Virus record (IMG/VR): IMGVR_UViG_3300050121_000128
Span: 1-45,541 of that record
Strand: one strand, 5' to 3'
DNA from: a virus
Length of the DNA: 45,541 nucleotides
Part shown: positions 1 to 45,541 of the stretch, in pieces
Layout of the letters: each line of letters opens with the position of its first letter
Numbering within the stretch: position 1 is the stretch's first letter
Position numbers and translations under genes: made by a program
Notes under the pieces: generated by a model
The model's input: only the letters and a program-made list of their open reading frames with translations
What the model was told of the DNA's origin: nothing
Databases searched by the model: none

Positions 1-2
1 CC

Positions 3-74
3 GCTCACACGGTTGAAATCTTCGGCGTGGTTCCGTTTGCTGATCGCGCCGCAAAGGTGTTCTTCGGAGAATAA
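3..74 (+). CDS. C-terminal fragment of a gene starting before the window
   Basis: Frame 3 is open from the window edge and ends in TAA at 72-74, giving about 23 residues that end in KVFFGE. The next gene starts 2 nt later with a Shine-Dalgarno (GGAG) lying inside this tail, which is typical of the tight spacing across the window. Nothing can be said about function from this fragment. Confidence 0.5.
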   Translation, partial: AHTVEIFGVVPFADRAAKVFFGE

Positions 75-76
75 TC

Positions 77-202
77 ATGGAAGCATTTCTGGATTCCGGG
101 ATGTTGTCAGGGCTGCTCTTTCTTATTGGGGCAGTCGTGGCATGTTCGCCGGTTATGCCTTACAATCGTCGGAAGCAAGAGGTTCACGCATCTGACGAAT
201 AA
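77..202 (+). CDS. small single-span membrane protein (41 aa)
   Basis: The ATG at 77 is preceded by GGAGAATAATC, a good ribosome binding site. The 41-residue product starts MEAFLDSGM, has one hydrophobic stretch at about residues 9-27 and then a basic, polar tail (NRRKQ). This looks like a small inner-membrane protein. The family is not recognised. It is followed directly by an intrinsic terminator, so it closes the operon entering from the left. Phage genes of this size are often lysis accessory or superinfection proteins, but nothing in the sequence proves that. Confidence 0.6.
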   Translation: MEAFLDSGMLSGLLFLIGAVVACSPVMPYNRRKQEVHASDE

Positions 203-208
203 CAGGAG

Positions 209-230
209 GCCCGCTCACGCGGGCTTTCGC
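209..230 (+). terminator. intrinsic terminator
   Basis: A perfect 6-bp stem GCCCGC/GCGGGC with a TCAC tetraloop is followed by TTTCGC. It lies 7 nt after the stop of the small membrane gene. The T-tract is short, so termination may be partial. Confidence 0.65.
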
Positions 231-273
231 TCGTCCCCGGTTTGGGGCGCATTTAGTACTTAGGGGTAGGAGA

Positions 274-585
274 ATGGGAACGCAAGCTAAGAAAGCAGGA
301 TGCAAGGACTTTGATCAATCATGCCAGGAGGTTGACAATCAGCCATCGGCACTGAGTGAGTGGGTCGCATACCGGCGAGCGCATCCAATCGTTATTCGAA
401 TTCCAGAACGTTCATTACGCATTTCGGCCCTGGTGGTGGCAGCAGTCCTGGGCACAGTGATGTCGCTGGATATCCAGGGTGCGATTCAGGTGTCGGAGCC
501 GAGTTGGACGCTGCTAAACGCGGCATTTGCGACGGCGCTTTACATCCCCCTACAACGAGCAACGGCGGCGACAGCAGTGAAATGA
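274..585 (+). CDS. small membrane protein with two hydrophobic segments (103 aa)
   Basis: The start ATG at 274 follows TAGGAGA. The first ~45 residues are polar and charged. Two hydrophobic segments follow, at about residues 50-66 and 78-94, with a short C-terminal tail. The topology resembles a small class II holin or a generic inner-membrane protein, but no family is recognised. The gene overlaps the next one by 4 nt (ATGA), so the two are probably co-translated. The main lysis genes seem to lie near 42 kb, so a holin role here is only a possibility. Confidence 0.6.
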   Translation: MGTQAKKAGCKDFDQSCQEVDNQPSALSEWVAYRRAHPIVIRIPERSLRISALVVAAVLGTVMSLDIQGAIQVSEPSWTLLNAAFATALYIPLQRATAATAVK

Positions 586-740
586 GTTGGAAGCGGCACT
601 TTTGGGATTGGACTATGCTGGCGATTCTGGCCTGTCTGATGGTTCGCATTGCCCAAGACGTGCTTGGTTTTACGATGACAGAATTCTTTCTTGCGGTAGG
701 GGGCCTGCTTATGGCCTTCTACGCATGGCGGCGCAATTGA
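582..740 (+). CDS. small membrane protein (52 aa), coupled to the gene before it
   Basis: The ATG at 582 overlaps the preceding TGA. An in-frame upstream extension from 360 exists, but it would run through the preceding gene and is unlikely. The 52-residue product is rich in Trp and hydrophobic residues, with two possible membrane segments (about residues 11-27 and 32-47) and a basic end (WRRN). Together with its partner it could form a two-protein membrane unit such as holin and antiholin. That is inference from size and coupling only. Its last codons overlap the first copy of the 16-bp palindrome. Confidence 0.55.
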   Translation: MSWKRHFWDWTMLAILACLMVRIAQDVLGFTMTEFFLAVGGLLMAFYAWRRN

Positions 741-746
741 TTGCGG
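731..746 (+). repeat. 16-bp dispersed palindrome, copy 1
   Basis: GCGCAATTGATTGCGG, one mismatch from CCGCAATTGATTGCGG. It overlaps the stop codon of the preceding gene and lies 17 bp before the -35 box of a candidate promoter. Confidence 0.85.
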
Positions 747-762
747 AACCGCTGAAATATAT

Positions 763-790
763 TTGACAAAGTACAGACATGACCTACCAT
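763..790 (+). promoter_or_regulatory. sigma70-like promoter
   Basis: A perfect TTGACA (763-768) is followed by a 16-bp spacer and TACCAT (785-790, 4 of 6 matches to TATAAT). It points into the small genes starting at 825, in an otherwise uncoding gap. The palindrome copy at 731-746 ends just upstream, where an operator or activator site could lie. Confidence 0.6.
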
Positions 791-824
791 TGACGTATCG
801 AACACACTTTCACGGAGGAATACC

Positions 825-1004
825 ATGCAAGCAAATGAATTCACGGCGGCAAAGACCAATGCCGACTATTTGGCCTCGCCTGCTTTTAGGCAAGAAGTTA
901 TCGCGGAATTGCTGGTACGGGGTTCTACGATGGAAGAAGCTTACAACCTCACCCGTACCCAATTCTTGATACACAGCGAAGCCCGTAAGTGGGGGCTGCT
1001 GTAA
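825..1004 (+). CDS. hypothetical small protein (59 aa)
   Basis: The ATG at 825 follows a strong GGAGGAATACC ribosome binding site, and TAA ends at 1004. The 59-residue product is soluble and mixed-charge (starts MQANEFTAAK, ends ARKWGLL) with a helical look. No family is recognised. It is the first gene after the candidate promoter at 763-790, and the next gene follows 9 nt later. The strong ribosome site and position make it a real gene despite its small size. Confidence 0.65.
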   Translation: MQANEFTAAKTNADYLASPAFRQEVIAELLVRGSTMEEAYNLTRTQFLIHSEARKWGLL

Positions 1005-1013
1005 GGGGCGGTT

Positions 1014-1424
1014 ATGAACACCTCGAAACTCTTGGCGGCGCTGCTATTTGCGGCGCTTCCGTACGTAGCACAGGCCCAAAATCAACCAACCTATGATGTG
1101 TGTGCCAACCCGCAGGCCATTCGATTGATTATCTCTAAATTGAACTGGGTAGGCCTTGCAGGAAATCCACAGACCCCCCCTGGGGTGATAAATAATCCAG
1201 ATGATACCGGTGTCCTAGTGTGCAAGGTGTATGCCGGGGGGCTAAGTGACCACGGAGTGGTGACTCTGACATGGCAGCGGGGCCAATCCCCGAGCACAGC
1301 CGTAGCGCGATTTGTTTCGGATGAACCGCCTAAATGTGATTGGGGCGGTGCCAAGATGCATAACGCAACCCTGGCAGAGTTCGAAACTGTGTACCACTGC
1401 CAGCGCAAATATTATTGGAAGTGA
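1014..1424 (+). CDS. secreted or periplasmic protein with signal peptide (136 aa)
   Basis: The start ATG at 1014 follows AAGGGGCGG. Residues 1-21 form a classic signal peptide: a Lys at position 5, a Leu/Ala core and a likely cut after AQA. The mature part contains several Cys residues (in VCAN, LVCK, PKCDW and YHCQR) that could form disulphides in the periplasm. No family is recognised. A signal peptide with paired cysteines suggests action in the periplasm or outer membrane of a Gram-negative host, for example in lysis or superinfection exclusion. That role is inference. Confidence 0.7.
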   Translation: MNTSKLLAALLFAALPYVAQAQNQPTYDVCANPQAIRLIISKLNWVGLAGNPQTPPGVINNPDDTGVLVCKVYAGGLSDHGVVTLTWQRGQSPSTAVARFVSDEPPKCDWGGAKMHNATLAEFETVYHCQRKYYWK

Positions 1425-1428
1425 TGCC

Positions 1429-1623
1429 ATGCTCGCGCTAATCGCTTTTCTGCTTCTGCTAATTGTGCTAATGATGATATTCAAGCATCCAGGGGCGCGC
1501 ACAGCGTTTGGCGTGTTGGTGCTGGGGACCATTATCATGACTGAATGCGGGCACCATGACGTATCAACAGTCAATTGGCAGTGCAACGTAGAAAACAACA
1601 ATTGTGGTAGAGGCTGGAAATAA
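1429..1623 (+). CDS. small membrane protein (64 aa)
   Basis: The ATG at 1429 lies 4 nt after the previous stop, with a weak GGAAG upstream. The N-terminus (MLALIAFLLLLIVLMMIF) is strongly hydrophobic, and a second hydrophobic stretch lies at about residues 26-38. The C-terminus is polar with three Cys residues. It overlaps the next gene by one base (TAATG). It is probably anchored in the inner membrane with a disulphide-capable periplasmic tail. Family unknown. Confidence 0.6.
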   Translation: MLALIAFLLLLIVLMMIFKHPGARTAFGVLVLGTIIMTECGHHDVSTVNWQCNVENNNCGRGWK

Positions 1624-2051
1624 TGCGAATGACAAAGGTGTACCCCCGCGTGCTGGTATTCGGCGGGCGAGATTTTAATGAAGGCCAGTACGTGTACTCG
1701 CGTATGGACATGCTGATATCGGTATTCAGACAGCAGTTTATGGTGGTAGAGGGTGGCGCTCGTGGGGCGGATACCCTGGCTGGGAACTGGGCTAAAGAAA
1801 ATGGTTATCCACACGCGAAGGTAGACGCAAATTGGGATTTCTATAAGAATGCGGCAGGGCCGATTAGAAATACTTGGATGAAGAATTTTCTTCAACCTCA
1901 TTTTGGGGTAGAATTTCCGGGTGGAAAGGGCACAGCAGACATGCGAAAGCTGCTAGATGCCGCTGGAATCCCCGTCTGGAGGCCTTTGGCAGAAGACCGG
2001 CCCCCAGAATCTTTCTCGTTGGAGAAGATGAAAAATGAAGTCATCCGTTGA
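1623..2051 (+). CDS. DUF2493 / SLOG-family protein (142 aa)
   Basis: The Rossmann-like SLOG superfamily (YspA/DprA-related) is recognised from ordered motifs. VLVFGGRDF at about residues 10-18 is the glycine-rich first loop. VVEGGARGAD at about 41-50 is the second. AGPIRN at about 79-84 and FPGGKGTADM further on complete the pattern. The family is thought to bind nucleotides or nucleotide-derived ligands, and phage members have no settled function. The length is normal for a single-domain member. The start overlaps the previous stop and the gene overlaps the next by 17 nt, so it is part of a coupled operon. Confidence 0.85.
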   Translation: MRMTKVYPRVLVFGGRDFNEGQYVYSRMDMLISVFRQQFMVVEGGARGADTLAGNWAKENGYPHAKVDANWDFYKNAAGPIRNTWMKNFLQPHFGVEFPGGKGTADMRKLLDAAGIPVWRPLAEDRPPESFSLEKMKNEVIR

Positions 2052-2352
2052 GCGCCTCAAGGAGATGTTCCGTGTAGTCGAGGCCGAGAAGAAATTCCTA
2101 CACTGGTACAACCTAGAATTCCAGCGCGATGACGAGGGCAACCCAATGTCGTTCGGCATGAAGTGCTATGTGCATCCGCTAATCCTCAAGACCGTTGGCG
2201 CGGTGCCACACAATACTATGGCCGATGGCAGTTTGCGGGCGATGGTAGAAGATCATTTCAATCGTATGAACACCCAGATCGAGACAGTTTTTAACTGCAA
2301 AGACGGTCAATACTGGCTCAAGCCAGAATATCAAGTAACAATTAAGCCGTAG
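2035..2352 (+). CDS. hypothetical protein (105 aa)
   Basis: The ATG at 2035 lies inside the end of the DUF2493 gene and TAG ends at 2352. The product is a soluble mixed-charge protein starting MKSSVERLKEMFR, with an amphipathic N-terminal helix. No signal peptide, membrane segment or known motif is visible. Overlap with the upstream gene suggests translational coupling. A palindrome copy follows 6 nt after its stop. Confidence 0.6.
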   Translation: MKSSVERLKEMFRVVEAEKKFLHWYNLEFQRDDEGNPMSFGMKCYVHPLILKTVGAVPHNTMADGSLRAMVEDHFNRMNTQIETVFNCKDGQYWLKPEYQVTIKP

Positions 2353-2357
2353 GGTTT

Positions 2358-2373
2358 CCGCAATTGATTGCAA
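2358..2373 (+). repeat. 16-bp dispersed palindrome, copy 2
   Basis: CCGCAATTGATTGCAA, a copy with two changed bases at its 3' end. It begins 6 nt after a stop codon and runs into the AAGGAG ribosome binding site of the gene at 2383. Confidence 0.8.
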
Positions 2374-2382
2374 GGAGCGGTC

Positions 2383-2682
2383 ATGAACAAAGACATCAAA
2401 AGGGGCTTTGCCATCATCCTGGCTATGCTGGTGATTGGAGGGGCCGCAGGGTACTTTAGCGGGCACCATGTCGGTTATGGGACCGGACACCTAGACGGCA
2501 TGAACGAGGCCATCAGCGAGGTCCAGGCGAGTTGCGAGAACCCCGAGGCACGCACGCAGTTGAACGATAGGGTGTATTTGTGCTTCACCGAGAAGGATTT
2601 TCTGACTACCGTGCGACGGCTGATCAAAGAAGCTCTGGGTCTCCAGCACCCAGGCGGCCACAGCAGCGACGGCACTATCTGA
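2383..2682 (+). CDS. single-span membrane protein (99 aa)
   Basis: The ATG at 2383 is chosen because AAGGAGCGG lies just upstream; an in-frame TTG at 2368 has no such site. Residues 1-7 are basic. A membrane span covers about residues 8-28 and ends in small residues (GGAAGYFSG). A His/Gly-rich stretch and then a soluble domain with two Cys residues follow. It is probably a type II inner-membrane protein with its domain in the periplasm. An i-spanin-like role cannot be excluded, but no coiled coil is obvious. Confidence 0.6.
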   Translation: MNKDIKRGFAIILAMLVIGGAAGYFSGHHVGYGTGHLDGMNEAISEVQASCENPEARTQLNDRVYLCFTEKDFLTTVRRLIKEALGLQHPGGHSSDGTI

Positions 2683-2704
2683 TTTTTTAACGAAGGAGTA
2701 ACAA

Positions 2705-2995
2705 ATGACAGTCCATGTAACTAGTAGCTACCCTCAAAATTTGGTTTTTGATGGAGTGAACTATTCCGTTACGGTAGATTTTTCTCAGCAAATTGCCGCT
2801 GATGTGACAATCAAAAATAAAAAACCCGTGGCTTGCGACCCAACTTTTTGGGATGACGCCTTCCCTGGTGGAGGGGTAACGGGGGCGGTCGTGCTGATCG
2901 CAGATGCTTTAGTAACATTTTCGTACCCACCGGCATCTTTGCCCCCAGCCGGATATGGGGTGCCAACATCCGTCAATCTGCATTTCATGCCTTGA
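2705..2995 (+). CDS. hypothetical protein, possibly virion-associated (96 aa)
   Basis: The ATG at 2705 follows GAAGGAGTAACAA, a strong ribosome site. The 96-residue product (MTVHVTSSYP...) is rich in beta-prone residues, Val, Thr, Ser and Pro, and ends with NLHFMP. This composition matches the small beta-sandwich proteins common near phage structural genes, but no family is recognised. It directly precedes the first virion-like gene at 3061. Confidence 0.6.
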   Translation: MTVHVTSSYPQNLVFDGVNYSVTVDFSQQIAADVTIKNKKPVACDPTFWDDAFPGGGVTGAVVLIADALVTFSYPPASLPPAGYGVPTSVNLHFMP

Positions 2996-3027
2996 GCTTC
3001 CCCAGCAGCACCTAAAAGTAGTAAGCT

Positions 3028-3052
3028 CCTGGGAGGGAACATCCTCTCCAGG
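3028..3052 (+). promoter_or_regulatory. RNA hairpin next to a start codon
   Basis: CCTGG-GAGG and CCTC-T-CCAGG pair into a 9-bp stem with one bulged T and a GAACAT loop. The stem ends 8 nt before the ATG at 3061 and takes in part of the AGGGG ribosome binding site. No T-tract follows, so it is not a terminator. It could tune translation of the structural gene or be an RNA processing site. Confidence 0.45.
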
Positions 3053-3060
3053 GGCAAGCC

Positions 3061-3705
3061 ATGGCTGACCAGACAGTACTCAACCCCGGCACCGGGGGAG
3101 ACACGATTCGTACGATTGACCGGACTAGCGACAGCACGCCGATTACGGCCAAAACCCAAGTAATGCAAATTGATGTTGGTGGTGAATCCAACGAGAATCT
3201 GCTTATTGGGGTAGCCAAGAACACCCAACCATCCCCCGAACTTTATGTACCGGTCCTTGATTCGAAGGACTCGGGCCGCACGTACGTGACGTTTTACATT
3301 GATGCAATCGCAGGTGTTACTACCGAGGCCCTGGCGACCTTTACAGCTAATGTAGGAGGTACGACTTCCTCGGGTACGACCTATACAGTACCGACCGGTA
3401 AGACTCTGCGTATTCAGTCTATGACGGCCACTGTAGAAGACAACACCACCACAACGACTAGCGTTTCTTACGGTCGATTCCGTTTGCGTTGCTCTACTGG
3501 CACGGTCGCATCCACTAGCCCGATTTTGGTAAATTTGGCTATTCCCGCACTGCCTGGGTCGCAGGGTTTAGGGTTTGGGCAATCAGAAACGATGGCTATC
3601 CCTGACGGGTTAGAAATCCCAGCCGGGTCGCAATTGGGCATTTCACAGACTGCTTCGGTTACGACCTCTCTTATCTCCGTGAACGTTGTAGCTTTTTACT
3701 ACTAA
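3061..3705 (+). CDS. putative virion structural protein (214 aa)
   Basis: The ATG at 3061 follows CAGGGGCAAGCC. The 214-residue product is rich in Thr, Ser, Gly and Val with alternating beta-strand patterns (for example VTFYIDAIAGVTTEALATF) and has no signal peptide or membrane segment. An acidic, polar N-terminal ~70 residues leads into a jelly-roll-like remainder. It heads the fibre/adhesin cluster, which suggests a head-decoration or tail-surface protein. The exact family is not recognised. Confidence 0.65.
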   Translation: MADQTVLNPGTGGDTIRTIDRTSDSTPITAKTQVMQIDVGGESNENLLIGVAKNTQPSPELYVPVLDSKDSGRTYVTFYIDAIAGVTTEALATFTANVGGTTSSGTTYTVPTGKTLRIQSMTATVEDNTTTTTSVSYGRFRLRCSTGTVASTSPILVNLAIPALPGSQGLGFGQSETMAIPDGLEIPAGSQLGISQTASVTTSLISVNVVAFYY

Positions 3706-3706
3706 T

Positions 3707-4357
3707 ATGAAAATTGTTCTGGCAGTGCCTTCTGGCACGATGGTCCACGCGTCTTTTGCCATGTGTTTTGGTGCTATGTGCAAATCCACTCCCAAAGAAC
3801 ATGGCTTAGCTTTCTTGAATGTTAAATCCAGTAACATTGCGTTAAGCAGAAATCGGGCAGTAGCCCAGGCTCAAGAAGATGGGGCAGACTACATGTTATT
3901 TCTGGACAGCGATATGTCGTTTCCCCCAGATGCCTTGACTCGCTTAATGAGGGCTATGCAGGAGAAGGAGGCCGCTATCGTTGGATGTACATATGTCATG
4001 CGACAACCCCCTTTTCGGAATCTGGCTTATGGGCTACCGAATGAGGCGGGGGAACAAACGGTTAAGGGGGTAGTGGAGGTGGCACGACTCCCAACTGGTT
4101 TGATGCTGATTGACTTAAAGATATTTTTGAAATTGAAACAACCGTATTTCCGCTTCCCGTTTCAGGAAGAAGATTTAGAGAAGGGGGTAGAGCCATCATT
4201 GGGCGGTGAAGATTATTATTTTTGTGATTCAGTCGTGGCGGCTGGTGGTCATATTTGGATGGACACGGATTTATCCTACGAAATTACCCATTGGGGAGAA
4301 ATGGGTGTGCAGTGGGCCAATAACGAAAAAGGTTATGTAACGATTGTGAACTCGTAG
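3707..4357 (+). CDS. GT-A fold glycosyltransferase, family 2-like (216 aa)
   Basis: Family 2-type GT-A transferases are recognised from the order of features. The N-terminal strand is MKIVLAVPSG. SRNRAVAQAQ follows at about residues 47-56. The metal-binding DxD motif is DSD at 67-69 within MLFLDSDMSFPPDAL. The C-terminal half carries GGEDYYFCD and a closing HWG motif. The expected reaction is sugar transfer from a nucleotide-sugar to an acceptor. It lies between a structural gene and the giant Ser/Thr-rich repeat protein, making these plausible acceptors. DNA or host surface glycan is an alternative. The start is 1 nt after the preceding stop. Confidence 0.8.
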   Translation: MKIVLAVPSGTMVHASFAMCFGAMCKSTPKEHGLAFLNVKSSNIALSRNRAVAQAQEDGADYMLFLDSDMSFPPDALTRLMRAMQEKEAAIVGCTYVMRQPPFRNLAYGLPNEAGEQTVKGVVEVARLPTGLMLIDLKIFLKLKQPYFRFPFQEEDLEKGVEPSLGGEDYYFCDSVVAAGGHIWMDTDLSYEITHWGEMGVQWANNEKGYVTIVNS

Positions 4358-4379
4358 TCCTATGTAAGGGGCCTAGGTC

Positions 4380-6791
4380 GTGCTGCTGATTCAGCTAAAT
4401 CTGCAATCGAGTGCTACGGTTGTAACGCTGACAACCGGCACGACTTGGACGGTTCCGGTAGGCGTAACCACGCTTACTTCTGTTGAAGTCTGGGGCGATG
4501 GCGGCGCTGGTGGTGGTGGCGCGACTGCTGCTGGTGGCGGCGGCGGGGGTGGTGGTTACGCAAAGATCACTACTGTTTCGGTTACCCCAGGCGATGTAAT
4601 TACCATCGCAATCGGACAGGGTGGTACATACGACCCAGCCTATGGCCCAGGCAATCCCGGTACAGGTACTAGCTTCGGCGCGACGCCTATTGTTGCTGCA
4701 ACGGGCGGTGGCGGTGGAGATAACGCGGGTGGTGCGGGGGGCACGGGTGGTACTGGCACTGTCGGTGGGGACTTCGCCACGGGCGGCACAGGCGGCACGG
4801 GTTCAAATATCTATACCGGTGGCGGTGGTGGCGGATCTGCTGGCCCTGATGGAAACGGGGATACAGGCACCGATGGTACGGGTGGCTTTGGCGGGAACGG
4901 CGGGAATGGGGGCGCTGGCGACAATGGCTTAGGTGGTGCTGGTGGAGTTGGCGCGGCTGGCGCAGGCGCTGGAGGCACGAACAATGCTAACGGCGGTGGC
5001 GGCGGTGCTGGTGGCGGCGAAGGCGCTCTTGGGGGCACGGCTGGTACTCCTGGTGCCGGTGGTGGCGGGGGTGGTAGCGGACCTAACAACTTCGGTGCCG
5101 ACGGTGCTGTTGGTCAGATCCGTATTACCTATTCGACGGCTCCCCCGGCAGATTTGCTTGCCGCAGCATGTACGGAAACCAGTAGCGCGACGGCAGCGCT
5201 CGACAATAGCTCCCACGCAGCAGCTACGGAAACCAGTACGGCCACAGCCGCGCTATCGAATACGATGGCCGCAGCGGGCACAGACACGAGCACAGCCAGT
5301 GCAGCCCTTGCCACGAGCATTAGCCTCAAGGCAGCGGGAGTAGACACCAGTACCAGTACGTCGGCACTAACCACTAGCGACACCCTTGCAGTGGCTGCGA
5401 CTGAGACCAGTACGGCCAGTGCTGCACTTACGACAAACATCAAACTAGCAGCAGCTACGTCAGAGACGAGCACAGCAGCGGCACCGCTGACTACCTCGAT
5501 CACTCTGGCTGGTGCAGGCACGACGGGTTCTAGTGCCACAGCTAGTTTAAGTACTGGCATTAACCTGTTGGCCGCTGCAAGTGAAACGAGTACCGCAACG
5601 GCTGAGTTGGCGAACACTATGGGTGCGGCTGCGAATGAAAGTTCGTATGCCACGGCCAGCCTTAGCACGTCTATTACCCTAAAAGCTGTAGCGACCGAGA
5701 CCAGTACGGCTACGGCTGGATTGGCTAACACGCTTGCAGCCAGCCCCTCAGAGACGTCCACAGCTAGTTCGGCACTGACCACCAGCATTAAGCTGGCAGC
5801 GGCAGGGCAGGACACCTCGACGGCCAGCGCGGCATTGGCTAACACCTTTGGTGCGACTCTTACAGAAACCAGCAGTGCCACAGCGGCCCTGACTACCGGG
5901 ATCTTGCTTGCAGCAACTGCCAGCGAAACCAGTACGGCCACAGCGGCGCTTACTGCTGGTGGATTTCAGGCAGCTACTTCGGAAACGAGTACCGCAACGG
6001 CGGCGCTAAGTACCAGCATCACGTTGGCCGCAAGTGCGACCGAGAATAGTGCGGCCTCAGCGAACTTGATGGCAGGTGGATTTCAGACGCAGGCCGTTGA
6101 AACATCCACAGCGACAGCAGCCCTTGCTAATACGATGGCCGCTGCTTCTCAAGAGACTTCGACGGCAACAGCCGGGTTGTCGAGCGCCAGTTCTGCTAGT
6201 GATTCAACCAGTTCAACGGCTACCGCCAACCTTACTACCTCGATTTTGTTGGCGGCGACTGCCGTAGAAACGAGCACAGCCAGTGCCAATCTTGCGGCTG
6301 GTGGCTTCGAAGCGGTGGGGGTGGAGACTTCGACGGCCAGCGCAGCCCTGGCTACTTCTGTGCAATTGATTGCGGAGGGCCTGACTGGATCTAGTGCAAC
6401 TGCAAACTTGATTGCTGGGGGATTCCAAGCTAAAGCCACGACCGGAAGTACTGGTACAGCAGCCCTGTCAACTGGTATTCTGTTGCAGGCACAGACGGGT
6501 AGTGAGTCCGGCGCGCTGGCTGATCTAACAGAACCCAATCCAATTTTCGGAGCAGGTTCCAGTGCTTCAACTGCCAGTGCAAGTTTGCAGACCCGCTTGC
6601 TATTGGCGGCGGTGGCGAATGACGGATCGACGGCTTCAGCCTCCTTGTCGGAAATACCAGGGGCGCTGTATGCATCGTGTGTGACTGGCTCGACGGCGCG
6701 GGCGATTGTAGGGCAGGAAATTATTCCGAATGTGCCTCAGTCGGTTGTTTTCCAGAATCGCTATGCTGTGGTTTATCGGAGATTCAGATGA
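4380..6791 (+). CDS. Gly-rich domain plus Ala/Ser/Thr repeat fibre protein (803 aa)
   Basis: Starts at GTG 4380, with AAGGGG about 9 nt before it. Residues ~1-40 are a beta-rich cap. About 40-250 is an extreme glycine-rich domain of the kind seen in phage tail adhesins. About 255-790 holds some 26 degenerate 17-18-residue units built on ETSTATAAL followed by a hydrophobic step (TSITLA or GGFQA). The last ~25 residues form a distinct cap ending VVYRRFR. The regular polar/hydrophobic period suggests a beta-solenoid or fibrous shaft. A paralogue with the same unit is at 8536. The neighbouring collar and fibre-assembly genes support a tail-fibre role. A palindrome copy lies inside it. Confidence 0.75.
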   Translation: MLLIQLNLQSSATVVTLTTGTTWTVPVGVTTLTSVEVWGDGGAGGGGATAAGGGGGGGGYAKITTVSVTPGDVITIAIGQGGTYDPAYGPGNPGTGTSFGATPIVAATGGGGGDNAGGAGGTGGTGTVGGDFATGGTGGTGSNIYTGGGGGGSAGPDGNGDTGTDGTGGFGGNGGNGGAGDNGLGGAGGVGAAGAGAGGTNNANGGGGGAGGGEGALGGTAGTPGAGGGGGGSGPNNFGADGAVGQIRITYSTAPPADLLAAACTETSSATAALDNSSHAAATETSTATAALSNTMAAAGTDTSTASAALATSISLKAAGVDTSTSTSALTTSDTLAVAATETSTASAALTTNIKLAAATSETSTAAAPLTTSITLAGAGTTGSSATASLSTGINLLAAASETSTATAELANTMGAAANESSYATASLSTSITLKAVATETSTATAGLANTLAASPSETSTASSALTTSIKLAAAGQDTSTASAALANTFGATLTETSSATAALTTGILLAATASETSTATAALTAGGFQAATSETSTATAALSTSITLAASATENSAASANLMAGGFQTQAVETSTATAALANTMAAASQETSTATAGLSSASSASDSTSSTATANLTTSILLAATAVETSTASANLAAGGFEAVGVETSTASAALATSVQLIAEGLTGSSATANLIAGGFQAKATTGSTGTAALSTGILLQAQTGSESGALADLTEPNPIFGAGSSASTASASLQTRLLLAAVANDGSTASASLSEIPGALYASCVTGSTARAIVGQEIIPNVPQSVVFQNRYAVVYRRFR
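6360..6375 (+). repeat. 16-bp dispersed palindrome, copy 3 (intragenic)
   Basis: GTGCAATTGATTGCGG inside the repeat-fibre gene, read in frame as VQLIAE. It keeps the GCAATTGATTGC core despite being coding sequence. Confidence 0.75.
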
Positions 6792-7072
6792 CTAGCAAGA
6801 TGTTGCGGGCGCGCAAGGTAATTGTAGTTCACGGTCGTACCGGGCAAACCCTACGTGCGGCAGTTCGTCAAGCTATTGCTATGGGCAACCCCCCAGCGCC
6901 CGAAATTACCCAGCCCGTAGCATCCCTGCCGGTATTGACGCCGGAGCAGGTGCTGGCCCAGGAGCAGAACACAAAAGCGGCTGTGGAGCAGGTGCTGGCT
7001 GGAATGGGCGCTCAGGTCCAATCCCCCGATAAGCACAAGGTGGCAGTCGCTGTCACCATACTAAAGAAGTAG
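6788..7072 (+). CDS. hypothetical protein of the fibre cluster (94 aa)
   Basis: The ATG at 6788 overlaps the TGA of the repeat-fibre gene, so translation is probably coupled. The N-terminus is basic (MTSKMLRARKVIVVHGR). A Pro-rich linker and a helical Ala/Glu/Gln segment follow, and the protein ends VAVTILKK. No family is recognised. The position between a fibre gene and a collar-domain gene suggests a small connector or assembly factor. Confidence 0.6.
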   Translation: MTSKMLRARKVIVVHGRTGQTLRAAVRQAIAMGNPPAPEITQPVASLPVLTPEQVLAQEQNTKAAVEQVLAGMGAQVQSPDKHKVAVAVTILKK

Positions 7073-7079
7073 GTGGACT

Positions 7080-7835
7080 ATGACACTGCAAATTCAGGAT
7101 CGGGTTAAGGAAACCACCACAACTACTGGTACGGGCGCGCTGTCGCTGGCCGGAGCCGTTACCGGGTTCCAGGCATTTTCAGCCGTGTGTGCTAATGGTG
7201 ATACGTGTTATTACGCGCTTCAGCAAATTAATAGTGCGGGGGTGCCAACAGGATCGTGGGAGTGTGGAGTCGGTACGTACACGACATCTGGCAACACATT
7301 AACCCGTACGACAGTAACCGCTTCTAGTAATAGTGGGTCGGTCGTTTCGCTGGCAGCGGGTACAACGCAGGTGTGGATCGATATCACGGCAAGTGCATTC
7401 AATTTGGATAAAGTGCAAGTAGGCACACTAGCAGTGTATGCCGGGGCGACGATCCCTACTGGATACTTAGCTGTGCCAACAGCGGCAACTACAGTAAGCC
7501 GCACGACTTACGCTGCGTTGTTTGCCGTGTTAGGTACAACGTGGGGCGCAGGAGACGGATCGACTACCTTTGGGATTCCCTGGATTGCACCTGGAGGTGC
7601 TCCAGTAGCAACTGGTGCTGGGGGATTTACTTTAGGATTTGCCGGATACTCTGGGTTACAGCTTACCCATGATCACACATACCAGGATTTGGTATTTAGC
7701 ACTGTTGGGGCTGTTTCTGGTGCAGATGTTGGAGTCATGTCTTTTGTAGAATTTACAGGCGGCCCTACAGGCAGTACTGGTGGCTCTGCGAATTACGCGT
7801 CAGGGTCGGTATTCAATATGTGTATTAAGTATTAG
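7080..7835 (+). CDS. tail fibre protein with phage tail collar domain (251 aa)
   Basis: A phage tail-collar domain is visible at about residues 120-165: AGATIPTGYLAVP, then SRTTYAALFAVLGTTWGAGDGSTTFGIP. This is the standard arrangement in T4 gp12-like receptor-binding proteins. The N-terminal ~110 residues match the attachment segment often seen in phage proteins beginning with ...DRVKETTTTTG. The C-terminus ends in NMCIKY, like other collar proteins. It is predicted to be a tail-tip or fibre component. Its downstream neighbour resembles a fibre assembly factor. Confidence 0.85.
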   Translation: MTLQIQDRVKETTTTTGTGALSLAGAVTGFQAFSAVCANGDTCYYALQQINSAGVPTGSWECGVGTYTTSGNTLTRTTVTASSNSGSVVSLAAGTTQVWIDITASAFNLDKVQVGTLAVYAGATIPTGYLAVPTAATTVSRTTYAALFAVLGTTWGAGDGSTTFGIPWIAPGGAPVATGAGGFTLGFAGYSGLQLTHDHTYQDLVFSTVGAVSGADVGVMSFVEFTGGPTGSTGGSANYASGSVFNMCIKY

Positions 7836-7846
7836 GACACCGATTA

Positions 7847-8515
7847 ATGAAAACCGTGTATTTATATGATGCGACGACTGGCGCTTACCTTAGCACATAT
7901 GAAGCCCAGGAAAGTCCACTTGAACCAGGGGTGTTTATAGAACCCACATATTCAACGGACGGCGCACCGCCCGCGACTGGCGCTAATCAAGTGGCGATTT
8001 ATTCGAATGGTGGGTGGGCAATCACCGAAGACTATCGGGGCAAGACGATCTATAACCAGACTACGGGTGCTTCCCAGGTGCTGGAAGTGATTGGCCCTAT
8101 TCCGGCTGGATTCGCTCTGACTGTGCCGCCTCCGACTTTGGCGCAGGCTCAAGCGGCTCAAGTAGTTACGCTCACTCAAGCATACAGATTGGCGATTCAA
8201 CAAGCAGTAAGTTATACCAGTAAAGGTGGGGTAACTGAGATTTACCAAGCCACGACACAAAGTGTGTCGAATTTGACCCAAATGTTGCTCGCGTTCAGCG
8301 CGACTCAAACGGTGCCGGTGGGTTTTTATTGGGTAGCTGCTGACAACACTCAAGTGCCTTTCACCTATGCCGATATGCAGGCGCTGGCAGCGGTATTCGG
8401 CACCCAGGGGGCAGCGGCTTTCCAGGTGTTGCAAACGCTGAAGGCACAAGTTAATGCCGCCAACCAAACAGTAGCTGGAGTACAAGCGGTCGTTTGGCCT
8501 TCTACCAGCCCCTAA
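7847..8515 (+). CDS. tail fibre assembly-like protein with DUF4376-like domain (222 aa)
   Basis: The N-terminal ~75 residues (MKTVYLYDATTGAYLSTYEA, then a GGWAITEDYRGKTIYN segment) match tail-fibre-assembly proteins. The C-terminal half (about 110-222) is helical with a conserved-looking VPFTYADMQALAAVF segment and resembles DUF4376. Such proteins usually follow the fibre gene they help to fold, as here after the collar-domain gene. A second protein with a related C-terminal layout lies at 38285 in the other fibre cluster. Confidence 0.75.
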   Translation: MKTVYLYDATTGAYLSTYEAQESPLEPGVFIEPTYSTDGAPPATGANQVAIYSNGGWAITEDYRGKTIYNQTTGASQVLEVIGPIPAGFALTVPPPTLAQAQAAQVVTLTQAYRLAIQQAVSYTSKGGVTEIYQATTQSVSNLTQMLLAFSATQTVPVGFYWVAADNTQVPFTYADMQALAAVFGTQGAAAFQVLQTLKAQVNAANQTVAGVQAVVWPSTSP

Positions 8516-8535
8516 CCCAATGTAGTTGGTGAGCC

Positions 8536-9942
8536 ATGGCCCTAGGTTTTGGTCCAATTTCCGAACAAGCAGTCTCTGAGAATCAAACACCAGAGACGAT
8601 TCTGCTCGCGTCGGGCACGACAACCAGTACAGCCACGGGGGCACTTGCCACCAGCATTACCGCCAAGGGGACTGGTTCTAGCACGTCTACGGCCCAAGCG
8701 GCGCTAGTTACGGGTATCAAGCTTGCGGTCCAGGTCGTAGAAAGTGCGCAATCAATTGCGGTACTCGCTACCAGCATCACCATAGCCGGGTCGAACACGG
8801 GGTCGTCATCGGCACAAGCAGCGTTGTCGAATGCCCTGGTAGTGCAGGCGACTGAAACGGCGGCGGCTTTCGCATCCCTGACTACCGCGCTTTTGTTGGC
8901 GGCTGAAAGCGCAAGTACCAGTACTATCAGCGCCACGCTCAACACGCCCAATGATGTATTTGCGGCGGCGGCCACGACTACTAGTGTCGCTAGGGCAGCG
9001 TTGACGACCAATGTGAAATTGGCCTCGTTTGCCGAAAACATTAGCGGTACTAATGCGATGCTTACGACCGCGATTCATTTAGCGGCCAAGGGGCAGATTT
9101 TTTCAACGGGGACAGTCAACACCAGTTGGATTTTCGTAACGGCGGCGGAGAAATCCACGGCTGTAGCGAACCTGATCACCGGTATTCTTGACGCCGCCCA
9201 CGCGAACGAGACCAGTACAGCCTCCGCAGGATTGGCGAATACTTTCCTTGTTCACGCGAACGAGATAAGCACGGCTGTTGCTGCGTTGTCTAATGCAATG
9301 GCAGCGGCGGGTGGAGATTCTAGTACCGCCGAAGCTAGACTGGTTACGGCTATCGACTTAGTAGGGGACGGTGTAAGTACCGTCACAGGTAGCTCCCACC
9401 TCACGACGGGCTTGCACCTCCTAACAGAGGGGCAGGAGTTAAGTGCAGGTGCAGCGGCGTTGCAGACCGGTATTGAGGTGGTGGCTTCCAATCGAAGCGC
9501 ATCTGTAGCGACGGCACAACTACACACGTCGCTAACACTAGCGGCGATTGGCCGGGGAGGAAGCAGCACTGAAGACCAGATGCAAACCAGTATCACTGTG
9601 CAGGCCCTGCTTTCGGCCTTGTCCTCGGCAGAAGCCGCGCTAACACGCCAGCCATTGTTGGCGGCTCAAGCAGGGGTATCGGCTGAGACCCTGGCGGCTC
9701 TGCGCGCTTCGATCACCTTCACCGCCCAGGCCCTGAATAGCAGCAATGCGAGTGCTGATGTACAGCAGATTTTCTTTTACGGACTGGTGACGAGCGTGGC
9801 GCGGGCTACGTTTGGTATTGCGGTGACGCCCTACGAAAGTTTTCCGATTTATTCACAGAAAGAAACTTTTGGAGTAGTCTGTACACCAAGAGTAATACCC
9901 GTTACAGCAGACCCTGACGAAGTGCTTAACGTTACCCCATAG
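8536..9942 (+). CDS. second Ala/Ser/Thr repeat fibre protein, paralogue of 4380-6791 (468 aa)
   Basis: Starts at ATG 8536 (MALGFGPISEQ) after GGTGAGCC. From about residue 25 to 420 it carries about 20 degenerate 17-20-residue units of the same type as the 803-residue protein (for example TTSTATGALATSITAKG). It lacks the glycine-rich domain and has a different C-terminal cap ending DEVLNVTP. Both caps share a short transition of the form VTS(or G)xARA. It probably arose by duplication and divergence, and it may form an alternative shaft or adhesin. It contains palindrome copy 4. Confidence 0.7.
   Translation: MALGFGPISEQAVSENQTPETILLASGTTTSTATGALATSITAKGTGSSTSTAQAALVTGIKLAVQVVESAQSIAVLATSITIAGSNTGSSSAQAALSNALVVQATETAAAFASLTTALLLAAESASTSTISATLNTPNDVFAAAATTTSVARAALTTNVKLASFAENISGTNAMLTTAIHLAAKGQIFSTGTVNTSWIFVTAAEKSTAVANLITGILDAAHANETSTASAGLANTFLVHANEISTAVAALSNAMAAAGGDSSTAEARLVTAIDLVGDGVSTVTGSSHLTTGLHLLTEGQELSAGAAALQTGIEVVASNRSASVATAQLHTSLTLAAIGRGGSSTEDQMQTSITVQALLSALSSAEAALTRQPLLAAQAGVSAETLAALRASITFTAQALNSSNASADVQQIFFYGLVTSVARATFGIAVTPYESFPIYSQKETFGVVCTPRVIPVTADPDEVLNVTP
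8746..8761 (-). repeat. 16-bp dispersed palindrome, copy 4 (intragenic, inverted)
   Basis: GCGCAATCAATTGCGG, the reverse-complement orientation of the consensus with one changed end base. It lies inside the second repeat-fibre gene and is read as AQSIAV. Confidence 0.75.
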
Positions 9943-9954
9943 TGGAGCTAGACC

Positions 9955-10629
9955 ATGACCGCTGCAACGAACTACACCACGAACAAGTTTTTGGTAGATA
10001 ACATCCTTCGTGGTCAAAGCAATACCCCGCCAACCTCGCTGTACTTCGGGTTGTTTGTGGCTGACCAAGGTTACTGGGTGGCGAGCCATGCCTATACCAG
10101 TGGGCAGTTTGTGCTCCCGGCTACCCCGAACGGCCACATTTACAAGTGCACGACCAGCGGCACGTCGGGTACGAACGCCGCAATTTTCAACACTGTGACC
10201 ACGCCGGGTCAGACGGTTACGGATGGCACCGCCGTGTGGACGGAAGAAACGCTAGTGTTGGTGGCAGGGACGTATTCCACCTACCCGCCAGAATGCACGT
10301 ACACCAGCTATGCCCGCGAGTTGGTTACGTCCTCGCTGGCCGACTGGTCCGGTACTCAGTCGCAAGGCTCCACCACGGCTTCGACGGGTAGCAGCACGAC
10401 GCTTAACAGCGTGGCGCTAAACACCTTCAATAACAACGCTGTGGCTTTCCCAGCACCGACCGGTAATCAGACGGGTGTTGTGGCTGGTATGTTTATCATC
10501 GATAATGCGACGGCAGGCACCAGCGGGAACATCCTGTTCTGGTCGATGCTGACCAACCCGAAGACGATCAACAACGGCGATGCGGCTCCGAACTTCCCGC
10601 AGTTTGCATTTGAACTTAGCTGGAGCTAG
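9955..10629 (+). CDS. virion surface / fibre protein with carbohydrate-binding-like segment (224 aa)
   Basis: The N-terminal segment (MTAATNYTTNKFLVDNILRG) is typical of phage tail-attached proteins that begin with a short NKFLD-type helix. Residues ~40-100 (WVASHAYTSGQFVLP, then IYKCTTSGTSG and VWTEE) look like the small Trp/Tyr-rich module found in carbohydrate-binding and fibre proteins. The rest is beta-rich and ends QFAFELSWS. It is predicted to be a tail-surface or fibre protein. It lies 12 nt after the repeat-fibre gene. Confidence 0.65.
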   Translation: MTAATNYTTNKFLVDNILRGQSNTPPTSLYFGLFVADQGYWVASHAYTSGQFVLPATPNGHIYKCTTSGTSGTNAAIFNTVTTPGQTVTDGTAVWTEETLVLVAGTYSTYPPECTYTSYARELVTSSLADWSGTQSQGSTTASTGSSTTLNSVALNTFNNNAVAFPAPTGNQTGVVAGMFIIDNATAGTSGNILFWSMLTNPKTINNGDAAPNFPQFAFELSWS

Positions 10630-10631
10630 GC

Positions 10632-11042
10632 ATGGCGTACTGCCCTCCGGCAGTGCCGCTCAAGATCCCTCTGATTGAGAAGGTTCCGAGTGCGGTACTG
10701 AATTATGGGTTCGACCTCTCGCCTTCGGCCACCAATCCAGACAATCCCTGGGCAGCACCAGGGGTGACTTTGGTTCCTTGGCTGGCCCCGGGCGAAGAGG
10801 TTATTACGCTATTCATGACCCTCGGTGTTGGATCAGTAAGTGGCACGAACGATTTGATGCTGGTAGACCAGCAGATCACCGCAAACGCCACGGGCATACC
10901 ACAAAGTTTGCTAACGGCCTGGATCAGTGGCGGGATTGCCGGTAATACATATTTAGTGACGTTTAGCTGGTTGACGAACAGCACCCCCGTTGGACGCCAA
11001 GATAGTCGGTCGATGAACATCCTTTGCGTGGCTACGTTGTAG
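10632..11042 (+). CDS. fibre-tail adaptor-like structural protein (136 aa)
   Basis: A beta-rich 136-residue protein starting 3 nt after the fibre-like gene. The central pattern (WLAPGEEVITLFMTLG, later LLTAWISGGIAGNTYLVTFSW and ending SRSMNILCVATL) matches the small phage adaptor proteins that link fibres or decorations to the tail or head. The family assignment is from memory of this pattern and is moderate. Confidence 0.55.
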   Translation: MAYCPPAVPLKIPLIEKVPSAVLNYGFDLSPSATNPDNPWAAPGVTLVPWLAPGEEVITLFMTLGVGSVSGTNDLMLVDQQITANATGIPQSLLTAWISGGIAGNTYLVTFSWLTNSTPVGRQDSRSMNILCVATL

Positions 11043-11053
11043 CGGAGAAGAAC

Positions 11054-11263
11054 ATGACATTCGAAAGCATCAAGAAAGAACTATCGGTGGCGATCCTGCT
11101 GGTGATGCTCCTGGCAATGGACTATCTCAAGATTGTTGACCCGGAACTCAAGTACCTGATCATGGGTTTGGCGGGCACGATTACCGGTTTTGGTGGCTTC
11201 CAGGCCTCTCCGCTTAACCCGGCCAACAAAACAGCATCCGGGGGACCAGCCGCCCCTCAATGA
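11054..11263 (+). CDS. small membrane protein, possible holin (69 aa)
   Basis: The ATG at 11054 is preferred over the in-frame upstream start at 11024 because GGAGAAGAAC precedes it. Residues ~10-24 and 33-50 are hydrophobic with a short charged turn (KIVDPELK) between them, and the C-terminus is polar (PANKTASGGPAAPQ). This two-span, 69-residue layout fits a class II or phi29-like small holin. Lipoprotein and phospholipase genes follow, which fits envelope disruption. The main endolysin is however at 42 kb. Confidence 0.55.
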   Translation: MTFESIKKELSVAILLVMLLAMDYLKIVDPELKYLIMGLAGTITGFGGFQASPLNPANKTASGGPAAPQ

Positions 11264-11381
11264 TGTAGCCGCCGAGCCGGTGATTGAGCCGGTGGCCGCA
11301 TTGACACAGGAATTACAACAAGAAGCATTAGAATTGCCAATCCTTATCGAAGTCCCCCCACATACACAGACGGAGTTGAAA

Positions 11382-11738
11382 ATGTCTATCCCGGATATCG
11401 CAGTATCAGACGTGACCGACGTGCTGAATGGCCTAGCGTCGTTGTTTGAAAAACCTGCATTTCAGGCCGCGTTGCCTGTAGTGATCACCCTCGTTGCTGA
11501 TCTGGCAGAAGGTGGTGCAGCCGCATCGAATCCCTTGCTGTCGGCCCAGTTTTTGGCGACCCTGGTGAGTCAAATGCCGGTGATCGAACCCGCAGTATTG
11601 CAGGCAGGTGTCACGTTGTTCGGCGCAATCAATGCTGCGATCAAACCGAAAGCAGCGGAACCTGCACCCGCACCTGTCGTTGAACCTGTCCCGGAGCCGG
11701 TTGCAGAACCTGCACCCGTAGCCCAGCCAGCCGCCTAA
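11382..11738 (+). CDS. hypothetical protein with Pro/Ala/Glu-rich tail (118 aa)
   Basis: The ATG at 11382 follows GGAGTTGAAA and gives MSIPDIAVSD. The frame is open upstream to 11190, and the 11268-11381 stretch reads as a plausible Pro/Glu-rich peptide, so a longer or frameshift-linked form is possible. Residues ~1-85 are helical and hydrophobic. The last ~30 are repeats of the type PxPVVEPVPEP. This resembles phage envelope-associated proteins with a rigid proline tail that spans the periplasm. Function unknown. Confidence 0.5.
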   Translation: MSIPDIAVSDVTDVLNGLASLFEKPAFQAALPVVITLVADLAEGGAAASNPLLSAQFLATLVSQMPVIEPAVLQAGVTLFGAINAAIKPKAAEPAPAPVVEPVPEPVAEPAPVAQPAA

Positions 11739-11765
11739 GTTTTAACTACCCTCAAGGGGTTTATC

Positions 11766-12272
11766 ATGAAACGTCTTATTCTTGTTTTGGCAAGTGCTCT
11801 GATGCTGGGAGCCTGTTCGGTGGCCCCAGTTAGTTCGACTGGCGCTGCTACGGCCACGGCTGCAAGCGGAACCACTGTTAGTACGGCTGCATCACAAGCC
11901 GTTGCAGTGATGGACAACGTACGAACCCAGGCACTCAAAGCCTGTGCAGTCGTGCCGCCCATGATTACGTCGATGATCACTATCGAGACCTCGCAACCCG
12001 CGAGTTCCGCCTCGACTTCGGCAGTTGCTCAGTTGAATAAGCTGAGCACGGATGTTACCGGCGCTTGTAATTTGATTGCCAAAATCCCGGCTCCTGGTGC
12101 TGCACCGGCCTTTACGTTGTCGGATGTCTCGACGTTCGTGAATACCAATGTGCCAACCCTGCTCACGATCATCGGCAATAGCTCGATGAACCAAACGCAG
12201 AAAACGGCGGCGCAATTGACCATTGTAGGCGTGCAAACCGGCCTAGCACTGGCTGTCGCGCAGGCGCAGTAA
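11766..12272 (+). CDS. lipoprotein (168 aa)
   Basis: The ATG at 11766 follows AAGGGGTTTATC. Residues 1-17 form a lipoprotein signal peptide with the lipobox LMLGAC, so Cys17 would be lipidated after signal peptidase II cleavage. A Ser/Thr/Ala-rich linker of about 35 residues follows, then a helical Ala-rich domain. Phage lipoproteins of this kind act at the outer membrane in lysis or superinfection exclusion; which applies here is unknown. The phospholipase gene follows 4 nt later. Confidence 0.75.
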   Translation: MKRLILVLASALMLGACSVAPVSSTGAATATAASGTTVSTAASQAVAVMDNVRTQALKACAVVPPMITSMITIETSQPASSASTSAVAQLNKLSTDVTGACNLIAKIPAPGAAPAFTLSDVSTFVNTNVPTLLTIIGNSSMNQTQKTAAQLTIVGVQTGLALAVAQAQ

Positions 12273-12276
12273 GATC

Positions 12277-13077
12277 ATGACCAAGCAAATACGCGTAGCG
12301 CTCAGCGGTAGTGGTTATCGACTGGGCGCGCACCTTGGCGCTTTGCAAGCAATCCAAGATGCCGGGTTTGAGGTGAAGGAGCTTGCCGCAACTTCGGGCG
12401 GCTCCATAGTGGCGGCCCTGCTTGCCAGCGGCATGACTCTGGCTGATCTGCGACAGATGTGCCTGACATTGGACTGGTCGAAATACATGTCCTTTACGTG
12501 GGCACCGCTTACGTTGTTGACCAGTCAGGCGTTATGCAGCGGCGATTCGCTGTTGGCCTTCCTTACCCAGCTTACCAAGGGCGCGACTTTTAAAGACTCC
12601 GCGATTGACGTAAAGATCATCGCCAGTGATCTGTTGACCGAGCAGGAGTTTTGTTTCAGCAAGGCCACGACACCTGATTGCCCTTTGGCCGTGGCCGCAC
12701 GCGCCAGTGCAAGTATTCCGATTGTGTTCGCACCGGTAGCCTATGGTGATGGTTTGTATGTAGACGGTGGCTGTACCGATAACATCCCGGCCAGCGAGTT
12801 GGTGGTGGACACCCTACCCCGAGTAGGGATCTACTTGGAGTCGGATGATGCGGTGCTCAAACCCGGTACGTATAGCTTGAGCACGCTTGCACCACGTATT
12901 ATCGACTTGTTGCTGGCATCGAATGAACTGGCACATGTGGGTCTGGATACTAAGAACGGCGCGAATATCATTCATGTACCCACCGGATTTGCTAGTTCAT
13001 TTGATCGCAATATGGCAGTGGCTACGCGCCAAAAGCTGTATGACGTTGGGTACGATACGACGAAGGCCGCGCTATGA
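12277..13077 (+). CDS. patatin-like phospholipase (266 aa)
   Basis: Patatin-family lipid hydrolases use a Ser-Asp dyad. Here the oxyanion-hole loop is SGSGYRLGAHLGAL (residues 10-23). The nucleophile is Ser40 in ATSGGS, a variant of GxSxG with Ala in place of the first Gly. The catalytic Asp is Asp163 in the DGG motif YVDGG. The expected reaction is acyl-ester hydrolysis of phospholipids. No signal peptide is present, so it acts in the cytoplasm, is released at lysis, or is a virion part. It sits between a lipoprotein and a structural-type gene, with a 4-nt overlap (ATGA) downstream. Confidence 0.85.
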   Translation: MTKQIRVALSGSGYRLGAHLGALQAIQDAGFEVKELAATSGGSIVAALLASGMTLADLRQMCLTLDWSKYMSFTWAPLTLLTSQALCSGDSLLAFLTQLTKGATFKDSAIDVKIIASDLLTEQEFCFSKATTPDCPLAVAARASASIPIVFAPVAYGDGLYVDGGCTDNIPASELVVDTLPRVGIYLESDDAVLKPGTYSLSTLAPRIIDLLLASNELAHVGLDTKNGANIIHVPTGFASSFDRNMAVATRQKLYDVGYDTTKAAL

Positions 13078-13496
13078 GCGGGAATGACCAGGGCAACCCC
13101 CTTAATTTCATCTATGTGTGGGATGCAACCAGTCTGTTGACGAATGGCATTCCCACACCGGACGCCCAGGGTAGATTCCCGAATAAGCAAAATTTGCCGA
13201 ATGCAGCTATGCCGATTTGGGAAGTTACTGCCCCTGCTTCAGATAACCCTCCGTGGCCTAACAACCAAGGAGCCATTGCAAACGCGACGGGGGCAGCGAC
13301 AGGCCGTGGGGCGATCCCGGTCAAGTTCACTGCCCAACCTACTCCTGATTCGCAAGGCCGTTTTCCGAATGACCCGACGAATGTGAATAGTGCTATCCCA
13401 GTGTACCTAGTAGCAACTGTGCCGGGTGCAACACCCCCCTATCCTAATTCACAAGAAGCAGATGGGGGAGCAACACCTGTTTATGTAGTTAGCTGA
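13074..13496 (+). CDS. hypothetical protein with internal repeat (140 aa)
   Basis: The ATG at 13074 overlaps the stop of the phospholipase gene. The sequence carries two related units of the form TPDxQGRFPN followed ~12 residues later by A(M/I)P(I/V)(W/Y)xV, at about residues 27-50 and 89-112, with a third weaker unit near the end (GATPVYVVS). Pro and Asn are abundant. This looks like a small beta-repeat virion or fibre accessory protein. No family is recognised. Confidence 0.55.
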   Translation: MSGNDQGNPLNFIYVWDATSLLTNGIPTPDAQGRFPNKQNLPNAAMPIWEVTAPASDNPPWPNNQGAIANATGAATGRGAIPVKFTAQPTPDSQGRFPNDPTNVNSAIPVYLVATVPGATPPYPNSQEADGGATPVYVVS

Positions 13497-13514
13497 TTTA
13501 CATGGAAGGCAACC

Positions 13515-13742
13515 ATGTTTGCCACGTCTGTGTTTTGCCGCCTTCGGGCGGCTCTTTTTCTAGTGCTGGCACTCAGTGGCTGTGTGCTCGCACCTACTGC
13601 TGATCCAAAAACGCATGACCTAGTGTGCTGCATAGCCTACTCCACTTTTTTTGGTTATGACTTCAGCCAGTCGTATGAAAAGCAGGGAAGTCGCTGGGAA
13701 ATCCACGGAACTGTGAGTTGGAAATACCTTAATGGTCCGTAG
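13515..13742 (+). CDS. small lipoprotein (75 aa) with a terminator in its signal-peptide codons
   Basis: The ATG at 13515 follows GGAAGGCAACC. Residues 1-22 make a lipoprotein signal with lipobox LALSGC, and the mature part (about 53 residues) has two adjacent Cys residues and ends SWKYLNGP. Unusually, a complete intrinsic terminator (13537-13560) lies inside the signal-peptide codons, so most transcripts entering the gene should stop. Either the gene is expressed by read-through at low level or the ORF is fortuitous. The strong lipobox argues it is real. Confidence 0.5.
   Translation: MFATSVFCRLRAALFLVLALSGCVLAPTADPKTHDLVCCIAYSTFFGYDFSQSYEKQGSRWEIHGTVSWKYLNGP
13537..13560 (+). terminator. 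strong intrinsic terminator with TTCG tetraloop
   Basis: A perfect 6-bp GC-rich stem GCCGCC/GGCGGC closed by TTCG is followed by TCTTTTTC. It would end transcription of the first fibre/envelope block just before the head-module promoter at 13771. It lies inside the 5' part of the small lipoprotein gene. Confidence 0.8.
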
Positions 13743-13747
13743 GTCTT

Positions 13748-13763
13748 CCGCAATTGATTGCGG
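13748..13763 (+). repeat. 16-bp dispersed palindrome, copy 5
   Basis: CCGCAATTGATTGCGG, exact consensus. It starts 6 nt after the stop of the small lipoprotein gene and lies just upstream of the candidate head-module promoter. Confidence 0.9.
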
Positions 13764-13770
13764 GGCGAGC

Positions 13771-13799
13771 GTGATTAATCCGCGCAGACCAGATACAAT
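13771..13799 (+). promoter_or_regulatory. candidate promoter of the head module
   Basis: TACAAT (13794-13799, 5 of 6) is a good -10 box. With a 17-bp spacer the -35 is GTGATT (13771-13776), only a partial match. The palindrome at 13748-13763 sits directly upstream, so an activator or repressor could act there. The portal gene starts 27 nt downstream of the -10 box. Confidence 0.45.
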
Positions 13800-13825
13800 G
13801 CGGGAGATACTAGCCGAGGTACACA

Positions 13826-15454
13826 ATGGCAGGCGGTCAATCCCAAGAATTCGCAACGATTTCGGTGACGGGGAGTGCAATTGGCACGCCCCTAGACTCG
13901 TTGTTGATGGCAGCAGAGATTCAACCCGGATCTACCCCCTCGTACGAGTTGTGCAAAACCATCTACACGTACCACCCGTTGGGTGCGAAGATGGTCGAGT
14001 TGCCTATTCGACTGGCGCAAAGCCAGGAACGCAAGATCACTATTGCGCTAGGACCTGAGGAACGTATCAAAGAAGCCTTTGAACGTGAGTGGAAGGCTCT
14101 TTCTGCTGACAAGCATATTTTCAATGTGATGCGAATTAGCCGTATTTACGGCATTAGTGCAGTGGCACTGGGCGCGGTGGGCATCACTACGGATAAAGCT
14201 GTAAATTACAGTGAATTATATAAGAAACAGATTTATTTCAATGTGCTGGACCCGCTAAATACGGCTGGATCACTGGTATTGAATCAGAATCCTAACGCCC
14301 CGGATTTCCAGAAGCACAACAATATTGCCGTCAGTGGGCAGGCGTATCACCGCAGTCGCTCGTGCGTGATGTTGAACGAAGAACCGATTTACATCGAGTA
14401 CACCAGTTCTGCTTTTGGTTTCGTTGGCCGCTCTGTGTACCAACGTGCGTTGTTCCCAATGAAGTCGTTTGTGCAATCTATGATCACCGACGATCTGGTG
14501 ACTAAGAAGGCAGGCGTTCTGGTGGCAATGATCAAGCAGCTTGGCTCGGTCAGTGACAAGGTGATGCAGGGGTTGATGGGCATCAAGCGGGCTTTCCTGA
14601 AGGGAGCACAAACCGGTAATGTGATCAGCATCGGCCATGAGGATAAGGTCGAGTCGTTGAATATGCAAAACACCGATACGGCAATGACCACGGCCCGTAA
14701 GAACATTTTGGACAATATCGCCAGCAGCGCGAGTATGCCTGCCACGTTGATCAACAATGAAACCTTTGCCAGTGGTTTTGCGGACGGTAGTGAAGATGCG
14801 AAGGCGGTTGCGCAATACATCGAAAGCATTCGCACATCAATGGCCCCGTTATACGAATTCTTCGACAAGATTGTGATGTACCGGGCCTGGAACCCTGATT
14901 TCTATAAGGCGATTCAAACTGAATTCCCTGAATACGAGGGTATCGATTACCTCAGCGCGTTCTATCAATGGTCGAATAGCTTTAAGGCCGAATGGCCGTC
15001 ACTGCTGATCGAACCGGAATCAGACCTGATCGAGATTGATGAGGCTAAGGTCAAGTCCGTCATGTCCGTGGGGCAATTGCTGTTGCCCATGGCTGACCCA
15101 GATAACAAGGCGCGTATTTTCCAGTGGATGCAAGATAACCTAAATGCCAATGAGACGCTCTTTAGCACGGCGCTTGACCTTGATTTTGAGGCCATGGCGA
15201 ACTATGAACCACCGGCCCCCCCGGGTGGCGAAGGTGGTGGTCAGGGTGGCGCGCAAGGTGGACAGGCACAGAAAGGCCCGATTGAGCAGCTAACCCGGTC
15301 GGATGGGGATACCCCTTTGCAAATCCCGGCCCCAGCCTGGGAAACCCTGGGTAATGGTGCAACACAGCCAGCCCCCATGCTGAAGGTACATGGCACGGTA
15401 TCCAGTCCCCAAGCCAGCCCGGTGCGGCCCGGTGTCAAGATGGCGTTTAAATAA
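13826..15454 (+). CDS. portal protein, DUF1073 type (542 aa)
   Basis: Portal proteins form the dodecameric ring at one capsid vertex through which DNA enters and leaves. The DUF1073-type pattern is recognised: YELCKTIYTYHPLGAKMVEL near residues 33-52, the RISRIYGISAVALG helix region, and a DNIASSASMPATLI stretch with the following FASGFADGSEDAKAVAQY segment. The last ~70 residues are a Gly/Pro/Gln-rich tail, which is common. The start follows CCGAGG. The MuF-like gene begins at the last base of its stop codon. Terminase is not next to it in this window. Confidence 0.85.
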   Translation: MAGGQSQEFATISVTGSAIGTPLDSLLMAAEIQPGSTPSYELCKTIYTYHPLGAKMVELPIRLAQSQERKITIALGPEERIKEAFEREWKALSADKHIFNVMRISRIYGISAVALGAVGITTDKAVNYSELYKKQIYFNVLDPLNTAGSLVLNQNPNAPDFQKHNNIAVSGQAYHRSRSCVMLNEEPIYIEYTSSAFGFVGRSVYQRALFPMKSFVQSMITDDLVTKKAGVLVAMIKQLGSVSDKVMQGLMGIKRAFLKGAQTGNVISIGHEDKVESLNMQNTDTAMTTARKNILDNIASSASMPATLINNETFASGFADGSEDAKAVAQYIESIRTSMAPLYEFFDKIVMYRAWNPDFYKAIQTEFPEYEGIDYLSAFYQWSNSFKAEWPSLLIEPESDLIEIDEAKVKSVMSVGQLLLPMADPDNKARIFQWMQDNLNANETLFSTALDLDFEAMANYEPPAPPGGEGGGQGGAQGGQAQKGPIEQLTRSDGDTPLQIPAPAWETLGNGATQPAPMLKVHGTVSSPQASPVRPGVKMAFK

Positions 15455-16266
15455 TGTCTACGTTTTATGAAGTGCTTACCGAGGCGGTGGCGGACATCGT
15501 TGAACACGGCTTCGACTCGCAAAAGCGCATTGATGACTGGTTGGTAAAGATCCGACAGGCAGCTATCGGTTCGCTGATTCCACAGCACAAGTTGGAATTG
15601 ATGGTGCGCAAGAATTTTGTAGACATCTACCAGCGCATGGTCGTGAAGGGCGGGATCCTAAAGCACCATAAAGGATTGAGTCAGTTCACCCTCGATAGGG
15701 TGAAGCCAAAGCTCCGCAATGAGCTTGACCGGCACATTATGGCTAATGCCAAGCTGATCACGCTGAATCGAGAAGCTGCGGTTGAAACCACACTTCGACG
15801 CTTTGCCGGGTGGTCTACCAGTATTCCGTCTGGTGGCACGAAGGCAGCAGATAAGCTGGCAACGAAGACTGCTGTACGGAAGTCCCTGGCGCAATTGCCA
15901 TTTCAGGAGCGCAGGGTTGCGATTGACCAGGGGCACAAGTTTATTTCGTCACTGAATCAAGTGCTGGCAGTAGAGCACGGGGCGTTGGCAGGGATTTGGC
16001 ACAGCCATTGGCGGCGTAAAGGGTATAACTACCGGCCCGACCACAAGGAACGCGACCTAAGGGTTTATGCAGTGCGCGGTAACTGGGCGTTCGAGAAAGG
16101 GTTGATGAAGGTCGGCCCTGATGGATACACTGATCAGATTACCCAGCCTGCTGAAGAAGTGTACTGCGAGTGTTTTTACCAGTACGTGTATAACATCCAG
16201 GATTTGCCAGAATACATGCTCACGGTTAAAGCCAAGCGCGCAATCATGAAGGTGGAAACGGTATGA
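15454..16266 (+). CDS. MuF-like head morphogenesis protein (270 aa)
   Basis: The position directly after the portal fits. The C-terminal pattern also fits: GIWHSHWRRKGYNYRPDHKE, then GNWAF, GYTDQI and a conserved-looking VYCECFYQYVYN segment. This matches the phage Mu gpF-like minor head protein family. These proteins bind the portal and are packaged in the head; some carry effector domains. The N-terminal ~130 residues are helical. It overlaps the portal gene by one base and the following large gene by 4 nt, so the three head genes are coupled. Confidence 0.75.
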   Translation: MSTFYEVLTEAVADIVEHGFDSQKRIDDWLVKIRQAAIGSLIPQHKLELMVRKNFVDIYQRMVVKGGILKHHKGLSQFTLDRVKPKLRNELDRHIMANAKLITLNREAAVETTLRRFAGWSTSIPSGGTKAADKLATKTAVRKSLAQLPFQERRVAIDQGHKFISSLNQVLAVEHGALAGIWHSHWRRKGYNYRPDHKERDLRVYAVRGNWAFEKGLMKVGPDGYTDQITQPAEEVYCECFYQYVYNIQDLPEYMLTVKAKRAIMKVETV

Positions 16267-19250
16267 CCATCCGAGAAGAAATGCAGAAGTGGCTGGACAG
16301 CCAGAAGCTTAAAGCCGAGCGCGATGCTTGGATGCGATCTAACACCCGGACTGATTCGGATTCAGAGGGGCGGTGGGTAACCATCAATAACACCCATGTA
16401 TTGATTGGCAAGGACGGTCGAATTAAGAGTGGGGCTGAAGGGAAGTTCAACGGTCAAACCGAAGCGCAAATGAGTAAAGGTGAAGAAGCCAAGGGCGGGG
16501 GTAAGGACGCCCCGACCGAACCCGTAACAGTTCAAAAGGCTGGTCCCGATACGGGGAATAAAAAGATTCCGGCACCTCCTGGCAAGGAGGAAGGCAAGTC
16601 AGGGGCGCAAGAAGAACCCCCGATTGCTGATGATCTGGGCGATCTGAATAAACAGTTGACGGAAGCTCAATCTGATTTGGCGGTAAAAAGAAAGGAATTG
16701 CAAAAAGCCGGAGAGGGTGGAAAAGCAAAAACCACCGCCCAGGTGAGTGCCGTAGTTGAAGGCAACAAGGCGGTTGCGGCTGCTCTGGCGAAAGTAGATA
16801 GGATCAAGACACGACTGAAAACTGCTGCCCAGGTGTCGGAAGCCATGCCGACTGCCAATCCCCAAAACGAGATCAACAAACAGAAGCAGGAAGCGCAGGA
16901 AAGTGGGAAGCAGGAACAAGATTTCCAGACTCAGCAGGAAAAGGACAAGCGCGAACACGAGTTGAAAAAAGAGGAAATGAAGTCCGCTGCTGGCAAGGAG
17001 TCTGCTCCAGGCCCGACCACGACCACCGAAAAGACGACGGAGAAAGTGGCCGCGAATGGGGGGAAGACCGTTACCAAGGAAGCGAAGACTGAAACCGCTC
17101 CTGCCCCGGCTGAGAAGAAATCAGCGGAGAAACCTGCTGAAAAACCGGCGGAAAAGAAGGAAGAACCGGCTGCGGAAGATAAGGACCGACCAAAACGGTG
17201 GGACGGTACTCCGAATCCCCCCGGGGCATTGGAGACGGACCCGCCAGAAGAACGTGAAGCCTATTTAAAGAAGGAATTGGCTGAGACCGACGCGGAGTAC
17301 AAGAAGTTGAAAGCGGCCTCGCCAGTCGATTGGAAAGCCATACACAAAACTAGTGATTACGAGCAAAGTTTAAAGGTGTCGTTAAAACGGCATCAGGACA
17401 AACAAGCGGAAGATGCGGCTGTGGCTAAAGACCCGTCAACCATTACTGCGGCAGAGAAATCGGCTGTCAAGGTGTATTCGTCTGCCAGCTATGAGTCCAT
17501 AAACAAGCAATTGCGCTCTGGGAAAGAAGAAGCTGGGGGGATGTATAACCACGAGATAGGCGTACTCGATGCTGCGTTGAATAAAAAGACGCTACCCACT
17601 GGCACGAAGTTGAAGCGCTATATTGACGCGGCTGGGATTAAGCAGCTATTCGGCGGCGAACCCAAGGTAGGCTCGGTGGGTACGGACAAGGCATTCATGT
17701 CCACTTCAGATTCTAAGACCTGGGAAAAGAATGAGCACCAGTTAGTGATGGAAACTCCGGCTGGACAGAAAGGGTTGAAGCTGGGCAACTTGAGTAAATA
17801 CGAAGAAGAGGGCGAAGTCCTGCTGCCTCGCGGTACTTCGTTGAAAGTCACGAGCATCGGCACCAGCAAGGGTAAGAAATTGATTAAGTGTGAAATTGTG
17901 CAGAATGGAGACACCAAGGCAGATTCTGTGCCGGGAACCGCTCGTGACGCGCAAGAGCAATGCACCCGCCTTACGCCCATGGAGTATGTACAGGCAATGA
18001 TGGCCCGCTGCCACGGCGCGGGGCTATCGGCTACCCGCATCATGATGGCGAAGAAGGCATTTCTGGAAACACACGGGGAAACGCCGCAAACTATCGAGGA
18101 ATACAGTGCGGGCATCGGCCAGCGATTCTTGCTGGCGCTGCTCAATGAATTCGGCATTCCTTCGATTGAAGAAACCGTTGACTGGTTTAACCGTACAGAA
18201 GCGCGGGCGGATGCTGGGGTCGTGCAATTGGCGGTGCCTGTTGGGGAGAAAATTGCCGCTGGTGTGTTGTTTATCACTGACAGTGGTTATATCCTCTTGG
18301 GCCAACGCGCAGAACCGGGGGAGTACCAGGGTCACTGGGGCATTTTTGGTGGACACGCGGAACCGGGCGAACCGCTTGAACTCACGGCTATGCGTGAAGT
18401 GCTGGAAGAAACAGGCCATGAAATTGAACAGAGTCAGATAGAGGGCGAGGCACCGCCGTTGCAATTGATTGCGGAAACCGAACTAGACGGTACGAAGTTC
18501 TCGTATTTCATCAACGTGTGTAAGCCCTTCGAAGTGCGGTTAAACGACGAACACACGACCTATGGCTGGTTTGCTATGGGGGCGATGCCAGAGCCGTTGA
18601 TTCCCGGTTTGCAGGAAGTAATCGACAGCGATTTGGTTAAAGGCCTGCGGCTGCGCAAGATGAATGAAACGGATGTGGCGCGGGCGATGGCCTGGGGTGC
18701 GTTGCCCTCACCTATGAAGTTTGCGAATGTCAGCATGTACAAGATGCGGATTACTGGCACGGGCGCGGCATTTCGTAGTGGTCAGCCAGAAATCAAGAAT
18801 GCTGATGGCAAGGTTACGCAGGTAGCACTCAAAGACGAGCATTGTTTCCGCCCGCCCGAGCACTATCTTAATGAGGACTTTCTTGAGCGCTGCCAGGGCT
18901 TGAACCTGATTTTTGAACATCCGAAGAAACGAATTTTGAATTCCAAGGAGTTCAATGATCGGAAAGTTGGGAACATAGTACAGCCCTATATTTGGGGCGA
19001 TGAGGTGTGGGGTATCGGCAAGGTGTACGACCAAGACACCATCGATATCCTAGATCATGAGGTGATGAGCACCAGCCCTGCTGTGCAATTTGGCGACAAT
19101 GACGGGAATACGATCATCCCCCTCAGTGACGGGTCGCAAATGTTGATTGAGGGTAAGGCCCGCCTGCTCGACCACTTGGCTATCTGCGAGCAGGGGGTCT
19201 GGGATAAGGGCGGGCCGCCTACCGGAATTATTTCCGAAAGTGCGAAATAG
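16263..19250 (+). CDS. prohead protease-like polyprotein: scaffold region + ADP-ribosyltransferase + Nudix + DUF2213 (995 aa)
   Basis: One uninterrupted reading frame with four parts. (a) Residues ~1-390: a short RWVTINNTHVLIGKDGR motif (37-53), then Lys/Glu/Ala/Pro-rich coiled-coil sequence like a scaffold. (b) ~395-545: an ADP-ribosyltransferase fold with Arg452 (LKRYID), the STS motif FMSTS (478-482) and the ExE motif E516-G-E518 within YEEEGEVLLPRG. (c) ~655-790: a Nudix hydrolase with a complete Nudix box, Gly697 to Gly718 (GGHAEPGE and REVLEETG). (d) ~820-990: a DUF2213/prohead-protease-like domain with FEHPKK and MSTSPAVQF as possible His and Ser sites. Self-cleavage in the prohead could free the enzymes for delivery with the DNA; that is inference. 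Confidence 0.8.
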   Translation: MTIREEMQKWLDSQKLKAERDAWMRSNTRTDSDSEGRWVTINNTHVLIGKDGRIKSGAEGKFNGQTEAQMSKGEEAKGGGKDAPTEPVTVQKAGPDTGNKKIPAPPGKEEGKSGAQEEPPIADDLGDLNKQLTEAQSDLAVKRKELQKAGEGGKAKTTAQVSAVVEGNKAVAAALAKVDRIKTRLKTAAQVSEAMPTANPQNEINKQKQEAQESGKQEQDFQTQQEKDKREHELKKEEMKSAAGKESAPGPTTTTEKTTEKVAANGGKTVTKEAKTETAPAPAEKKSAEKPAEKPAEKKEEPAAEDKDRPKRWDGTPNPPGALETDPPEEREAYLKKELAETDAEYKKLKAASPVDWKAIHKTSDYEQSLKVSLKRHQDKQAEDAAVAKDPSTITAAEKSAVKVYSSASYESINKQLRSGKEEAGGMYNHEIGVLDAALNKKTLPTGTKLKRYIDAAGIKQLFGGEPKVGSVGTDKAFMSTSDSKTWEKNEHQLVMETPAGQKGLKLGNLSKYEEEGEVLLPRGTSLKVTSIGTSKGKKLIKCEIVQNGDTKADSVPGTARDAQEQCTRLTPMEYVQAMMARCHGAGLSATRIMMAKKAFLETHGETPQTIEEYSAGIGQRFLLALLNEFGIPSIEETVDWFNRTEARADAGVVQLAVPVGEKIAAGVLFITDSGYILLGQRAEPGEYQGHWGIFGGHAEPGEPLELTAMREVLEETGHEIEQSQIEGEAPPLQLIAETELDGTKFSYFINVCKPFEVRLNDEHTTYGWFAMGAMPEPLIPGLQEVIDSDLVKGLRLRKMNETDVARAMAWGALPSPMKFANVSMYKMRITGTGAAFRSGQPEIKNADGKVTQVALKDEHCFRPPEHYLNEDFLERCQGLNLIFEHPKKRILNSKEFNDRKVGNIVQPYIWGDEVWGIGKVYDQDTIDILDHEVMSTSPAVQFGDNDGNTIIPLSDGSQMLIEGKARLLDHLAICEQGVWDKGGPPTGIISESAK
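18459..18474 (+). repeat. 16-bp dispersed palindrome, copy 6 (intragenic)
   Basis: TTGCAATTGATTGCGG inside the Nudix-domain coding region, read as LQLIAE. It has the same frame and core as the copy at 6360. Confidence 0.75.
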
Positions 19251-19254
19251 CACA

Positions 19255-19284
19255 TTGATAAAGATTCACAGAAAGACTTTGTAT
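19255..19284 (+). promoter_or_regulatory. weak candidate promoter before the scaffold-like gene
   Basis: The 92-bp gap 19251-19342 is AT-rich compared with its surroundings. TTGATA (19255-19260) with an 18-bp spacer leads to TTGTAT (19279-19284). ACAGA and TCTGT within the same region can also pair. An extra promoter for the abundant capsid proteins would make sense, but the -10 match is poor. Confidence 0.3.
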
Positions 19285-19342
19285 CTGTAGACTCTCAAAT
19301 TAACAAGCAACTGATTCACTCATTCATATTGGAGTAGCAGCC

Positions 19343-20218
19343 ATGACTGAAGCCGAACTCAAAGCAAAGGCAGACGCAGAAGAAAAAGCGCGTGCTGATG
19401 CTGAAGCCCCAGGCTGGGCCAAGAACCTCAGCGCCAAGATGGACGCTTGTATGACCAAGATGGACGCCGCTGGCATGGGCAGTATCATCAAGGTTGATTC
19501 CGAAAAGGAAGAAGCCGAAAAGGTCGCCGCTGACAAGAAGAAGGCCGACGAAGAAAAAGCCAAGGCTGATGCGGCTAAGGCTGACGCCGACAAGGAAGCG
19601 GAAGAAAAAGCCAAGGCCGACAAAGCCAAGGCTGACGCTGAAGAAGAAGAAAAGAAGAAGGCCGACAAAATGAAAGCCGACGAAGACAAGAAGGAAGAAG
19701 AAGCTCGTGCCGACTCGGTTCGCAAGGCCGTCGAAGCAGCTACTGCGCCCTTCAAGACCCTGATCGAAGAACAGAACAAGAAGCTTGCCGCCCTGACCGG
19801 CGCGGTGCATATTTCTGATGCTGACGAACTTTCGTTGGCTCAGATCCAAGCACGCGCAGACGAAGTGGCGAACTTGTTTGGCGAACGTGCTCCGAAGCAC
19901 ATGGCTGGCGAAACCCCGATTGCGTACCGCCGCCGTATGGCAGACAAGTACAAAGTTCATAGCCCGGACTGGAAAGACCGTGATATGTCGATTGTGCCTG
20001 ATGCGATGCTAGACGTGGCTGAAAAAGCCATTTACGCCGATGCGTCGAAGAAAGGCCTGGACCCGGCAGAAGCTCCCGCAGGCGTGTTGTCCGCGCATGT
20101 GACGAAGGACCGCACTGGGCGCGAAATTACCGAGTTCCGTGGCAGCAAGCGCGTATGGATGAGCCAGTTTATTTCGGCTCCCCAGGAACTTGTCAAATTC
20201 AACACGAACCGGGAGTAA
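19343..20218 (+). CDS. capsid scaffold-like coiled-coil protein (291 aa)
   Basis: The start ATG at 19343 follows TTGGAGTAGCAGCC. Residues ~1-150 are almost entirely Lys, Ala, Glu and Asp, with a heptad-like AKADAEEK pattern, predicting a long soluble coiled coil. The remaining ~140 residues form a mixed globular domain (KVHSPDWKDRDMS and FRGSKRVWMSQF are landmarks). Its place between the protease gene and the cement and capsid genes fits an internal scaffold or core protein that the protease would trim. Family membership is inferred from composition and position. Confidence 0.6.
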   Translation: MTEAELKAKADAEEKARADAEAPGWAKNLSAKMDACMTKMDAAGMGSIIKVDSEKEEAEKVAADKKKADEEKAKADAAKADADKEAEEKAKADKAKADAEEEEKKKADKMKADEDKKEEEARADSVRKAVEAATAPFKTLIEEQNKKLAALTGAVHISDADELSLAQIQARADEVANLFGERAPKHMAGETPIAYRRRMADKYKVHSPDWKDRDMSIVPDAMLDVAEKAIYADASKKGLDPAEAPAGVLSAHVTKDRTGREITEFRGSKRVWMSQFISAPQELVKFNTNRE

Positions 20219-20224
20219 TGAGTC

Positions 20225-21121
20225 ATGGCCTCAAATGCATCTTGGAACCCGTTTGTGACGACCAACGTTGCCGGATCGTTCTCGATCCAGTCCGAAGGTT
20301 TTGTCCAAGGCGTGGCGCTTGACGACCCGACTGTACGGTTTGCCCTCGCTGGTGGCCCGCTGGCTGGTACTGAAACCCTCCCGATGTGGGGCGGCGTGGC
20401 GATTTCAGAATTCATTCCAGCTTCGGCAGCTTCGGGTGCCTTCGCAGGTCTGGGTTCACAGATCGCACGCGCTACCGCAATCGGTGGCGGCAACCCGATC
20501 AGCGGCTTCTCGGTCTTGAACCAAGCAAGCTCGTGGGTGACTTCGCCGCAAAGCGAATGCCCGAGTGCGTCGGCTTATCAGACGATTCCGTACTACCGCC
20601 TCGGCAGTGGTGCTCGTATCGCGCTGGCAATCGACCCCTCGCTGGTTTCGCTTGACGGCGGCCTGACCTCACAGCAAGTTTCGTGGGACTACAACGCTCA
20701 ATGCTTGGCCCCGTATGTTGCAAGCGGCGGCACGGTTGCCGTGACTTCGGTTACGGGAGCTTACGCAGCAGGCGTGTGGACTTTCGTGGTGGTAGCAGGT
20801 GCAGCAACTCAAGTCGGCGCGGTCGGTGACTACATCACTTTCAGCGGCATTACCGGCACGGGTGCCAACTACCTGAATTCTACGCACGTAGTTTCAGCCT
20901 ACACTGACAACGAACACTTCAGCTTCCAAGTTTCCGGTGGCTCAACCCTGTTCTCGTCTGGTGCTCAGTCAGGCACGATTCTCGTGCAACAAGGTGTGGG
21001 CGCGCTGGCGGTCAAGATCCTGAAGCTGAATATCGGCAACAGTAAGGTCGTGACGTACGACGCCGTTAATAACCTCGTCCACTGGACGAACAATGGCTCT
21101 ACGGCCATTGCGTTGATCTAA
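20225..21121 (+). CDS. capsid cement/decoration protein with inserted domain (298 aa)
   Basis: Residues ~1-160 and ~257-298 (SWDYNAQCLAPY, then ALAVKILKLNIGNSKVVTYD) read as one beta-sandwich of the phage structural-cement type usually encoded beside the capsid gene. Between them, at about 165-256, lies an extra module with a GDYITFSGITGTGANYLNST pattern. It resembles modules in three tail proteins of this window (FCCH-like, see findings). It is predicted to bind the capsid shell surface. RBS AGTAATGAGTC is weak but the start is clear. Confidence 0.65.
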   Translation: MASNASWNPFVTTNVAGSFSIQSEGFVQGVALDDPTVRFALAGGPLAGTETLPMWGGVAISEFIPASAASGAFAGLGSQIARATAIGGGNPISGFSVLNQASSWVTSPQSECPSASAYQTIPYYRLGSGARIALAIDPSLVSLDGGLTSQQVSWDYNAQCLAPYVASGGTVAVTSVTGAYAAGVWTFVVVAGAATQVGAVGDYITFSGITGTGANYLNSTHVVSAYTDNEHFSFQVSGGSTLFSSGAQSGTILVQQGVGALAVKILKLNIGNSKVVTYDAVNNLVHWTNNGSTAIALI

Positions 21122-21131
21122 GGAGTCGGTC

Positions 21132-22151
21132 ATGGCCGGTGTAACCCCCTCATATGTCCAGCTTCACCCGTCGTACATGATGCCGGAGTTTATTCTCCAG
21201 TATCAGCAAGCGAGTGGAGCATTCGAGACCCTGCAAGGCGGTGAGCCTCTCACTCGCCTGGGCACCGGTGACCTCGTTGCGTATATCAAGGCATTCGATA
21301 TTCGTACCGATATCGCTGCGGGTAACAGCGCGTACAACCAACTGCCGTCTGTGTCGATCACGCCGCGTATGATCAGCACCGCCTCGTACCTGCTTCGGGT
21401 GCGTGCGGAGTATGACCATCACGACTTGGCGGCCTTCGGTAACTGGGGCGCTTCTCTGGTGGACGCCCAGCGCTTGGGTACTCGCCAAGGTATCTTCCAG
21501 CAAATGCGTTCGGCGCTGCTCTACGGAATTACGCCCACCAACGGCGAAGGTCTGTTGAATGCGCAGGGTGCAACTGCTGTGACTCTGCCTGCCGACAGCA
21601 ACGGTCAAGACAGCATCAGCACTTACGATAACGGTCAGCTTGCAATTTTCTTCCTGACCCAACTCGGCGCGCTGAAGACCCGTACGTTGCAGATCGGTCA
21701 GCCGACCCAGATCACGTTCCTGGCACCGCAGCGAGTGATTTCGCAAATGACCTACGCGGGTGTCGTGCAACTGGTCCAGTATCAACGTGTTGGTGCTGGT
21801 ACGAACAGCACTGCTGGGATGCTCGCTGATGTAGCCGCTGTACAGGGCGACAAGGTGATTTTCCAGTGCGACGATACGCTGATCGGCCAAGGTGCAGGCG
21901 GTACGGATGCGATCATCATGACCACGCCGGAAGTCAAGAAGCCGGTCGGTAGCCCGATCAACACCAACGAGTTCGCACGACTCGCCCCGGGCCTCGAAGC
22001 TTGCAACATTCAGCTTTGCGACATGGACGCGCCTCGTGAAATCCCGACCCCGTTGGCCGGTGGTGCAATCGATGTGTTGAGCGAGTTGCGGATCACCAGC
22101 GGCTGGTCGCTGCGTCCCGAAGCTCTGACGATCATCAGCGCACCGTTCTAA
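21132..22151 (+). CDS. major capsid protein, DUF2184 / HK97 fold (339 aa)
   Basis: A DUF2184-type major capsid protein is recognised by length, position and pattern: an N-terminal LHPSYMMPEFILQYQQ, the YEHHDLxxF-like segment here as YDHHDLAAFGNWGASLVDAQ, and a GLLNAQGATAVTLPAD loop. The C-terminal ITSGWSLRPEALTIISAPF is typical. It builds the HK97-fold shell. The start follows AAGGAGTCGGTC, one of the strongest ribosome sites here. A strong terminator follows, isolating this high-level gene from the tail genes. Confidence 0.85.
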   Translation: MAGVTPSYVQLHPSYMMPEFILQYQQASGAFETLQGGEPLTRLGTGDLVAYIKAFDIRTDIAAGNSAYNQLPSVSITPRMISTASYLLRVRAEYDHHDLAAFGNWGASLVDAQRLGTRQGIFQQMRSALLYGITPTNGEGLLNAQGATAVTLPADSNGQDSISTYDNGQLAIFFLTQLGALKTRTLQIGQPTQITFLAPQRVISQMTYAGVVQLVQYQRVGAGTNSTAGMLADVAAVQGDKVIFQCDDTLIGQGAGGTDAIIMTTPEVKKPVGSPINTNEFARLAPGLEACNIQLCDMDAPREIPTPLAGGAIDVLSELRITSGWSLRPEALTIISAPF

Positions 22152-22175
22152 TCGACCAGAAGTAGCTGTACAATA

Positions 22176-22217
22176 GAAAAGCCCGGTTCCCGTTAATGGG
22201 CGTCGGGCTTTTTTCTT
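22176..22217 (+). terminator. strong intrinsic terminator after the capsid gene
   Basis: AAAAGCCCG (22177-22185) pairs with CGGGCTTTTT (from 22204), with an internal CCCGTTAATGGG that can form a smaller stem. A run of six T follows the G/C stem. It ends the head operon 25 nt after the major capsid stop. Confidence 0.85.
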
Positions 22218-22256
22218 AAAGCAGCCATACATTTACACACAGACGGAGTACATAAA

Positions 22257-22790
22257 ATGACCAAGCTCTACGTAGCCAACTGCTCGAAGTTCGTTCAAGA
22301 TTTCTTGTTCAAACTGCCTGGGCAAACCCAGATTAACGCTTACCGGGCGACGATTCCCATCGGTGGGCAGACGTTGATCATGAATCGTGATATCGACATG
22401 AAAACGGCCATGCACATCGTGCAGCAGCATGAAAAGTACGGCCTGATTTCCGTACAGGATTTGGATCGCACGAAGTCCTATTTCGGCTTGTGCTATCGGC
22501 TCGATGAAGAAATTGAAGTCGAGCAAATCATGCTGGGCATAGCCCACAACGAAGAAGTGAAAGATATCCTCGCCCATGAGAACCGCAAGCGCATGGCTGT
22601 GGCGCTGTCGGACGGGATTGACAAAATGATGCAAGGCAGTGAAGCCCACCTTCAAGGGCTGGAAATGGAGCTTACCGAACTGCCGAAAGCCGGGGATAAC
22701 GCACCGCGCAAGACCGAGGCTATTCAGGTGGCAAAGCCCGGTAGCAAGGCTGCTCAACGTGGTGCCGAGAAGGCATTCCAAGCGCGGTAA
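22257..22790 (+). CDS. hypothetical neck-region protein (177 aa)
   Basis: The ATG at 22257 follows CGGAGTACATAAA. The 177-residue soluble protein has an N-terminal mixed alpha/beta part (MTKLYVANCSKFVQDFLFKL) and a charged C-terminal tail rich in Lys and Ala. Its place directly after the capsid terminator, where head-tail connector genes usually start, suggests a virion or assembly role. No family is recognised. Confidence 0.55.
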   Translation: MTKLYVANCSKFVQDFLFKLPGQTQINAYRATIPIGGQTLIMNRDIDMKTAMHIVQQHEKYGLISVQDLDRTKSYFGLCYRLDEEIEVEQIMLGIAHNEEVKDILAHENRKRMAVALSDGIDKMMQGSEAHLQGLEMELTELPKAGDNAPRKTEAIQVAKPGSKAAQRGAEKAFQAR

Positions 22791-22805
22791 TCATCGGGGG
22801 TCAAC

Positions 22806-23261
22806 ATGGCTTATCCGTACGGTTGTGCAAATATGACGGACTTCCAGTATTTCATCTACTCGGTGATGCTGATTCCCGTTGCGTACTTGCCCACCACTAG
22901 CCCGACGATTGCCGAGGCTTTTGCGGTATCGCAATGCACTGTTGACCCATTTATTCGGCAAGCTAGTCCCGTCTATTACAACTTGGCGTTCTATAACTTT
23001 GGTGGTGATTACATCATCAATAATGCGGTAGACGTTGAGTGTGATGCGTATTTTGAAAACCTGCGCAAGAAGTGGAATATTAATGGTTTCGTGGCCGGGG
23101 TGGTTCAATCCACTTCTGACATGAGTACCAGCACGTCGTTGAAGGTGCCAGAGGTGTACGACAACCTCAGCCCATTCGACTTGCAGCTAAACAAGACGCC
23201 GTACGGGCGACAGTATATGGCGATTGCCAGCAAATTCAGCGACATCTGGGGTATCAGCTAA
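22806..23261 (+). CDS. head-tail connector-like protein (151 aa)
   Basis: A 151-residue protein with two helical, hydrophobic segments (MTDFQYFIYSVMLIPVAYL; VYYNLAFYNFGGDYIINNA). The arrangement recalls DUF4054 and other small head-completion proteins that plug onto the portal. This assignment is from position and fold pattern, so it is tentative. The stop overlaps the start of the next gene by one base (TAATG). Confidence 0.5.
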   Translation: MAYPYGCANMTDFQYFIYSVMLIPVAYLPTTSPTIAEAFAVSQCTVDPFIRQASPVYYNLAFYNFGGDYIINNAVDVECDAYFENLRKKWNINGFVAGVVQSTSDMSTSTSLKVPEVYDNLSPFDLQLNKTPYGRQYMAIASKFSDIWGIS

Positions 23262-23476
23262 TGGAAGTTTTTACGCAAAAGGCCCGCCTGGATTTGGTGG
23301 AGGCCTTGGGCCTGGACCCGAAAAGTATTCAGAGCATCAATATTCAACTCGATGGTCAGCAAACGCCGACCGTCACGATTGTGAAATACATTACTGATGA
23401 CCAGATGAAGGTACTAGGCCAGATGCTCCAGGGCTTTGAACTGGTCGAGAAGTGGGCAATTCCGCTGGAGCAATGA
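23261..23476 (+). CDS. hypothetical small protein (71 aa)
   Basis: The start ATG shares a base with the upstream stop, so translation is probably coupled. The product is soluble and mixed, starting MEVFTQKARLDLVEALGL. No motif is visible. Its conserved-looking place between neck genes suggests an assembly or connector function, unproved. Confidence 0.55.
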   Translation: MEVFTQKARLDLVEALGLDPKSIQSINIQLDGQQTPTVTIVKYITDDQMKVLGQMLQGFELVEKWAIPLEQ

Positions 23477-23477
23477 C

Positions 23478-23981
23478 GTGATTCTGGTACTTGGTATCAT
23501 CGATATCCCATACGCGCAAGCTGGGTCAGCGATGAAGAAGGTCAAGAAGGCTCCTAAGGGTAAGGCAACGGCTAAGGCCGCCAAACCCAAGAAGGCTCCT
23601 GCCCAACGCGAGGAAACCACGGGTGAAGTAGCTTCGGCGCTGGAAGAAAAGTATCAGATCATGCAGCATTTCTTTGACGAGTATGAAGGTGTGTTCATGT
23701 ACGACCTGATTGAGGATCTTGAAAAGCAGATTTTCAACTTGAATAACGGATCTCCCGTATTTGAAGGTGGCCCGTTCAAGAGTGGGTTGGAAAAGATGAA
23801 GGTATTGTTTGTCCAGTTTTTGGATGATCGGGAAATCGAACATCTGGGCATCCCTGGGGTGCCAACCAAGGCCGCGCTCGACGGAGTGCAGTCGAAGTTC
23901 AAGTTATTTAAGGGCGAACGCCGCGCCAGTTTTATCGATACGGGGCTGTACCAACAGTCGTTCAAGGCCTGGACTGAGTAG
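23478..23981 (+). CDS. putative tail completion / neck protein (167 aa)
   Basis: The start is set at GTG 23478 because CTGGAGCAATGAC gives a well-spaced ribosome site. An in-frame ATG at 23532 would drop the segment ILVLGIIDIPYA, which looks conserved and folded. After it comes a Lys/Ala-rich linker (about residues 19-45, reminiscent of a DNA-binding or flexible tail), then a helical domain ending SFKAWTE. It is probably a neck or tail-terminator component. Family not firmly recognised. Confidence 0.5.
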   Translation: MILVLGIIDIPYAQAGSAMKKVKKAPKGKATAKAAKPKKAPAQREETTGEVASALEEKYQIMQHFFDEYEGVFMYDLIEDLEKQIFNLNNGSPVFEGGPFKSGLEKMKVLFVQFLDDREIEHLGIPGVPTKAALDGVQSKFKLFKGERRASFIDTGLYQQSFKAWTE

Positions 23982-23987
23982 CACAGC

Positions 23988-24003
23988 GCGCAATCAATTG
24001 CGG
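23988..24003 (-). repeat. 16-bp dispersed palindrome, copy 7 (inverted)
   Basis: GCGCAATCAATTGCGG. It starts 7 nt after a stop codon and continues into GGAAG, the ribosome binding site of the gene at 24014. Confidence 0.85.
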
Positions 24004-24013
24004 AAGAACTGAC

Positions 24014-25042
24014 ATGCCGGGATCAATCGCTGAGTCGTATGAAAGCCAAGGGCCGCTGAATGCACCACTTCAGCAGGGCCTGGAGACGATTTCCCAGGAC
24101 CAGGAGATATTGTTCACCCAGTACGTGAAGCTGATCCTACCGCTGGATGGTTATGTGTTTTGGGTGCGGTCTGATCTGGTGGGGGCGGCTGCGCTGTGCA
24201 ACTGCTATAACTGCTCGAATCAGCAGGTTACCCCGACTACGCCCTATGTGAATCCTACCCAGGCCGTGCTTGGGCCGCCTGGACCCTACCTGAAAGTACA
24301 AGGATCTCTGCACTACAGTACGTCTGTACGGCAGTCCGAAGATGAGACGATGGCCGTGAATAGTGTTATCTTCACCGCCCAGTCGGAAGTCAACGATTTC
24401 AACTTGATTGGCCCGACCGTGATGTACATCGGGACGTTTGAAGGCCGCAGATTCGCCTTCAGCAAGCGCGATGCTTGGTACAAGCAAGCTGGCCTTTATC
24501 ACTACCAGGGCGACGCCGTGTACCCGGCCCTGGCGAGTCAGCTAGTTGATGATGTAAGTGCGTTTGACACCACAAACGTAATCGTTAGCAATAGCTTACC
24601 GATCTGGCTGGCGCTAAATCAGTTCATGCCTATGTATCCGAGCTTTTTGGTGGAGGAAAACATACCACCGCCCTATGCCTCAGTGCATATTCCCCCCGAC
24701 AGTACGACCGCTGTAGCCGCAAGGCCTGCGTGGGGCCACACAGGAACCCATAGCCAGCTAGTGAAAGAAAAGGTTAAGATCACGGTGTACGGTTTGCGCA
24801 ACTTCAGTGCGCTGGATTTTCAAGATTACGTTTTTCAAAACAGTCTTGATAACCCGACGGTCTGGGGGTTGATGAACATGCCGGTGATGCAGGATGAGAA
24901 GCGGATCCAGTCAGAACTGACCGTGATTGCGCAGAAGAAGTCTTTCGAAATGGAAGTGAATTACTACCAGATTCGAGTCCGAGACATCGCAAGGCAGTTG
25001 ATCCAAGGAGCAGTACCAGATATTTATCTTGAACCCCTGTAA
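24014..25042 (+). CDS. virion structural protein of the neck/tail region (342 aa)
   Basis: A 342-residue soluble protein with an acidic N-terminus and mixed alpha/beta content. Landmarks are ALCNCYNCSN (three Cys residues, possibly metal-binding or a disulphide), a GPTVMYIGTFEGRRFAFS segment and a C-terminal helix ending PDIYLEPL. It lies between the neck gene and the decoration/sheath genes, a position usually taken by tail terminator or connector proteins. The family is not recognised with certainty. Confidence 0.55.
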   Translation: MPGSIAESYESQGPLNAPLQQGLETISQDQEILFTQYVKLILPLDGYVFWVRSDLVGAAALCNCYNCSNQQVTPTTPYVNPTQAVLGPPGPYLKVQGSLHYSTSVRQSEDETMAVNSVIFTAQSEVNDFNLIGPTVMYIGTFEGRRFAFSKRDAWYKQAGLYHYQGDAVYPALASQLVDDVSAFDTTNVIVSNSLPIWLALNQFMPMYPSFLVEENIPPPYASVHIPPDSTTAVAARPAWGHTGTHSQLVKEKVKITVYGLRNFSALDFQDYVFQNSLDNPTVWGLMNMPVMQDEKRIQSELTVIAQKKSFEMEVNYYQIRVRDIARQLIQGAVPDIYLEPL

Positions 25043-25073
25043 GGGGATTTGCTAACCAAGTAGGGAGTTCAAA

Positions 25074-25400
25074 ATGTCACAAGGTCCGTTGGGTGTAAGC
25101 ATCACCAATGTCGAAGGCAGCAACTCCAAGCTGAATTTGACTGCCGGTGCCACGCTGGTGAAGCCGCAACCGGGTCGCATCCTGTCGCTCGTTATCAATA
25201 CTCCTGGGTCGACCACGACCACCCCGAGTGTTGTTATGTACGACTCGGCTACGACCGCAGGTACGGCTACTGCAAACATTGTCTATGCCAGCCCTGACAA
25301 CGTGGCGGCAGGTACGGTGATTCCGGTGAATTTTCCGGTCCAGAATGGGCTTGTCGTCGTGCCAGAAACCGGGTGCGTTTGCTCCCTTTCGTACAACTAA
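25074..25400 (+). CDS. small virion protein A of a tandem paralogous pair (108 aa)
   Basis: A 108-residue beta-rich protein starting MSQGPLGVSITNVEGSNSK. It shares a clear pattern with the next gene: VKPQPGRILSL versus VKSQPGKVLQA, YDSATTAGTATANIVYAS versus YDSATTAGTAAANLVYAS, and PVQNGLVVV versus PMQNGIVAV. The fold pattern resembles small phage surface or decoration proteins. The AGGGAGTTCAAA ribosome site is strong. A short terminator separates it from its sibling. Confidence 0.65.
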   Translation: MSQGPLGVSITNVEGSNSKLNLTAGATLVKPQPGRILSLVINTPGSTTTTPSVVMYDSATTAGTATANIVYASPDNVAAGTVIPVNFPVQNGLVVVPETGCVCSLSYN

Positions 25401-25419
25401 GAGCCGGTGGCTCATTTTT
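25401..25419 (+). terminator. short intrinsic terminator between the tandem paralogues
   Basis: GAGCC-GGT-GGCTC forms a 5-bp stem right after the stop codon, followed by ATTTTTA. The stem is short, so it is likely an attenuating terminator that lowers downstream expression. Confidence 0.6.
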
Positions 25420-25438
25420 AACGCATTAGGAGTTTAAA

Positions 25439-25756
25439 ATGCCACAAGGTCAAATTGCATTGGCAAACACCCCGAGCAACGGCTCGAAGTCTGCCCTTGG
25501 TCTTACGGATGCAGCAGTTAATCTGGTGAAGTCACAACCGGGTAAGGTGCTGCAAGCAAATGTGGTTGTTGCCCTGGCTGGCGCGTTGTCGATTTATGAC
25601 AGTGCGACTACCGCAGGCACCGCCGCAGCAAATCTGGTGTACGCCAGTAGCACGACTGTGGCGATTGGCACGATCATTGAACTGGATTTCCCGATGCAGA
25701 ACGGCATTGTCGCCGTGCTCGGAAGCACCGGTCAAGTCGCGCTGTCATACGTCTAA
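25439..25756 (+). CDS. small virion protein B of a tandem paralogous pair (105 aa)
   Basis: Same length class and repeated landmarks as the gene before it (SQPGKVL, YDSATTAGTAAANLVYAS, MQNGIVAV), with a more divergent N-terminus (MPQGQIALANTPSNGSK). Tandem duplication is the simplest origin. The ribosome site TAGGAGTTTAAA is nearly the same as that of the sibling. Probably a virion surface, neck or tail protein. Confidence 0.65.
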   Translation: MPQGQIALANTPSNGSKSALGLTDAAVNLVKSQPGKVLQANVVVALAGALSIYDSATTAGTAAANLVYASSTTVAIGTIIELDFPMQNGIVAVLGSTGQVALSYV

Positions 25757-25799
25757 GCACGGTGTGAGAAATAACGTCTAACCTCTAAGGGATTCGGCC

Positions 25800-27179
25800 A
25801 TGACGAACGCAATTGTTCAAGTCAGCGTAAGCCAAACCATTGCACCAGCACCAAGTAAGTTGCAACGGACTGGCGCGATGATTAGTCAGGGGGGTACGAC
25901 GCTCACCCCGGGGACTTACTCGCTTCTGACGCAGGACTCAGACCTGACGCCGCTTCTGACGCAGCCTCAGACCAATAGCACGCTTGCCTGGGCGTCGTCG
26001 GTTGTGACCGTTACGACTGCGGTGGCTCACGGCTACCCGACCGGCGCGCTAATCAACCTGACCATCTCCGGTGCGAACCCTGCCGGTTATAACGGCACGT
26101 TCCTGGCGACCATTACCAGCAGCACGCAATTTACTTATCCGCTAACTGGTAACCCCGGCGCGCAGGTAAGTGCTGGTACGACGGTCAATGCCTTCGTGAC
26201 CCAACTAGGGGCCATGGTCAACACGTTCTACGACCAGAACGGTCTGTTGAGTGTGTATGTGCTTGAGCTTGGCACCGGCACCAGCACGACGGGTATCGCG
26301 TCGCTGGAGGCTTACATTGTCGCCAGCCCTGGTTTCTTCTACAGCTACTTGATTCCGCGTGGCTGGGATGCAGATTCGACTTACCCAGCTTTCCTGGCGA
26401 ACTACAACGCGCCAAACGCGAAGATTTACTTCTACACGACGGTGACGTTGAGTAGCTACGCGGCCTTGACCAACAACCAGTTGAACAAGTGCTGCCCGGT
26501 GCTGATCGAAAGCACGAGTCCGGCTCTGCCGCCCGACGAGTTCTCGATGGCGGCGATGTGGTGGACCACGCTCAATGCCAATCCCAGCAGCACGAACATG
26601 GTGCCTCCGCTGTGCTTCAGCTTCCTGATCGGCGTTACTGCCGGTACTTGGACGGGTCCGCAATTGACTGCGTTCAAGACCAACAATGTCAACTACGTCG
26701 GGACCGGCGCAGAAGGCGGGATCAGCAAAGATATCCTGTACTGGGGCAATATGCCTGACGGCAACCCCTGGAACTACTGGTACTCGGCTGACTGGTCGCA
26801 GATCAATTTGGACCTCGATATCAGCAACACGATTATCAACGGTAGCAACACCAGCATCAATCCGCTCTACTACAACCAGGACGGTGTGAATCGTCTTCAG
26901 GCGACGGCAGTGCAGACGATGCAGGAAGCGATTGCGTACGGCTTGGCGTACGGTACGCTGGTGCAAACCCAGCTTGATCCTACGACCTTTGCCAATAACG
27001 TGTCGGCTGGCCTGTACCTGGGTTATGTGGTGGTCAACGCCGTGCCGGTGGCGACGTGGCTGGCATCGAATCCAAGCACGTATTCCGAGGGTATTTACGG
27101 GGGCTTGGCCGCGCTCTACACGCCAGCCCGAGGGTTTGAACAGATCCTGTTCAACCTTAACGTCAGCAACTTGGCATAA
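25800..27179 (+). CDS. tail sheath protein, DUF3383 type (459 aa)
   Basis: DUF3383-type contractile sheath proteins are recognised by the N-terminal VQVSVSQTIAPAPSKLQRTGA and by the order of landmarks: TYSLLTQDSDLTPLLT, an inserted AHGYPTGALINLTISG module (about residues 60-130), a GWDADSTYPAFLANYN segment and a C-terminal region ending RGFEQILFNLNVSNLA. The sheath contracts to drive the tube through the host envelope. This, with the tube and baseplate genes, fixes the phage as a myovirus. RBS AAGGGATTCGGCC. Confidence 0.85.
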   Translation: MTNAIVQVSVSQTIAPAPSKLQRTGAMISQGGTTLTPGTYSLLTQDSDLTPLLTQPQTNSTLAWASSVVTVTTAVAHGYPTGALINLTISGANPAGYNGTFLATITSSTQFTYPLTGNPGAQVSAGTTVNAFVTQLGAMVNTFYDQNGLLSVYVLELGTGTSTTGIASLEAYIVASPGFFYSYLIPRGWDADSTYPAFLANYNAPNAKIYFYTTVTLSSYAALTNNQLNKCCPVLIESTSPALPPDEFSMAAMWWTTLNANPSSTNMVPPLCFSFLIGVTAGTWTGPQLTAFKTNNVNYVGTGAEGGISKDILYWGNMPDGNPWNYWYSADWSQINLDLDISNTIINGSNTSINPLYYNQDGVNRLQATAVQTMQEAIAYGLAYGTLVQTQLDPTTFANNVSAGLYLGYVVVNAVPVATWLASNPSTYSEGIYGGLAALYTPARGFEQILFNLNVSNLA

Positions 27180-27191
27180 GGGGTATAGAAC

Positions 27192-27644
27192 ATGGCAACG
27201 CAAACTAACCCCCTCATTGCCCAGGGCACGCTTAACCGGCTCCGGGGTAGTGTAGTGTGGGCGAACTTCCCCACGCTGAATGTCACGGCCCCGTTCTTGA
27301 ATAAAGAAGGTATCCGGTTGGCCCTGGATGGCGAGGCTACGACTTTCATCCAGACGATTACCGGCGCGGTAACTTCGCCGGAACCGTACCAGATGATCAC
27401 ACTCACCATGAACATCCTGAAGACGAACGGTCTTGCAGCGCTGTATCAGGCGCAAATGCAGAACTCAACGTTGCTGGGAAATGGCACGGTGATTACCGAC
27501 ACGAACGCCTTGCCGGTCTTCCCGCTGATCAACTGCGCTATCGAGTCGGTGCGCGAGTTGAGCTTTGCCGGTGAAGATGCGGGCTTTGCGGTGGTGGTTC
27601 GTGGCTACTGGATCGTTAATAACGCGCTGTGGAATTTGCTGTAA
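27192..27644 (+). CDS. tail tube protein (150 aa)
   Basis: A 150-residue beta-rich protein 12 nt after the sheath gene, where the tube gene lies in DUF3383 phages. Landmarks: LNRLRGSVVWANFPTLNVTA near residues 14-33, then QMITLTMNILKTNGLAALYQ, and the C-terminal VVVRGYWIVNNALWNLL. It matches the DUF3277-like pattern of myovirus inner tubes. It forms the hexameric tube through which DNA passes. Confidence 0.8.
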   Translation: MATQTNPLIAQGTLNRLRGSVVWANFPTLNVTAPFLNKEGIRLALDGEATTFIQTITGAVTSPEPYQMITLTMNILKTNGLAALYQAQMQNSTLLGNGTVITDTNALPVFPLINCAIESVRELSFAGEDAGFAVVVRGYWIVNNALWNLL

Positions 27645-27671
27645 AAACCAGCGTAGTAGGGCACAGACAAA

Positions 27672-28241
27672 ATGACCAAATTAGATAAAAAACTAAATAT
27701 CGTGCTCCCACTCGATTCTGGGTGGGTACACGCTACCCCTATCTCGTACGATATCTTCGAGAAGTATTTCGTGAGTATCTCCAAGGCTTTCTCGCGGTTG
27801 TTTAACGAGGGCCTTGGCACGTTTGCAGGGCCACGAGTGGCTTACCTGATGCTGAAGAAGGTGGCTGAAGAAGACGGCAACTGGGAAACACCTAATGGTG
27901 ACGGTGTGAGCCAGGGGCTGATGAACGAAATTATCCGGTTGTCGAATGTGTTGCTGCCGGGTGAGCAGGGCTGGACATCACTCCCGTTGTACGAAGCGCT
28001 CCGGCAAGGAAAATTGGACCCTGACGAAAAGGCGGAGGTGCTAAACGGCCTTGTTTTTTTTACTTTGGCTTCGTCGATGGCACGGAAGGCGGACTTGAGG
28101 GGGGTGCTCTCTGGGATAGTAAAATTCTGGGATGGGCAAATCACGTTGTCCGACTCTACGGCTTTTCTAGCCTCCTTGCCGACATTGACACCAGTAGAGC
28201 CTACTGGTCCGAAGGAGCCAGCATCGCCCATACCGTCTTGA
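27672..28241 (+). CDS. tail assembly chaperone, unshifted product (189 aa)
   Basis: The gene lies between tube and tape measure, where tail assembly chaperones are found. The 189-residue zero-frame product is mostly helical with a Pro-rich end (EPTGPKEPASPIPS). A T8 run at 28054-28061 within the LVFFTL codons is a -1 slippery site that joins it to a second product ending at 28369. Such chaperone pairs bind the tape measure protein during tail assembly. Confidence 0.75.
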   Translation: MTKLDKKLNIVLPLDSGWVHATPISYDIFEKYFVSISKAFSRLFNEGLGTFAGPRVAYLMLKKVAEEDGNWETPNGDGVSQGLMNEIIRLSNVLLPGEQGWTSLPLYEALRQGKLDPDEKAEVLNGLVFFTLASSMARKADLRGVLSGIVKFWDGQITLSDSTAFLASLPTLTPVEPTGPKEPASPIPS

Positions 28242-28369
28242 ACTGGGTGGTAGAAGACGGGTATAGGCAGTTTTTTGGTCAGTCAGACTACGAATTTGAA
28301 TTCACGTCCGCACAGCATTACAGGAACCGGCACCTTTTGGCGGCGATGAGGCCTCGGCGGTCCAGATGA
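27672..28369 (+). CDS. tail assembly chaperone, predicted -1 frameshift product (~232 aa)
   Basis: The zero frame is read to TTT-TTT (28056-28061). A -1 slip re-reads base 28061, and the new frame starts YFGFVDGTEGG. It continues through WDSKILGWANHVVRLYGF and LLADIDTSRAYWSEGASIA, and ends MRPRRSR with TGA at 28367-28369. The shifted frame has no start of its own and is closed by a stop at 28022, just upstream of the slip site. Its sequence is clearly protein-like and fills an otherwise empty 128-bp stretch before the tape measure gene. This mirrors the conserved G/GT arrangement of tailed phages. Confidence 0.75.
28055..28061 (+). promoter_or_regulatory. -1 ribosomal frameshift slippery heptamer
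   Basis: T TTT TTT in the X XXY YYZ register of the chaperone frame (P-site TTT 28056-28058, A-site TTT 28059-28061). It lies inside an 8-T run, so some transcriptional slippage is also possible. Confidence 0.75.
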
Positions 28370-28373
28370 AATA

Positions 28374-28389
28374 GCGCAATTGATTGCGG
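28374..28389 (+). repeat. 16-bp dispersed palindrome, copy 8
   Basis: GCGCAATTGATTGCGG, 5 nt after the stop of the frameshift product. It runs into GGAG, the ribosome site of the tape measure gene. This spacing supports 28369 as a true gene end. Confidence 0.85.
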
Positions 28390-28399
28390 AGCGTGAATC

Positions 28400-30379
28400 G
28401 TGGCAGATAAACCAATCCTCAAGATTCCTGTGGACACCCAGGAGTGGGATCAGTTCGTAGATAAGTTCAATGCCTACCAAAAGGTGTTGGAAACCCAGGG
28501 CGAGCAGTGGGCTGACACGAACAAAGGTGTCAAGGAAGTCTCGAAATCCTTCGATCAAGTAGAAGGGTCGTTCGACAAGTTGGTTAAGGCCGCAGTAAAT
28601 CCCGCGTTCGCTGATAAGAGTACCGGCACCTTTGCACGCTTTGAGAAAAGCTCGCAGAAGACTGCTGGGTTCTGGAAAGCCACCGAGCGCTCGCTCGAAA
28701 AAACCAGTAAGTATTTCGAAACCTTCGTGCGTTCGGGCATCAAGTGGGAAGGACTCGCCAAGGGCGGCGGCTTGATCGGTGGGGTGCTAGGTATTGGTGG
28801 TGCCATATTGGGCGCTACTGAAAAGGCCTCGAATGACTTTGCTGGTCAAAATAAGCTGAATCGCTCTCTTGGATTAAAGCCAGGGGAGCAACAGGCGTTC
28901 ACCAACGCGTTTGGTCCTGCGGGCGCTGATGATGCACTGCTCGCCAAGATGGCAGCGGCTAAGAACGACCCTAACCAGTGGCACGGGTTGTTGGCGGCTG
29001 GTATCAATCAGCAGGAAATCCTAAGTAAGAACCCTGAGCAGCTTGCCGCCGAGTTTATGGAAAAGGCGGGGGATCGCTTTAACAAGCTGGGTCCGAATGG
29101 CGGCGCTTGGGCGAATTCCACAGGTGTGTCAGAGTTCCTGGACCCTAATCAGCTTCGGCTTGCTGGTTCGTATAACCACGGCCAGTATCAGGGCTTCCAA
29201 GGGCAATACGAGCAAGACGTACCGAAGTTTGCCGCCCAGCAGTCTGTGCTGGATGAAGCTACCAAGGCCAAACAGGATTTCGATAAGGCGTGGACTCAGC
29301 TTGATTTGGCGTTTGACAAGGCGGCGATGAAACTCACGCCGGATGTGGTCAAGCTGGTAGACGAGTTCGCAGATATGGTGAGTGCGTTTGCTGATTCGAA
29401 AGAATTCGCTACGGATGTCAAGGATTTCAAGGAAGACATCCACACTATGGGTGTGGCCGCCAAGTGGGTAGCTGATCATTTAAATCACCTATTCGGGCTA
29501 GACAAGCCGGGTGCCGATAAGAAGACTCACGTAGACCCACAGGGGTGGGGTGGGAAGCTGTTGTCGTTTGGTAAGTACACCTGGGATGCCATAACTGGGA
29601 ATCAGTTCACGCCACCTAAATACGATTACGGTGGTGATGACGACACTTCAGATGCGAATGGTGGCGCACCGAACGGTAGCGCGGGCTATGAAGACAAGAT
29701 GCTCGACGCGATTAAGATGAACGAGTCGAGCGGTGTGAATGGCAAGACGAACCCTGACACGGGCGCGGCTGGCCTGTATGGCATCATGCCCGAAAACTCT
29801 ACGAAAGCCGGTATCGACCCGATGGATCCGGTGGCTAGTCGCGGATTGGCTAAAAAGATTTATGACAGTTTCCTCACCAAGTACCACGGTGACAGTGCAA
29901 AGGCTCTGGCCGCTTATGACGGCTTCGGCGGCTTGGATAAAGACATTGCCAAGTACGGCGATCAGTGGCGCAGCCATATTGACGAATATCAAAGTACAGG
30001 TGAGACCATTAAGTATCTGAAGCGCATCGAAAAGCAGGGGCTTAATATTGGCCCCGGGACTAATGACGCCGATACCAAACCCAGCAAGCTCGACACCACG
30101 CCGATTGATGGTATGGATGTGCAACCGTACACGCCAGAAGAAGAGAAGGCGAAAGATCAGAGTGATAAGCAGTATGTGAAGGACCAGATGAAGGGCAACC
30201 GTAATATGTTTGGGGTATTTCAAGACCTGTTCACCCCTGGTGCTGGGAATAAGTACCTACCCCCGGACAATCAGTCCAAGGCTACGTCTGGTCAGCAAGC
30301 GCCCTATAACATCAATGTCTCGGTCAGCGCTCCCCCTGGCACTAACACGGCTGTAACGGCTGGGGGGCTGGCACAGTGA
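28400..30379 (+). CDS. tape measure protein with C-terminal lytic transglycosylase-like domain (659 aa)
   Basis: Starts at GTG 28400 after GCGGAGCGTGAATC. Residues ~1-115 are helical and charged. About 118-141 is a Gly/hydrophobic segment typical of tape measures, followed by long helices. About 430-520 is a lytic-transglycosylase (SLT-like) domain: candidate catalytic Glu442 in KMNESSG, then TGAAGLYGIMPENS and LAAYDGFGG. The C-terminal ~140 residues are polar and disordered. Tape measures set tail length; at about 1.5 A per residue, 659 residues suggest a tail near 100 nm. The enzyme domain would open peptidoglycan during DNA entry. Confidence 0.8.
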   Translation: MADKPILKIPVDTQEWDQFVDKFNAYQKVLETQGEQWADTNKGVKEVSKSFDQVEGSFDKLVKAAVNPAFADKSTGTFARFEKSSQKTAGFWKATERSLEKTSKYFETFVRSGIKWEGLAKGGGLIGGVLGIGGAILGATEKASNDFAGQNKLNRSLGLKPGEQQAFTNAFGPAGADDALLAKMAAAKNDPNQWHGLLAAGINQQEILSKNPEQLAAEFMEKAGDRFNKLGPNGGAWANSTGVSEFLDPNQLRLAGSYNHGQYQGFQGQYEQDVPKFAAQQSVLDEATKAKQDFDKAWTQLDLAFDKAAMKLTPDVVKLVDEFADMVSAFADSKEFATDVKDFKEDIHTMGVAAKWVADHLNHLFGLDKPGADKKTHVDPQGWGGKLLSFGKYTWDAITGNQFTPPKYDYGGDDDTSDANGGAPNGSAGYEDKMLDAIKMNESSGVNGKTNPDTGAAGLYGIMPENSTKAGIDPMDPVASRGLAKKIYDSFLTKYHGDSAKALAAYDGFGGLDKDIAKYGDQWRSHIDEYQSTGETIKYLKRIEKQGLNIGPGTNDADTKPSKLDTTPIDGMDVQPYTPEEEKAKDQSDKQYVKDQMKGNRNMFGVFQDLFTPGAGNKYLPPDNQSKATSGQQAPYNINVSVSAPPGTNTAVTAGGLAQ

Positions 30380-31623
30380 GGTATTACCGCGTAGTCATTA
30401 CTGACCCGACCACGAATGAAATTCTGGTGCCGAATTACAACGGTATTCCGGGTTTCACACGGGTGGGGAACGATACGAACATTTCGTCGTACACCAGTCT
30501 TAATTACGGTCAGACTGTGACTGCGTTTGGCAGCACGAATATGTCAGCCCAGATGGTGGAAGTAGATATCCCAGTGGGGTTTTTGCATCAGCCTGGGCAG
30601 AATGCTTACATCAAGATTCATGGGGTGGGCATTGCCGAAATCGGCCAAGCAGCAGATTTACAGGGTATGAACATCGCCGTGTATGGGGGTATGGCCGCTG
30701 GCCTACCTTTGGCTAACCCGCTTGAATCAGGGCTGTTGGTCAACGCCATGGTACTCCAGTCGTTTGGAATTTGGCTGGGACACGAGCAGTCGCTCAATAT
30801 GTTCATGACTTTTCAAGGTAGTAGTCCTACATCGAACCAAACCTCTGGCAATCCGAGCAGTACGAGCACTGTGCCAGTCCCGACTACGAATGAAAATCCG
30901 GCCAATATTGTCTTTCAATGGCGACCGGGCCAACCCCTGCTCACACCAGTGGTTAATACCTTACAAGTTGCGTACCCGAAGTACTCGATTGCCGGAGCCG
31001 TGCATAGTGGATTAGTGTGGAGTGGCGCGACTGCCACGGGCTATTTCAATACGCTTGAGCAGTTTTCTGCCTATTTATATCAAAAGTCACTTTCTATCAT
31101 TAGTGGCTATGCGCCTATTAATCCACTACCACAGAACTACCCCAGCAATTACCCAGGGGTGCGGCTTGCATTGCAAAACAATACGATTACGATTCAGGAT
31201 GGCACGACGCAAACCACGCCGAAGCAGATCCAGTTTATTGATTTGGTGGGCCAACCGACTTGGAGCCAACGCTATCAAGTGCAGGTGACGTGCGTAATGA
31301 GAGCGGATATTAACTGTGGTGATTATGTGCGGCTCCCGCCGTCCCCAGGAATCACCACGCTGGGTAGTAACAGTGAGTACTTCAACCCTTCTGGGGGCAA
31401 CATATACGCGACTGCTAAGGACAGCAGCATCTTCAGCGGGGTTTTTGAAGTGATAGCTGTTCGACATGTGGGGAATAACCGGGATCCGAATGCTCAGTCC
31501 TGGGTGACCACACTCGATTTATTGAATATGTCTTACGGGCAACCAGAGGTCGTAGATACCCTGCCAGTCTTGTACAATGGCCCTACTGGTGGTAGCGCAT
31601 ATTCTTTCTATTTGCCGAGTTAG
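30376..31623 (+). CDS. baseplate hub-like tail protein (415 aa)
   Basis: GTG at 30376 overlaps the tape measure stop. The 415-residue protein has mixed alpha/beta content, with a Ser/Thr/Pro linker at about 148-175 (SNQTSGNPSSTSTVPVP). Its C-terminal region carries VIAVRHVGNNRDPNAQSW and VTTLDLL, similar to the end of hub or late-control (gpD-like) proteins that contact the spike. The position directly after the tape measure fits a hub protein. Family assignment is moderate. Confidence 0.6.
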   Translation: MRYYRVVITDPTTNEILVPNYNGIPGFTRVGNDTNISSYTSLNYGQTVTAFGSTNMSAQMVEVDIPVGFLHQPGQNAYIKIHGVGIAEIGQAADLQGMNIAVYGGMAAGLPLANPLESGLLVNAMVLQSFGIWLGHEQSLNMFMTFQGSSPTSNQTSGNPSSTSTVPVPTTNENPANIVFQWRPGQPLLTPVVNTLQVAYPKYSIAGAVHSGLVWSGATATGYFNTLEQFSAYLYQKSLSIISGYAPINPLPQNYPSNYPGVRLALQNNTITIQDGTTQTTPKQIQFIDLVGQPTWSQRYQVQVTCVMRADINCGDYVRLPPSPGITTLGSNSEYFNPSGGNIYATAKDSSIFSGVFEVIAVRHVGNNRDPNAQSWVTTLDLLNMSYGQPEVVDTLPVLYNGPTGGSAYSFYLPS

Positions 31624-31625
31624 TC

Positions 31626-32399
31626 ATGCCAAGCTTAGACCAAACGATTTTCAAGCTAGGTTTTCAAATTTCACCGGTTATTTTGGTGAATGGTGTGGCG
31701 TCGCAAATTCCTGGGCAGATGCTACCCATTGTTGCCTTGACTCAAGCGGCTGACTTCACGCTAGGCCTGTTGAGTGGTGGTGCCAGCTTACCCTCATCGT
31801 TGGATCAATATTTTGCCCATTGGAAACCCCTACCCGGTACAACGCTGATTCAAAACACTATCGGCCAGTATCCCTTTGCCAATCAAGCGGTGGCGGCGAA
31901 CTCGATCATTGCCCAGCCGTTGCAGATCAGTATGTTGATGGCGTGCCCAGTGCAGGAGGAAGGTGGCTATCCGGCCAAACTGGCTACCATGACGGTATTG
32001 GTGCAAACGCTCAATCAGCACAATGCGATGGGGGGCGTATATACAATTGCCACTCCAGCCCAGATTTACCCGAACTGCATCTTGCTGGCCGTGCGTGATG
32101 TGTCTAGTGGGGAGAGCAAGCAGGTACAATTTGCTTACCAGTTCGACTTCGTGCAGCCGCTGATTACGATCAACCAAGCGACGCAGGTTTATAACTCCCT
32201 GATGAACACCATTTCTGGTGGCTTACCCACGAGCTTGACCCCTTCGTGGAGTGGCTTGTCCTCCACCACGGGTGCCAATTTAGTATCAGCCCCTGGTGCA
32301 GCTATTCCCTCTCTCACCAATATGGCTGGTGCAGCGGCTTCGGGGGTTGGGTCTGGTGCGATTGGTGGTGTGCTAGGTGGCACGGGGATAGGACTATGA
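31626..32399 (+). CDS. baseplate-region tail protein (257 aa)
   Basis: A 257-residue protein whose core (about 40-190) is beta-rich and includes PLQISMLMACPVQEEGGY and a KQVQFAYQFDFVQPLIT segment. The last ~55 residues are Gly/Ala/Ser-rich (GVGSGAIGGVLGG), a flexible tail. Gene order (hub-like gene before, baseplate-plug gene after, 4-nt overlap) places it in the baseplate. No established family name can be given. Confidence 0.6.
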   Translation: MPSLDQTIFKLGFQISPVILVNGVASQIPGQMLPIVALTQAADFTLGLLSGGASLPSSLDQYFAHWKPLPGTTLIQNTIGQYPFANQAVAANSIIAQPLQISMLMACPVQEEGGYPAKLATMTVLVQTLNQHNAMGGVYTIATPAQIYPNCILLAVRDVSSGESKQVQFAYQFDFVQPLITINQATQVYNSLMNTISGGLPTSLTPSWSGLSSTTGANLVSAPGAAIPSLTNMAGAAASGVGSGAIGGVLGGTGIGL

Positions 32400-32881
32400 C
32401 TACCGTTCAGTTTCAACCATCACCCACGGCGAATACCCGGTTCCAAGCGACGCTTGATAGTCAGGTGTACAACGTGGTTATCAATTGGAATTTGTTCGGT
32501 GCCCGGTATTACGTGAATATCTACACGTTGGCGGGTCAGCGTATTGTGACTGAGCCGTTGATTGGCTCGCCACTGGGTTATGACCTGTCTTCATTGACCA
32601 GTGATAACAACATCGCCAGTGCTGTGACGGCGGTGAGTCACACCTACACGGTCGGTAGTATTGTGCCTCTACAGATTGCCGGGAACACCCCGACCGCATT
32701 TAACGGCACGTTCAATTGCAACATTACCGGCCCTAACAGCTTTACTTACCCCCTGCCAGGGGCGATTGATGCAGCGACCCAATTAGGTACGGCAACGTAC
32801 ATATTGAGCCTCACTGCTGGGTATTTCAATAGCACGCTAGTGTACTTCCCGGACAACCAACAGATAATCATCACTCCCTAA
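32396..32881 (+). CDS. baseplate plug-like protein with an inserted module (161 aa)
   Basis: The ATG at 32396 overlaps the preceding TGA; the longer in-frame start at 32246 would overlap the upstream gene by 150 nt and is rejected. Residues ~15-70 (QVYNVVINWNLFGARYYVNI, then GQRIVTEPLIG) and ~136-161 (LTAGYFNSTLVYFPDNQQII) together resemble the small baseplate plug family. About 72-135 is an inserted module with SHTYTVGSIVPLQIAG and FNGTFNCNITGPNSFTYPL, like the one in the sheath protein. Confidence 0.65.
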   Translation: MTTVQFQPSPTANTRFQATLDSQVYNVVINWNLFGARYYVNIYTLAGQRIVTEPLIGSPLGYDLSSLTSDNNIASAVTAVSHTYTVGSIVPLQIAGNTPTAFNGTFNCNITGPNSFTYPLPGAIDAATQLGTATYILSLTAGYFNSTLVYFPDNQQIIITP

Positions 32882-32883
32882 GT

Positions 32884-32899
32884 CCGCAATTAATTGCGG
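32884..32899. repeat. 16-bp dispersed palindrome, copy 9 (fully symmetric)
   Basis: CCGCAATTAATTGCGG, a perfect palindrome, 3 nt after a stop codon. It is joined directly to AGGAATTC, so its last bases form the GGAGG ribosome site of the spike gene. Confidence 0.9.
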
Positions 32900-32907
32900 A
32901 GGAATTC

Positions 32908-33663
32908 GTGACCATTGAACTGAAGAACCCGCTGTTCAAATCGATCCCAGCGGCGATTCATAAGCGAGTAGTGAATGCTTTCCAGTTGACAGGGAAGGCG
33001 CTCCCTTGCCACGTCACTGCTGTGAATGCTGCACCGAGTGGGGTGCTGATTACCGTGCAGTTCGATGTCAGTGATATCCACAATTTGCCACAGATTACGA
33101 TTCCCCTGTTTGGGCCTGAGTACATTCGTTACCCGATCAAGGCAACTGATCTGGGTGTGGTTATGCCGGTAGATGCTAGTGTGGCTTACACCAGCGGGCA
33201 GAGTAGTGGTATTTCTGATTTGAGTGACCCGGCCAACCTTGAGGCGCTGTATTTCATGCCGATTGGTAATAAGAACTGGGTATCAGTAGACCCTGATCAG
33301 GTGACGATTTATGCCCCCAATGGTGCGACAATACGCGACACGAACAGTGGTGCGGTCATTGTGTTGCACCCCACGGAGATAACGATTACTGTAGGGTCCA
33401 GTAGCTGGGCGATGAACAGTACTAGCGTGACTGTGACTACCACACACTACGTAGTCAATGCCTCAGCCGATGCCACGATCACCGCGCCACAGATTGTGTT
33501 GGATGGTCAGATGACGCAGGGCACCAGTGGCGCGGGCTACCCGGCGACCTTGCAGGGTCCGGTTACTGTGGTTCACGAGGTTACAGCCGCAAGTATCCCG
33601 CTCAGCACTCACTTGCACAGCGATGCTGGTGGCACGGGCGATTCTGGTCCGCCTATCCCATAA
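32908..33663 (+). CDS. baseplate central spike protein (251 aa)
   Basis: GTG at 32908 follows GGAGGAATTC. The N-terminal ~110 residues form a beta-rich OB-like domain (Gp138-type pattern, YIRYPIKATDLGVVMPVD). Residues ~120-220 are repeating short beta-strands typical of a triple-stranded spike. The C-terminus (HEVTAASIPLSTHLHSDAGG) has an HLH triad near the tip, as in spikes that bind a metal ion at the apex, and ends GPPIP. It is expected to pierce the outer membrane when the sheath contracts. Confidence 0.8.
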   Translation: MTIELKNPLFKSIPAAIHKRVVNAFQLTGKALPCHVTAVNAAPSGVLITVQFDVSDIHNLPQITIPLFGPEYIRYPIKATDLGVVMPVDASVAYTSGQSSGISDLSDPANLEALYFMPIGNKNWVSVDPDQVTIYAPNGATIRDTNSGAVIVLHPTEITITVGSSSWAMNSTSVTVTTTHYVVNASADATITAPQIVLDGQMTQGTSGAGYPATLQGPVTVVHEVTAASIPLSTHLHSDAGGTGDSGPPIP

Positions 33664-33673
33664 GGAGCATGAA

Positions 33674-34015
33674 ATGCGGGTCTACGGAAGAATTTACAAC
33701 GGGGGTGTGCCGCAATGGGTTGTGGTGGAAACTGACGCCGCAGGGAATAGCGAGTACGTGTACGTGACGTGGCTTATTCAGGTGTTGAAGCTGTGCCTGG
33801 GTGAAAGCCCGTTCTACGCGAATTATGGTATCCCGGCTGTGCCTTCAGTTGTGCAGCAGATCTTCCCAGATTTTTATGTGGCCCAGGTGCAGCAGCAATT
33901 TCAGCAGTATTTCGCGTCGCTGATCATTAGCAAGGTGCCGAGCCTCACACCCACGTACAACGTGAATATTCTGATGTTCAATGGAACTGTATTTTCCGCA
34001 ACTATCGCGGGGTAG
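33674..34015 (+). CDS. gp25-like baseplate wedge protein, 3' end rebuilt by an endonuclease insertion (113 aa)
   Basis: The ATG at 33674 follows AAGGAGCATGAA; a longer open frame from 33527 is a shadow of the spike gene. The 113-residue protein has the gpW/gp25-like size and pattern (YVTWLIQVLKLCLGESPF, then PVPS-like VPSVVQQIFPDFYVAQVQQQ). It belongs to the wedge/baseplate set. Its last 11 codons (NGTVFSATIAG) are duplicated at the end of the next gene with almost all codons changed, showing that the endonuclease gene inserted in this gene's 3' end. Confidence 0.75.
   Translation: MRVYGRIYNGGVPQWVVVETDAAGNSEYVYVTWLIQVLKLCLGESPFYANYGIPAVPSVVQQIFPDFYVAQVQQQFQQYFASLIISKVPSLTPTYNVNILMFNGTVFSATIAG
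33980..34015 (+). repeat. recoded copy of the baseplate gene 3' end
   Basis: Codes NGTVFSATIAG-stop with A/T-rich third positions. Its partner at 34606-34641 codes NGTVFQATIAG-stop. Ten of 11 residues match, but only the GTA codon is the same. It probably came with the endonuclease cassette, which has similar AT-rich codon use. Confidence 0.8.
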
Positions 34016-34017
34016 AC

Positions 34018-34641
34018 ATGTTTTATACCTATTTACACCTGACTACTGATGGAAAACCTTTTTATATCGGAAAAGGGTGTGGTCATCGAGCTTGGTCGAA
34101 AGCGAATCGCAATAACCATTGGCAACGTACTGTTGAGAAATACGGCTTACAAGTAGTAGTTTTAGCTGAATGGGCAACAGAAGAAGAAGCTTTTGAGCAC
34201 GAAAAAGTCCTAATTGCGTGTTTCCGTGACATGGGCCACAAATTGGTGAACCGCACTGACGGGGGTGGCGGTGTATCTGGATTAGTGATGACTGCTGAGT
34301 GGAAGCAGAAAAAACGAGAATTTCGTACAGGCAAAAAACACTCGGTTGAAACTCGAAAAAAGATAGCAGAGGCTAATAGATTAAGAGTAAAGAAACCAGA
34401 AAGTATTGAAAAACAGCGGACAAAAATTATTGGTCGAAAAGCAACTATTGAGCAGCGTCTTAAGCAGTCCTTAGCGGCGAAAGGGAAGAAAAAGCCAGAT
34501 GGTTTTGGTGAAAAAATACGTCAAGCAAGAACTGGAGTGCCTAGAACCCCAGAAACTATTGAGCGTATGCGACAAGGGGCGCTGGCAACAGCCAAGAGAA
34601 AACGTAACGGCACGGTATTCCAGGCGACGATTGCTGGTTGA
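34018..34641 (+). CDS. GIY-YIG homing endonuclease with NUMOD3-like repeats (207 aa)
   Basis: A GIY-YIG nuclease domain covers residues ~1-95: a YTYLHLT strand in place of GIY, then the YIG in PFYIGKG, HRAWS, and the acidic residue region EEEAFEHEKVLI. The second half has three NUMOD3-like DNA-binding repeats (GKKHSVETRKKIAEANR; RKATIEQRLKQSLAAKG; GVPRTPETIERMRQGALA). Codon use is more AT-rich than the flanking genes, a sign of transfer. It separates two baseplate genes, and its last 11 residues are the original end of the upstream gene. Confidence 0.85.
   Translation: MFYTYLHLTTDGKPFYIGKGCGHRAWSKANRNNHWQRTVEKYGLQVVVLAEWATEEEAFEHEKVLIACFRDMGHKLVNRTDGGGGVSGLVMTAEWKQKKREFRTGKKHSVETRKKIAEANRLRVKKPESIEKQRTKIIGRKATIEQRLKQSLAAKGKKKPDGFGEKIRQARTGVPRTPETIERMRQGALATAKRKRNGTVFQATIAG
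34606..34641 (+). repeat. original 3' end of the baseplate gene, now fused to the endonuclease
   Basis: Codes NGTVFQATIAG-stop with GC-rich third positions like the surrounding phage genes. It now forms the C-terminus of the endonuclease ORF, so the insertion point lies at or just before 33980. Confidence 0.8.
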
Positions 34642-34693
34642 CCAGCACCCGTAAATGTTAAACTGTGCGCAGATAAAGAATTAGGTGGAATGA

Positions 34694-36109
34694 ATGTCGA
34701 CCATCCCGATTATCATGACAACCACGGGTGTGCAGCCGCAGAGTCCGGCTTCACTGCTCCAGCAGTTGCTTGCGAATGTGGCGGCGACTAACCCCGGCTA
34801 TACGGCGAATCTTCCAGGCACTCTTATAGAAGACATCAGTTCGACTGACGTGGGCGCGCTCGCGTTGTGCGATGCGGCCTTTGTCGAGCTTGTGAATAGC
34901 ATCACCCCTGGCAGTGCCAACGCTTTCATCTTGAATCAGCTTGGTCAGCAGTTTGGGGTTCCCCAAGGTATGGGGTATAACACGAATGTGAATGTGGTTT
35001 TCACCGGCCCAGCAGGCTTCGTGATATCCCAAGGTTTTATCGTCAGTGATGGCGTCTATCAGTACGTGGTACAAAACCCTGCCATTATTCCCACGAGTGG
35101 ATCCACTGGGTCGGTCTATTGCCTAGCCCAGCTTTCTGGTACTTGGGCAGTTCCTGCCGACACGGTGAATGTGATTATCAGCAGTGTGCCGAGCGGTATC
35201 ACTGTAACCGTGACCAACCCCATTGCGGGAATTCCAGGGAACGGTACGGAGACCACGGCGGCTTATCAAGCTCGTGTGGTGCAGGCAGGTTTAAGCACTT
35301 GCCAGGGCATGACCACGACCTTGCGCAACGCCCTGCAAGCTGTTAGTGGCGTGCAACCGAACTTAGTGTCTGTGCTACAAAAGACAGGGCAGTGGGAGAT
35401 TATTTGTGGCGGCGGGGATCCATACGAGGTGGCGTTCGCTATCTTTACCGGCCTAGGCGACATTTCCAACCTGATCGGTAGCACGCTGAGTGTGGCAAGT
35501 ATCACGAAAGCCAACCCTGGCGTGGTAACTACCAACCAAAACCACGGCTTCACTACTGGGCAGGTAATACATATTACCGGCATTGTCGGTATGACCGCGC
35601 TTAATGGGGTAGCACTGACGATCACGGTAACGGGCCTGGAATCCTTCACCATCGGGGTAGATACCACGAGTTACGCGACTTATGTAAGTGGCGGGGTAAT
35701 TCTGCCCAATCCGCGCAATATTTCAGTCAGTATCAACGATTACCCAGACACGTATGTAATTCCATTTGTGAATCCTCCACAGCAAGTGGTGGGAATTACC
35801 GCGACGTGGAACACCATCAGCACCAACTACATCAGTCCTGCGGCTATTTCGAGCTACGCGCAACCACCGATGATTGCTTATGTGAATGCGATCACTGTGG
35901 GTCAGCCGTTGAACTTGCTTGACTTGCAGGGCATCTTTCAGACAGCCGTTGCCCCGATCCTGCCCGCGTCGCTGCTAATCAGTTTGACTTTTGTTGTGAC
36001 CATTGACAGTGTTGTGACTGCGCCAGAATCTGGCACCCAAATTATTGTTGGCGACCCAGAATCGTACTTCTTTACGACTGCCGCTGACATTTCGATTGTC
36101 CAGCTATGA
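34694..36109 (+). CDS. baseplate J-like wedge protein (471 aa)
   Basis: Baseplate J (gp47-type) proteins are recognised by GYTANLPGTLIEDISSTDVGALALCD near residues 35-60, NQLGQQFGVPQGMG, the YQARVVQAGLSTCQGMTTTLRNAL region (about 191-214), and C-terminal repeated beta-strands. An extra module at about 265-335 (NHGFTTGQVIHITG, then LNGVALTITVTGLESFTIG) resembles those in the sheath and plug proteins. It forms the wedge ring of the baseplate. GTGGAATG upstream gives its ribosome site. The gap 34642-34693 has no clear promoter. Confidence 0.8.
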   Translation: MSTIPIIMTTTGVQPQSPASLLQQLLANVAATNPGYTANLPGTLIEDISSTDVGALALCDAAFVELVNSITPGSANAFILNQLGQQFGVPQGMGYNTNVNVVFTGPAGFVISQGFIVSDGVYQYVVQNPAIIPTSGSTGSVYCLAQLSGTWAVPADTVNVIISSVPSGITVTVTNPIAGIPGNGTETTAAYQARVVQAGLSTCQGMTTTLRNALQAVSGVQPNLVSVLQKTGQWEIICGGGDPYEVAFAIFTGLGDISNLIGSTLSVASITKANPGVVTTNQNHGFTTGQVIHITGIVGMTALNGVALTITVTGLESFTIGVDTTSYATYVSGGVILPNPRNISVSINDYPDTYVIPFVNPPQQVVGITATWNTISTNYISPAAISSYAQPPMIAYVNAITVGQPLNLLDLQGIFQTAVAPILPASLLISLTFVVTIDSVVTAPESGTQIIVGDPESYFFTTAADISIVQL

Positions 36110-36837
36110 GTACGCCTACTGTAGATAGCACTTACGTTGTAGACGGGTACTGGGTAGACGGGTACACGGTTGATGTTCCTATTACCGAAACCGTTAATAA
36201 TCCAGTTACCGTGCAGACGGTGATCCCGAGCTATCTGTATTGGGAGTACAACGATGATGTGGACTTGCAGGCATTTGTAGCGAGCTATAACTCGATTGCC
36301 CAGCAGATTTTGAACACGTTTAACCAGTTGAACTTGCCGGTGTACGCGGGAAACAATCTGATTGTTGGCGCGTTGTTGAATTGGGTAGCTTTGGGTATCT
36401 ACGGGGTGCCCCGGCCTATTTTGTCGAGTGGGAGTGTTTCCGCTGTCGGTACGTACAACAGCTATTCGTACAATCAGGCTATTGTTCCTTACGACGATCT
36501 GGAATCACTGGGCACTATTACTCAGATTGTGACGAGCGACGATGTGTTCAAGCGCATCCTGACGTGGAACTTGTATCGAGGGGATGGGAAGATTTTCAGT
36601 ATCACTTGGTTGAAACGCCGGGTACTTCGGTTCTTGAACGGCCTTAATGGCACGGATCCGGGTATAGATCAAACCTACCTCGTTAGCGTAACATTCAGTA
36701 GTGGCACGTTTGAGATTAATCTCGCGGACTATGTGGCGTCTCAGCCTAGTTCGTTGATGCCTGCAACACTCCAAGCGGCTATGAAGTCGGGGGTGTTGAA
36801 TGTGCCGTTTCAGTATTCTTTTGTGGTTAATCTATAA
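36106..36837 (+). CDS. baseplate wedge/fibre-attachment protein (243 aa)
   Basis: The ATG overlaps the baseplate J-like stop by 4 nt. Residues ~45-110 (YLYWEYNDDVDLQAFVASYN, then GALLNWVALGIYGVPRP) and a central FKRILTWNLYRGDGK segment match a widespread phage protein located after gp47-like genes. It fills the role of P2 gpI, linking wedge to fibres. The N-terminus carries a repeated VVDGYWVDGYTVD motif. Confidence 0.7.
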   Translation: MSTPTVDSTYVVDGYWVDGYTVDVPITETVNNPVTVQTVIPSYLYWEYNDDVDLQAFVASYNSIAQQILNTFNQLNLPVYAGNNLIVGALLNWVALGIYGVPRPILSSGSVSAVGTYNSYSYNQAIVPYDDLESLGTITQIVTSDDVFKRILTWNLYRGDGKIFSITWLKRRVLRFLNGLNGTDPGIDQTYLVSVTFSSGTFEINLADYVASQPSSLMPATLQAAMKSGVLNVPFQYSFVVNL

Positions 36838-36856
36838 GAACCACTGGGGTTAAAAC

Positions 36857-38272
36857 ATGGCTGCACTTATCGAGATCTATGCCAATAATGCCGCTACCAC
36901 GCTTGCGGCGGGCATCAGTAGCACAGCCACGTCGTTGACGGTGTTGAGCGGCTCAGGCACGCCTTTTCCTAACCCAGGAGCGAATCAGTTTTTCCGTTTC
37001 ACCTTGAATGACGCCCTCACTGGCTTGGAATACGAGATCATTTATTGCACGGCCCGATCTGGAGACACGTTCAGTGGGTTGCTGCGTGGACAGGAAGGCA
37101 CGACTGCACTCGCGTGGCTGTCGGCTGATAAGGTGTTTGAGGGTGTGACGGCTGGAGCCATGGCGAACCTGACGCAGGTTGAAGAAGTTCAACAGAACCT
37201 TTTCAATTACGCGACGGATACCGGGGCGGCAAATGCCTATAACATCGCATTCTCACCCAGCCTGCAAACCCCCGTCCCAGGTGCGGTGCTTTACTGGATC
37301 GCGGCTAATCCCAACACCACGGCAAGCACGGTTATTGTGAATGGCAGTAGTGCTTACCCGCTGCTTGGTCAGGGTCGTGCGGCCATGCAGGGAGGCGAAA
37401 TTAAGTCGTTTTGTGCCATGACTTATGATGCGGCGCTGAGTAGTTACGTGCTGCTGTCGTCTACTGGGGGTGCTGTACAAGGTGTTCCTACCGTCACCAA
37501 GAGTGCTCAGCATCTAACGCTTGGGCAGGCGCAGGCGCAGTTTGCGGCCCTTAACGGTAACGCAGGTCAGGCTTTTGCAGCCGCCTCGCTGGCTAGTTCG
37601 GTGCTTTCCACTGGTAGTGGCACAACGTTGTTGTTGGAAAGTAATACAGCCATTGCGGCAGTGAATGTGGGCAACACCGCTTATGTGCCGATGTATGTAG
37701 GGGCACCCACGACGGGGAATTCTGCGGTCAACCTGACCTATGCCGGTGCAACTTACGCGGCAATTAACGGCAGTACTTCCCAGGCATTTTCAGCCAGCAA
37801 CTTAACTCTCTCGGCTGGCTTGTTGACTAGCACCGCTGGTGCTTTGCAACTTAGAAATAACACTCTAGTCGGTTGTTACAACGTGGCTGGTAGCGCTTTC
37901 GTGCCCCTGGCTTGCGCCCCGGCGCAAAATGGTAATGAGGCTGTAACTCTTGGGCAACTGCAAAACCCCTTGGTGGCTGCGTCTAATGCCTACGGGGTAA
38001 ATGCTTACGTGGGGTGCTCAGTAGCATTTACGGCCCCAGGTCCAGGTTTGTTAATAGCCTGGGGGTCTCGAAACGATTCAGCGCAAGACGCATCTTCGTA
38101 CCCAGGCTATTTGTACATAAATGGTAGTGCGTACGCCAGTGATGACACGCTAATGACCATGACCCATATGGAAGGTATTTATACGGCTGGTGGTTACAGC
38201 AGCGCGGAGTATTACGCTGGAGGCCAATCCTTCACTGTGTGGGTGTGCCTGATTTTCATCCCCTACGTCTAA
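36857..38272 (+). CDS. tail fibre protein (471 aa)
   Basis: The N-terminal ~110 residues (AALIEIYANNAATTLAAGIS, a TARSGDTFSGLLRGQEGTTA segment) are the common tail-attachment module of phage fibre proteins. A long Ala/Ser/Gly/Thr-rich shaft follows (about 115-380). The C-terminal ~90 residues form a distinct beta-rich tip (PGLLIAWGSRNDSAQD, ending VCLIFIPYV). It is expected to be a trimeric fibre. A fibre-assembly-like gene follows, as in the first fibre cluster. Confidence 0.75.
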   Translation: MAALIEIYANNAATTLAAGISSTATSLTVLSGSGTPFPNPGANQFFRFTLNDALTGLEYEIIYCTARSGDTFSGLLRGQEGTTALAWLSADKVFEGVTAGAMANLTQVEEVQQNLFNYATDTGAANAYNIAFSPSLQTPVPGAVLYWIAANPNTTASTVIVNGSSAYPLLGQGRAAMQGGEIKSFCAMTYDAALSSYVLLSSTGGAVQGVPTVTKSAQHLTLGQAQAQFAALNGNAGQAFAAASLASSVLSTGSGTTLLLESNTAIAAVNVGNTAYVPMYVGAPTTGNSAVNLTYAGATYAAINGSTSQAFSASNLTLSAGLLTSTAGALQLRNNTLVGCYNVAGSAFVPLACAPAQNGNEAVTLGQLQNPLVAASNAYGVNAYVGCSVAFTAPGPGLLIAWGSRNDSAQDASSYPGYLYINGSAYASDDTLMTMTHMEGIYTAGGYSSAEYYAGGQSFTVWVCLIFIPYV

Positions 38273-38284
38273 TAGGCACAGAAA

Positions 38285-38806
38285 ATGACTGCAATCTATT
38301 ACGTTGTACCAGACGGCAAGGGAGGAATTCGTAGCGGTGGTCATTCCCCCGATGGCACCTTGCACCCCACAGTGCCCGTGATCGTCTGTACGAAAGAAAT
38401 TTCTCAGAATTTTATGGGTTACACGGAGGCTAACGGAGTACTCGTGCCTCCCCCTGCTGAATACGTGCAGGCTCAAGCGGCCAAGAAAACGGCGGATACG
38501 GCTCTGTCAGCCGGTATTACCGTAACCAGTACGACTCAGCCGCTAATCGACGGGGTGTATTCCTTGTCGCAAAGCGCTCGAAACAATATCAATTCGATTG
38601 AGAATTTCATCCTCAAACACGGCAAGTTTCCCGGTACTGCTAGTGTTTTGAATTACCCGGATAAGCTAGGGGTTATGCACGCCTTTTACGAGGTGCAGAC
38701 TTTTAGTGATTTCGCCACGGCGATAACCAACTACGTCACAGATCTGAATTCCTACGCACACGGGTTTATCCCCGCTCTGCCTGAATCCACTGTGGTTATC
38801 GCCTGA
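38285..38806 (+). CDS. fibre-cluster protein with a DUF4376-like layout (173 aa)
   Basis: A 173-residue protein directly after the tail fibre gene. The N-terminal ~60 residues are a small beta-rich domain (AIYYVVPDGKGGIRSGGHSP). The C-terminal region has an Ala/Gln helix and a GVMHAFYEVQTFSDFATAIT segment. The layout parallels the fibre-assembly-like gene at 7847, although identity is low. It may be a chaperone for the adjacent fibre or a small virion protein. Confidence 0.55.
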   Translation: MTAIYYVVPDGKGGIRSGGHSPDGTLHPTVPVIVCTKEISQNFMGYTEANGVLVPPPAEYVQAQAAKKTADTALSAGITVTSTTQPLIDGVYSLSQSARNNINSIENFILKHGKFPGTASVLNYPDKLGVMHAFYEVQTFSDFATAITNYVTDLNSYAHGFIPALPESTVVIA

Positions 38807-38820
38807 GCACGGAGTACGAC

Positions 38821-39090
38821 ATGACCGTAACTGTATATCTTCGTGCCAATCAGTCTGCTGCGCTTTCTTGGTCGCAGGTGGACGGCAACTTCACGGCCTT
38901 GGCGACACAAGTTAATACCAATACCGCAGATATTGCGGCTTTGGGTGGTGCGCAGGGTGGACCTACAAGCAGCCGCCCGTCTGTACCAACGCTGTATCAG
39001 TACTATGTAGATACCACTTTGGGATACCCAGTATGGTGTACCGTGGTAAGTCCCCCCACTTGGGTCAACGCAGCAGGAGTCGCGTCGTGA
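38821..39090 (+). CDS. short tail-attachment type protein (89 aa)
   Basis: An 89-residue protein whose N-terminus (LRANQSAALSWSQVDGNFTAL) matches the short module that opens many phage fibre proteins. Its C-terminus (YYVDTTLGYPVWCT, PPTWVNAAG) matches the small tip motif found in others. Having both and nothing between them suggests a minimal adaptor, or a fibre gene that lost its shaft. It overlaps the tail spike gene by 4 nt (GTGA). Confidence 0.6.
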   Translation: MTVTVYLRANQSAALSWSQVDGNFTALATQVNTNTADIAALGGAQGGPTSSRPSVPTLYQYYVDTTLGYPVWCTVVSPPTWVNAAGVAS

Positions 39091-41396
39091 TTATCAAAAA
39101 CATCAAGAAATTCATCACCTTACTGTGGCTGTTTCCGCAATTGATTGCGGGTACGGCGATGGCTCAGACTTACCATGTGCAGAACTTGGTAGTTGGCGGC
39201 ACCAGTACTTTTGCCACTCGCCCGGTGTTCAACAGCAACACGCCTTATGACACGGGTAACTTGACCATCGGCAATTATGCGACGCTGGCGAGTCCGACCT
39301 TCACCGGAACACCCGTTGTGCCCGGGTATCTGACTACCGGCACCGCAGTCAGCACCTATGCTCCAATCAATGCCCCGACCTTCACAGGCGTAGGCACGAT
39401 TCCGAGTGGGTGGTCGATTGCCGGTTACTTGACTAGCTCGACAGCGGCCAGTACTTACGCCCCCCTCAGCACCCCAACCTTCACCGGTACGGTGACGGCC
39501 ACTACCTTTGCAGGAGCAGGTACGAGTTTGACGGGTACGGCAGCATCGTTGAATATTGGCGGCAATGCTGCAACAGCGACGAGCGCCACGACCGCAACTA
39601 AGATTGCGTCCGGTGCAGCGAACCAGATCTTGTACCAGTCTGGAGCGGGTGTTACCGCGTTTTTAACCGCCCCGACCAGTGCCAGTACTTACCTCGAATG
39701 GAATGGCACGGCCTTTACCTGGGGTGCAGGAGGCGGCGGTGGGGGGAGCGGTACAGTTACGAGCGTGGCTATCAGTGGAGGCACCACGGGCCTAACGTGG
39801 ACTGGTAGCCCCATTACCACGAGTGGCACCTTTACCCTTGCCGGTTTGCTTGTACCCGCCAACGGCGGCACGGGCGTAGCAAGTCCTACTGCACACGGTG
39901 TTCTGGTAGCTGAGGGTTCCTCGGCTATGACTACGGCTACCATCGGTACAGCAGGTAATACGATTGTTGACCAAGGCAGTGGCGCAGATCCTAAATTCCA
40001 GTCCAGTGGTCAGATTATTCTGACTGGTGCGGACCCTACCGGGGTGGCTGACAGCACCACGGCGATTCAAAATGCTGTTACCACGGCTGTCGTAAATGGT
40101 GAGAAGCTTTCGATCCCCCCGGGCACGTACAAGATTAGTGCGGCAATTTCCGTACCGTTTGGTACTGGCTACAGTATTTCAGGCAACAGTCGTGGTGGTA
40201 CGATCATCAGTCAGACAGCGGCGAACACGGCCATTTTCAATCTTGCCAGCGGTAGCGGAGGGGTGGGCGGTCATTCCTTTGCCTTCACTGATATGACTTT
40301 GCAGTGGGCGAGCGCCCCGACGATTAGCCAAGCGCACTCGATTGGGATCAGTTTTAACAACAGCGCTGAATCCTTCTACGACTTCCAGATCCAGCGACTG
40401 ACCTGTACCAACGGTTACGAGTGCGTGGGCATCGACAACGCGACTGACACCACAGTATGGGGAGTGTCAATGCGCGATATCGTGGTTGGTAACACTGCCT
40501 GTAGCGCGATTGACTTCAGCGAAGGCGGCACCGGCCAACCAAGTATCTCGATTGATGGTGTGTACGCCACGGCCAGCAACATGGACGTGAGTTGCCCAGT
40601 TATCAACGTGGCAAACAATGACAGCGGGTGGTTTAACCACATCGAAGTCAATGCCGTGCCACACGGAAACACCGTGCTCTATGCTACCGGCCAGTTTGCG
40701 ATTGGCACGATCAAGATCGAGCAGGGCACATACACCAACGGTCAGTATATTTACCGGTTCATCAATGCCCACGTCACGGCTAATAACCTGTTGGCAGAAG
40801 ATTTGACCATCAGTGCCAGCGGTAGCGAAGTGTATGGCCTGGATATCAACGGCGGCGGGGGTGGCACTACGGCCACCATCGGTAACTACAATCTGACGTT
40901 TGCGACCGGCATTACCGGATCCTTTTATCTGGTCAACAGCGGCACAGCCCCGACCTTTACTGCCCGGTTCCTGAATCAGCCGAACGGGTTGATTGGTACG
41001 GCCAACGCGTTTTTGACCCAAGTGCCTGCCAGCGCCAGCGCGGACGGGGTATCTGTGGATGATTGGCAACAAAAGCGAATGACTGCCGATACTGGTGATG
41101 CCAGCACCACCTATGCAATTGGTAATCCGAACATGATTTTGTACAACACGCCCCTAACTGCGGGTCGTACGGTCGAGTTCACTGATCCGTCTAACAGCAT
41201 TACTGACACCAACCTGTATAATGGTGCCGAAGTGTGTGTGGTACGGACTGCTGCGGCTACGGGGGCATCGGTGATTACTGTAGAGCAGTTTCAGGCTGGT
41301 GCGATTGGCACCACGATTGCGGCGGGACAGTCTGAGTGCTTTATGTGGAAACGTTCGGTCACTAACTGGGTAGAGGTGAGCAAAAGCAGCCTGTAA
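39087..41396 (+). CDS. beta-helix tail spike with leader-like N-terminus (769 aa)
   Basis: Starts at GTG 39087, coupled to the previous stop. The first ~24 residues (MIIKNIKKFITLLWLFPQLI) look like a signal peptide with a cut after AMA. Residues ~25-230 are TF(T/S)GTxxxP-type shaft repeats (LASPTFTGTPVVPG). From about 300 comes a pectate-lyase-like right-handed beta helix starting ILTGADPTGVADSTTAIQNAV and including SIPPGTYKIS. A C-terminal beta domain ends WVEVSKSSL. It is expected to bind or degrade host surface polysaccharide. It contains palindrome copy 10. Confidence 0.8.
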   Translation: MIIKNIKKFITLLWLFPQLIAGTAMAQTYHVQNLVVGGTSTFATRPVFNSNTPYDTGNLTIGNYATLASPTFTGTPVVPGYLTTGTAVSTYAPINAPTFTGVGTIPSGWSIAGYLTSSTAASTYAPLSTPTFTGTVTATTFAGAGTSLTGTAASLNIGGNAATATSATTATKIASGAANQILYQSGAGVTAFLTAPTSASTYLEWNGTAFTWGAGGGGGGSGTVTSVAISGGTTGLTWTGSPITTSGTFTLAGLLVPANGGTGVASPTAHGVLVAEGSSAMTTATIGTAGNTIVDQGSGADPKFQSSGQIILTGADPTGVADSTTAIQNAVTTAVVNGEKLSIPPGTYKISAAISVPFGTGYSISGNSRGGTIISQTAANTAIFNLASGSGGVGGHSFAFTDMTLQWASAPTISQAHSIGISFNNSAESFYDFQIQRLTCTNGYECVGIDNATDTTVWGVSMRDIVVGNTACSAIDFSEGGTGQPSISIDGVYATASNMDVSCPVINVANNDSGWFNHIEVNAVPHGNTVLYATGQFAIGTIKIEQGTYTNGQYIYRFINAHVTANNLLAEDLTISASGSEVYGLDINGGGGGTTATIGNYNLTFATGITGSFYLVNSGTAPTFTARFLNQPNGLIGTANAFLTQVPASASADGVSVDDWQQKRMTADTGDASTTYAIGNPNMILYNTPLTAGRTVEFTDPSNSITDTNLYNGAEVCVVRTAAATGASVITVEQFQAGAIGTTIAAGQSECFMWKRSVTNWVEVSKSSL
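39135..39150 (+). repeat. 16-bp dispersed palindrome, copy 10 (intragenic)
   Basis: CCGCAATTGATTGCGG, exact consensus, 48 nt into the tail spike gene. It encodes PQLIA of the leader-like N-terminus. Confidence 0.85.
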
Positions 41397-41428
41397 TTGG
41401 GGATATGTAACTAGTGCTGGGGATTACC

Positions 41429-41623
41429 ATGCCTGAGTACCCACGAAGCGACAAAGAGCGCATTGCGGCTTTGGAAAAGGATAACGAGAACATCCATATC
41501 AACATGGGGTCTTTCGTTACCCGGGATGAGTTCACCTCAGTTAAACTGATCGCGTATGGCTTCGTCGCAATCGTATTGTCCTCGGTCTTGATCTCAATCA
41601 TGGGGAGGTTCGTTTTTAAATGA
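41429..41623 (+). CDS. XhlA-like membrane protein, possible holin component (64 aa)
   Basis: The ATG at 41429 is preferred over the in-frame GTG at 41414, with GCTGGGG ahead of it. Residues 1-36 are charged and helical (SDKERIAALEKDNENI). Residues ~39-58 are one membrane span (LIAYGFVAIVLSSVLISIMG) with a short basic end. This soluble-helix then single C-terminal anchor layout matches hemolysin XhlA-like phage lysis proteins. It is the first of four adjacent lysis-type genes and overlaps the next by 4 nt. Confidence 0.65.
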   Translation: MPEYPRSDKERIAALEKDNENIHINMGSFVTRDEFTSVKLIAYGFVAIVLSSVLISIMGRFVFK

Positions 41624-41778
41624 AACAACTTCTAAAAGAATGCCGTGAGTGCTGGTTGGTTACCAGTTTCATAACCGTCTTGTTTATCGCAAACGGGGTC
41701 AACATGTGGGTTTCGGTTTCAACGAGCCACGATCCCAGCCTACCGGTGATACTGCGATTGCTCGACATCTTTCGATAA
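41620..41778 (+). CDS. small membrane protein of the lysis cluster (52 aa)
   Basis: The ATG at 41620 overlaps the upstream TGA and TAA ends at 41778. The 52 residues start MKQLLKECRECWL and have one membrane span at about residues 12-32 (WLVTSFITVLFIANGVNMWV). They end with a basic-hydrophobic tail (ILRLLDIFR). It may be a holin partner or antiholin. This is inferred from coupling and topology. Confidence 0.55.
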   Translation: MKQLLKECRECWLVTSFITVLFIANGVNMWVSVSTSHDPSLPVILRLLDIFR

Positions 41779-41787
41779 GGTGCCATC

Positions 41788-42087
41788 ATGACCGAGAAAA
41801 CAATAATCTACAAAACACCCTGCGTTTGGCTGTGGGTTTCGCTGATTCTGTTCTCGGGCATCTGTGGTGGCATAACCGGCTTGTACACGGGTGTGCATGT
41901 GGCCGAGCAAACGCAGCAGACGAAGGTAGAAGTCAAGACTAATCAGATACTAGACAAAGTTGCGAGTAAATTAGACTCCAGCAAGTTGGAGCCAAAGAGA
42001 GTGGATTGCGTTAGACCTCCTGCCGCCCCGGCCCCCGCTGACAAGCCGAGTTGGTTCCACTGGTGGAATGGCAGCAACAAGCACTAG
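41788..42087 (+). CDS. membrane protein, candidate inner-membrane spanin or holin (99 aa)
   Basis: Residues ~13-32 form a membrane span with a glycine-rich face (SLILFSGICGGITGLYTG). A polar helical part (residues ~40-65) and a Pro/Ala/Trp-rich tail (PAAPAPADKPSWFHWW) follow. This N-terminal-anchor, periplasmic-helix layout fits an i-spanin (Rz-like), just before the endolysin. A separate Rz1-like lipoprotein gene inside it is not visible. RBS AAGGTGCCATC is modest. Confidence 0.55.
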   Translation: MTEKTIIYKTPCVWLWVSLILFSGICGGITGLYTGVHVAEQTQQTKVEVKTNQILDKVASKLDSSKLEPKRVDCVRPPAAPAPADKPSWFHWWNGSNKH

Positions 42088-42103
42088 CCGCAATCAATTG
42101 CGG
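42088..42103 (-). repeat. 16-bp dispersed palindrome, copy 11 (inverted)
   Basis: CCGCAATCAATTGCGG, the exact reverse complement of the consensus. It starts 1 nt after a stop codon and overlaps the GGAG ribosome site of the endolysin gene. Confidence 0.9.
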
Positions 42104-42111
42104 AGAAAATC

Positions 42112-42765
42112 ATGACGTTCGCCCAGTACGAGATAGACTTTATCAACAGCCTGCAAATGGCCGCCCAAACCAGCATGGAAATGACCGGTGTTCCTGCGTC
42201 GTTTGTCATTGCTGAGGGTGCGCTTGAATCCAACTGGGGGCGCAGCGGGTTGGTGGCGGAGGCCATGAATATCTTTGGTGTGAAGGCCGATGTCAGTTGG
42301 ACCGGCCCGGTGTACATCATGCGCACGCGTGAGTGCATTCAGGGCAAGTGGGTGATTCAGGAAGCCCGCTGGCGCAAGTACAGCAGTTGGCTGGATTCCA
42401 TTACCGATCATGCCCAGTTCTTTTTACAGAACCCCCGGTACAAGCCAGCATTGCTATGTCAGACCGGGCCTGCTTTCGCGGTGGCAGCGGCTAAAGCAGG
42501 GTATGCTACGGATCCTGACTACGCGGCAAAGATCACTGAAATCATTACCGAGCACGGCCTACAGACTCTGGATAATGTGACGTTGCTCAAGCCAGGAGTT
42601 ACCCAAGTGGCCCCGGCTCCTACCCCTGCCGTAGTAGTGCCTGTGGCCCCACCAGCACCGCCCCTAGCCTTGGTTGCTGCTACGCCTGTAGCTGCCCCAC
42701 TAGCTCACCCCGGCCCGACCGTGCCGCCATTTAGCTTCTTAGAATGGTTTAAAAATCTGTTTTGA
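42112..42765 (+). CDS. endolysin, glucosaminidase (GH73 / FlgJ-like) (217 aa)
   Basis: Endo-beta-N-acetylglucosaminidase of the GH73 type, which cuts the glycan strand of peptidoglycan. Landmarks: the catalytic Glu39 in AEGALESNWGRSG, NIFGVKAD, a WRKYSSWLDSITDHAQFF segment and YKPALLCQ. The domain ends near residue 155 (EIITEHGL). A Pro/Ala linker follows, and then a short amphipathic end (SFLEWFKNLF) that could bind membrane. No signal peptide is present, so export depends on a holin, and three small membrane genes lie directly upstream. ATG at 42112 after GCGGAGAAAATC. Confidence 0.85.
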   Translation: MTFAQYEIDFINSLQMAAQTSMEMTGVPASFVIAEGALESNWGRSGLVAEAMNIFGVKADVSWTGPVYIMRTRECIQGKWVIQEARWRKYSSWLDSITDHAQFFLQNPRYKPALLCQTGPAFAVAAAKAGYATDPDYAAKITEIITEHGLQTLDNVTLLKPGVTQVAPAPTPAVVVPVAPPAPPLALVAATPVAAPLAHPGPTVPPFSFLEWFKNLF

Positions 42766-42770
42766 GTCCT

Positions 42771-42798
42771 TTGACAAATCCGGTATTGGTGCTATAGT
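42771..42798 (+). promoter_or_regulatory. strong sigma70-like promoter
   Basis: A perfect TTGACA (42771-42776), 16-bp spacer and TATAGT (42793-42798, 5 of 6). It is the best promoter in the window. It starts transcription near 42805 into a ~340-nt hairpin-rich region, then the HNH gene and AAA+ gene. Confidence 0.8.
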
Positions 42799-42800
42799 AC

Positions 42801-43143
42801 GGACATGCGGTGGGCTTCCAAAACCTGAAATTCACGGGCAGTGCGGCCCTGACACCGCACCCAACAGGCATTAACTGAACCAGCAGTCACCTGGGACTGA
42901 CCATGAATCATGGAAAATCATGGAAGGGTGTGTGGCCCGCTCTAAACCGCTAGGAACGGAGGGCAAGAATGTTTGCGGGATTGATCCCCCGTTACGTACC
43001 GTGCAAGCCACGGATTGCAACATCGTTCGGTGCTAGTAGACGTACTAGCCGGATGGCTCACGAAACGGGCTATTGGTCACGGACGAGTGACGCCGGAAGG
43101 GAAAGTCATAACCGGTACGATTCCGGGGAACCCGAGCACGGTC
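42801..43143 (+). ncRNA. candidate structured RNA or long leader (unidentified)
   Basis: No credible gene lies here. In 330 nt there are many local perfect stems. GTGCGG/CCGCAC (42841-42860). CAGTC/GACTG (42884-42899). CCATG/CATGG (42901-42913). AACGG/CCGTT (42955-42993) enclosing GCAA/TTGC and GGGA/TCCC. CCGTG/CACGG (42999-43013). GCTAGTA/TACTAGC with GACG loop (43032-43049). GTCAC/GTGAC (43076-43091). CCGG/CCGG with a T-loop-like TACGATT (43112-43126). A strong promoter precedes it. No group I intron core, riboswitch or tmRNA signature was recognised. Confidence 0.4.
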
Positions 43144-43503
43144 ATGAATTTTGAGAAAACATGTAAGCGCCACGGTGTTACTAAACATCGGTATGTTAAG
43201 CGCAAAGGTTACGCTGATAGAGAGCAGTGCTGTAGGTGCAACACGGAAGCTGTGCTTAAACGAAGACGACGTATCAAAGATATGGCTATAGCCTATAAAG
43301 GCGGAAAATGCCAAAAATGCGGGTACGCAAAATGCAAAACTGCGTTAGAGTTTCATCACCGTGATCGTGCAGCCAAAGAGTTCGCCATAGGCACTGATGG
43401 GGACACAAGAAGTTGGGAACGCGTGAAAAAAGAGTTAGATAAGTGTGATTTATTGTGCTCCAATTGCCACCGAGAAACGCACGAAGAACTAGATTTTGCG
43501 TGA
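43144..43503 (+). CDS. HNH homing endonuclease (119 aa)
   Basis: The ATG at 43144 gives MNFEKTCKRHGVTKHR; a longer frame from TTG 43015 would run through the hairpin region and is not favoured. The HNH nuclease is clear. It has two zinc pairs (CRCN near the start, CQKC then CSNC), the central EFHH motif in ALEFHHRD, and the closing NCHRETHEE. It is a single-domain enzyme of the free-standing or intron-encoded type. It lies between a hairpin-rich untranslated region and an orphan tRNA-like 3' half, so it probably invaded an RNA gene. Confidence 0.85.
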   Translation: MNFEKTCKRHGVTKHRYVKRKGYADREQCCRCNTEAVLKRRRRIKDMAIAYKGGKCQKCGYAKCKTALEFHHRDRAAKEFAIGTDGDTRSWERVKKELDKCDLLCSNCHRETHEELDFA

Positions 43504-43521
43504 TTGTTAATCAATGGCTAG

Positions 43522-43549
43522 GTGGGTTCGATCCCCATACCCGGAGCCA
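43522..43549 (+). tRNA. orphan tRNA-like 3' half (T-arm, acceptor strand, CCA)
   Basis: GTGGG-TTCGATC-CCCAT is a canonical T-arm with a consensus loop. It is followed by ACCCGGA (3' acceptor strand), a G discriminator and an encoded CCA. The matching 5' half is absent directly upstream, where the HNH gene ends. TCCGGTA at 42779-42785 could pair with TACCCGGA with one bulged C, but the D-arm and anticodon arm do not fold normally. It is either a broken or split tRNA or an RNA mimic. Confidence 0.45.
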
Positions 43550-43566
43550 GCCTCAATGGAGTGAGA

Positions 43567-43791
43567 ATGCCAAAGTATCCTTTTTCAGGTGAAATCACGA
43601 TACATCTATCAATCCTGGGCATGGAAGAATGCCAAGCAAAGATAGGGGCGTTTATTTCCGGCCAGCCCAACATGATGGAAATGACTCCGTTTAATATTGA
43701 GTGGCTACGCGACGTAGCTACCCAGATCGTAAAAGATACGCTTCGAGTTGAACTCGAATTACGCGATATGCACACCCAAGAAAAACTATGA
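43567..43791 (+). CDS. hypothetical protein (74 aa)
   Basis: The ATG at 43567 is chosen because TGGAGTGAGA precedes it; the open frame extends upstream to 43522, across the tRNA-like sequence. The 74-residue soluble protein (MPKYPFSGEITIHLSILGME) ends in a helical segment (VKDTLRVELELRDMHTQEKL). It overlaps the AAA+ gene by 4 nt, so a role alongside that ATPase is plausible but unproved. Confidence 0.6.
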   Translation: MPKYPFSGEITIHLSILGMEECQAKIGAFISGQPNMMEMTPFNIEWLRDVATQIVKDTLRVELELRDMHTQEKL

Positions 43792-44978
43792 CCATGCTTG
43801 AGCACGCGCTGAAGGCACGCATTCCTGTTATTGCCGCACAGACAGACGATTTGGTTCATGTTGGAGAAGTCCTTCAGGTTTGGGCACAAAAGCTTGCTGT
43901 AGATTGGTCTACCCTGAGCGATAAAGCGCCGCTGATGGCGAAGCACGTCTATTACACGACCGACGAAAAGGCCGTTACCCTCATCAACTATCGCAGGCTT
44001 GAAGCGGCGGCGTGCAGTTTGGTGGTGCTAAACAGCACTAAGCCAAACTCCCTGGCCTTTGAAACCGGCCAAGTACCTGTCAGCAGGGAAATGATCGAGA
44101 AGGACATGGCAGGGTTTATTCAAGCTGCGCAGAAACCAGTTCTTAGCCGGATCATGAATGGCATGAGCCTTAAGGCCGCCCATGATTGTCTAGTACTCAC
44201 CATCGCCCGTACAGGCGGCGCGGCACCGACTGAGGTACGTCGTACCCGGCTGATGCTGACCGGTGGCCTGCGCGGGTTGATTCCACTTGAAACTGAAGAA
44301 GAGGTGTTTTATGCGTGGCCGCCGAAATTGTTGGAATGGGTGGAAACGAACAGTAAATTCTTTAGTTCTCCCCAGACCCCCCATAAGCTGGTTCCGAGAG
44401 GGTTGTTGCTCGCAGGCCCAGCAGGAACAGGGAAGACTATGGCGGCCCGCGAAATTGCGCACAGACTCAAAATTCCGCTTTACCGGCTCGACATTGCGCA
44501 AGCCCTCAACCGATATATTGGTGAGAGTGAGAACCAAGTCAGCCGTATCCTGGCTCTGGCCGAACAGGAAAGCCCGTGTGTCGTACTTCTTGATGAAGTA
44601 GAAAAGATTTTTCAGCACAGTGATGACGGCGGCACGGTGACGCGGATCCTTAGTCAGATCCTGTGGTGGCTTAGTGAGCATCGCAGCAGGGTGCTTACGA
44701 TCATGACCACCAATGACATCAAGAAGATTCCGCCAGAACTGTATCGTCCTGGGCGGTTGGATCAGGTATTCTACCTACCCCGCTTGGCACTTAAGGACGC
44801 CGAGGATTTTGCGCTCGATGTGTTTAGAGACGTGCTTGATCCTGGTCTATTGACGGTTAAGGTAGTCCTTAAGCTACATGCGGCGCTTCACGCTATTGGG
44901 CGTACCGAACTATCGCACGCGGAAGTCAGCGAGACCGTGTACTCACAAATTAAACAATCTAACTGGCTTACTTTATGA
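43788..44978 (+). CDS. AAA+ ATPase, single module (396 aa)
   Basis: A classic AAA module covers residues ~200-390. Walker A is GPAGTGKT (210-217), Walker B VVLLDE (265-270), sensor 1 TTND (307-310), and the arginine-finger region is RPGR (320-323). A pore-loop-like RYIGESENQ lies at about 242-250. The ~195-residue N-terminal part is helical and resembles that of Ycf46-type AAA proteins (ARIPVIAAQTDD). Hexameric ATP-driven remodelling is expected. The partner or substrate is unknown; the small coupled genes on either side are candidates. Confidence 0.85.
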   Translation: MTMLEHALKARIPVIAAQTDDLVHVGEVLQVWAQKLAVDWSTLSDKAPLMAKHVYYTTDEKAVTLINYRRLEAAACSLVVLNSTKPNSLAFETGQVPVSREMIEKDMAGFIQAAQKPVLSRIMNGMSLKAAHDCLVLTIARTGGAAPTEVRRTRLMLTGGLRGLIPLETEEEVFYAWPPKLLEWVETNSKFFSSPQTPHKLVPRGLLLAGPAGTGKTMAAREIAHRLKIPLYRLDIAQALNRYIGESENQVSRILALAEQESPCVVLLDEVEKIFQHSDDGGTVTRILSQILWWLSEHRSRVLTIMTTNDIKKIPPELYRPGRLDQVFYLPRLALKDAEDFALDVFRDVLDPGLLTVKVVLKLHAALHAIGRTELSHAEVSETVYSQIKQSNWLTL

Positions 44979-45172
44979 AAACTGTGTACGTGATTTTTTA
45001 CGAAGGCCCCGAGTGGAATGACCCGATAGAGGGCTATGTATCTAACCACAGGGCTAAAACCCGGGCGGCAGAACTTAACAAGATGCGGAATATAACCGAC
45101 AAATCAGCGTCGTTGGACGCCTTGAGCGAGTACGTGGTCAAATCGATAACCATCATGGATATGCCGTCATGA
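44975..45172 (+). CDS. hypothetical small protein (65 aa)
   Basis: The ATG overlaps the AAA+ gene stop by 4 nt and its own stop overlaps the next gene by 4 nt, so the three genes are read as a coupled set. The 65-residue product starts MKTVYVIFYEGPEWNDPIEG and has a short beta-strand and then two helices. No motif is recognised. Confidence 0.6.
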   Translation: MKTVYVIFYEGPEWNDPIEGYVSNHRAKTRAAELNKMRNITDKSASLDALSEYVVKSITIMDMPS

Positions 45173-45501
45173 GCAAAGCCAACCACGAAGACACCATTAA
45201 CGACTTGCAGAAGGCGGTGAATGCTTTGGAAAAAGACGCCCTCCGTTGGACATTCTTCACCCATCTGCCCCGGTCATTGCAATTGGACATGATTGAAAGC
45301 TATAAAAACCCATTCGCACTTAACCGAGCACTGGCTGAGCTTATGGACCGGCCAGCAAACCCATATGAGTACCCGGGTAACGACGAACGGTTGTTCGAAG
45401 AAGCTGGAATCGAGGCTGACACCTATCGAGGCGGAGGCTGGTTTGCGCTGCGCACGATGTTGATCAACTTTCACAAACGTTGTCAGGCTCTAAAAATTTG
45501 A
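45169..45501 (+). CDS. hypothetical protein (110 aa)
   Basis: A 110-residue helical, soluble protein (MSKANHEDTINDLQKAVNAL at the start, LRTMLINFHKRCQALKI at the end). It begins inside the stop of the preceding gene. No domain is recognised. The final palindrome copy lies 5 nt after its stop, as at other gene ends. Confidence 0.6.
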   Translation: MSKANHEDTINDLQKAVNALEKDALRWTFFTHLPRSLQLDMIESYKNPFALNRALAELMDRPANPYEYPGNDERLFEEAGIEADTYRGGGWFALRTMLINFHKRCQALKI

Positions 45502-45505
45502 TAGA

Positions 45506-45521
45506 CCGCAATTAATTGCGG
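45506..45521. repeat. 16-bp dispersed palindrome, copy 12 (fully symmetric)
   Basis: CCGCAATTAATTGCGG, 5 nt after a stop codon and joined to GGAG. A gene probably starts just beyond the window edge. Its sequence is the same as that of the copy at 32884. Confidence 0.9.
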
Positions 45522-45541
45522 AGAACGCGTAAAAAACATTT

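Follow-up and report, generated by a model that had tools for sequence, protein, structure and literature searches.

N15-like phage-plasmids carry several palindromic partition sites dispersed over their genomes, and phage-wide conserved words, which are either longer or tied to the starts of genes, are represented by the SPBRE repeats of SPbeta phages and the start-associated sequences of cluster K mycobacteriophages. The stoperators of cluster A mycobacteriophages are a short word that occurs >20 times genome-wide, at promoters and also in narrow gaps between genes (PMC9283540). Noc of Bacillus subtilis, a ParB-family dimer, has about 70 palindromic sites (NBS) scattered round the chromosome (PMC4331003). 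The palindrome described here resembles the cluster A stoperators (L5 repressor sites) in having many copies genome-wide (22-47 per long contig), and NBS and parS in being a scattered palindrome of about 14-16 bp, with similar size and symmetry. However, stoperators are asymmetric 13-mers read by a repressor monomer and their orientation follows transcription, whereas the present sites are symmetric and regularly spaced, occur in either orientation, and in about half of cases lie in genes; the parallel with stoperators, drawn in an earlier sequence-only reading of this DNA, therefore fails on symmetry and orientation. Unlike Noc and its NBS, the sites recur every 2-5 kb and are carried by a phage, and a ParB_N domain and detectable sequence homology to ParB are both missing from the candidate protein. 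As with the dispersed centromeres of N15-like phages, some carriers of the motif are plasmid-like prophages, but N15-like phages have a few sites whereas 20-50 were found here, also in phages not known as temperate; no ParA partner was found among the proteins scanned. The words differ from those of SPBRE and the start-associated sequences, and the gene-start location typical of cluster K was not observed, about half of the sites being within genes.

The window, i.e. the whole stretch of DNA that was analysed (45,541 nucleotides), is a 45.5-kb phage fragment, of which 38.6 kb overlaps at 99.9% identity with contig G003 (metagenome 3300050120), which reaches 80 kb; a nucleotide search of the window against named phages gave no match. 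Scanning of the window located all 12 copies of the palindrome that had been reported, each containing an exact GCAATTRATTGC (Table 1), and the intervals of 1.6-6.3 kb (mean 4.07 kb) were also correct. The description of the repeat as a 16-mer was accurate in part, since the 12-mer core was conserved but the full 16 bp was exact at 3 sites only, with variable outer bases. An additional, degenerate 13th copy was located at 26658. With CCGCAATTGATTGCGG and ≤3 mismatches allowed, there were 25 matches in the window versus 0.44 (sd 0.62) in dinucleotide shuffles, none of which reached 25, and 0 matches for the reversed-pattern control; the frequency is thus far above that of random sequence and a chance origin is ruled out, as had been argued. 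The motif was also looked for, and found, in the remaining genome and in relatives, with 22 sites in the near-identical contig G003, and 42 (all GCAATTGATTGC) and 12 in the same-metagenome relatives G020 (99.5 kb) and G019 (32 kb), respectively. Judged by the listed ORFs, eight copies are at gene junctions (seven intergenic and one over a stop codon), as claimed before, and four are inside genes (6360, 8746, 18459 and 39135). Sites were in excess outside coding-strand ORFs in the window (P=0.0012), the near-identical contig (P=7e-6) and G020 (P=3e-9).

Table 1. Palindrome copies and an adjacent promoter-like sequence, in window coordinates
Feature	Sequence	Position	Strand	Context
Site 1	GCGCAATTGATTGCGG	731..746	+	over stop of ORF 360-740
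Sigma70-like promoter (read from sequence)	TTGACA-N16-TACCAT	763..790	+	~16 bp downstream of site 1
Site 2	CCGCAATTGATTGCAA	2358..2373	+	gene junction, precedes ribosome site
Site 3	GTGCAATTGATTGCGG	6360..6375	+	within ORF 4380-6791
Site 4	GCGCAATCAATTGCGG	8746..8761	-	within ORF 8536-9942
Site 5	CCGCAATTGATTGCGG	13748..13763	+	junction upstream of portal gene; G020 counterpart in same place, 65293
Site 6	TTGCAATTGATTGCGG	18459..18474	+	within 995-aa head-region gene; same aligned codon in G020 and G019 (LQLIA)
Site 7	GCGCAATCAATTGCGG	23988..24003	-	junction; G020 counterpart 57099
Degenerate copy (2 mismatches)	CCGCAATTGACTGCGT	26658..26673	+	within tail sheath gene
Site 8	GCGCAATTGATTGCGG	28374..28389	+	junction preceding tail gene; G020 counterpart 53041
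Site 9	CCGCAATTAATTGCGG	32884..32899	.	fully symmetric; gene junction
Site 10	CCGCAATTGATTGCGG	39135..39150	+	close to 5' end of ORF 39033-41396
Site 11	CCGCAATCAATTGCGG	42088..42103	-	junction; G020 counterpart 42979
Site 12	CCGCAATTAATTGCGG	45506..45521	.	fully symmetric; gene junction

The structural module of the phage was similar to those of contractile-tail phages of Yersinia, Klebsiella and Pantoea (sheath), and the non-structural half carried genes for a helicase loader, DnaB, primase, D10-like helicase, RecA, Holliday resolvase, Cas4-like exonuclease and RuvC. This replication-recombination module is common to Stenotrophomonas phages DLP3, DLP5 and Summit, Rhodobacter phage RcZahn, Rhizobium phage RHph_Y1_11 and Vibrio phages such as SIO-2. 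The general motif, TGCAATTRATTGCA, was carried in about 20-50 copies per ~80-120 kb genome by these named phages, by Vibrio phage VHS1 and by about 20 metagenomic phages. Counted as matches with ≤2 mismatches from TGCAATTRATTGCA (shuffled controls mostly 0-2), it occurred 36 times in DLP5, 34 in DLP3, 49 in G012, 46 in G020, 23 in the 82 kb of RcZahn and 14 in RHph_Y1_11, and 15, 18 and 15 times in 50 kb each of SIO-2, Summit and VHS1, respectively. No copy was found in the 50 kb of phage T5 that was scanned, and metagenomic relatives with only the capsid gene in common had control-level counts or no exact copy. Across phages, the motif is linked to the replication-recombination module and not to the capsid module. 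The motif family was present at 31 of the 36 loci recovered via the PHROG 17202 protein, and whole-contig scans of 20 such phages gave mostly 10-50 matches per strand, with 0 for the reversed-pattern control in all but one; no palindrome family was assignable in L256, L258, L259 and L260, or detectable in G050.

Spacing of the sites was more regular than random in all 10 genomes tested (CV 0.44-0.56), with P values from 0.0025 to <5e-5 in nine genomes and 0.02 in the 32-kb fragment. The dyad-symmetric arms flank a 2-bp centre, which was a pyrimidine-purine step (CA/TG, TA or CG) in 273 of 275 sites, and in nine genomes 90 sites were oriented with transcription and 116 against it. Sites in genes can keep the same codon between proteins 25-84% identical: that in the D10-like helicase gene encodes AINC in G003 and G020 and AIEC in G012, and that in the helicase-loader gene is retained across proteins 25-29% identical. 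Because the helicases of RcZahn, RHph and T5 have no AINC-type peptide, the helicase site is not simply a constraint of the protein.

Spelling of the word varies by genome, with C or T ahead of the GCAAT core, GCAAYTGRKTGC in G012 and GTGCAACAAATTGCAC in RHph. Two relatives, G048 and G049, use wholly different words of the same shape genome-wide, these being TGAACTYRAGTTCA at 26 places in 98 kb and TGACATTAATGTCA at 10 places in 35 kb. Since the word changes genome-wide within a phage lineage, its reader appears to be phage-encoded. TAAATGAATTTA, considered as a different dispersed word in G045/L123, was rejected as a tandem coding repeat. Of the functions proposed in the sequence-only reading, that of a phage-wide binding site for a protein has strong support from the dyad symmetry, the free orientation, the fixed conserved places and the genome-wide respelling in two relatives. 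Within the searchable literature, none of the palindrome spellings was found in relevant papers, in agreement with the earlier remark that no system with this sequence was known, and the papers on DLP3 (PMC7326821) and DLP5 (PMC5834331) report no palindromic repeats.

The explanation that we favour, and to which we give about an even chance, is that the palindromes are binding sites of a phage-encoded dimeric protein, most likely PHROG 17202, with a genome-scale job. From the sequences we infer a dimer that would recognise two 6-bp half-sites (usually TGCAAT) separated by a flexible pyrimidine-purine step, and would be bound every 2-5 kb or so along all of the phage DNA. In this way it might nucleate a nucleoprotein complex with an even distribution, which could organise or mark that DNA in the service of replication, recombination or inheritance, comparable to Noc and ParB on bacterial DNA. 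Because the sites are evenly spaced genome-wide, including structural genes of foreign origin, a genome-scale role fits better than control of particular promoters.

The main rival, which we regard as unlikely, yet worth serious attention, is that the sites are operators and roadblocks (stoperator-like) of a lysogeny repressor that silences an extrachromosomal prophage. It is prompted by the plasmid state of DLP5 in its lysogens (PMC5834331), by the stability of DLP3 lysogens (PMC7326821) and by a description of VHS1 as extrachromosomal during lysogeny (PMC3148565). All three phages carry the motif, and a minority of sites are located 6-9 bp upstream of sigma70 -35 boxes, where they are enriched; in G020, about a third of the sigma70-like early promoters (9 of 26, versus 0.7 expected) had a site ≤60 bp upstream. 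However, these sites lie upstream of the -35 box and not over the promoter, and no enrichment was found in the 500 bp downstream of promoters (G003 0/17, G020 3/26), where a roadblock would act. In addition, orientation is independent of transcription, most sites are away from recognised promoters, and no repressor turned up in every carrier, RcZahn and RHph lacking the HTH regulator.

It is rather improbable that the phage recombination-replication machinery enters or is loaded at the sites, which would make them a two-directional analogue of Chi or dispersed origins. The even genome-wide spacing is what such a signal needs and the motif tracks the block of genes listed above from DnaB to RuvC, but Chi sites are asymmetric and no enzyme of this block is known to read a 14-bp palindrome. 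It is very improbable that the binder is a regulator or nucleoid protein of the host, put to use by the phage: a single core word is common to Vibrio, Stenotrophomonas and Rhodobacter phages, but in two bacterial MAGs (4.5-4.8 Mb) nearly all matches listed sit on phage contig(s), and relatives use different words genome-wide. Scanning of a bacterial genome collection gave three MAG loci only. An RNA element, e.g. for processing as had been suggested, with a 6-bp stem and a 4-nt loop in transcripts, can be drawn in the window copies but is scarcely credible, given that both orientations to transcription are about equally common, that about half of the sites are within genes and that the would-be loop, expected to be free, keeps the dyad symmetry of the DNA and its pyrimidine-purine step. 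Equally hard to credit is a short mobile or self-copying repeat, or a base-modification target, which would suit the many near-identical copies and the heavily modified DNA of DLP5 (PMC5834331), but the copies have no common flanks beyond 12-16 bp and their positions are conserved between divergent phages.

Returning to the preferred reading of a phage-encoded reader, the results suggest a large, little-studied phage group in which a virus-made protein binds the entire genome at regular intervals, and they describe a genome-wide, sequence-defined feature of many phages that had not been described. More tentatively, a tailed-phage lineage (about 80-120 kb) may possess a self-marking system, in which a phage protein that belongs to none of the known ParB or repressor families is loaded at 20-50 evenly spaced palindromes and packages or labels the entire genome in the cell. 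Selection for even coverage would then be strong enough to place sites in structural genes of recent acquisition, and the whole set of sites could change its word together with the reader. Genome marking by a phage in the manner of Noc, ParB or H-NS would bear on the upkeep of plasmid-like prophages in large temperate phages, and also on own-DNA discrimination. Phages with different words offer a natural experiment on the coevolution of a DNA-binding protein with dozens of sites, and the motif can be used as a cheap computational marker of the phage lineage. Since the carriers include the cultivable phages DLP5, DLP3, SIO-2, VHS1 and RcZahn, these proposals are testable at the bench at once.

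PHROG 17202, a family whose function is not known, is the best candidate for the binder, with the chances about equally divided for and against. It is present in every named carrier, as universal as are other replication-module proteins, and in G003 its gene is at 57267-58109 (outside the window), in the replication-recombination block. In 7 of 9 reference phages a site stands directly upstream of this gene, usually 6-8 bp ahead of the sigma70 -35 box; G049 has its own word there, several phages (L251, L253, L257) have two upstream sites, and some loci have none. The protein probably controls its own promoter through the site just upstream, and the putative targets of the DLP5 protein (DLP05_067) and the G048 homologue are TGCAATTGATTGCA and TGAACTTAAGTTCA, respectively. 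No recognition residue or helix covarying with the word was found. The initial candidate was a MerR-like HTH protein whose gene lies between those for the D10-like helicase and RecA; it was rejected as universal binder because RcZahn, RHph and several loci carry the motif without it. DLP5 also has a separate ParB_N protein (DLP05_107), with no member of its family found in either G012 or SIO-2.

Profile-profile comparison (hhalign) of PHROG 17202 with the ParB HTH region gave no homology (probability 0.4%), the ParB_N CTPase domain (Pfam) was absent from 28 members, a Pfam scan returned no meaningful family, and a PF17762 search of the MAGs matched four other ORFs only. The core is predicted to be a confident helical domain (AlphaFold pLDDT 92), whose top four PDB matches, weak in score (E 1.3-4.1, TMq 0.48-0.53), included three Spo0J chains, two of them parS-bound, and the viral fold matches included DUF3102 and Spo0J-annotated phage proteins. 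It was also noticed that the C-terminal part has a strand-helix-helix pattern, which by eye looks ribbon-helix-helix-like.

Comparison of the window with its relatives revealed that the palindrome tracks the siphovirus-type replication block, yet also spans contractile-tail structural genes; the linkage of these two gene sets represents a module swap. In the head region, NUDIX and Alt-like ADP-ribosyltransferase matches were united in one 995-aa protein. Between G003 (the 80-kb contig nearly identical to the window) and its relative G020, the DUF7873 gene had 92% identity, whereas the remaining proteins were mostly 40-70% identical, which suggests that this gene was recently exchanged. It was also noticed that the intein splitting the G003 ThyX thymidylate synthase gene bears an HNH endonuclease, and that one palindrome lies close to the start of this gene.

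Over the whole G020 contig, sigma70-like promoters (TTGACAAA ... TGcTATAcT) numbered 26 on the coding strand versus 1 on the opposite strand, and they make up a stereotyped phage promoter set. The whole contig of G012, another motif-carrying phage, had 14 copies of CCAAGGAGTGGG, all on a single strand, and CTTGACGAACTA was also repeated; these are probably ribosome-site and promoter signatures.

Some phages had a short second paralogue of PHROG 17202, the candidate palindrome-binding protein. The two palindrome clusters in a single 309-kb contig of the Hyphomicrobium MAG are possibly integrated or mis-binned phages.

Coordinates of the features discussed
Feature	Source	Position
DUF7873 gene	G003	44471-45274
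DUF7873 gene	G020	237-1046
Head-region protein	window	16263-19250
ThyX gene, intein-split	G003	76159-77976 (= L143:18160-19977)
Short second PHROG 17202 paralogue	L249	13354-13926
Short second PHROG 17202 paralogue	L251	16984-17511
Short second PHROG 17202 paralogue	L257	17559-18206
Two palindrome clusters	G075 (Hyphomicrobium MAG), contig C4 (309 kb)	113-170 kb; 229-264 kb
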